Below are positions 1-33,700 of a stretch of 33,700 nucleotides of DNA, one piece after another. The notes under the pieces are model-generated. The model was not told the DNA's origin. It ran no database searches and saw nothing but the letters and a program-made list of their open reading frames with translations. Source of the stretch: Alistipes sp. (GTDB taxonomy: Bacteria; Bacteroidota; Bacteroidia; Bacteroidales; Rikenellaceae); contig JAGBCX010000035.1 in the NCBI GenBank assembly GCA_017937805.1, positions 1 through 33,700 on the forward strand, written 5' to 3'. How positions within the stretch are numbered: the stretch's first letter is position 1; every line of letters begins with the position of its first letter. The position numbers and the translations under genes are program-made.

Positions 1-1
1 G

Positions 2-124
2 CCTCGGCAAAGACGGCAAGCAGCCTTTGCCCTCAGCTTAATCGCAGCGTTCCGTTTTCTCACTACAAGCGTAAAACAGAACACAAAGTTTTCCGCTTTC
101 CGCTTTCCGTTTTCAGTTTTTTAT
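2..124 (+). repeat. Promoter-proximal dispersed repeat, copy X
   Basis: This stretch aligns with 5845-5959. Both begin CCTCGGCA, share GCAAGCA and TGCCCTC, then GTTCCG, then AAGTTTTCC, and end in a five-unit heptamer array followed by GTTTTTTAT. In both copies the repeat stops directly before the -7 box of the next gene. The left end may continue beyond the window edge. Function is unknown. The homology is read directly from the sequence; a role as a mobile upstream regulatory module is inference. Confidence 0.7.
88..122 (+). repeat. Heptamer array, 5 units
   Basis: Five tandem heptamers: GTTTTCC, GCTTTCC, GCTTTCC, GTTTTCA, GTTTTTT. The array ends 3 nt before the TATCTTTG -7 box, so it fills the position where a -33 element would normally be. 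It belongs to the same heptamer family as 5923-5957, 18264-18298, 32207-32240, 32274-32308 and 32385-32440. Confidence 0.8.
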
Positions 125-125
125 G

Positions 126-133
126 TATCTTTG
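126..133 (+). promoter_or_regulatory. -7 box TATCTTTG for the DUF4834-mla operon
   Basis: Matches the Bacteroidota -7 consensus TAnnTTTG and lies 28 nt before the ATG at 162. No TTG-type -33 element is seen at the usual spacing; that position is occupied by heptamer repeats. Confidence 0.7.
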
Positions 134-161
134 CAGTTGTATTATGCAATAGAGCGCGGTT

Positions 162-524
162 ATGTTTTGGAATGAGATATGGGATTTTGTAAAGCGCAAT
201 ATATTCGCAATTGTGCTGATAGTAACCTTGGCAGTTGCTGTGCCTTGGTCGCTGATATTTGTACTCCCGATAGCTATATTTTTTGTATTGTTGCTTGTTG
301 TGATATGGCGAGTACGCCGTCAGCAACAAAAGATATTTGATGAGGCTCGCCGTCAGGCAGGCGAACAACACCAACAACAATCGCAACACTCGTGGTGGCG
401 CAAAGCCAACAAGAGCGAGGGTGAGGTTACGGTGGTGAGGACCGAGCCTACCGAGCAACGAGTGAATGATGATGTCGGCGAGTATGTCGATTTCAAGGAG
501 ATAAAAGAGGAGGAAACCAAATAA
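162..524 (+). CDS. DUF4834 family membrane protein
   Basis: A 120-residue protein with a short N-terminal amphipathic stretch, one long hydrophobic segment (about residues 13-47, possibly two short membrane passes) and a polar Gln/Arg-rich tail. The tail ends in GEYVDFKEI, a motif typical of the small Bacteroidota family DUF4834. Function of the family is unknown; it is presumably an inner-membrane protein with a cytoplasmic tail. The ATG at 162 follows a -7 box by 28 nt and no earlier start is plausible. Its stop codon overlaps the ATG of the next gene by 1 nt, so translation is probably coupled to the Mla-type permease. A link to envelope lipid transport is inferred only from this position. 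Confidence 0.75.
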   Translation: MFWNEIWDFVKRNIFAIVLIVTLAVAVPWSLIFVLPIAIFFVLLLVVIWRVRRQQQKIFDEARRQAGEQHQQQSQHSWWRKANKSEGEVTVVRTEPTEQRVNDDVGEYVDFKEIKEEETK

Positions 525-1315
525 TGACCACCGACCTAGATGGTCGCAGAGTGGTAGAGTGCATAATGAAGATATTACGTGATTTTTTTGGAACAATTGG
601 CCGATATGTAATGCTGATGGGAAAGGTCTTTTCTCGTCCTGAGAAGGCCGGCATATACTATCGTCGCATATTGGTGGAGATTGAGGCTCTCGGTATCAAC
701 TCCATACCGCTTGTAGCTATTATCTCGGTATTTATCGGAGCTGTTATCACATTGCAGATGGCGCTCACTTTGGAGTCGCCGTTTATTCCGAAGTATATGA
801 TTGGCTACGCTACGCGCGAAACGATGTTTTTGGAGTTCTCGTCTACGGTCATCGCCATTATTTTGGCGGGTAAGGTTGGCTCGAATATCGCTTCGGAGAT
901 TGGTACAATGCGCATCACCGAGCAGATTGATGCCCTCGAAATCATGGGCGTAAATTCGGCTTCGTACCTTATCCTGCCAAAGATTGTCGCAACGGTGTTT
1001 TCATTCCCGTTGTTGGCACTGTTCAGTATGATAATCGGAACGGTCGGAGGCTATATTATAGCGATGACGGGCGTTGTATTGCCTTCGGAGTACATTGAGG
1101 GTTTGCACTACTGCTTTGTCAAGGGCGAGATATCTTATTCGTTGATTAAGATGGCAGTTTTTGCCTTTCTTGTAACCTCCATCTCGGCATTCTACGGCTA
1201 CTATGCTGCAGGCAACTCGTTGGAGGTAGGTCGTGCATCAACACGCGCTGTGGTGGTTAGTTCGATTGCCATAATGATTTCCAACCTTATCATCACTCAG
1301 CTGATGCGAACATAG
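524..1315 (+). CDS. mlaE: MlaE/YrbE family ABC transporter permease
   Basis: Permease of the MlaE (YrbE/Ttg2B) family, which with an MlaF ATPase and an MCE protein moves phospholipids across the envelope of Gram-negative bacteria. The 263-residue product has the family layout: an N-terminal interfacial helix, then about five membrane segments. Family-like stretches include SIPLVAIISVFIGAVITLQ and the EIGTMRITEQIDALEIMG loop (about residues 126-144), the hallmark EQxDAL coupling region. The ATG at 524 overlaps the upstream stop and has GAGGAGG 10 nt before it. An in-frame ATG at 566 would give MKILRDFF, closer to the usual family N-terminus, so the true start is uncertain. The gene lies 15 nt before the ATPase gene. 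Confidence 0.92.
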   Translation: MTTDLDGRRVVECIMKILRDFFGTIGRYVMLMGKVFSRPEKAGIYYRRILVEIEALGINSIPLVAIISVFIGAVITLQMALTLESPFIPKYMIGYATRETMFLEFSSTVIAIILAGKVGSNIASEIGTMRITEQIDALEIMGVNSASYLILPKIVATVFSFPLLALFSMIIGTVGGYIIAMTGVVLPSEYIEGLHYCFVKGEISYSLIKMAVFAFLVTSISAFYGYYAAGNSLEVGRASTRAVVVSSIAIMISNLIITQLMRT

Positions 1316-1330
1316 TATTACTAAAATAGT

Positions 1331-2083
1331 ATGATTAAAGGAGAACACATATATAAATCTTTCGATGGTCGCACCATCTTGGAGGATATCTCGGTTGAGT
1401 TCGAATCGGGCAAGACAAACCTTATCATTGGTCGAAGTGGCTCGGGTAAGACCGTATTGCTGAAAACCCTTGTCGGACTTCATGAGCCGGATAGTGGTAG
1501 CATATTTTATGACGACAAAAATTACACTTCACTCTCCTTTGCCGACCGTAAGGCGGTGCGCCGTGAGGTGGGTATGATTTTTCAGGGTGGAGCACTCCTC
1601 GACTCTTCGACTGTCTATGAGAATGTACGCCTTCCACTCGATATGTTTACCGACAAATCCTCTGCCGAGAAGGATAAACGAGTAAAGGAGTGCCTTGCAC
1701 GCGTGGAACTATCCCATGCAGGACACCTCTATCCGTCAGAGCTGTCGGGAGGTATGATTAAGCGTGCCGCAATTGCCCGTGCAATCGTGCTTAATCCCAA
1801 ATACCTCTTCTGTGATGAGCCAAACTCGGGTTTGGACCCACAGACCTCAATTGTGATTGATAACCTTATCCACGATATTACCGTAGAGTACAATATCACC
1901 ACCATCATCAACACCCACGATATGAACTCAGTAATGGAGATTGGCGAGAAAATCGTCTATATCCATCAGGGTAAGAAGTGGTGGGAAGGCACCAAAGAGG
2001 ATATTCTTCACGCCGACAATAAGGAGCTAAACGATTTTGTATTTGCTTCTGCCATGGCAAAACGAGCAAAACAAGTACTCTAA
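1331..2083 (+). CDS. mlaF: MlaF-type ABC transporter ATP-binding protein
   Basis: A 250-residue cytoplasmic ATPase that would energise the adjacent MlaE permease. Visible motifs are Walker A GRSGSGKT (34-41), the Q-loop in MIFQGGAL (about 82-89), signature LSGGM (138-142), Walker B YLFCDEP (158-164) and the switch histidine H196 in NTHDM. The signature differs slightly from LSGGQ, as is usual in the MlaF group. It sits 15 nt after mlaE. The MCE-domain partner (MlaD) that commonly follows in Bacteroidota is absent; the next sequence is a palindromic repeat and an unrelated gene. The repeat's outer arm starts in this gene's TAA stop codon. Confidence 0.92.
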   Translation: MIKGEHIYKSFDGRTILEDISVEFESGKTNLIIGRSGSGKTVLLKTLVGLHEPDSGSIFYDDKNYTSLSFADRKAVRREVGMIFQGGALLDSSTVYENVRLPLDMFTDKSSAEKDKRVKECLARVELSHAGHLYPSELSGGMIKRAAIARAIVLNPKYLFCDEPNSGLDPQTSIVIDNLIHDITVEYNITTIINTHDMNSVMEIGEKIVYIHQGKKWWEGTKEDILHADNKELNDFVFASAMAKRAKQVL

Positions 2084-2182
2084 TAGGCTCTTTTTGCACA
2101 AATCTTCGGACAGCGAGTTCCTCACATACGCTTAGTATGCTGCGGACTCGCTGCCTTGCTTTGCACAAAAATAGCTCTATTA
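2081..2182 (+). repeat. Post-stop palindromic repeat, copy R1
   Basis: A nested palindrome starting at the mlaF stop codon. The outer arms are TAATAG (2081-2086) and CTATTA (2177-2182), then TTTTTGCACAAA against TTTGCACAAAAA with a central two-base mismatch. The inner stem is CAGCGAGT/ACTCGCTG, and the apical stem CATAC/GTATG closes a GCTTA loop. Between the inner and apical stems are TCCTCA and CTGCGG. Copies at 5540-5645, 18123-18245 and 21206-21329 share this architecture in the same orientation. No U-tract follows, so it does not look like a classical intrinsic terminator. Confidence 0.85.
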
Positions 2183-2258
2183 TAGCACTTGTTTACATCT
2201 TGGTAGCCACCTAAAAACAATTTTTTATTCGATTTATATGTATATAGGTGCTTGATAT
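2136..2258 (+). repeat. Direct repeat, first copy (right half of R1 plus flank)
   Basis: The right half of R1 and about 75 nt beyond it are repeated at 2337-2455. Shared landmarks in order are TATGCTGCGGACTCGC, CCTTGCTTTGCACAAAAATA, GCTCTATTATAGCACTTG, TTTACATCTTGG, TATTCGATTTATA and GGTGCTTGATA. Differences are small substitutions and a few indels in the second half. Confidence 0.85.
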
Positions 2259-2275
2259 CGATTTACATGAATAAG

Positions 2276-2295
2276 CCCCCTTTACAGAAAGGGGG
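2276..2295. repeat. C/G-run hairpin
   Basis: A perfect 8-bp stem, CCCCCTTT against AAAGGGGG, with an ACAG loop, followed by TTTGGGGGAT. There is no clean U-tract. It lies between the two copies of the local direct repeat. It may be a small repetitive hairpin; function unknown. Confidence 0.6.
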
Positions 2296-2336
2296 TTTGG
2301 GGGATAGGTAACACATATAGCATAGTAATTTATTGC

Positions 2337-2455
2337 TATGCTGCGGACTCGCGGCCTTGCTTTGCACAAAAATAGCTCTATTATAGCACTTGTTTACATC
2401 TTGGCAACCTTGTCCTAAAAGCAATTTTCTATTCGATTTATAAGGGTGCTTGATA
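2337..2455 (+). repeat. Direct repeat, second copy (half palindrome)
   Basis: Second copy of 2136-2258. It keeps the right arm of the R1 palindrome (GCTGCGGACTCGCGGCC, then TTTGCACAAAAATAGCTC) but lacks the left arm, so it cannot fold as R1 does. One base in the inner arm has changed (CTCGCTG to CTCGCGG), consistent with lost pairing constraint, although a single change proves little. Confidence 0.8.
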
Positions 2456-2463
2456 GCGTTACG

Positions 2464-2508
2464 CCCTATCACCCCTATCACCCCTATAATCCCTATCGTC
2501 CCTATCTA
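2464..2508 (+). repeat. Nonamer array, 5 units
   Basis: Five tandem 9-mers: CCCTATCAC, CCCTATCAC, CCCTATAAT, CCCTATCGT, CCCTATCTA. The same nonamer type occurs at 32312-32356 and, in reverse complement, at 21368-21412. Confidence 0.85.
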
Positions 2509-2570
2509 TCTCACTACCCAAAAATAGTTATCTCAAAGGCAAACAAATACCTAAAAGTGAGTACTTTTCT

Positions 2571-2601
2571 TTTGTAGTTTTCACAATTTTGAGTATCTTT
2601 G
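2571..2601 (+). promoter_or_regulatory. Promoter TTTG-N19-TATCTTTG
   Basis: A -33 TTTG at 2571-2574 and -7 box TATCTTTG at 2594-2601 with a 19-nt spacer, a close match to the Bacteroidota housekeeping promoter. The predicted transcription start is only a few nucleotides before the GTG at 2607, so the transcript may be leaderless. Confidence 0.75.
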
Positions 2602-2606
2602 CACTC

Positions 2607-2939
2607 GTGAAAAAGGCGTTGAAATATAGAAGAGGCGTATCCTATCTGCTTGCTGTACTGATGATTGTGTCGGTATCAAGTCGCATGTGGATTACTCACG
2701 ACAGGGGATATTACGAAGATTTTCTCCGCACCGCACACCCTTCGGCAGATGCCCATACATGGGTATCGTGTAATTGTCCTATTTGCCACGCCGAAGATTT
2801 CATTGCAGTAGCGGCTGAGTATTTCGACTACTCGCCAATCATCTCCGAATTGGAGTTTGAGCAGGGCATTCTGCCTACTGCACAAGCCAATAATATTGTC
2901 ATTGTATCCTCGCTACGAGGACCTCCCTATTTATCGTAA
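2607..2939 (+). CDS. Small anchored protein with CxCxxC motif, possibly metal-related
   Basis: From the GTG at 2607 the product is 110 residues: a basic start, a hydrophobic signal or anchor (about 12-27), then an extracytoplasmic part with VSCNCPICHAEDF (two Cys in CxC, a third in CPIC, then His) and a C-terminal RGPPYLS. An in-frame TTG at 2619 is also possible. A longer frame opening at TTG 2589 is unlikely because it would start upstream of the -7 box. The CPIC motif and RGPP tail recall small DUF2946-like proteins found beside metal-uptake receptors, but this assignment is tentative. It lies 116 nt before a TonB receptor with a His-rich N-terminus, with no -7 box between, so the two are probably co-transcribed. 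Confidence 0.6.
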   Translation: MKKALKYRRGVSYLLAVLMIVSVSSRMWITHDRGYYEDFLRTAHPSADAHTWVSCNCPICHAEDFIAVAAEYFDYSPIISELEFEQGILPTAQANNIVIVSSLRGPPYLS

Positions 2940-2952
2940 AACATTATAGGAT

Positions 2953-3022
2953 TTGGAGCGATACAACTCGTTCCGACTAATATGTGATTTCTGCCCGAAG
3001 GAATAGAACTTTCTCGGCAGAA
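2953..3022 (+). promoter_or_regulatory. Two stem-loops in the leader before the TonB receptor
   Basis: Hairpin 1 pairs GGAGCGA (2953-2959) with TCGTTCC (2966-2972), with one G·U. Hairpin 2 pairs TTCTGCCCGA (2989-2998) with TCGGCAGAA (3014-3022), with one bulged C. Hairpin 2 is followed by TAGATAATTTTTAACG, a weak U-rich tail. It could be an attenuator, an mRNA-processing site or neither. The region is too short for a cobalamin riboswitch. Confidence 0.4.
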
Positions 3023-3055
3023 TAGATAATTTTTAACGATAAATACAAACCCAAA

Positions 3056-5530
3056 ATGAAAAAAATATTCTCAACTATTGTAGTTGTATTATTTGTGTGT
3101 GCATCTGCATACGCACAAGGCGGTCATCAACATCAACACCGCCACGGACAAGATCATCAAGCTCACAATCACGCCAAAGGCGAGCAGTGTGAGGCTACAA
3201 TTCACGGACACATCACCGACTCCCGCACAAAGGAGCATATTCCATATATTACCGTTACCATTGACGGCACAACCGTAGGTACTACGACCGATGCCACAGG
3301 ACACTACACCCTCTATCACGCCCCTGTCGGCAAGTTGAAGGTTACCGTGTCGGCTATCGGCTATGCCAGCAAGACCAAGGAGGTAGAGGTTGAGTGTGGC
3401 TCGGACATTATTTTGAACTTTGAAACTACCGAGGAGCAGATTGCGGTAGATGCAATTGTAGTATCGGCAAACCGTAACGCCACAAAGCGCAGCGAGGCTC
3501 CGACACTTGTAAATATCGTAGATTCCGACCTCTTAAATAAGGTTTCGGCACCAACTTTGGCGGAGGGATTGTCTTTCCAGCCGGGTGTGCGTGTCGAGAA
3601 CTCGTGCCAGAACTGCGGTTTTGCGCAGGTGCGTATCAATGGTCTTTCGGGACAGTATTCGCAGATTTTGATAAACTCACGCCCCGTATTTTCGGCGTTG
3701 GCAGGAGTGTATGGTTTGGAGCATATCCCTGCAAATATGGTCGAGCGCATCGAGGTTGTGCGTGGTGGAGGCTCAGCGCTGTTCGGCTCGTCGGCTATCG
3801 GAGGTACAATCAATATTATCACCAAGGAGCCGTTGCGTAACTCGGGTGAGTTGGCTCATTCGCTCACCTCAATCGGTGTAACGGGCGCACTCGACAATAA
3901 CACCACTTTGAACGCTTCGCTCGTAACTGATGATCGCAAGGCGGGACTTACAATCTATGGTCAGAACCGTATGCGTGATGCCTACGACCACGATGGCGAT
4001 GGCTTTGTGGAGATTCCTGTAATCAAGTCGCAGACAATCGGAACGCAGGCGTATCTCAAGACCAGCGCATATAGCAAACTCACCCTCGACTATCACGCCA
4101 CAAATGAGTATCGCCGTGGTGGTGACCAATTAGAGCGACCTCCACACGAAGTGTGGATTGCCGAGACTACCGACCACCTTATCAATAGCGGAGGTTTGAC
4201 CTTTGAGGGAACATCAAAGAACTCTCGCCATCGTTATAGCGCCTTTGCATCGGCGCAATCGACCAAGCGCGATAGCTACTATGGCGCCGAGATGAACGAG
4301 AAGGCATACGGTAAAACAGATGGTGTGACAGCCGTTGCAGGTGGTCAATACCTCTATCGTATCAAGTGGTTTGAGCTTACTACGGGCTTGGAGTATAGTT
4401 ACGACTACCTCTTCGATAACCCTATCGGTTACAAGGAGGATCCATTCTACTCAACAATGGTTACCGAGCAGCATGTGCACAACGCAAGTGTTTATGCACA
4501 GGGCGAGTTTAAGTTCAATAAGTGGGGTTTCCTTGTGGGAGGTCGTTTGGATAATTGGTACAACGCCTCGAACAAGAAGTTCCTCTGCATACCTTCGCCA
4601 CGTGCAACTTTGCGTTACAACCCAACTCACAACATCAACCTCCGTGCAACCTACGGCTCGGGATTCCGTGCGCCACAGGCATTTGACGAGGATTTGCATA
4701 TCCTTATCGTAGGTGGTGAGCGTACCCGTATTCGTTTGGCGGAGGATTTGAAGGAGGAGCGTTCGCACTCGTTCACCGTTTCGGCCGATATGTACAAGAC
4801 GTGGGGCCGTGTGCAGGCAAATCTCCTCGTTGAGGGTTTCTGTACTATATTGAACGATGTGTTCGCTTTGCGTGACTATGCAGGTACAAAAGAGCCTCTT
4901 GTTGATGTCCTCAAACCTGAAGATGAGTGGGCAGATCCGACCGTTCCGGAGTACAAAGATGGTGTGTATAGTGCCAATGATGGCGCACGTCTATACGAGC
5001 GTTACAATGGCTCGGGTGCAACGGTTATGGGATTAAACGTTGAGGGTAAAATTGCTTACGCCCCTTGGGTTGAGGCTTCGGCAGGTGTAACTTTGCAGCG
5101 TAGCAAGTACAAGCAACCTGAGCAGTGGAGCGATACAGCGGAGCCGACACTCAATATGTTCCGTTCGCCAAATGTATATGGCTACTTCACCGTAACCACT
5201 CAGCCACTCAAAAACTTCAAGATTGACCTTTCGGGTAACTATATGGGGCGTATGTATGTGGACCACTATGCAGAGGGAATGCTCCCTGATGGCTCGATAC
5301 TCGACCAAGACCGCATCGAGCACACTCAACCATTCTTTGACCTCGGTGTGAAACTTTCGTACGACTTCAAGATTTGGAAGAGTATCGGCTTGCAGGTCAA
5401 TGCAGGTGTTCGCAATATCTTGAACTCTTATCAGCGAGATTTCGACCGTGGTGCAGCGCGCGATTCGGGTTATATCTACGGACCATCACTTCCGCGTTCT
5501 GTATTTGCAGGCGTGAAGTTATCATTCTAA
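3056..5530 (+). CDS. TonB-dependent receptor with His-rich N-terminus
   Basis: An 824-residue outer-membrane receptor. Residues 1-20 form a signal peptide ending AYAQ. Residues 21-50 are His-rich (HQHQHRHG, DHQAHNH, HGH). A carboxypeptidase-regulatory-like beta domain follows (about 48-125, ITVTIDGTTVGTTTDATGHYTL). The plug covers about 140-260, with VRINGLSGQYSQILINSRPV and IEVVRGGGSALFGSSAIGG, and the 22-strand barrel ends in VKLSF. Family knowledge: such receptors import metal chelates, cobalamin or other small ligands using TonB energy. The His-rich segment and upstream CxCxxC protein suggest a metal substrate (zinc, copper or similar), which is inference. No -7 box is seen directly upstream. 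A terminator at 5650-5700 and palindrome R4 lie downstream. Confidence 0.9.
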   Translation: MKKIFSTIVVVLFVCASAYAQGGHQHQHRHGQDHQAHNHAKGEQCEATIHGHITDSRTKEHIPYITVTIDGTTVGTTTDATGHYTLYHAPVGKLKVTVSAIGYASKTKEVEVECGSDIILNFETTEEQIAVDAIVVSANRNATKRSEAPTLVNIVDSDLLNKVSAPTLAEGLSFQPGVRVENSCQNCGFAQVRINGLSGQYSQILINSRPVFSALAGVYGLEHIPANMVERIEVVRGGGSALFGSSAIGGTINIITKEPLRNSGELAHSLTSIGVTGALDNNTTLNASLVTDDRKAGLTIYGQNRMRDAYDHDGDGFVEIPVIKSQTIGTQAYLKTSAYSKLTLDYHATNEYRRGGDQLERPPHEVWIAETTDHLINSGGLTFEGTSKNSRHRYSAFASAQSTKRDSYYGAEMNEKAYGKTDGVTAVAGGQYLYRIKWFELTTGLEYSYDYLFDNPIGYKEDPFYSTMVTEQHVHNASVYAQGEFKFNKWGFLVGGRLDNWYNASNKKFLCIPSPRATLRYNPTHNINLRATYGSGFRAPQAFDEDLHILIVGGERTRIRLAEDLKEERSHSFTVSADMYKTWGRVQANLLVEGFCTILNDVFALRDYAGTKEPLVDVLKPEDEWADPTVPEYKDGVYSANDGARLYERYNGSGATVMGLNVEGKIAYAPWVEASAGVTLQRSKYKQPEQWSDTAEPTLNMFRSPNVYGYFTVTTQPLKNFKIDLSGNYMGRMYVDHYAEGMLPDGSILDQDRIEHTQPFFDLGVKLSYDFKIWKSIGLQVNAGVRNILNSYQRDFDRGAARDSGYIYGPSLPRSVFAGVKLSF

Positions 5531-5539
5531 AAAATTGTT

Positions 5540-5645
5540 TTTAAGCAGCGTTTGCTGCGTTAAACTTCGGTAGCCGAGTTGCTCACATACGCCAAAGTAT
5601 GCTGCGCACTCGGCTCCTTGTTTGCCTTGCAACCATCTGCTTAAA
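5540..5645 (+). repeat. Post-stop palindromic repeat, copy R4
   Basis: Begins 10 nt after the TonB receptor stop. The outer arms are TTTAAGCAG (5540-5548) and CTGCTTAAA (5637-5645). The inner stem AGCCGAGT/ACTCGGCT surrounds TGCTCA, CATAC, GCCAAA, GTATG and CTGCGC. The inner stem differs from R1 (CAGCGAGT/ACTCGCTG) by paired changes on both sides, while the TGCTCA/CTGCGC interior segments are kept. Confidence 0.85.
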
Positions 5646-5649
5646 TTCC

Positions 5650-5700
5650 ACTTTTACTCTCGTTATCTATTATTTGAAACAATGGAGTAAAAGTTTTTTG
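5650..5700 (+). terminator. Intrinsic terminator after the TonB receptor
   Basis: ACTTTTACTC (5650-5659) pairs perfectly with GAGTAAAAGT (5685-5694), followed by TTTTTG. The loop of 25 nt is long. It lies immediately after R4, so R4 would be inside the transcript's 3' end. Confidence 0.65.
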
Positions 5701-5791
5701 TTTGGCGCAAAATTCCCTCGCTCATAAGCAATTTTTGGCTTTTCTCTTTGGTCTAATTGTCGTTATTCGAAAAAGCTCTCGTCTTGTGTCT

Positions 5792-5812
5792 AAAACAAAA
5801 GTTTTCCGTTTT
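5792..5812 (+). repeat. 21-bp direct repeat, first copy
   Basis: AAAACAAAAGTTTTCCGTTT plus one T is repeated exactly at 5914-5934. The second copy is the entry into the glgB heptamer array, so this is a short stub of the same module, with two heptamers only. Confidence 0.75.
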
Positions 5813-5844
5813 AATCCTGCATTGCAGGCTTTTCCTCCTTCGCA

Positions 5845-5959
5845 CCTCGGCATAGTGTGCAAGCACCCTCTGCCCTCGGTTTGGCGTAGGTTCCGCTTTC
5901 CCGCTCCAAACGAAAAACAAAAGTTTTCCGTTTTCCGCTTTCCGTTTTCCGTTTTTTAT
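5845..5959 (+). repeat. Promoter-proximal dispersed repeat, copy Y
   Basis: Homologous to 2-124 over its whole length: CCTCGGCATAG, GCAAGCACCC, TGCCCTCGGTTT, GTTCCGCTTTCCC, then the AAACAAAAG entry and five heptamers ending GTTTTTTATT. It abuts the -7 box of glgB (5960-5967). A small palindrome, CCTGCATTGCAGG, lies just upstream at 5817-5829. Confidence 0.7.
5923..5957 (+). repeat. Heptamer array, 5 units
   Basis: Tandem heptamers GTTTTCC, GTTTTCC, GCTTTCC, GTTTTCC, GTTTTTT. The order and number of units nearly match the array at 88-122. It ends 2 nt before the -7 box of glgB. Confidence 0.85.
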
Positions 5960-5967
5960 TATATTTG
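5960..5967 (+). promoter_or_regulatory. -7 box TATATTTG for glgB
   Basis: Matches TAnnTTTG, 30 nt before the glgB ATG. The usual -33 position lies inside the heptamer array and has no TTG. Confidence 0.7.
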
Positions 5968-5997
5968 TAGTGTTTTAACTCTTAAATTGCCGTAAGT

Positions 5998-8028
5998 ATG
6001 GTTGAGAAGAAGAGAAAGCAGTTGGCGATGGTTGCCGAAGATGAGTGGTTGCAACCCGTTGAGGAGGCTGTGAATGAGCGATACGATGCCTATTGCCGGC
6101 ATCTTGCCGATATTGAGCGTAACGGCTCGATTGTAGATTATGCAAATGGCTATCGCTATTTCGGCTGGCAGTACGATGAGGATATGTCGGGCTGGTGGTT
6201 TCGTGAGTGGTTGCCTGCAGCATACGATGTCTATATCTTTGGCGATTTTAATAATTGGCAACGCACTCAGTTGCGTTTGAACAAAGATGTTCATGGCATA
6301 TGGAGTATATTTTTACCCGATGCGATGTACGAGTTCCGCTTGACGCACGGCTCGCTCTACAAACTCCATATTCACGGACAAAATGGCTGGCACGACCGTA
6401 TTCCGGCTTACGCTACACGCCTTATCCAAGACGATACAACGAAGAACTACTCGGCGCAATTTTGGATTCCGCAACCATTCGATTGGGGCGAGGACAGACT
6501 CGTTGTCGATAAAAATAATCTGCTGATTTACGAAACCCATATCGGTATGTCCTCCGAGAAGGAGGGCATCAGTACCTACAAGGAGTTTGAGCAGAAGGTT
6601 CTGCCTCGTGTCAAGAAGGCGGGCTATAACGCCATTCAGGTTATGGCGATTGCCGAGCACCCTTATTACGGCTCGTTTGGTTACCATGTAGCAAATTTCT
6701 TTGCTCCGTCATCGCGTTTTGGTACACCTGAGGAGTTGAAATCGTTGGTGCGTAAGGCGCATAAGTTGGGCATTGCTGTAATTATGGATATTGTTCATGC
6801 CCACTATGTCAAGAACTTCAACGAGGGTATAAACGAACTCGATGGCTCGCCTTACCACTACTCGAAAGAGGGTGGTGCAGGCTATCAACCATATTGGGAC
6901 TCTAAGATTTTCGACTATGGCAAGCGTGAGGTGGAACATTTCCTCCTCTCGAATGTGAAGTATTGGCTCGACGAGTACCACTTTGACGGCTACCGCTTCG
7001 ATGGCGTGACCTCGATGATATATCACCACCACGGATATACCGACTTCGACTGTCGCGAAAAGTTCTTTGACGAGGGTGTAAATCGTGATGCCTTGGTCTA
7101 TCTCTCGTTGGCGAACAAACTCGTGCATGATTTCCGCCCTGAGGCCGTAACCATTGCCGAAGATGTCAGCGGAATGCCCGGCATGTGTCGTACAATCGAA
7201 GATGGAGGTATTGGCTTCGACTTCCGACTCGGAATGGCGATACCTGACTTCTGGATTCGCCTTATCGAAGATGAACGTGATGAGGATTGGAATGTCGAGG
7301 AGATTTGGGGCGTATTGACAAATCGTCTGCCGAAGGTCAAGACGGTGGCTTATGCCGAGTCGCACGACCAGGCGATGGTGGGCGATAAGACTATCGCTTT
7401 CCGCCTGATGGATAAGGAGATGTACTTTGCGATGAACAAAGGCTCGGAGAACTTGATGGTGGAGCGCGGTATGGCTCTGCATAAGATGATTCGACTGATG
7501 ACAATCTCGGTGGGTGGCGATGCCTACCTCAACTTTATGGGCAACGAGTTCGGACACCCTGAGTGGATAGATTTCCCACGCGAGGGCAACGATTGGAGCT
7601 ACTCGCATGCACGCCGTCAGTGGTCGTTGGCGGATAACGGTTTCTTGCGTTACGGGCAACTCGGAGCCTTCGATAAGGAGATGTTGAAGGTGGTCAAAAA
7701 GTATAAGGTTTTGGCAGACGGCTACCCTTACAAGTGGCACTCCGACCAAGAGAATCAAACTATTGCCTACTCGCATAAGGGGTTGTACTTTGTCTTTAAT
7801 TGGAGCCCGACAAACTCAATTCCGGACTATCGTGTCGAGGTGCCGTGGGCTGGAAAATATACGGTGGAACTCTCGACCGATGAGGAACGCTTCGGAGGTT
7901 TTGACCGCCAGACAAAGGGACAGGAGCACTTTACCGAAACGATTAAGGACGAGTGGGATAATGCTCACCACTTTATAAAGATTTACAACACTGCCCGAAC
8001 AGCAATGGTGTTGAAGTGGCACAAATAG
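5998..8028 (+). CDS. glgB: 1,4-alpha-glucan branching enzyme
   Basis: Transfers alpha-1,4-glucan segments to form alpha-1,6 branches in glycogen; cytoplasmic. The 676-residue protein has an N-terminal CBM48-like domain (about 50-160, with YIFGDFNNWQR), a GH13 catalytic barrel and a C-terminal beta domain. Catalytic residues by family position are nucleophile D335 in GYRFDGVTSM, acid/base E388 in TIAEDVSGMPG, and H456-D457 in ESHDQAM. RFDGVTSMIYHHHG is the wording of eukaryotic-type (GH13_8, GBE1-like) enzymes and differs from E. coli GlgB. The ATG at 6000-range start follows the promoter by 30 nt. No other glycogen gene is adjacent. It shares its upstream repeat module with the DUF4834-mla operon. 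Confidence 0.95.
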   Translation: MVEKKRKQLAMVAEDEWLQPVEEAVNERYDAYCRHLADIERNGSIVDYANGYRYFGWQYDEDMSGWWFREWLPAAYDVYIFGDFNNWQRTQLRLNKDVHGIWSIFLPDAMYEFRLTHGSLYKLHIHGQNGWHDRIPAYATRLIQDDTTKNYSAQFWIPQPFDWGEDRLVVDKNNLLIYETHIGMSSEKEGISTYKEFEQKVLPRVKKAGYNAIQVMAIAEHPYYGSFGYHVANFFAPSSRFGTPEELKSLVRKAHKLGIAVIMDIVHAHYVKNFNEGINELDGSPYHYSKEGGAGYQPYWDSKIFDYGKREVEHFLLSNVKYWLDEYHFDGYRFDGVTSMIYHHHGYTDFDCREKFFDEGVNRDALVYLSLANKLVHDFRPEAVTIAEDVSGMPGMCRTIEDGGIGFDFRLGMAIPDFWIRLIEDERDEDWNVEEIWGVLTNRLPKVKTVAYAESHDQAMVGDKTIAFRLMDKEMYFAMNKGSENLMVERGMALHKMIRLMTISVGGDAYLNFMGNEFGHPEWIDFPREGNDWSYSHARRQWSLADNGFLRYGQLGAFDKEMLKVVKKYKVLADGYPYKWHSDQENQTIAYSHKGLYFVFNWSPTNSIPDYRVEVPWAGKYTVELSTDEERFGGFDRQTKGQEHFTETIKDEWDNAHHFIKIYNTARTAMVLKWHK

Positions 8029-8071
8029 TCGTTTCGCAAATAGGAGTACAAGAAAAATCAAAAAAAATCGT

Positions 8072-8079
8072 TATCTTTG
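8072..8079 (+). promoter_or_regulatory. -7 box TATCTTTG for the POT transporter
   Basis: Perfect TAnnTTTG, 54 nt before the ATG at 8134. No clear -33 element is seen. Confidence 0.65.
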
Positions 8080-8133
8080 CGACTAAATAGGATATTGTAT
8101 TTATATATTTATTAACACAAAAACAGTAAAATT

Positions 8134-9666
8134 ATGTTCAAAGGACACCCAAAAGCCCTTTATGCCCTCGCTCTCGCTAATACAGGTGAGCGTTTCGGCT
8201 ACTACACAATGTTGGCTGTATTTGCATTGTTCCTCCGTGCGAACTTCGGTTTGGACGCAGGTGTAGCAAGTATCATCTACAGCACTTTCCTCGGTCTTGT
8301 CTACTTTATGCCTCTTTTTGGTGGTATCTTGGCAGATAAGTTCGGTTATGGTAAGATGGTTACTTCGGGTATCTTGATTATGTTTATCGGATACCTTCTC
8401 CTCTCGTTGCCTCTCGGTGGCGACACTTTGGCGATGATTGCAATGCTCGGTGCGTTGCTCTTCATCTCTGTCGGTACCGGTCTTTTCAAGGGTAACTTGC
8501 AGGTTATGGTTGGTAATCTCTACGACGACCCTAAGTACGCAGATAAGCGTGACTCGGCATTCTCGTTGTTCTACATGGCAATCAACATTGGTGCGTTGTT
8601 CGCTCCAACCGCAGCTGTTGCCATCAAGAATTGGGCTGAGAATCAGCTCGGTTTTTCGGGTAATGACGCTTACCACTTCTCGTTTGCAGTGGCTTGCGCA
8701 GCGTTGATTGTGTCGATGATTATCTACTACGCTTGTCGTTCGTGGTATCGCCATGTTGAGGGTGGCAAGAAGAGCGATAAGGGCGCAACTGCAGCTGTTG
8801 AGGACAATCTCACCCCTGCCGAGACAAAGGCTCGTATCGTAGCACTCTGCCTTGTATTTGCTGTGGTTATCTTCTTCTGGATGGCATTCCACCAGAATGG
8901 TCTTACACTCACATTCTTTGCTGACGAGTTCACTGTTAAGGAGGCATTCGGATTGCAGAGCATGGCATTCAGCGTATGGAACCTGGTTGTTGTTATCGTT
9001 GCAGTTTATGCAGCATTCTCGGTGTTCCAGAGCGATAGCACAAAGGGTAAGGTTGCTTCGTTGGCAGTTCTTGCTGCAGCAGTAGGATACCTTATCTATA
9101 AGGGTATGGGCGTAGGTGACGCATCGGTTGCAGTTAATGCACCAATCTTCCAGCAGTTCAACCCATTCTATGTTGTGGCTCTTACTCCTGTATCGTTGGC
9201 TATCTTTGGCGCACTCGCAAAGCGTGGCAAGGAGCCTTCGGCACCTCGTAAGATTGCTTACGGTATGCTCGTTGCAGCTATTGGTTTTGCAATTATGGCG
9301 TTTGGCTCAATCGGTTTGCTTACCCCTGATGCACAAGCTGAGGCTGTTAAGGCTGGCGCAGATGCACCTCTCGTATCGGCAAATTGGTTGATTATGACCT
9401 ACCTCGTGCTTACTTTTGCAGAGTTGTTGCTCTCGCCTATGGGTATCTCGTTTGTATCGAAGGTGGCACCTCCAAAGTACAAGGGTATGATGATGGGTGG
9501 CTGGTTTGTGGCAACCGCTATTGGTAACATGCTCGTAGCAGTAGGAGGCCTTCTTTGGGGAGGTATCTCATTGACCGTAGTTTGGTCGGTATTTATCGTG
9601 CTCTGCTTGCTTTCGGCTCTCTTCATGTTTGTTATGATGAAGCGTTTGGAGTCGGCTACAAAGTAG
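8134..9666 (+). CDS. POT/PTR family peptide MFS transporter
   Basis: A 510-residue inner-membrane protein with about 14 hydrophobic segments, of the proton-coupled oligopeptide transporter (PTR2/POT) family. Helix 1 carries NTGERFGYYTM (residues 16-26), corresponding to the family signature ExxERFxYY. The first glutamate position is N16, whereas E19, R20 and Y23-Y24 are kept. The MFS loop between helices 2 and 3 reads GGILADKFGYGK (about 63-74). FKGNLQVMVGNLY (about 123-135) matches the second POT signature. The ligand is probably small peptides, but the N16 change means the proton-coupling and substrate should not be taken for granted. The transcript is monocistronic: own promoter, strong terminator 15 nt after the stop. 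Confidence 0.88.
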   Translation: MFKGHPKALYALALANTGERFGYYTMLAVFALFLRANFGLDAGVASIIYSTFLGLVYFMPLFGGILADKFGYGKMVTSGILIMFIGYLLLSLPLGGDTLAMIAMLGALLFISVGTGLFKGNLQVMVGNLYDDPKYADKRDSAFSLFYMAINIGALFAPTAAVAIKNWAENQLGFSGNDAYHFSFAVACAALIVSMIIYYACRSWYRHVEGGKKSDKGATAAVEDNLTPAETKARIVALCLVFAVVIFFWMAFHQNGLTLTFFADEFTVKEAFGLQSMAFSVWNLVVVIVAVYAAFSVFQSDSTKGKVASLAVLAAAVGYLIYKGMGVGDASVAVNAPIFQQFNPFYVVALTPVSLAIFGALAKRGKEPSAPRKIAYGMLVAAIGFAIMAFGSIGLLTPDAQAEAVKAGADAPLVSANWLIMTYLVLTFAELLLSPMGISFVSKVAPPKYKGMMMGGWFVATAIGNMLVAVGGLLWGGISLTVVWSVFIVLCLLSALFMFVMMKRLESATK

Positions 9667-9681
9667 TGAAGATGCTCTATA

Positions 9682-9725
9682 AAAGATAGTAAGCGGTGTT
9701 TTGCACCGCTTACTATCTTTTTATA
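9682..9725. terminator. Strong bidirectional intrinsic terminator
   Basis: A perfect 17-bp stem (9682-9698 with 9704-9720) with a TTTTG loop. It is flanked by A-rich sequence on the left and TTTTT on the right, so it can end both the POT gene (+) and the DUF4249 gene (-), which converge here. Confidence 0.92.
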
Positions 9726-9736
9726 TATGTATATAC

Positions 9737-10612
9737 CTATTGAGTCTGTTGTGGAGGTATCGGAATATTAACCGGTCTGACAATGTACGAAGTAACTCCA
9801 TATCCCATCCATATACCGGCTGCGCCACCTGTGATGTTTGTCGGAGGTACCTCATCAACAGGGAATACGGGATTTAGGCTGTTGAGAGTGCAGTTCTCCC
9901 AAACGCTCCAATACTTATAACCGAACTTCTCCATGGTGCAGAACTCGATATGTACATCTTCAAACTTCAGGAAGAGGGTTGAATATTCGGCAATGTTGGT
10001 GTAGTCGATAGGTCGATTGATTGTTATAACGTTCTCCTGTTCGCAACTGTCGAAGATACCAAACAGAGCCGGTGGATAGTAGATAGGTCTATCCTCTTCG
10101 GTAAATGAGGTTGCGCATCGTATCATATAGGGTAATCCCTCTGCGTTAGGCTTTATCTTTGCTTGAAGTCGATATAGGTTGTCTTTAACGTGCTCCATCT
10201 TTATGTCATAGAGCTTGTTCGGATTGGGGATTGTGGTCTCGGCACTCCATTGACGGCCACTATAGGTGATATCAAGTCTATATGTGCCCCCGATGCGTCC
10301 TTGAATACGCGAACTCTTATATACAAATCGTGTTGGGTATCGTTCATCGACCATTCCTATAAGTTTTTCTGTGTCGTTTCTGTCAACATCGGTTACGTGA
10401 ACTACCGCCCATCTCACTATCTTATCTCGCATAGTCTCCTCCGATATCTCCTCACTCTTGTCCATGTTCAGAGTGAGCATAACCTCGGCAACTCGGTCTT
10501 GGCGGATAGAGCCTTCGACAACAAGTTGCTCCTTGAATTCATTTTGAGGGTACTCCTCCTTCAAACAAGAACTCAAAAAGAGTGAAATAAATATGTAGAC
10601 AAAAAATCTCAT
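9737..10612 (-). CDS. DUF4249 family lipoprotein
   Basis: A 291-residue product with a lipoprotein signal (SLFLSSC, lipidated Cys about 16), then EQLVVEGSI and a beta-rich domain with GGTYRLDITYSGRQWSAETTIP (about 108-129). This is the pattern of DUF4249, a Bacteroidota family encoded next to TonB-dependent receptors. By genomic association these are thought to be receptor-associated surface or periplasmic lipoproteins; the exact role is unknown. It starts 7 nt after the stop of the TonB receptor at 10620-12665, so translation is likely coupled. It ends at the shared terminator. Confidence 0.85.
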   Translation of the reverse strand: MRFFVYIFISLFLSSCLKEEYPQNEFKEQLVVEGSIRQDRVAEVMLTLNMDKSEEISEETMRDKIVRWAVVHVTDVDRNDTEKLIGMVDERYPTRFVYKSSRIQGRIGGTYRLDITYSGRQWSAETTIPNPNKLYDIKMEHVKDNLYRLQAKIKPNAEGLPYMIRCATSFTEEDRPIYYPPALFGIFDSCEQENVITINRPIDYTNIAEYSTLFLKFEDVHIEFCTMEKFGYKYWSVWENCTLNSLNPVFPVDEVPPTNITGGAAGIWMGYGVTSYIVRPVNIPIPPQQTQ

Positions 10613-10619
10613 CTTTTTG

Positions 10620-12665
10620 TTAGAATTTAAAGGTCCAACTTATTGATGGCAGAATTTCAAACAAGGCCGGCGAAGCATCTTTTATACGATAAACTTCCGG
10701 ATTCTCCTCATCTTCTACGACATTCCAAGATAGCAACAGCGGATTTCGGCGCAGATATACATTATAAACAGATATATTTATGCCGTTACGCTGAAACTTT
10801 TTACTCTTAAACCAATATGTTACCGACAAATCGAGTCGATGATAATCGGGTAGGCGCGCTCCATTGTAGGCCCCATACTCCTTGAGGAAACTTCCTCCGA
10901 CCATCTCTATTGCGGTTGGTGCGGTGTAAGCTCCACCTGTGGCGTAGAGGAATGTAGCCGATAGCGACCACTGCTTTGTCGGGCGATATACGGCAAGGAA
11001 GGAGAGGTTGTGAGGTCGGTCTGTTGTGGCGGCAAAAGCTTTTCCGTGATTAAGCTTCTTGAATTGTCGCAACGAGCGACTGAGTGTATAGTGAGCCTGT
11101 ATGTCGAATTTTGGGTGCGAGTAGCTGAGCATAAATTCGGCACCATACGCCTCTCCTACACCTGAATAGATGTAGTCGTATATGTTGTAGTTGGCCGACA
11201 ACATGGTGTTGAGCCTTGTGTCGAACTCCAAGACGTTGTACATCTGACGATAGAATAGTTCGACAGACCATCGGAGTTGCTGTTTAAGGGCCGATTGTCC
11301 ATATCCTACGGAGAAGTTGTGGCTTATCTGTGGTGGGTGCTCGTAGTTGGAACTCACATAGAAATCGGTTGCAAAACTTGCATTCGACTGAGGTATGAGT
11401 TGTAGATATTGAATGGTTTTGTTGTATGCAACCCACACTCGACCACTCTCGGCAAAGGGGGTGGCAATCAACACTCGCGGTTCGAAGTTAAAGAAATTCT
11501 CACTGCCGATGTTGTATAGGCTGAAACGGATTCCGGCATCAATTTCAAGATGTCGCCATGGCTTATATAGTGCGGAGGCAAAGAGAGCAACCTCGTGAGT
11601 GAGTTGTGTCTGTGCGTCTTTGTTTTGAGTGGTTAGCGAACTCATTATATTCTGAGGTCGTATGCGCCTATGTGCATAATCCACACCACCAAGGAGAGAG
11701 AATTTATTTATTGACCACTCTGTCGTATGTTTATAGCCGATATCGGTTACTCCTGACGGCGAGAAGAAGTCGTTTCCTATAAGATAGGCTCCGAATTTAT
11801 TGTTGAAGAAGGTGGCATAGATGGTGTTCTTCATTGTCAGATTGTCGCCAATGGGTGTCTCCAACACCGCAGAAGATGTGCTATCCCACCAATGCAAAAG
11901 GGCTTTTGTGTCGAAAAGCGAGAGGTTTGCATCTGCCTTGTCGTTGTTGAAGTGCGAATTGACAACAAGTTTTCCCACCTTACCCAACTCCTGTACATAG
12001 GTTAAACCATAATCCTCGAACTCATACTTTACATTCATGTCGATTTTGCTGATAGCCTGCACCAACCACGATATGTAGGAGTGACGAGCCGATAAGAATA
12101 TTGCACTCTTTTTACCCATTGGTATTTGAAGAGCCAGATCCGATTCGATAAGACCAATGTTACCCTCTATGCCGAATTTGGTGGGGATATACGAGTTTGG
12201 TCGCACGTCGAGGACAGACGAGAGCACCGAGCCATATTGTGCCGGCATGCTCGATTTGAGGAATGTAGCACCACTTATGTGAGGTGTGTTGAAGACCGAA
12301 AAGAAGCCGAATAGGTGTGCAGGAGAGTAGATTGGAGCATTGTTTAACAACGTTAAGTTCTGTCCTGCATCGCCACCTCTTACATAGATTGATGTATCAC
12401 CATCGTTTGAGACAATCACTCCCGGCGAGTATTGCAACATTCTGACGATATCGATTGAACCTGCAATACGAGGCATCGAGAAGAGTTGCTTCGTGTTGAT
12501 GGCTATATTTCCGTATCTATCCGCCTCGGAGAAGACTCTTTTGTCGCTGGTTACGGTCACCTGCTCGACCTTTACGGACATAGCAACCGAATCTTGTTGA
12601 GCGTATGCGATGTGCGATGCGACCAACAAGATAAGCGTACAAAATAGTGATAGATAGTGCTTCAA
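10620..12665 (-). CDS. TonB-dependent receptor, DUF4249-partnered
   Basis: A 681-residue outer-membrane receptor. The signal peptide ends about AYAQ (residue 23). The plug runs about 30-150 (VEQVTVTSDKRVFSEADR, then SPGVIVSNDGDTSIYVRGG and LLNNAPIYSPAHLFGFFSVFN). The barrel ends with SISWTFKF, a terminal aromatic typical of outer-membrane proteins. Unlike many members of this group it has no carboxypeptidase-like domain before the plug. The substrate is unknown. It forms a pair with the DUF4249 gene, and no -7 box is seen in the 82 nt separating it from the BACON lipoprotein gene upstream, suggesting one transcript. Confidence 0.9.
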   Translation of the reverse strand: MKHYLSLFCTLILLVASHIAYAQQDSVAMSVKVEQVTVTSDKRVFSEADRYGNIAINTKQLFSMPRIAGSIDIVRMLQYSPGVIVSNDGDTSIYVRGGDAGQNLTLLNNAPIYSPAHLFGFFSVFNTPHISGATFLKSSMPAQYGSVLSSVLDVRPNSYIPTKFGIEGNIGLIESDLALQIPMGKKSAIFLSARHSYISWLVQAISKIDMNVKYEFEDYGLTYVQELGKVGKLVVNSHFNNDKADANLSLFDTKALLHWWDSTSSAVLETPIGDNLTMKNTIYATFFNNKFGAYLIGNDFFSPSGVTDIGYKHTTEWSINKFSLLGGVDYAHRRIRPQNIMSSLTTQNKDAQTQLTHEVALFASALYKPWRHLEIDAGIRFSLYNIGSENFFNFEPRVLIATPFAESGRVWVAYNKTIQYLQLIPQSNASFATDFYVSSNYEHPPQISHNFSVGYGQSALKQQLRWSVELFYRQMYNVLEFDTRLNTMLSANYNIYDYIYSGVGEAYGAEFMLSYSHPKFDIQAHYTLSRSLRQFKKLNHGKAFAATTDRPHNLSFLAVYRPTKQWSLSATFLYATGGAYTAPTAIEMVGGSFLKEYGAYNGARLPDYHRLDLSVTYWFKSKKFQRNGINISVYNVYLRRNPLLLSWNVVEDEENPEVYRIKDASPALFEILPSISWTFKF

Positions 12666-12686
12666 ACTTTGGGTTTTGTAGTAGAT

Positions 12687-12727
12687 GAAAACGAGTCGGC
12701 AGTAGTAGATACAGACGACTCGTTTTC
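12687..12727 (-). promoter_or_regulatory. Intergenic stem-loop, 12-bp perfect stem
   Basis: GAAAACGAGTCG (12687-12698) pairs exactly with CGACTCGTTTTC (12716-12727), with a 17-nt loop. It lies between the BACON lipoprotein gene and the TonB gene. No U-tract follows on the minus strand, so it is more likely an mRNA-processing or partial-termination element than a full terminator. Confidence 0.6.
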
Positions 12728-12747
12728 AGATTAGAAAATCGCAGTTA

Positions 12748-14781
12748 TTACTCTACCAACGATGCGTACGACTCGTACAGAGCCTCGGCAGCATCAATCA
12801 AGGTGCCGAATGCTGTCTCGGTAAAGTAGTTGTCAACAGCGAACTCGCTACCATCGTCGAATATAAGTACCGGCATTGTGTCATACTCTGTTTTAACGAC
12901 CTCTACATATTGGCCTGATGCAGAGTCATAGACATAATCCTTATACTCGTAAGGCATAGGCTTAGCCTTAATATCGGCAATCTTTTGGCTGTTGTCGAGG
13001 TAGTAGAGTACTGCCGATGCGTTGCTATTGATGTAGTTCGAAAGAAGCGATGCTCCATCATAGCTGAATGGATCGTCAATATTCTGACCTTGGTCGATAA
13101 TGGTGCGAAGATTACCCTCAACCTGCAAGCCGATGTTGAGAATTGAAGCATAAGCTGTACCGGTCTTTACCTGATTCATTGGATATTCGTAGTTGAACTC
13201 GCTGTAAGTCTCGGTAACCCACTGATATCCGTCGTAATACTCATGAGTATCCTCAATAAACCAATTGTTCGAGTCGGTCATGTCGTTGATGGCTACGGAA
13301 CCGCCTCCCATTGCGAGTTTCTCGCCATTCTTAGCGATGGTTACAGAGCCACTTATACCCTTGCGGTCAGCTGCTACGCTTGTGCTGAAGTTGTAGCCAC
13401 CTTTGAGCCAAATAGCGGTCTTTGTGTCGATAGCGTAGTTGTTAGGGATAGAAACGGTTACCTCTGCAGTGAACTCGGTAGTACCACCAACCTCTATCTT
13501 GAAGTTAACCTTGCTTGGGATATTCTGAACTTTTGCCTTGTAGTCGTAGCTGACAAAACCCTCCCAAGACTGAGAACTCTCCTCCCAAGTGAGGGTTGCA
13601 ACATCTGCGCCCCATTTTGCAACACACTTGTTTACATCGCCAAGGCTGCTTTCGGTCCATTTGCCTGTTCTGTAGTTGAATGTGTACTGCTTGCCCTTGT
13701 AGTCGTCAATCGAGTATGACTCCTCATCTTCTGGGAAGATAATGGTGGTCGAAAGACGTGTAACAGCCTCTGGCGAGAAGCGTGTAATACCCAAAGTCGA
13801 TGCCAAAAGCTCAGCCAACAAGTTGCCCGACTTCTTCGCACTTGCTGTACGTGTTGGCTCCTCCAAGTAGAAGTCGAAGCCACCACTCTCTGCCAAGTAT
13901 TTGATAGACTCAGCAAGAGTTCTGCTGTCATTGTGGTCGAAGTATCTCAAAAGTTGTAGGCCAACGCTTTCGAGGTTATTTTGGTGCTGACCGGGAGTCA
14001 AAGATGAGCCCGAATCGACGTTTCCACTCTGTGATGCGGTAGCAATCGCCTCAGCAGTTGTACCATTGAGAGTAGCCTTAAATACGATGTCGATAGTACG
14101 AGCCGCACTTGTCTGTGGTATGGTTACCTGAACGGTGCTATTGCCGTGTCCGGATGTAGGGTAGATGTATACTTCGCCTACCGGGCATGTAACACTCCAA
14201 TTGGTATTCGATGTTACGCTGATGTTCTGCGAGCCACCCTGTGCAGCGATTGTAAAGAATGTTGGCGAAACAGAGATTGATGGGAGGTCGGTGTTACCGT
14301 CTTCATTACCGCCTTCGTTACCGCCTTCGTTGCCGCCTTCGTTGCCACCTTCGTTACCGCCTTCGTTACCGCCTTCGTTGCCGCCTTCGTTGCCACCTTC
14401 GTCGTTGCCACTGCCACTGCCGGCTAGCTGATTAACGGGGATACTGTACTCCTCGCCATTATCGAACGTTAATTTGATAGTACCTCTTCGTGCGTTACCG
14501 GTGTTCTCTGCGAGGGTAACTTTTAATTTGGTCTCCACGCCGGCTTCACCACTTGTTGGAGAGACCGTAATCCATGATCTGTTTGACTCAGCCTCCCAGT
14601 TGAAGTCTGGTGTAAAGGTGAGTGTTACGCGACCTCCATCGGCGCTGAAATTAATCAACTTTGCGAGGTCTGAATTTGAGAATAGATCGCTGGTAGTACC
14701 ATTTTGGTCTCCCATGTTGAAATTCTCACAACCTGTCAATATCAATGACAAGACTGCAATAAAAGAGAGTAATTTTTTCAT
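12748..14781 (-). CDS. BACON-domain lipoprotein with GGNE repeat linker
   Basis: A 677-residue lipoprotein (LTGC, lipidated Cys18). A first BACON-like domain (about 42-120) contains FNWEAESNRSWITVSPTSGEAG. A low-complexity linker (128-163) consists of eight EGGN units and one EDGN. A second BACON domain (about 165-254) has the characteristic NTNWSV and YPTSGHGNSTVQVTI. The C-terminal 420 residues are beta-rich and not recognised. BACON domains are common in Bacteroidota surface glycan- or mucin-binding proteins. Binding by this protein, and delivery of ligand to the downstream TonB receptor, are inference. The start follows from the signal peptide; a -7 box lies 56 nt upstream. Confidence 0.85.
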   Translation of the reverse strand: MKKLLSFIAVLSLILTGCENFNMGDQNGTTSDLFSNSDLAKLINFSADGGRVTLTFTPDFNWEAESNRSWITVSPTSGEAGVETKLKVTLAENTGNARRGTIKLTFDNGEEYSIPVNQLAGSGSGNDEGGNEGGNEGGNEGGNEGGNEGGNEGGNEGGNEDGNTDLPSISVSPTFFTIAAQGGSQNISVTSNTNWSVTCPVGEVYIYPTSGHGNSTVQVTIPQTSAARTIDIVFKATLNGTTAEAIATASQSGNVDSGSSLTPGQHQNNLESVGLQLLRYFDHNDSRTLAESIKYLAESGGFDFYLEEPTRTASAKKSGNLLAELLASTLGITRFSPEAVTRLSTTIIFPEDEESYSIDDYKGKQYTFNYRTGKWTESSLGDVNKCVAKWGADVATLTWEESSQSWEGFVSYDYKAKVQNIPSKVNFKIEVGGTTEFTAEVTVSIPNNYAIDTKTAIWLKGGYNFSTSVAADRKGISGSVTIAKNGEKLAMGGGSVAINDMTDSNNWFIEDTHEYYDGYQWVTETYSEFNYEYPMNQVKTGTAYASILNIGLQVEGNLRTIIDQGQNIDDPFSYDGASLLSNYINSNASAVLYYLDNSQKIADIKAKPMPYEYKDYVYDSASGQYVEVVKTEYDTMPVLIFDDGSEFAVDNYFTETAFGTLIDAAEALYESYASLVE
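14293..14400 (-). repeat. 12-bp tandem repeat encoding EGGN units
   Basis: Nine tandem 12-bp units inside the BACON lipoprotein gene, giving eight EGGN and one EDGN. Synonymous third-position differences alternate between units, so the units are not all identical. Copy-number change would stay in frame and would lengthen or shorten the linker. Confidence 0.9.
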
Positions 14782-14837
14782 AAAGGTAATTATTTGTTGT
14801 TTGTTAATTTTTGCTCAAAAAAAAGACGTTTGCTACG

Positions 14838-14868
14838 CAAAGGTATGTACAAAAATATGATTTTACAA
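14838..14868 (-). promoter_or_regulatory. Promoter for the BACON lipoprotein gene
   Basis: On the minus strand the -7 box TACCTTTG is at 14845-14838, with a TTG at 14868-14866 and a 20-nt spacer. It is divergent from the PAP2 promoter (box at 14889-14896), and the two share the A/T-rich segment between them. Confidence 0.7.
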
Positions 14869-14888
14869 GCAAAATATACAAAATTTTG

Positions 14889-14896
14889 TATCTTTG
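14889..14896 (+). promoter_or_regulatory. -7 box TATCTTTG for the PAP2 phosphatase
   Basis: A perfect TAnnTTTG ending 7 nt before the ATG at 14904, so the predicted 5' leader is only a few nucleotides. It decides against longer upstream starts of this frame. Confidence 0.75.
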
Positions 14897-14903
14897 CGCC
14901 GTT

Positions 14904-15767
14904 ATGATGTCGAAAAAGGTCGAAAAAGTGTTGCATTTGGTCGTGTTGACGATGGCGATTTTGGTGCTGTCGGCTGGCGATGTGGTTGCCAAGACAAAGT
15001 CTTCGGCAAATAGAAAGTCGTATGCTCAACAGTTTGGTAATCAAGATAGCAATGTAATACTTCGCAAAAATGGCAAGGTCGATTGGTGGGAGATGAACCA
15101 AACCCACTCCACACGCTTCCGTGCCGAGCAGTTGGTTGTGCCCGTGTCGTTGGTTGGCTTGGGTGTGTTGGGTATCGGCGAAAATGCTCCGATGCGAGGT
15201 ATAAATCTTGCCATTAAAGATGGACTTTACGAGGCAAGTAAGGGCGTAAAACTCCGTTTTGACGACTACGTGCAGTATGTTCCGGTGGCTTTCTATTTGA
15301 CGCTCGATTTTATGGGCTTGAAAGCTAAGCACTCTTTTGGTGAGCGTTTGGCAGTGGGAGTTGTGACCTATATTTCGGTGACCGCCTTGTCGCAGAGTAT
15401 CAAGTATATAGTTCGCGAGCCTCGCCCTGATACGGGAACACGCAATTCATTCCCTTCGGGACACACTATGACAGCATTTGCGGGTGCTGAATTGGTGCGT
15501 TCCGAGTATGGCTGGGGTGTTGGTATGGGCGCATACGCCTTGGCTGCTACGGTGGGATTTATGAGAATGTATAATGGCCGTCATTGGTTTAATGACGTAT
15601 TGGCCGGTGCCGGTTTTGGTATTTTGTCGGCACGTGTGGGCTATTGGATGTTGCCACTTAGCCGCCATATCTTCAAAATTCCTCGCAAGGGGCAGGCGAT
15701 GGTTGCTACTCCAATCTATCATTCCGATACCAAAGCGGTCGGTATGTCGTGCGCAATACAATTTTAA
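14904..15767 (+). CDS. PAP2 family phosphatase
   Basis: A 287-residue protein from the first ATG of a MetMet pair; ATG 14907 is equally possible. An N-terminal signal or membrane segment covers 9-28. All three PAP2 motifs are present: K167 to P175 (KYIVREPRP), PSGH (184-187), and R221 with H227 and D231 in RMYNGRHWFND. The histidines H187 and H227 are the expected catalytic pair. The family dephosphorylates lipid phosphates such as undecaprenyl pyrophosphate, phosphatidylglycerol phosphate or lipid A, with the active site on the periplasmic side. Which of these applies is not visible. The frame can be extended upstream to 14811, but that lies before the promoter. Confidence 0.88.
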   Translation: MMSKKVEKVLHLVVLTMAILVLSAGDVVAKTKSSANRKSYAQQFGNQDSNVILRKNGKVDWWEMNQTHSTRFRAEQLVVPVSLVGLGVLGIGENAPMRGINLAIKDGLYEASKGVKLRFDDYVQYVPVAFYLTLDFMGLKAKHSFGERLAVGVVTYISVTALSQSIKYIVREPRPDTGTRNSFPSGHTMTAFAGAELVRSEYGWGVGMGAYALAATVGFMRMYNGRHWFNDVLAGAGFGILSARVGYWMLPLSRHIFKIPRKGQAMVATPIYHSDTKAVGMSCAIQF

Positions 15768-15809
15768 CATACGGGCGAAAAACTATCGGTACGTAGCCTG
15801 CGAAAATGT

Positions 15810-15850
15810 AAGTTGCATCACAAAAAAAGTGGTGCAACTTGCTGTTTTTT
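15810..15850 (+). terminator. Intrinsic terminator after the PAP2 gene
   Basis: AAGTTGCATCAC (15810-15821) pairs with GTGGTGCAACTT (15829-15840), with one G·U and an A7 loop, followed by GCTGTTTTTT. The same stretch lies just upstream of the kbl -7 box at 15864. Confidence 0.8.
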
Positions 15851-15863
15851 GGCGTAAAAATTA

Positions 15864-15871
15864 TATCTTTG
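15864..15871 (+). promoter_or_regulatory. -7 box TATCTTTG for kbl
   Basis: Matches TAnnTTTG. A TTG at 15839-15841, at the foot of the upstream terminator stem, is 22 nt away and could act as the -33 element. The leader to the ATG at 15956 is about 80 nt. Confidence 0.65.
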
Positions 15872-15955
15872 CGTTGGGTATTGTTACAATTTGTAAGCAA
15901 ACCCTGCCGTTTGGTGAGAGATGTAAGAGGATAAATAATTAAAAATCAAATATAT

Positions 15956-17143
15956 ATGTACGGTAATTTCAAACAGCATCTTCAACAAGAGTTGGAGTCT
16001 ATCAAGGAGGCCGGTCTATATAAGACCGAGCGAGTAATATGTTCGCCACAGCGTTCGGCTATTGAGGTGGCCGAGAAGGAGTGCCTTAACTTCTGCGCCA
16101 ATAACTACCTCGGTCTGTCCGATAATCCTCGTCTTATCGAGGCGGCGAAAAAGGCGATGGACGAGCGTGGTTTCGGAATGTCGTCAGTGCGCTTTATCTG
16201 TGGTTGTCAGGATATCCACAAAGCACTCGAAAAGGCTATTGCTGACTACTTTGGTACGGAGGATACAATCCTCTATGCGGCTTGTTTCGATGCTAATGGA
16301 GGTGTTTTCGAGCCACTCTTTACCGAGCAAGATGCGATTATTTCCGACTCGCTGAATCACGCCTCGATTATTGATGGAGTGCGCCTTTGCAAGGCTGTGC
16401 GCTATCGCTATGCCAACGCCGATATGGAGCAGTTGGAGGATTGTTTGAAGCGTGCGCAGGCACAGCGTTTCCGCATAATTGTAACCGATGGTGTATTCTC
16501 GATGGACGGCAATGCCGCACCGCTTGATGAAATTTGTCGCTTGGCGAAGGAGTATCGCGCTTTGGTGATGGTCGATGAGTGCCACTCGGCTGGCGTTTTG
16601 GGTAAGACAGGCCGTGGCATTACCGAGTTGTACAACCTTCGTGGCGAGGTCGATATCCTCACCGGCACACTCGGCAAGGCGTTTGGAGGTGCTATCGGAG
16701 GTTTTACCACGGGTCGCAAGGAGATTATCGATATGTTGCGTCAGCGTTCACGCCCTTACCTCTTCTCGAACTCGTTGCCACCGGCAGTTGTGGGTGCAGG
16801 TATCGAGATGTTCAAGATGTTGGAGGAGAGCAACGAATACCACGACCGCTTGGTTGAGAATGTAGCATTCTTCCGCGAGAAGATGATTGCGGCAGGCTTC
16901 GATATCAAACCTACCGTGTCGGCAATTTGCGCCGTTATGCTCTACGATGCGAAGTTGTCGCAGGAGTTTGCAGCGGCATTGCAGGAGAAGGGTATCTTCG
17001 TAACGGGCTTCTACTATCCGGTTGTGCCGAAGGGGCAGGCACGTATCCGTGTGCAAGTATCGGCAGGACATACGAGAGAGCAGTTGGAGCGTTGCGTTGA
17101 GGCATTTGTTGAGGTCGGAAAGAATTTGGGTGTGCTGAAATAG
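15956..17143 (+). CDS. kbl: Glycine C-acetyltransferase (2-amino-3-ketobutyrate CoA ligase)
   Basis: A PLP-dependent alpha-oxoamine synthase that converts 2-amino-3-ketobutyrate and CoA to glycine and acetyl-CoA in threonine breakdown; cytoplasmic. The 395 residues align from end to end with remembered E. coli Kbl: FCANNYLGLSDNP (46-58), SSVRFICGCQDIHKALE, DSLNHASIIDGVRLCKA (131-147), TDGVFSMDG, MVDECHSAG and LRQRSRPYLFSNSLPPA. The PLP lysine is K241 in TGTLGKAFGG. No threonine dehydrogenase gene is adjacent. The following Lrp/AsnC regulator, 56 nt downstream and without its own clear promoter, may be co-transcribed and respond to an amino acid. Confidence 0.95.
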   Translation: MYGNFKQHLQQELESIKEAGLYKTERVICSPQRSAIEVAEKECLNFCANNYLGLSDNPRLIEAAKKAMDERGFGMSSVRFICGCQDIHKALEKAIADYFGTEDTILYAACFDANGGVFEPLFTEQDAIISDSLNHASIIDGVRLCKAVRYRYANADMEQLEDCLKRAQAQRFRIIVTDGVFSMDGNAAPLDEICRLAKEYRALVMVDECHSAGVLGKTGRGITELYNLRGEVDILTGTLGKAFGGAIGGFTTGRKEIIDMLRQRSRPYLFSNSLPPAVVGAGIEMFKMLEESNEYHDRLVENVAFFREKMIAAGFDIKPTVSAICAVMLYDAKLSQEFAAALQEKGIFVTGFYYPVVPKGQARIRVQVSAGHTREQLERCVEAFVEVGKNLGVLK

Positions 17144-17199
17144 AGTAGCACAACCCCATAACCCATAAATTTATATTTTCACTCTTAAAATTTTGGATT

Positions 17200-17673
17200 A
17201 TGAGTAAAGAAGTATTAGATGTGATTGACCGCAAGATTCTGAAATTTTTGGTTAAGAATGCCCGCATGCCATATTTGGAGATTGCGCGTGCCTGCGGAAT
17301 TTCGGGTGCAGCGATACACCAGCGCATCAAGAAGTTGGAGGACGAGGGTGTTATCCTTGGTTCGCGTATGATTGTCAATCCGAAGATGCTCGGATTTGAT
17401 GTTTGCGCCTTCGTAAATCTTCGTATTCAGGACCCGATGATGAGTATCTCGGTGGCGGAGAAGATGAAACTTATTCCGGAGGTCGTTGAGTGCCACTTTA
17501 TAACGGGTACATATACCGCAATGGTTAAGTTGTATTGCGTGGATAACGAACACTTGATGCGAACAATTTTTGATAATATTCTTCGTATTCCGGGTGTTAC
17601 CAATACGCAAACCTACATTTCGCTGAACGAGGCTTTTACTCGTGAGCCACATATTGATTACTTGGACAAGTAG
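17200..17673 (+). CDS. Lrp/AsnC family transcriptional regulator
   Basis: A 157-residue DNA-binding protein. The N-terminal helix-turn-helix covers about 5-60 (VIDRKILKFLVKNARMPYLE, then ISGAAIHQRIKKLEDEGVI). A RAM/Lrp C-terminal effector-binding domain covers about 70-150 (AFVNLRI and the glycine-containing FITGTYTAMVKLY). Family members sense amino acids as octamers and control metabolism genes. Its position after kbl suggests control of threonine/glycine metabolism, which is inference. Its TAG stop is followed after one nucleotide by the queD ATG. Confidence 0.92.
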   Translation: MSKEVLDVIDRKILKFLVKNARMPYLEIARACGISGAAIHQRIKKLEDEGVILGSRMIVNPKMLGFDVCAFVNLRIQDPMMSISVAEKMKLIPEVVECHFITGTYTAMVKLYCVDNEHLMRTIFDNILRIPGVTNTQTYISLNEAFTREPHIDYLDK

Positions 17674-17674
17674 T

Positions 17675-18124
17675 ATGGCACGAATACGATTAACAAAGGA
17701 GTTTTCGTTCGAGTCGGCACATGCACTTGATGGCTACGATGGGTTGTGTCGCGAAATTCATGGCCACTCGTATCGTCTTTTTGTTACGGTTAAGGGCGAG
17801 CCTTCGTGCGATGAGAGCAACCCGAAGTTGGGTATGGTGATGGACTTTGGCGACTTGAAACGCATCGTCAATAGCGAGATTGTTGATAGGCTCGACCATT
17901 CGTTTGTATTGCGCGACTCGGAGCAGAATGCGGAGTTGCGAGAGGTGCTTGGAGCAAAGTTTAACAAGGTGGTCTTGGTCGATTATCAACCGACCTGCGA
18001 GAATATGTTGGCGGACTTTGCCGAGCGCTTACAGAGGGCTTTGCCTGCGAATGTGCAGTTGTACTCGTTGCGTTTGCACGAAACAGCTACCTCGTATGCC
18101 GAATGGTTCTCTGATGATAACTAA
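17675..18124 (+). CDS. queD: 6-carboxy-5,6,7,8-tetrahydropterin synthase-like protein
   Basis: Converts dihydroneopterin triphosphate to 6-carboxytetrahydropterin in queuosine/7-deazaguanine synthesis; cytoplasmic. A 149-residue protein of the PTPS fold. The zinc ligands are H16 (FSFESAH), H29 and H31 (HGH). The catalytic cysteine is C25 in GLCREIHGH, and VMDFGDLK, LDHSF and RLHET are also as in QueD. The start at 17675 was chosen because it lies 1 nt after the upstream stop and gives the normal N-terminus. The longer frame opening at 17642 would overlap the regulator gene. Other queuosine genes are not in the window. Its stop codon is part of palindrome R2. Confidence 0.92.
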   Translation: MARIRLTKEFSFESAHALDGYDGLCREIHGHSYRLFVTVKGEPSCDESNPKLGMVMDFGDLKRIVNSEIVDRLDHSFVLRDSEQNAELREVLGAKFNKVVLVDYQPTCENMLADFAERLQRALPANVQLYSLRLHETATSYAEWFSDDN

Positions 18125-18245
18125 AATCGTTCTGATTGGCTTTTTTTGCACGAATCTGCGGACGCTGAAATGCTCACATAGGTTTACTATGCTGCGCTTT
18201 CATCGCCTTGCTTCGCACAAAAATAGCTCAATCATTGACGATTTT
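18123..18245 (+). repeat. Post-stop palindromic repeat, copy R2
   Basis: The outer arms AAAATCGT (18123-18130) and ACGATTTT (18238-18245) are exact complements, and the left arm overlaps the queD TAA. Inside are TTTTTGCACGAAT against TTCGCACAAAAA, an imperfect stem (CGCTGAAA/TTTCATCG), TGCTCA, apical stem CATAG/CTATG around GTTTA, and CTGCGC. The apical pair is CATAG/CTATG here but CATAC/GTATG in R1 and R4, a compensatory change. Confidence 0.87.
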
Positions 18246-18263
18246 ACACATGGGTAAATAATT

Positions 18264-18298
18264 AATTTTTAATTCTCAATTCTCAATTCTTAATTTGA
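18264..18298 (+). repeat. Heptamer array, 5 units, containing the polA start codon
   Basis: Tandem heptamers AATTTTT, AATTCTC, AATTCTC, AATTCTT, AATTTGA. The last unit contains the TTG used as the polA start (18295-18297). It has the same period and about the same unit number as the GTTTTCC arrays elsewhere. Confidence 0.8.
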
Positions 18299-21204
18299 AA
18301 CGGCTTTTCCTTGTCGATGCTTACGCATTGATTTTCAAATACTACTACGCATTTATGGGGCGACCTATGCGCAATCATGCAGGTATGAACACCTCGATTG
18401 TCTATGGGTTTACGAAGTTCTTGCGTGATATTCAAAAACGAGAGAAACCTGACCTCTTGGGTGTCGCTTTTGACCCGAAGGGAGGTTGCTTCCGCCGAGA
18501 TATATACCCCGAATATAAGGCTAATCGCCCCGCTACGCCCGAGGATATTTTGCAGTCGGTACCATACGTAAAGCGCATTGTTGAGGCGATGTGTATTCCC
18601 GTGTTGGAGGTGCCCGGTTTTGAGGCTGACGATGTTATCGGAACACTCGCCAAGAAGGGTGATGAAGCGGGCTATGAGGTCTTTATGGTTACGCCTGATA
18701 AGGATTACGGACAACTCGTAGGCGAGAATCGCAAACTCTACAAGCAGAAGGGTGATGGTATCGAGATAGTCGATAAGGAGGCGATACGGGAGAAGTATGG
18801 CATCGACCGTCCTGAACTTGTGCGTGATATCTTGGCTCTGTGGGGTGACTCTTCCGATAACATTCCGGGAGTTCCGGGTGTAGGCGAGAAGGGCGCATGC
18901 AAGATGGTGCAGGCGTGGGGCGAGGTTGAGAATATTATCGCCAATGCCGACAAGATTGGTGGCAAAACGGGTGCCAACATTATCGCTAATGAGGAGCAGT
19001 TGCGTTTGGCAAAGGTGCTGACAACAATACGCCTCGATGTGCCGATAGAGTTTAGAGAGGAGGATTTGACCGTCTGCTCGCCGAAGATTGATGAGTTGAG
19101 GGCACTGTTTGCGGAGTTGGACTTCAAGGGCTTCTTGGCCGATTTAAATAATATCGCACCTGTGGAGGTGTCAGATGTGCCACGACAGGCGGAGCAGATG
19201 CAACTTGCCAATATGGCACGAATGAAGGCGGGACAGCAGAAAAAGGCTTCGTTGGAGGGGCAAGGCTCGTTGTTTGATGCGATGTTTGCGCCTATCGTGC
19301 CTGCCGCAGAGGTTGTGTCAGCACCGACCGAGGTGAGTGAGGTGGAACCTGACCTCTTTGCGAGTGCATTTGCTACGGTGGCAAACACTCCGCACAAATA
19401 TACAACGATATATACGGCCGAGGAGTTGCGCAGGGTGGTTGCAGAGATTTCGACCGCATCGCACTTCTGCTTCGATTTCGAAACTACGGGGCTTGATATG
19501 TTTGGCGACCGCATAGTTGGTCTGTCGCTCGCTATTCGTGAACATGAGGCGTGGTATATTCCGTTTGGACATAACGCCGATGTGCGACCTCGCAACGATA
19601 TTGAGGCGGAGTATGCCTCGATTTTAAGACCTCTTTTTGAGAATGAGAGCATTGCCAAGGTGGGGCAGAATATGAAGTTCGATATCTTGTTCCTTCGTGC
19701 GTTGGGTATATCGGTTAAGGGTATGAAGTGGGATACTATGCTGTTGCACTACCTGCTCGATGCCGAGTCGCGACACGGAATGAATGCCATGGCAGAGAGA
19801 TACTTGAACTACTCGCCAATTGAGATAGAGACACTTATTGGTAGGGGGGCAAAGCAACTTACGATGGATATGATAGGGGTGGAGCGTATCGCGGAGTATG
19901 CTGCCGAGGACGCAGATATTACCCTTCAACTCTACAATGTGCTTTTGCCGCTTATCGAGAAGGAGCCTTCGTTGCTGACACTCTATCGCACCATTGAGGA
20001 GCCGATGATAGATGTTTTGGCAGATATGGAGTGGGAGGGTGTTCGCATAGATAGTGTTGCCCTGCAAAACTACTCGGCAACACTTTCGCAGAAACTCGCA
20101 GCCATAGAGGAGCAGATTCGCGAGGTGTCGGGCGAGCGTGAGATAAATATCAATTCGAGCCGACAGTTGGGCGAATTGCTCTTTGCGAAGATGCGCATCA
20201 CCGACAAACCGAAGATGACCAAAACCAAGCAATTCTGCACCGATGAGGAGTATCTGCAATCGTTTGCAGGGGAGCACAAGGTTGTAGATTTGATTTTGGA
20301 GTATCGAGGAGTGAAGAAACTGCTTTCGACCTATGTTGATTCGTTACCTTCGCTTGTAAACCCTATTACGGGACATATCCATACATCGTACAATCAGGCG
20401 GTTACGGCAACAGGTCGCCTCTCTTCGGCAAATCCTAATTTGCAGAATATTCCGGTGCGCGATGACCTTGGTCGCCCAATTCGCTCAGCCTTTGTGCCGA
20501 GCGATGATAGGCACGAACTCCTCTCGGCAGACTATTCGCAGGTGGAGTTGCGACTGATGGCACACCTGAGTGGTGACGAGAATTTGTGCGAGGCGTTCCG
20601 TGAGGGCAAAGATATTCACGCTGCTACGGCTGCACGCATCTTTAAGAAGCCTATTGAGGAGGTCACAAGCGAAGAACGCCGCCGTGCCAAGACGGCAAAC
20701 TTCGGAATTATATATGGCATCTCGGCATTTGGTTTGAGCCAGCGTTTGCGTATTCCGCGCAGCGAGGCGAAACAACTCATTGAGGGCTACTTCGAGTCCT
20801 ATCCGAAGGTTAAGGAGTATATGGACAATGTGGTCAATAACGCCCGCGAGAAGGGGTATGTCGAAACGCTCTTTGGTCGCCGTCGTTACCTTGCAGATAT
20901 CGACTCGCGCAACACCAATGCGAGGTCTTTGGCTGAGCGCAATGCCATAAACGCCCCAATTCAGGGTACGGCAGCCGATATTATGAAGATTGCGATGGTG
21001 GGGGTTGCTCGTCGCTTTAAGGCGGAGGGTGTGCGCTCCCGAATTACAATGCAGGTGCATGACGAAATAGTGGTCGATTTGTTGCGCTCGGAGCGTGAGA
21101 AGGTCGAGCAGATTGTCCGCGAGGAGATGGAGGGTGCAGCAAACCTCTCAATTCCACTCACCGCAGAGTGTGGGGTAGGTGATAATTGGCTTGCAGCGCA
21201 TTAA
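18295..21204 (+). CDS. polA: DNA polymerase I
   Basis: A 969-residue replication and repair polymerase. The 5'-3' nuclease covers 1-290 (VDAYALIFKYYYAF; FEADDVIGTLA; GDSSDNIPGVPGVGEKGA). A Gln/Ala-rich linker covers about 295-365. The 3'-5' exonuclease has an intact DEDDy set: D394 and E396 in FDFETTGLD, D463, Y535 and D539. The polymerase has motif A D746 (SADYSQVELR), motif B F803/Y807 (ANFGIIYGISAFGLS) and motif C D923-E924 (QVHDEIV). All three activities therefore look functional. The start is a TTG, because the conserved nuclease N-terminus begins there and the next ATG would remove it. No -7 box is seen in the 170 nt upstream, so transcription may come from before queD. Confidence 0.96.
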   Translation: MKRLFLVDAYALIFKYYYAFMGRPMRNHAGMNTSIVYGFTKFLRDIQKREKPDLLGVAFDPKGGCFRRDIYPEYKANRPATPEDILQSVPYVKRIVEAMCIPVLEVPGFEADDVIGTLAKKGDEAGYEVFMVTPDKDYGQLVGENRKLYKQKGDGIEIVDKEAIREKYGIDRPELVRDILALWGDSSDNIPGVPGVGEKGACKMVQAWGEVENIIANADKIGGKTGANIIANEEQLRLAKVLTTIRLDVPIEFREEDLTVCSPKIDELRALFAELDFKGFLADLNNIAPVEVSDVPRQAEQMQLANMARMKAGQQKKASLEGQGSLFDAMFAPIVPAAEVVSAPTEVSEVEPDLFASAFATVANTPHKYTTIYTAEELRRVVAEISTASHFCFDFETTGLDMFGDRIVGLSLAIREHEAWYIPFGHNADVRPRNDIEAEYASILRPLFENESIAKVGQNMKFDILFLRALGISVKGMKWDTMLLHYLLDAESRHGMNAMAERYLNYSPIEIETLIGRGAKQLTMDMIGVERIAEYAAEDADITLQLYNVLLPLIEKEPSLLTLYRTIEEPMIDVLADMEWEGVRIDSVALQNYSATLSQKLAAIEEQIREVSGEREININSSRQLGELLFAKMRITDKPKMTKTKQFCTDEEYLQSFAGEHKVVDLILEYRGVKKLLSTYVDSLPSLVNPITGHIHTSYNQAVTATGRLSSANPNLQNIPVRDDLGRPIRSAFVPSDDRHELLSADYSQVELRLMAHLSGDENLCEAFREGKDIHAATAARIFKKPIEEVTSEERRRAKTANFGIIYGISAFGLSQRLRIPRSEAKQLIEGYFESYPKVKEYMDNVVNNAREKGYVETLFGRRRYLADIDSRNTNARSLAERNAINAPIQGTAADIMKIAMVGVARRFKAEGVRSRITMQVHDEIVVDLLRSEREKVEQIVREEMEGAANLSIPLTAECGVGDNWLAAH

Positions 21205-21205
21205 A

Positions 21206-21329
21206 AAAATCGTTCTGGCGGGTAAATTTTGCACGAGTGCATCGGACGCCAAAATGCTCACATAGGTCTACTATGCTCCGCTTTTGTCGCCTCGCATCGC
21301 ACAAAATTTCCACCACCATTTACGATTTT
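21206..21329 (+). repeat. Post-stop palindromic repeat, copy R3
   Basis: Begins 2 nt after the polA stop. The outer arms are AAAATCGT (21206-21213) and ACGATTTT (21322-21329), as in R2. The core reads CGCCAAAA, TGCTCA, CATAG, GTCTA, CTATG, CTCCGC, TTTTGTCG. The inner stem CGCCAAAA/TTTTGTCG differs from R2 (CGCTGAAA/TTTCATCG) by paired changes. Flanks TTTTGCACGAG and TCGCACAAAA are kept. Confidence 0.87.
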
Positions 21330-21357
21330 TGGTGGGCAGAGTTCTGGCGGATAAATT

Positions 21358-21463
21358 TTGGCGCAAGAATAGGGAATTTAAGGAGCATAGGGAATATAGG
21401 GAGTATAGGGATGCGCCAATCCTTAAATTCATTAAATTCCCTAATTTCTCTAAACTCACTATA
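21358..21463. repeat. Inverted pair of nonamer arrays
   Basis: TTGGCGCA (21358-21365), then five 9-mers in reverse orientation (21368-21412: AATAGGGAA, TTTAAGGAG, CATAGGGAA, TATAGGGAG, TATAGGGAT). TGCGCCAA (21412-21419), the exact complement of the first motif, follows. Then come five 9-mers in forward orientation (21419-21463: ATCCTTAAA, TTCATTAAA, TTCCCTAAT, TTCTCTAAA, CTCACTATA). GAATTTAAGGA (21374-21384) and TCCTTAAATTC (21420-21430) can also form an 11-bp stem. It lies between R3 and the DeoR-type gene. Confidence 0.8.
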
Positions 21464-21495
21464 AAAACCAATAGCTAAAAGCTAAAAAAAGATAT

Positions 21496-22269
21496 ATGTT
21501 AAGTATTGCAGAACGCCACAAGTACATTCTCGACAAGTTGAACGAATACGGCTTTATCCGTATTACCGATGTGGCAGACGAATTGGGGGTTACGAAGGTT
21601 ACAATCCGTAACGATGTTAAGATTTTGGAGAGCAAAGGTCTGCTCTACAAGGTGCATGGCAGTGCCCGATTGGCAAATCCGCACATTGCAGACCGTGACC
21701 TCGAAACCAAGAGCCATCTCAACAGAGAGGCAAAACAGCGTATTGCTACTCGTGCAGTGGAGCTCTTGTGCGATGGCGATTCGATAATGATTTCGGCAGG
21801 CTCAACAACATACGCCTTGGCAGAGGCTATCCACAACAGCATGGGCGACAACTCTCTGAATGTGGTAACTCCATTTTTGAAAGTTTCGGAGTTGCTCAGC
21901 GAGTTGGAGCATGTAAGCGTTGAGCAGTTGGGAGGTCGTGTTTATAAGAAGTCGTGTGCTACGCGTGGCGAAAATGCTACACTTGCGCTCGGAAATATGG
22001 TCTGCTCGAAATTCTTTGTGGGTGTTGATGGTGTGGACCCTGATTTTGGAATAACAACCTCCACCATCGAAGAGGCGCAACTCTCGCAAAAGATGATGGC
22101 GGCATCGTCAAAAACGGTGGTATTGGCCGACTCCTCGAAGTTTGGACAGCGAGGTTTTGGCCATATTGCGGCTCTCGAGGAGGTCGATATTATAATTACA
22201 GATGATGGTATCACAAAAGAGATGCGCGAAGTAATAGAGAGCGCAGGCATCGAACTAATTATAGCCTAA
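21496..22269 (+). CDS. DeoR/GlpR family transcriptional regulator
   Basis: A 257-residue cytoplasmic regulator. The N-terminal HTH_DeoR covers 1-57 (RHKYILDKLNEYGFIRITDVADELGVTKVTIRNDVKILE). The sensor domain (about 75-250) is a sugar-phosphate-binding fold with ISAGSTTYALAEAI, FVGVDGVDPDFGITT and VVLADSSKFGQRGF, as in the family. The ligand is probably a phosphorylated sugar or sugar alcohol; no sugar operon is adjacent to indicate which. No clear -7 box is seen upstream, where repeats fill the gap. It lies 10 nt before priA, so the two are probably co-transcribed. Confidence 0.92.
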   Translation: MLSIAERHKYILDKLNEYGFIRITDVADELGVTKVTIRNDVKILESKGLLYKVHGSARLANPHIADRDLETKSHLNREAKQRIATRAVELLCDGDSIMISAGSTTYALAEAIHNSMGDNSLNVVTPFLKVSELLSELEHVSVEQLGGRVYKKSCATRGENATLALGNMVCSKFFVGVDGVDPDFGITTSTIEEAQLSQKMMAASSKTVVLADSSKFGQRGFGHIAALEEVDIIITDDGITKEMREVIESAGIELIIA

Positions 22270-22279
22270 AATCCACGAA

Positions 22280-24490
22280 ATGAGTCGTTATGCCGATATT
22301 GTGTTGCCGTTGGCGCAACCTGCCTACACCTTTGCCATTGGCGAAGGTGTTGAGGTGTGTGTGGGTGATGCCGTAGCGGTGCAATTTGGCAAAAATGCAG
22401 TCTATACGGGTGTGGTGTGGCGATTGCATGATACCCCTCCTGCTAAGGGCGAGGCAAAGCCTATATTGAAAGTCTTGTACGACAAACCTCTGTTGTCGGA
22501 GTTACAGATGCGCTTTTGGGAGTGGATTGCAGACTACTATATCTGCTCGATAGGTGAGGTTATGCGAGTGGCATTGCCGTCAATTATTAAGGCAAAAGCA
22601 CGATGCGAAGCGGAGTTTGAACCATATAAACCAAAGCGCGAAGTAACGGTAAATCTCGTGGCGGAGGTCTTTGTGGGCGAGGTGCGAGAGAAGTTGGAGC
22701 GTCGTGCGCCAAAACGTTATGAGGCGTTGTGTGAGATTGAGAAGGCGGGCGGAGTGTTGCCTCGCTATGCCGTGCCGCTCGACTCCACTGCCTTGAAGGC
22801 GCTACAAACGGCAGGTTTGGTTGAGATGGGCGAGCGCGACTATCATCTCGACTGCGAGTGGAGCAGAACACTGTTGCCAAAGTTATCGGAGGCTCAAACA
22901 AAGGCTCTCAACGAGATAAAAAAGGGTTTAACCGATAAGAGGGTTGCACTGTTGCATGGCGTTACAAGTTCGGGCAAGACCGAGATATATACTCATCTTA
23001 TCGAGGAGCGACTCTCGCGTGGAGAAGATGTCTTGTTCCTTGTTCCCGAGATATCGCTTACAACTCAGCTGGTGGAGCGTATGCGCGCACTCTTTGGCGA
23101 GAGTGTTATGGTCTATCATTCGAAACTTACTCCGCAGCAACGCACAAAGTTATATACCGATATGTTATCATCGGAGAGTGGTAACTTTGTGGTTGGAGCG
23201 CGTTCGGCACTATTTCTACCGTATAAAAAATTGGGCTTGATTGTGGTCGATGAGGAGCACGATTCGAGCTACAAACAGAGCGAACCCAATCCCCGCTACA
23301 ATGGTCGCGATGCAGCTATTGTATTGGCTGCGTTGCACAACGCAAAGGTTGTGTTGGGTAGCGCAACGCCTTCGCTTGAAAGTTATGCAAACACCCTCTC
23401 GGGTAAGTATGCTTATGCACTATTGACCGAACGATATGGAGGGGTGGAGATGCCCGATATCACAATTTCGGATACGGTGCGTAATGTTAAACGCAATGAA
23501 CGTAAGTTGCACTTCAACAAGGAGTTGATAGATGCTATTGCAGAGCGATTGGAGAGTAATGAGCAGGTTATTCTCTTTCAAAATCGTCGCGGATACTCTC
23601 CGTATATGGAGTGCCCATCGTGTGGTTGGTCGGCACGTTGTCCGCACTGCAATGTAACCCTTTCGGCACATCAGCAGAGGGGTAAAATGGTTTGCCACTA
23701 TTGCGGTTACAGCGAAACGATAAATCGCTATTGCCCAAATTGCAAGACAAGTGAATTGAAACCTATGGGCTTCGGTACGGAGCGTGTTGAGGAGGCGGTG
23801 TCGGAGTTATTTCCGGAGGCAAGGGTGCTGCGCCTTGATGGCGATACGGCAACCTCCTCATCGGCATATAACCGCATAATTGGGGCATTTGCTCGCCACG
23901 AAGCAGATATATTGGTTGGTACGCAAATCGTATCGAAAGGGCTCGATTTTGCAAATGTTACGCTTATTGGCATTCTCAATGGTGATAATCTGCTCGCCTC
24001 GCCCGATTTTAGGGCAGAGGAGAGGGCTTGGCAGTTGATAATGCAGGTTGCCGGTCGCTCTGGAAGACGCGATAAACGCGGAGAGGTTATTATCCAAACA
24101 GCCGAACCTCAGCACTCGATATATTCGATGATTGGAGAGTATGAGCGCGTGGCGGCGAAGTTGCTTGCAGAGCGCAAGCAGTTCCGTTATCCGCCATTTG
24201 TGAGAGTGGTTAAGGTTGTGGTGCGTAGCAGTGATAAGGAGCGACTTGTAGATGCTTCGATGCAGTTGGGCCAACAGCTACGTAACCGATTTGGTGGTAG
24301 GGTATTAGGACCTGTTGCTCCGCTTATAGACAGGGTGCGGGGTGAGTATCGTGTCGAGTTGATGTTGAAGATTGAAGTGGAGTCCTCTTTTTCGCGTGCA
24401 AGAGCAATTCTGCGCGAGGAGATAGCGCATCTGCGCGAGGATAAATCGTATCGAAATATAACCATTATCTGCGATGTCGATAATATGTGA
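22280..24490 (+). CDS. priA: Primosomal protein N' (PriA helicase)
   Basis: A 3'-5' superfamily 2 helicase that restarts stalled replication forks by loading DnaB; cytoplasmic. The 736 residues include an N-terminal 3'-end-binding domain (about 1-105). The helicase has Walker A GVTSSGKT (227-234) and DEEH (324-327). Eight zinc-binding cysteines lie at 445/448, 454/457, 472/475 and 485/488. The later motifs are LVGTQIVSKGLDF and MQVAGRSGR. It is shorter in the linker than some homologues but complete. It overlaps the comF-like gene by 17 nt. Confidence 0.95.
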   Translation: MSRYADIVLPLAQPAYTFAIGEGVEVCVGDAVAVQFGKNAVYTGVVWRLHDTPPAKGEAKPILKVLYDKPLLSELQMRFWEWIADYYICSIGEVMRVALPSIIKAKARCEAEFEPYKPKREVTVNLVAEVFVGEVREKLERRAPKRYEALCEIEKAGGVLPRYAVPLDSTALKALQTAGLVEMGERDYHLDCEWSRTLLPKLSEAQTKALNEIKKGLTDKRVALLHGVTSSGKTEIYTHLIEERLSRGEDVLFLVPEISLTTQLVERMRALFGESVMVYHSKLTPQQRTKLYTDMLSSESGNFVVGARSALFLPYKKLGLIVVDEEHDSSYKQSEPNPRYNGRDAAIVLAALHNAKVVLGSATPSLESYANTLSGKYAYALLTERYGGVEMPDITISDTVRNVKRNERKLHFNKELIDAIAERLESNEQVILFQNRRGYSPYMECPSCGWSARCPHCNVTLSAHQQRGKMVCHYCGYSETINRYCPNCKTSELKPMGFGTERVEEAVSELFPEARVLRLDGDTATSSSAYNRIIGAFARHEADILVGTQIVSKGLDFANVTLIGILNGDNLLASPDFRAEERAWQLIMQVAGRSGRRDKRGEVIIQTAEPQHSIYSMIGEYERVAAKLLAERKQFRYPPFVRVVKVVVRSSDKERLVDASMQLGQQLRNRFGGRVLGPVAPLIDRVRGEYRVELMLKIEVESSFSRARAILREEIAHLREDKSYRNITIICDVDNM

Positions 24491-25205
24491 TATTTCGGGT
24501 GTGCTACGAGATGTAGCGTCTTTGATGCTGCCACGTACATGTCTTGCATGTGGTAGAGAGTTGCTGGAAAATGAGGGGTGTGTATGTTTGGCGTGTTGCT
24601 ACAATATGCCACTGACAAACTTTGCGAAACATAAGGAGAATCCCATAAAACTGCTCTTTGAAAATGTGCTCCCCGTTGAGTCGGCTACGGCAATGTTTTG
24701 GTTTGTGGGTGGTACGGAGTGGCAACGTATCATTCATCATTTCAAGTACTATGGCCGTTGGTTTTTTGCGCAGAAGATGGGAGAGTGGCTTGGCCGAGAG
24801 TTGCGGGATAGCGGTAATTTTGAAGAGGTAGATTTGGTAGTACCTATTCCGTTGCACTATGGTCGTCGTTTGCGAAGAGGATACAACCAATCCGAGCAGT
24901 TGGCTTTGGGTGTTGCGCGAGAGATGGGTGTGAAGTACGAATTTCGTTCTGTGCGCCGTTGCTTGTACAACGATAGCCAAACCTCGAAAAATTATAGGGA
25001 GCGTTGGGATAATGTGGAAGATATTTTCGAGGTGCGAAGTGTGGATAAGTTACGAGGGAAACACCTCTTGTTGGTCGATGATGTGCTGACAACGGGAGCA
25101 ACAATGGCATCGTGCGCCTCCGCAATTATCAAGGCTTGCAATGGTGACGTGAAGATTAGCATTGCATCGCTTTCGGTGTCGCGTAGAATCATAGATGGGC
25201 GTTAG
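24474..25205 (+). CDS. ComF family phosphoribosyltransferase-like protein
   Basis: A 243-residue protein. The N-terminal zinc-finger-like cysteines are in CLACGRELLENEGCVCLACC (about 23-42). The PRTase-type domain shows VVPIPLHYGRRLRRGYNQSEQLA and the PRPP-binding HLLLVDDVLTTGAT motif. ComF proteins are required for DNA uptake in naturally competent bacteria, and many non-competent bacteria carry homologues of unclear role. The ATG lies inside the 3' end of priA, in another frame, a common bacterial arrangement for translational coupling. Confidence 0.9.
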   Translation: MSIICDISGVLRDVASLMLPRTCLACGRELLENEGCVCLACCYNMPLTNFAKHKENPIKLLFENVLPVESATAMFWFVGGTEWQRIIHHFKYYGRWFFAQKMGEWLGRELRDSGNFEEVDLVVPIPLHYGRRLRRGYNQSEQLALGVAREMGVKYEFRSVRRCLYNDSQTSKNYRERWDNVEDIFEVRSVDKLRGKHLLLVDDVLTTGATMASCASAIIKACNGDVKISIASLSVSRRIIDGR

Positions 25206-25310
25206 AGTTTTCAAAAAGATATAAACAGCGTAGAGTGGTCTGCAATGGCGTTTTTGTTGTTGTGACGATTGTTATAAACAGAGTTTTCAACACGCACGCA
25301 CGAGCGTATG

Positions 25311-25341
25311 TTGATGGAGTGACAAAAAAAGGCTACTTTTG
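25311..25341 (+). promoter_or_regulatory. Promoter TTG-N20-TACTTTTG for dnaB
   Basis: A -33 TTG at 25311-25313 and -7 box TACTTTTG at 25334-25341, 39 nt before the dnaB ATG. The rest of the 175-nt gap holds no feature I recognise. Confidence 0.75.
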
Positions 25342-25380
25342 TGGGATAATTGGATAAAATAGTCAGCTGACAAAAATACA

Positions 25381-26901
25381 ATGGCAAAGGATTTCAACAA
25401 TAGTAAAAATAGTGCAGCATTTGCGGAGTTAGCCCCTGAGGTTATGGCAACCGTACCACCACAGGCTGTGGAGTTGGAGGAGGCGGTACTCGGAGCGTTG
25501 ATGCTCGAATCGGATAAGATTACCGAGGTGCAGGAGTATCTCACTGAGGCCTCATTCTACAAGGAGGAGCATCGCCTTATCTATCGTGTAATGAACGAGT
25601 TGGCGATGGCTCAACAACCTATCGACCTCTTCACCGTAACCAATCAACTCAAATCGAAGCGCGAGTTGAAGAAGGTGGGTGGTGCGAACTATCTGGCACA
25701 ACTTACTCAGCGTGTCGGAACGGCAGCCAACATCGAGTTCCACTCGCGCATTATTACGCAGAAGCACATTCAGCGCGAGTTGATTCGTGCATCTACCGAA
25801 ATTCAGCGCCAATCATACGATAGCACCATCGATGTCAATGACCTTATCGGCTTTGCTGAGGGTGAGGTGTTGAAGATTACCGAGGGCTATGTGAAACGCT
25901 CGGTGCAGTCGGCAAGCGATATCCTTCGTGCCACAATCCGACAAATCGAGAAGGCTGCCGAGAATGATTCGCGTTACAGCGGTGTCTGCACGGGCTTTAC
26001 GGAGTTGGACAATGTAACTCTCGGCTGGCAACCTTCCGACCTTATCATTATCGCAGCCCGCCCTGCCATGGGTAAAACGGCATTTACCCTTACGATGGCT
26101 CGTAATATGGCGGTGGATTACGATACACCGGTTGCATTCTTCTCGTTGGAGATGTCTTCGGTACAGTTGATGACTCGTTTGGTAGTAGCCGAAACGGGCA
26201 TTAACGGTCAGACAATCCGAAGTGGAAAACTCACTCCTTCAGAGTGGAAGACGCTCGAAACAAACACCAAATCGCTGGGTATGGCTCCACTCTATATTGA
26301 CGATACTCCGGCATTGTCAATCTTCGAGTTCCGTTCAAAGGTGCGCCGTTTGAAGGCGAATAACGACATCAAGGTTGTGGTTATCGACTACTTACAGCTG
26401 ATGACTGCTTCGGGACAGGGCGATAAGGGTAATCGTGAGCAGGAGGTTGCATTTATTTCGCGTACGTTGAAGGGTATTGCCAAGGAGTTGAATATCCCGA
26501 TTATTGCCCTTTCGCAGTTGAATCGTGCCACCGAATCGCGTGGAGGCTCGAAGCGACCACAGTTGAGCGACCTTCGTGAGTCGGGAGCAATCGAGCAAGA
26601 TGCTGACCTTGTAGCATTTATCCACCGACCTGAGTATTACGGCTTTACCGCAGGTCCGGGCGAGGAGCCGGTTGAGGGTTTGGCAGAGTTTATCTTGGCA
26701 AAGCACCGTAACGGCTCGGTTGGTGATGTGAAGTTGCGCTTTATTAAGGATCAGGCGAAGTTTACCAATTGGGACCAGATAAATACCGGCATGCAGCAAC
26801 CTTCGATGGAGCAGTATGAGGATATGGCAAGTGCGCCATATCAGACCTCCTCTGCATCGGTGTTGCAGGGTGCTACGAACGACGAGTTTGCCCCATTCTA
26901 A
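25381..26901 (+). CDS. dnaB: Replicative DNA helicase
   Basis: A hexameric 5'-3' helicase at the replication fork; cytoplasmic. The 506 residues have the N-terminal DnaB domain (about 28-130, PPQAVELEEAVLGALMLE) and the RecA-like C-terminal domain. Walker A is ARPAMGKT (226-233). Walker B lies in VVVIDYLQLM (about 333-342), followed by NIPIIALSQLNRATESR and ESGAIEQDADLV. No intein or insertion is present. The 3' 45 residues are a polar tail. It starts a two-gene unit with yifB, 12 nt downstream. Confidence 0.96.
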   Translation: MAKDFNNSKNSAAFAELAPEVMATVPPQAVELEEAVLGALMLESDKITEVQEYLTEASFYKEEHRLIYRVMNELAMAQQPIDLFTVTNQLKSKRELKKVGGANYLAQLTQRVGTAANIEFHSRIITQKHIQRELIRASTEIQRQSYDSTIDVNDLIGFAEGEVLKITEGYVKRSVQSASDILRATIRQIEKAAENDSRYSGVCTGFTELDNVTLGWQPSDLIIIAARPAMGKTAFTLTMARNMAVDYDTPVAFFSLEMSSVQLMTRLVVAETGINGQTIRSGKLTPSEWKTLETNTKSLGMAPLYIDDTPALSIFEFRSKVRRLKANNDIKVVVIDYLQLMTASGQGDKGNREQEVAFISRTLKGIAKELNIPIIALSQLNRATESRGGSKRPQLSDLRESGAIEQDADLVAFIHRPEYYGFTAGPGEEPVEGLAEFILAKHRNGSVGDVKLRFIKDQAKFTNWDQINTGMQQPSMEQYEDMASAPYQTSSASVLQGATNDEFAPF

Positions 26902-26913
26902 ATCGAGCAGGCG

Positions 26914-28449
26914 ATGTTTGTAAAGTGTTTTGCAGGTGCGATAGTCGGCATTAAGGCCGTTAAGGTCGATGTTGAGGTCAATGTAGCGGGAGGAGGCATA
27001 GGCCTTTTCCTTGTGGGTTTGCCCGACAATGCCGTGAAGGAGAGTGAGCAGCGTATTCGCTCCGCCTTCGAGAATTCGCAACGAAGAATGACTGCCAAGA
27101 AGGTGGTTGTAAACCTTGCTCCTGCCGACCTCCGCAAGGAGGGCTCAGGATTTGACTTGCCTATCGCTGTGGGTATTCTTGCCGCTACGCAGCAGGTGCT
27201 TGATACTCGTCTTTCCGACACGATGTTTGTCGGTGAGTTGTCGCTCGATGGCGCAGTAAAGCCGGTACGCGGAGTGCTATCTCTTGCTGTTATGGCAAAG
27301 GAGAGTGGTCTGAGCCGTATTGTTGTGTCGTCAGCAAGCGCACATGAAGCCGCAGTAGTTGATGGCATAGAGGTTATCCCTGTAAATAATCTGAAAGAGG
27401 TTATAGCCTACCTGAATAACGAATTGGATATTACTCCTGCTGTTGGTGAGGTGTCGCAGGCGTTGGAGCGACAGAGCCCTTACGCTGAGGACTTTGCTGA
27501 TGTTAAGGGGCAACACGATGTAAAGCGAGCCTTGGAGATTGCTGCTGCAGGAGGACACAATGTCTTGATGATTGGCGCACCCGGCTCGGGAAAGACGATG
27601 TTGGCACGCCGTATGCCTACGATTATGCCACCGATGTCCTTGGAGGAGGCTGTCGAGGCGACAAAGATACACTCCGTAGCGGGCAAGTTGGGTGAGAATA
27701 TCGGCTTGATGACAAAGCGCCCATTCCGTGCGCCACACCATCTCACTTCGCAGGTGGCTCTTATCGGTGGCGGTCAGTCGCCACAACCCGGAGAGGTCAG
27801 TTTGGCTCACAACGGAGTCTTATTTCTTGACGAACTCCCGGAGTTTGGTCGCAACGTCTTGGAGGTGTTGCGTCAGCCGTTGGAGGATAGAATGATAACC
27901 ATTTCGCGAGCAAAATATAGCGTGGAGTACCCATCGAATTTCACCTTGATAGGTGCGATGAACCCTTGTCCGTGCGGTTACTACAACCACCCAACCAAGG
28001 AGTGTACGTGCCAGCCATTTGCCATAAATCGCTACTTCTCGCGTATCTCAGGGCCACTGCTCGACCGTATCGATATGCATATCGAGGTTGTGCCTGTGCC
28101 GTTGTCGGAGATAAATGGCGAGCAGGTTGAGGAGTCGAGTGCCGAGATTCGCAAACGAGTTGTTGCGGCACGCGAGATTCAACAAAGGCGTTTTGCCGAT
28201 ACAGGTATTCACTCCAATGCGGCAATGAACTCAGCTATGTTGCGTAGATTTTGCCCATTGAGTAGCGAGGTGCGCTCACTGCTCGAGATGGCTATGCGCC
28301 GACTAAATCTCTCAGCTCGCGCCTACGACCGTATTATCAAGGTTGCCCGCACTATCGCCGACCTTGCAGGCTCCGAGAATATTGAGGCTTCCCATATCGC
28401 CGAGGCGATAAACTATCGAACGCTCGACCGAGATAGCTGGGGTAGATAG
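26914..28449 (+). CDS. YifB/ComM family Mg-chelatase-like AAA+ ATPase
   Basis: A 511-residue cytoplasmic ATPase of the YifB/ComM family; Vibrio ComM promotes branch migration during transformation. The N-terminal ChlI-like domain is about 20-145 (GGGIGLFLVGLPDNAVKES). The AAA+ core has Walker A GAPGSGKT (221-228) and Walker B LFLDE (303-307). A zinc-like MNPCPCGYYNHPTKECTC (about 349-366) and the C-terminal Mg_chelatase_C part (LRRFCPLSSE and the rest) follow. The start is 12 nt after dnaB. With the comF-like gene nearby there are two competence-associated families in 4 kb, but neither proves competence. The gene converges on the HAD gene; its stop is 1 nt from that gene's stop. Confidence 0.93.
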   Translation: MFVKCFAGAIVGIKAVKVDVEVNVAGGGIGLFLVGLPDNAVKESEQRIRSAFENSQRRMTAKKVVVNLAPADLRKEGSGFDLPIAVGILAATQQVLDTRLSDTMFVGELSLDGAVKPVRGVLSLAVMAKESGLSRIVVSSASAHEAAVVDGIEVIPVNNLKEVIAYLNNELDITPAVGEVSQALERQSPYAEDFADVKGQHDVKRALEIAAAGGHNVLMIGAPGSGKTMLARRMPTIMPPMSLEEAVEATKIHSVAGKLGENIGLMTKRPFRAPHHLTSQVALIGGGQSPQPGEVSLAHNGVLFLDELPEFGRNVLEVLRQPLEDRMITISRAKYSVEYPSNFTLIGAMNPCPCGYYNHPTKECTCQPFAINRYFSRISGPLLDRIDMHIEVVPVPLSEINGEQVEESSAEIRKRVVAAREIQQRRFADTGIHSNAAMNSAMLRRFCPLSSEVRSLLEMAMRRLNLSARAYDRIIKVARTIADLAGSENIEASHIAEAINYRTLDRDSWGR

Positions 28450-28450
28450 C

Positions 28451-29362
28451 TTACTCCAACAAGAACGCCAGCATCTCAGGAATCTTTGTGTAGTCGAGTA
28501 CATGGATATAGTCGATACCGCCAAGGCGAATATGGCTGTCGCCTCCGCCATCGCCCATATCATCACCCATAAACAGCACCTGCTCCTTGGTATAGCCGTG
28601 CATCTTAGCATACTCCATTGTTGCATCGTACTTGTTGTACTGCTTTGCCACAATATCAAACGATGTTGAGCCTCCGATAAATACGGTGTAATCCTTGAAA
28701 ATCTCCAACACCTCAGGATACATCACACGGCGCTTTGCGCGGTCGGGGTCGAATACAAGTTTATCCTCCTTGGTCGCTTCGGTGCCGAGCAGGGCAAATG
28801 TCACCATGCCCGAAGGGTGCCACTCGATTGGCTCACCTGCATACTCGGTGTAGCCATACTTCTCGCGCAAGCGGGTTGTTTCACGCAAGAAAAACTCCTT
28901 GTCAATGTCGGCCACAACCTTCTTGGTAATTACGAGTTCGCCATTTTCGACCTTGGCGTGCATCATTCCGTAGTTGCCGACCAAGTCGATAGGGTATTTC
29001 CCCATCTGATTAAATACGCGTGCAACATTTCCTGCGCCACACATTACCAAGTGGTACTTTTTGCCAAGTGCATCGAGCAATGCACGGCTCTCCTCAGGCA
29101 TCGGGCAACGGTGGTTGGATAGTGTGCCGTCGAGGTCGAATACCAGCAACTTCTTCTGCTTGCGCAACTCCTCGGCATGCGCCTTGGTGTACTCTTCATC
29201 AAGACGAGAGCCGCCATTATACCACGCTTCAATCTGCTCCGGAGTGCTCTGCTCCATCAACTGCGTAAAAGAAAGCTCTTGCGACTCACATCTCTTCTCG
29301 CAACAGCCAACGCTCATTGTTGCAACAGCCACAATAACCAAAATAGAGATAATCTTCTTCAT
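28451..29362 (-). CDS. Lipoprotein HAD-family hydrolase, PMM-like
   Basis: A 303-residue protein with a lipoprotein signal (MSVGC, Cys20) followed by a HAD domain from about 70. Motif I is VFDLDGTLS (D76, D78). The motif II region, VMCGAGN (106-112), lacks the usual Ser/Thr. GGSTSFDIVAKQYNK (230-244) resembles the substrate loop of eukaryotic phosphomannomutases. Motif IV is MGDDMGDGGGDSHI (265-278). It therefore belongs near the HAD-IIB/PMM group, which is normally cytoplasmic, yet the signal sends it out of the cytoplasm. The substrate is unknown; a periplasmic phosphorylated sugar is an inference. It follows the DUF4465 gene by 28 nt with no promoter between. Confidence 0.82.
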   Translation of the reverse strand: MKKIISILVIVAVATMSVGCCEKRCESQELSFTQLMEQSTPEQIEAWYNGGSRLDEEYTKAHAEELRKQKKLLVFDLDGTLSNHRCPMPEESRALLDALGKKYHLVMCGAGNVARVFNQMGKYPIDLVGNYGMMHAKVENGELVITKKVVADIDKEFFLRETTRLREKYGYTEYAGEPIEWHPSGMVTFALLGTEATKEDKLVFDPDRAKRRVMYPEVLEIFKDYTVFIGGSTSFDIVAKQYNKYDATMEYAKMHGYTKEQVLFMGDDMGDGGGDSHIRLGGIDYIHVLDYTKIPEMLAFLLE

Positions 29363-29390
29363 AGTTTTTTATTTGATTTTAGTAGTTTGT

Positions 29391-30140
29391 CTATCGTATC
29401 GCTTTGTGTCGAACAAGCTTTATATCGTCCATGGCGAAGTAGGCTGGATATGGATTATAATCTTTGCCACTCCATTTTACATCGAAAACAATCTTATTGA
29501 CCTTACTCATCGAAGTCATATACCACTTTTCCCACCCCTCAAAAGCGGGCTCTCCATTTTTATATAGGTAGAATTTTGCAGTGGCTTGCACCTCGTCAGA
29601 GCCATCTATATAACCCGAAGCCTCAATCCAAATCGAAGTACTCTTGTCAAGAGGAGCAGTCAAATGATTTCCTTGTGTTGTGACTGCGTACGAATAGGTG
29701 GTATGAGCAACCATTATACTCTCAATGTAGGCAGGCTCTTCGCCCAAACTAAGTTCTACGCCACCCCAAAAGCAGTTGCAAATAAGGAAATTCGTGCCCG
29801 AGTATGCACTATCCACATGGGCATAGAGTTGGTCGGTCGGTGAGCCGTGATTTTGTAAATCTTTACTGCAATGGTTGGATAGAGCCAAACCGCCCCAATA
29901 GCCCTCGTAAGGTATCGTAACCACACCTGCGATACCACTCTTTTCATCGTGCCACGATGTTGCGATTGAGCCGTTTGTCAGGTTGTTGCCATTTGGGTTG
30001 CTATCCACCAATGCGTTCCAATAATCCCCCTCAAAGTCGCTACAATAGTGCTTTACGGTGTGGCCACTATCCTCTGGAGCGCATGCCAAGAGTGCCGAAA
30101 CGACACAAAAAACGATACCTATGTTTATAAATCTCTTCAT
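29391..30140 (-). CDS. DUF4465 family lipoprotein
   Basis: A 249-residue lipoprotein (SALLAC, Cys20, then APEDSG). The body has HYCSDFEGDYWNALVD, then YWGGLALSNHCSKD and NFLICNCFWGG, then WIEASGY and KIVFDVKWSGKD, and ends in FAMDDIKL. This is the layout of DUF4465, a Bacteroidota extracytoplasmic family of unknown function with a carbohydrate-binding-like beta fold. The start at 30140 was chosen because it gives the signal peptide and sits 7 nt after a -7 box. A frame extending to 30251 would read through the promoter and a terminator. It probably forms an operon with the downstream HAD lipoprotein. Confidence 0.85.
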   Translation of the reverse strand: MKRFINIGIVFCVVSALLACAPEDSGHTVKHYCSDFEGDYWNALVDSNPNGNNLTNGSIATSWHDEKSGIAGVVTIPYEGYWGGLALSNHCSKDLQNHGSPTDQLYAHVDSAYSGTNFLICNCFWGGVELSLGEEPAYIESIMVAHTTYSYAVTTQGNHLTAPLDKSTSIWIEASGYIDGSDEVQATAKFYLYKNGEPAFEGWEKWYMTSMSKVNKIVFDVKWSGKDYNPYPAYFAMDDIKLVRHKAIR

Positions 30141-30147
30141 TTCTCTA

Positions 30148-30155
30148 CAAATATA
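30148..30155 (-). promoter_or_regulatory. -7 box TATATTTG for the DUF4465-HAD unit
   Basis: On the minus strand TATATTTG ends 7 nt before the start codon, giving a near-leaderless mRNA. It lies immediately after the U-tract of the preceding terminator. Confidence 0.7.
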
Positions 30156-30157
30156 GG

Positions 30158-30190
30158 AAAAAAATAGGAACTTCCGTAAAAAGAAGTTCC
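30158..30190 (-). terminator. Intrinsic terminator after the OMP gene
   Basis: Read on the minus strand, GGAACTTC (30190-30183) pairs with GAAGTTCC (30174-30167) around an 8-nt loop, followed by TATTTTTTT. It ends the minus-strand unit that contains the beta-barrel gene. Confidence 0.8.
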
Positions 30191-30219
30191 CATTTTTGCA
30201 CTTTGTTGTGCCTATCTCT

Positions 30220-31128
30220 TTAGAAGTAGAACGACATGTACAACGAACCACCGAGGTTGTGTGTTCCGAAGCGGAACGAATCGCTACCCGGAGAAGTTAG
30301 ATCTGTTCTCTGCTCTACCGTGCCGAGTGCTGTGTTGTAACCTGTCGATGTTGTCCACTGCTGACCACCGAAAACATAGTAAAGGCTGAGATTAACCTCT
30401 GCACCCAACGAAATCTTTGGTGCCACAAACCACTCAACGCCTGCACTACATGTAAGACCTGCGAATATATCCGAATCGGTCTTCTGGGTGTCGATACGAT
30501 ATCCACTGCTGGTGTAACCACCAAGCGCAAGAGTTGGTTGCTGATTGAGCTCTGTCAGCTCGTTACCATACTTATAAGAGGTCTTGGTCTTCTGCAATCC
30601 GAAGAGAAGGCCTGCGCCAAATACTCCCTGTACACGCTTCTTGCCCTTGCGGTACTCTCCACCCAACAAGAGGCTTACACCGTGATTTTGTTCTTTCATT
30701 TGGTCAACAACCAATGCCTCGCTGAATGGGTCAAGTTCCACAGCCTTATCGTCTTGAACATAGCTGTTCGTTCTGTTGCTACGAACCATGAAGCCGATAT
30801 TTGCGCGTACTGCCCACTCGTCAGTAAGCATATACTTACCCATAATCGAGATATCGGGAGCGATGCTATTCTTCTTGTAACCCTCCATGTTGTCGGTAAT
30901 AGGCTGACCGTTCAATGCATCAAGAGAGTTGTTGGTGTTGCCATTAAAGAGGTTGCCAATATAGCTCAACATAGGAGCCACATTGAAACCTATCGACCAA
31001 TCACCCTTCTCAGGGAGGTAGACCTTCGGAGCCTTCTCCTCGGCCTTCTTGGTCTCAGTAGCCTCCTGCGCAAACGCTGCGAGAGGAAGCATACATATAG
31101 CCACTGCAGTTAATAATAACTTCTTCAT
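30220..31128 (-). CDS. Outer-membrane beta-barrel protein
   Basis: A 302-residue secreted protein: signal peptide to about AAFAQ (residue 21), a short charged Glu/Lys segment (22-40), then alternating hydrophobic strands such as WSIGFNVAPMLSYIG, WAVRANIGFMVRSN, HGVSLLLGGEYR and GVFGAGLLFGLQ. It ends in LGGSLYMSFYF, with a terminal Phe as expected for BAM-inserted barrels. Length and strand count suggest 10-12 strands. No specific function is recognised. It follows a small lipoprotein gene by 30 nt and is closed by the terminator at 30158-30190. Confidence 0.82.
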   Translation of the reverse strand: MKKLLLTAVAICMLPLAAFAQEATETKKAEEKAPKVYLPEKGDWSIGFNVAPMLSYIGNLFNGNTNNSLDALNGQPITDNMEGYKKNSIAPDISIMGKYMLTDEWAVRANIGFMVRSNRTNSYVQDDKAVELDPFSEALVVDQMKEQNHGVSLLLGGEYRKGKKRVQGVFGAGLLFGLQKTKTSYKYGNELTELNQQPTLALGGYTSSGYRIDTQKTDSDIFAGLTCSAGVEWFVAPKISLGAEVNLSLYYVFGGQQWTTSTGYNTALGTVEQRTDLTSPGSDSFRFGTHNLGGSLYMSFYF

Positions 31129-31158
31129 ATTTTTTAGTTATTTAAGTGGTGCCTGAAA

Positions 31159-31683
31159 TTAGTTGGTACGCAAACTTGTGTAAGATAACGTAGCATCATA
31201 GAACTTGATATCGTTAGGACATAAACCGCTGAAGGTCTTTTTTGTACCCTCGAACAGAGCCTCTACCTCTTTGAATATAGGTTCTCCTAATTCGTAATGG
31301 TCAATGCCTGTTCTGTATATAGTAGTAAATGTCTTAGGGTAAACTTTTACATCTGTACCCTCATAAGTTGCAGGTATATAGAGCGTATAATTACCATTTG
31401 CATCAGTCGAGACTTGGAGAATAGTGACACCCTCTGCTCCATATCGAAGAGAGTTGTTGGTTATCTCTGCATAAACAACGTGATTTGCGAGAGGTCTAGT
31501 GTCGGAAGTGATAACCTTGTTCTCGTCATAGTCGTAACCATAACCTGCGTTGTATTGGAACTTACCCTTGATAATTGCAGATCCCTGAATATCCTCAATT
31601 TTGAACGAGCTCTGCTCTTTTGCGCAACCTGCCAACAATGTCACGATTGCGATTACCGATAAAAATTTGTAAAAGTACTTCAT
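31159..31683 (-). CDS. Small lipoprotein with an Ig-like/CarboxypepD-like beta domain
   Basis: A 174-residue lipoprotein (TLLAGC, Cys20). The body GSAIIKGKFQYNAGYGYD, then NHVVYAEITNN and TDANGNYTLYIPATYEGTDVKVYP, resembles the repetitive beta-sandwich domains (carboxypeptidase-regulatory-like) common in Bacteroidota surface proteins. The function is not recognised. It lies 30 nt before the beta-barrel gene and 41 nt after the DksA-like gene, with no -7 box in either gap. Co-transcription of the three is likely, and the lipoprotein and barrel may act together in the outer membrane. Confidence 0.72.
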   Translation of the reverse strand: MKYFYKFLSVIAIVTLLAGCAKEQSSFKIEDIQGSAIIKGKFQYNAGYGYDYDENKVITSDTRPLANHVVYAEITNNSLRYGAEGVTILQVSTDANGNYTLYIPATYEGTDVKVYPKTFTTIYRTGIDHYELGEPIFKEVEALFEGTKKTFSGLCPNDIKFYDATLSYTSLRTN

Positions 31684-31724
31684 AATTTAATAAGTTTAGT
31701 TAATATTTGTAATCTGTTTACTCT

Positions 31725-32108
31725 CTATCTTCTTGCCTCCTTAGCCTCGATGGTCTCGGTAGCGTGAGGAACACGCAACAGACGCTCGCGCGGAATCAAC
31801 TTTCCGGTTGTCTTGCAGATGCCGTATGTCTTATGCTCGATGCGCACAAGGGCGAGTTCGAGGTTGCGGATAAACTTCGATTGGTGCGCGGCCAAACGCT
31901 CACACTCCTCCTTCGAGAGGGTTGTAGCACCCTCTTCGAGAACCTTGAAGGTTGGCGAAGTATCTTCGGTGTCGTTGCCATCTACTCGGCTTATAGTTGA
32001 GCGCAACTCCTCGTAGTCGTGTCGCGCTTGTTCGAGCTTCTTCAAAATCAACTCCTTGAACTCAGCCAACTCGGCATCGCTATAGCGGGTTTTTTCTTGC
32101 TGTGCCAT
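31725..32108 (-). CDS. TraR/DksA family regulator lacking zinc-finger cysteines
   Basis: A 127-residue protein of the DksA/TraR type, which binds RNA polymerase through the secondary channel and modulates initiation. It has an N-terminal coiled coil (about 10-90) with an acidic tip (DGNDTEDT, 43-50). The C-terminal YGICKTTGKLIPRERLLRVPHA segment corresponds to the C4 zinc finger. Only the first cysteine (C98) remains; the positions of the other three are Thr or missing, so zinc binding through this motif is unlikely. I recall similar cysteine loss in Bacteroidota homologues. The start is fixed by AGGAGG at 32121-32116, 7 nt before the ATG. The frame continuing to 32444 reads through repeats and is not coding. 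Confidence 0.88.
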   Translation of the reverse strand: MAQQEKTRYSDAELAEFKELILKKLEQARHDYEELRSTISRVDGNDTEDTSPTFKVLEEGATTLSKEECERLAAHQSKFIRNLELALVRIEHKTYGICKTTGKLIPRERLLRVPHATETIEAKEARR

Positions 32109-32141
32109 AATAAATCCTCCTAAATTTTTTGTTTCAGTTAC

Positions 32142-32173
32142 CAAAATTAAATAGAATTTCTCATTTCTCCAAA
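32142..32173 (-). promoter_or_regulatory. Promoter TTTG-N20-TAATTTTG for the DksA-like gene
   Basis: Minus strand: -33 TTTG at 32173-32170, -7 box TAATTTTG at 32149-32142, spacer 20 nt. It has the best consensus spacing in the window. The upstream heptamer array starts about 35 nt further out. Confidence 0.8.
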
Positions 32174-32206
32174 TTTTAGGCCAAAACATTTCAAAAAAAG
32201 GCCGTT

Positions 32207-32240
32207 GAAAACGGAAAACGGAAAACGGAAAACGGAAAAC
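32207..32240 (-). repeat. Heptamer array, about 5 units, upstream of the DksA-like gene
   Basis: On the plus strand four GAAAACG units and a partial one; on the gene's strand this is GTTTTCC repeated. The array has the same orientation relative to the downstream gene as the arrays before DUF4834 and glgB. Confidence 0.85.
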
Positions 32241-32252
32241 TTTTAGTTTAGT

Positions 32253-32507
32253 GAGGAGTGAGGAGATAGGAGTTGAAAACTGAGAACTGAGAGCTGAGAG
32301 CTTAGAGCGCTCCCTATTACCCCTATTACCCCTATCACCCCCATTACCCCTATTAAACTTGCGCCTTGACCACGCTCGGAGAACGGAAAACGGAAAACGG
32401 AGAACTGAGAGCTGAGAACTGAGAGCTGAGAACTGAGAGCGCACTCCTTAAACTCCCTAAATTCCTTAAACTCCTTAACAAGGTTTGCGCCATGACCACG
32501 CTCGGAG
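32253..32507. repeat. Composite tandem duplication of heptamer and nonamer modules
   Basis: Two consecutive units. Each has, in order, a heptamer array, GAGCGC, a nonamer array, and GCGCC(T/A)TGACCACGCTCGGAG. The end motif is at 32361-32381 and 32487-32507, an offset of 126 bp; the GAGCGC motifs (32305, 32437) are offset 132. Unit 1 heptamers: TGAAAAC, TGAGAAC, TGAGAGC, TGAGAGC, TTAGAGC. Unit 2 has eight in phase, GGAAAAC twice, GGAGAAC, then alternating TGAGAGC and TGAGAAC. Nonamers are CCCTATTAC-type (five, 32312-32356) and CTCCTTAAA-type (four, 32444-32479). No gene is seen in this stretch. Confidence 0.85.
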
Positions 32508-32585
32508 TTCTCTGTACTCAATTGTTTTTGGAATATTTTTTGCAACTTTTTCGAGGTATGCACAATAAATATGAATCTATTTTCG

Positions 32586-32593
32586 TATATTTG
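32586..32593 (+). promoter_or_regulatory. -7 box TATATTTG for the PepSY-like gene
   Basis: Matches TAnnTTTG, 29 nt before the ATG at 32623. No clear -33 TTG is seen at normal spacing. Confidence 0.65.
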
Positions 32594-32622
32594 TGTGACA
32601 ACAGATAAAAAACCGTATTATT

Positions 32623-33060
32623 ATGAAAAAGATTTTACTTTCAGCGTTGGCAATTGCCACGCTTGCGGTTACCCCGACAATGGCCGAGGATGTTGCCATT
32701 ACCGCACAGAAGTTGCCACAGGAGGCACAGAAATTTCTAAATACTCACTTTGTTCAGAACAAAGTTGTGTCGGCAATGCACGACAGAGATATTTCGGATA
32801 ATGACTATACCGTAATACTTGACGATGGCACAAAAATCGAGTTCGATGCTTCGGGCAAGTGGGAGAGTGTGAAAAATCACAACGGGAAGATTCCTGCAGG
32901 GGTTGTTCCGACCGCAATACAGGGCTATGTAGCAGAGCATTACCCTTCGATTGGTATCGAGAAGATTGAGCGTAAGCGTTATGGCTATGAAGTGGAGTTG
33001 ACGAACGACCTTGATATGAAATTCTCATCAAGCGGAAAGTTTATAGGGTTAGACGACTAA
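32623..33060 (+). CDS. Secreted PepSY-like (DUF2874) protein
   Basis: A 145-residue protein with a signal peptide cleaved after about PTMA (residue 21). Two similar halves follow (about 27-83 and 90-145), each with an amphipathic helix then a beta hairpin: LPQEAQKFLNTHF with YTVILDDGTKIEFDASGKW, and VPTAIQGYVAEHYP with YEVELTNDLDMKFSSSGKF. This duplicated layout is typical of the PepSY-like DUF2874 family of small periplasmic proteins in Bacteroidota, whose role is unknown. It has its own promoter and terminator, so it is monocistronic. Confidence 0.85.
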   Translation: MKKILLSALAIATLAVTPTMAEDVAITAQKLPQEAQKFLNTHFVQNKVVSAMHDRDISDNDYTVILDDGTKIEFDASGKWESVKNHNGKIPAGVVPTAIQGYVAEHYPSIGIEKIERKRYGYEVELTNDLDMKFSSSGKFIGLDD

Positions 33061-33078
33061 ACATAGTTTAGGGCTTAG

Positions 33079-33120
33079 AGTGGAGGAGAATGTTGAGTTT
33101 TCCTCCACTTTTTTCTTTTT
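33079..33120 (+). terminator. Intrinsic terminator after the PepSY-like gene
   Basis: AGTGGAGGA (33079-33087) pairs with TCCTCCACT (33101-33109) around a 13-nt loop, followed by TTTTTTCTTTTT. Confidence 0.88.
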
Positions 33121-33143
33121 TTACCTATTTTCTTTGCTTTTTC

Positions 33144-33175
33144 TTTGCTTTTGTTGTTGAAAGTGTGTAATTTTG
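33144..33175 (+). promoter_or_regulatory. Promoter TTTG-N20-TAATTTTG for the glycerol-3-phosphate dehydrogenase gene
   Basis: -33 TTTG at 33144-33147 and -7 box TAATTTTG at 33168-33175, 49 nt before the ATG at 33225. Confidence 0.7.
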
Positions 33176-33224
33176 CACGATAAAACAAGCGAATTTCATA
33201 CAAAACAAAAATAAAAACACAAAA

Positions 33225-33700
33225 ATGCAAAGAGAAAACTTGCTCAAACAACTTGAGAATACCGACAAGGTATGGGATTTCGTTGTTGTAGGTGGTGGTG
33301 CAACCGGTCTTGGTTGCGCTGTTGATGCCGCATCGCGCGGTTACAGTGTTGCGCTCTTCGAGCGTGAGGATTTCGCAAAGTGTACATCGAGCCGTTCGAC
33401 AAAACTCGTTCACGGTGGTGTGCGTTATCTCCAAAAGTTGGAGGTTGATTTGGTGCGTGAGGCTCTCCATGAGAGAGGTTTGATGAAGCAGAATGCTCCG
33501 CACCTCGTTAAGGACCAGGCCTTCGTAATCTCGAATTACAGCCATTGGGAGAACTTCCTCTACTTCTGCGGTTTGACCGTGTATGATATTCTTTCGTTCG
33601 GCTTCGGCTATGGCCGTTCGCGTTTTATTACAGCAAAGACTCTCCGTCAGTACCTTCCAACATCGGTTGCTGAGGGCTTGAAGGGTGGTGTTGTCTATCA
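33225..33700 (+). CDS. FAD-dependent glycerol-3-phosphate dehydrogenase, 5' part
   Basis: An open frame of 158 complete codons that runs off the window edge. The N-terminal FAD-binding motif is VVGGGATG (21-28, GxGxxG), followed by CAVDAASRGYSVALFEREDF. SSRSTKLVHGGVRYLQKLEVDLVREAL is the hallmark of GlpD/GlpA-type enzymes, which oxidise sn-glycerol-3-phosphate to dihydroxyacetone phosphate at the inner membrane and pass electrons to quinones. Whether it is the GlpD or GlpA type cannot be decided without the C-terminus. It has its own promoter. The ATG at 33225 is the first in frame after the promoter. Confidence 0.9.
   Translation, partial: MQRENLLKQLENTDKVWDFVVVGGGATGLGCAVDAASRGYSVALFEREDFAKCTSSRSTKLVHGGVRYLQKLEVDLVREALHERGLMKQNAPHLVKDQAFVISNYSHWENFLYFCGLTVYDILSFGFGYGRSRFITAKTLRQYLPTSVAEGLKGGVVY

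Follow-up and report, generated by a model that had tools for sequence, protein, structure and literature searches.

The stretch of DNA analysed here (the window) is 33,700 nt of an Alistipes sp. contig, and it carries four copies of a long nested palindrome (Table 1). By Pfam assignment, the genes upstream of them encode an MlaF-like ABC ATPase, a TonB receptor, a 6-pyruvoyl tetrahydropterin synthase (PTPS) and DNA polymerase I. All four copies lie 3' of these plus-strand genes in the same orientation, as the earlier note had described from the sequence alone, and in each the left arm is at or across the stop codon. The copies had been said to start 0–10 nt from the stop, but the outer arm of copy 1 begins within the last codons of its gene, the stop of which (TAA, 2081-2083) is inside the left arm. 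The second left-arm fragment is probably a truncated tandem copy. Another palindromic repeat (GGCTTTTCCTCCT..CTCGGCA..) is present downstream of copy 2, at 5827-5850 and onward, and lookalikes of it occur inside the main element, or replace its inner part, in two related genomes (G064, loci L374-L376 and L378; G072, loci L381 and L391).

Table 1. Element copies and fragment found in the window.
Feature	Positions	Strand	Description
Copy 1	2072..2191	+	Imperfect hairpin, long, closing the MlaF-like gene; CC/GG variant beside the apex
Copy 2	5537..5648	+	3' of the TonB receptor gene (stop 5528-5530)
Copy 3	18122..18246	+	End of the PTPS gene; arm TAAAATCG holds the stop codon (18122-18124)
Copy 4	21205..21330	+	Immediately 3' of polA (stop 21202-21204)
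Left-arm fragment, second	21341..21360	+	Downstream of copy 4

As RNA, each copy folds into one long imperfect hairpin, with minimum free energies of -47, -43.1, -45.3 and -39.7 kcal/mol for copies 1-4, z-scores of -6.85, -5.31, -7.33 and -4.55, and no equally good fold among 200 shuffles of any copy. A covariance model (R1), built from 78 aligned sequences and covering the inner 69 positions, placed the copies where they had been reported, with scores of 66.8 bits (copy 2), 60.2 (copy 4), 58.4 (copy 3) and 49.0 (copy 1); the next-best match in the rest of the window reached 9.1 bits, and only the four copies exceed noise. Copies 2 and 4 (L015, L017) are among the training rows and copies 1 and 3 are outside the set, although close copies of copy 3 are included. 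The earlier note had regarded a match to a known Rfam family as counting against its proposal, and no match at any element reached its family cut-off. The window gave no matches at gathering thresholds, and in searches of nine loci at E-values up to 1, all matches to the element were far under the cut-off, for example a microRNA-precursor model on a Legionella copy (32 bits, cut-off 180).

The apex of the element consists of a loop of about 3–8 nt on a 5-bp apical stem, which occurs as CATAC/GTATG, CATAG/CTATG, CATAT/ATATG or CGTAC/GTACG. Below this, TCA lies opposite CT(G/C)C with a bulge, followed outward by two pairs, mostly GC/GC but in some copies CC/GG, then by an unpaired T.C and an 8-bp inner stem that is free in sequence. 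Further stems, split by recurrent mismatches, continue outward to the outermost arms, for example TAAAATCG/CGATTTTA. The common apical motif is (G/C)(G/C)TCA-CATA..TATG-CT(G/C), and conservation in the 78-sequence alignment peaks at the apex, not at the base. Segments TGCTCA and CTGCGC, previously described as fixed, do vary: copy 1 has TCCTCA and CTGCGG, a paired swap of G-C to C-G. One inner stem listed earlier, CGCTGAAA/TTTCATCG, is incompletely complementary, with one C.T mismatch, and such mismatches recur in the family. An otherwise similar element in G072 (L391, contig C41) has the apical stem TTTAC/GTAAA, and nested hairpins with another apex (GTAC..GTAC type) were seen at mlaF or PTPS stops in G003, G052 and G005 (L216, L245, L248 and L255).

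Compensatory changes in the stems, first proposed from the four copies, are real. In an alignment of 78 reference sequences (79 were made and L177 was excluded), 78.3% of cells are paired, against 64.0% after shuffling and at most 45.7% when slid, and 326 cells carry two-sided changes, compared with 138.5 in shuffles, none of 500 reaching 326. Two of the five measures used did not clearly exceed shuffles: the number of pairs altered on both strands of the stem (15 against 14.8; 419/500 shuffles) and the number of pair types (63 against 59.5; 30/500). For the full-length alignment, 25 of the 30 outer-arm matches in the source genome were used and five excluded; these 25 copies are each 120–123 nt, and RNAalifold returned 36 pairs, of which 22, including pairs of the outermost arms, show two-sided changes.

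The covariance-model search that the earlier note had recommended uncovered a genome-wide family. In the source genome (89 contigs totalling 1.84 Mb, with a completeness of 85%) the exact apical motif has 42 matches (reversed control, 0) and the covariance model at least 75; the relative G072 has at least 81. Across the genus, 44 of 61 genomes have matches at an E-value of 0.01 and 17 have none; since no more than 83 candidates were scored in any genome, the high counts are lower bounds. Copies with the same arms are found in Alistipes and Rikenellaceae MAGs, and among 296 Bacteroidota genomes at least 20, the source genome included, have matches (6 of 140 genera; 17 candidates scored per genome). 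In named genomes the apical motif occurs in at least 115 stretches, and the matches listed include Deltaproteobacteria, Legionellales, other Gammaproteobacteria, Sulfurimonas, Listeria and Paenibacillus, although some of the single matches are probably due to chance. The copies inspected from one Chlorobium-like family (f34) have CCTCACGTAC..GTACGCTCCGG, with paired changes at positions invariant in the set from the source genome, and 56 elements from 103 non-Alistipes loci (viral and Chlorobium-like included) passed the pairing filter. In a plasmid collection, five records (Legionella, Phyllobacterium, Halomonas, Pseudomonas and Klebsiella) gave partial matches that cover 26–50% of the query. 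For three of these, no transposase is named within 3 kb in the gene table, and the Halomonas record has no annotated genes at the match. A Yersinia copy used as query had no match in E. coli. The record LR134132.1, labelled as Klebsiella aerogenes plasmid 12, contains dnaA-dnaN-recF-gyrB, and a short match resembling the element (L426) lies between dnaN and recF; the record looks like a piece of chromosome rather than a plasmid.

The placement of the elements relative to genes was assessed with a simple longest-frame gene caller, tandem copies being counted apart, and was usable for 32 of 38 elements in the source genome and 82 of 113 in the genus. Between codirectional genes, the element shares the strand of the flanking genes at 12 of 16 sites in the source genome (P 0.08) and 50 of 57 in the genus; between convergent genes, it is nearer to the same-strand stop in 13/14 and 18/20 cases, respectively. 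The distance from stop codon to apex is 30–66 nt for 24 of 26 upstream same-strand genes in the source genome and 61 of 70 in the genus. At the left ends of the 25 full-length copies, 15 stops fall at the foot of the arm, three at a TGA within the arm and two further out, with no upstream frame found for the other five. The strand-specific insertion at gene ends suggested in the earlier note, which had also called for a test of orientation and stop distance, is borne out within the genus; the 42 usable non-Alistipes elements have no detectable orientation bias (codirectional, 8/22; convergent, 11/17). These do retain a residual excess of stops at 30–66 nt on the same strand (13/25, against 7/31), and they lie between convergent genes in 17 of 42 cases and divergent genes in three (background, 58 and 62 of 272 gene pairs). 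A preference for 3' ends looks general, while it is in the genus that elements are strongly oriented on stop codons. Stable stem-loops are generally situated close behind stop codons, according to PMC1590033, and such placement fits the general 3'-end preference.

Comparison between relatives provides examples of near-identical copies at different sites and of sites that are occupied in one genome and empty in another. G064 carries many copies at different places, mostly 95–98% identical across about 145–171 bases, with a left edge that is sharp by eye and a common unit that extends through a terminator-like hairpin. Within the repeated unit at L318-L325 this hairpin, which reads GGGAGTGTCTAA..TTAGACACTCCC or has paired changes from it, comes directly behind the element, and it is also seen after two G072 copies. 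At one G064 site, the counterpart in the source genome, and likewise in G062 and G073, is a short terminator-like hairpin only. Eight sites of the source genome could be mapped in G072 (part of that genome): four are without a full element, two have the same element and two a different one, and at one of the last there is also an adjacent remnant. The site of copy 2 lacks the element in G072. At the PTPS stop (copy 3), it is present in the source genome, G062 and G073 and absent from G072 and G064, and in the more distant species G003 this position is taken by a different nested hairpin, one with a distinct apex. The polA stop (copy 4) is occupied in the source genome and in G062, is empty in G064 and G073, and retains a left-arm remnant in G072; the two elements share outer arms but differ in their inner stems, each of which is largely self-complementary. 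Downstream of mlaF, the single element of the source genome is accompanied by a right-arm remnant of the element that is present in G072 and G064; in G073 the apex is a variant one, and G062 lacks an element. Tandem copies about 120–125 bp apart occur in several relatives. Taken together, the near-identical copies at different sites and the occupied and empty orthologous sites indicate, at the level of sequence comparison, that the element is mobile. Presence or absence at a single site could come from loss or strain recombination instead of insertion, and because G072 is the closest genome to the source by polA, loss, regain and strain recombination are inseparable at any one site. By eye, no target-site duplication was seen at the few comparable sites, and no transposition event was identified in the genomes compared.

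A gene for a RAYT-like transposase had been suggested as something to look for, but Y1_Tnp (PF01797, the RAYT/IS200-type domain) was found in none of the 61 genus genomes, 44 of them carriers, against 5 of 14 control genomes, and a RAYT is unlikely as the mobiliser in the genus. Reverse transcriptase domains (RVT_1) occur in 20 of the 61, with weak single matches in the carriers G062 and G073, and are absent from G000, G072, G050, G001 and G064, five of the highest carriers, so that a reverse transcriptase or group II intron relative is also an unlikely mobiliser. No partner gene family stood out beside the elements in an all-versus-all BLASTP comparison of 3,382 stop-to-stop frames from 207 loci, the largest cluster of neighbouring frames spanning 13 loci. 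One outer-arm type, searched in the source genome with at most one mismatch, gave 30 matches: 25 complete short elements, three truncated and two coding-like. No longer element with the same ends was seen among them (truncated copies were read for 140 nt), and since this genome is 85% complete the mobiliser could be missing from it.

Of the readings offered in the earlier note, a structured 3'-UTR RNA, acting as a terminator, stabiliser or processing signal and retained by selection on the transcript, is disfavoured, and we now judge it distinctly improbable. Within the genus there are strong coding-strand hairpins right after stop codons, the repeated unit of G064 continues into a terminator-like hairpin, and transcript selection could produce both the orientation and the stop-codon bias. 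RNA helices accept G.U pairs. Of 272 motif matches, 218 were kept, the 54 with fewer than five of eight Watson-Crick cells being dropped as chance, and their 1,744 inner-stem cells comprise 1,524 Watson-Crick, 14 G.T, 25 A.C and 181 other combinations, the latter mainly C.T/T.C (147) and T.T (22). Wobble cells are depleted, not enriched: G.T makes up 6.4% of the 220 non-Watson-Crick cells compared with 18.7% after shuffling, and A.C is no rarer than G.T, whereas in the acceptor and T stems of 32 distinct tRNAs from the same DNA, G.T accounts for 29 of 32 such cells. The 56 non-Alistipes elements have 5 G.T and 14 A.C among 72 non-Watson-Crick cells. The lack of a detectable orientation bias outside Alistipes and the 17 genus genomes without a match also speak against an RNA. 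Because G.T is depleted relative to the tRNA control, the case that the stems are maintained as DNA pairing is strong, but it is not final, as RNA folding on both strands would look alike, and an RNA that must fold in both senses might avoid wobble.

Known kinds of mobile DNA account for parts of the picture. The element could be a MITE of the usual sort, belonging to a resident insertion sequence of the DDE type, with the outer arms as terminal inverted repeats and the inner palindrome as a passenger; its size, non-coding nature and dispersal agree with this, and some outer arms in other phyla resemble insertion-sequence ends. We consider this unlikely, given that 25 of the 30 outer-arm matches in the source genome are complete short elements, that the apex and not the ends is most conserved, and that no target duplication was seen by eye at the few comparable sites. 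REP or REPIN elements moved by RAYT (Y1 HUH) transposases are similarly imperfect palindromes with bulges in high copy number, and the ends of GTAG REPs can likewise supply stop codons (PMC3733652). For the genus this origin is largely refuted, and we give it very little credence: Y1_Tnp is absent from the 61 genomes and present in controls, the unit is 120–123 nt and not 20–40, and the GTAG tag is missing, since no single column has GTAG or its complement in more than 4 of the 78 aligned copies or 1 of the 25. A site that can fold, placed behind a stop codon and oriented with the gene, also recalls the attC sites of an integron-type cassette system, but Pfam identifies the genes preceding the four copies in the window as housekeeping genes and the most conserved part is the apex rather than the base, which makes this origin highly improbable.

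The explanation we prefer, and consider probable, is that the family consists of MITE- or REP-like mobile non-coding DNA palindromes that are read as folded DNA and moved by a putative trans-acting enzyme, and that in the genus have one prevailing orientation at stop codons or terminators. The family is multicopy, dispersed and non-coding, about 120–125 bp in the source genome, and is a dispersed inverted-repeat element in the sense used for MITEs; its stems are free in sequence and near-strictly Watson-Crick, with recurrent pyrimidine-pyrimidine mismatches, and its internal geometry is fixed. We infer that an enzyme supplied in trans would read the folded strand, or a cruciform, through the apex, bulges and mismatches, and would copy or move the element. 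In the genus, insertions would occur, or be retained, at the 3' ends of genes and mostly with one orientation, either on the stop codon, which the end of the element would often carry, or beside intrinsic terminators. Arm-to-arm palindrome repair and exchange between copies may help to maintain the complementarity of the arms. A broader proposal, which we put forward tentatively and regard as possible rather than probable, is that these elements belong to a cross-phylum superfamily of 'structure-coded' mobile DNA, whose identity would lie in the apex, bulges and mismatch positions, with nearly all of the stems free, served by a widespread putative enzyme that would recognise DNA in its folded form and that, in certain hosts, would insert the elements in transcript orientation at the ends of transcription units. 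The combination of free stems, strict pairing and little wobble is a signature that can help to separate, across genomes, selection on folded DNA from selection on folded RNA. The mobiliser, if found, could be a new hairpin-reading DNA enzyme, one to set beside HUH transposases and integrons. Repeats of this kind also matter in annotation, as they look like conserved 3'-UTR RNAs and may change the stop codons and last codons of genes.

Within the open-access literature searched, by motif and by concept, no description of the element was found and the family appears undescribed, the Geobacter supplementary alignments lying outside the comparison; the available portions of PMC2267715 and PMC1590033 do not describe it. 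It is nearest in kind to MITEs and REPs, and fails the tests for a REP. The Geobacter 'multicopy nucleotide sequences' are also palindromic intergenic repeat families, in Deltaproteobacteria, but the legend to the set describes pentanucleotide repeats and not the apical motif, a comparison by description only. Other similar repeats are RU-1, which we take to be ERIC, and further bacterial MITE-like sequences. Like the element, these are intergenic and mobile, at about 127 bp (PMC2759123, PMC2229807). By those descriptions, the element is set apart by stems that are free in sequence, with pairing and a few motifs kept, and by its spread over phyla. REP, REPIN and BIME sequences share with it the short non-coding intergenic palindrome, the many copies, the complementary stem variants and the possible supply of stop codons (PMC3733652 and PMC2817692), but the element is 3–4 times longer, has nested stems and occurs without a Y1 transposase in the 61 genomes. 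Pairing of G.T is frequent in GTAG REP stems, according to PMC3733652, unlike in the element, where wobble is depleted. CGTC REPs are likewise without a known transposase, but their tag is inconstant in the element, reaching at most 9 of 78 copies in one column, and 10 of the 25 source-genome copies have the complementary tag close to the right foot. Integron attC sites resemble the element in being variable in sequence and conserved in folded geometry, and the element differs from them in its conserved apex and its housekeeping neighbours.
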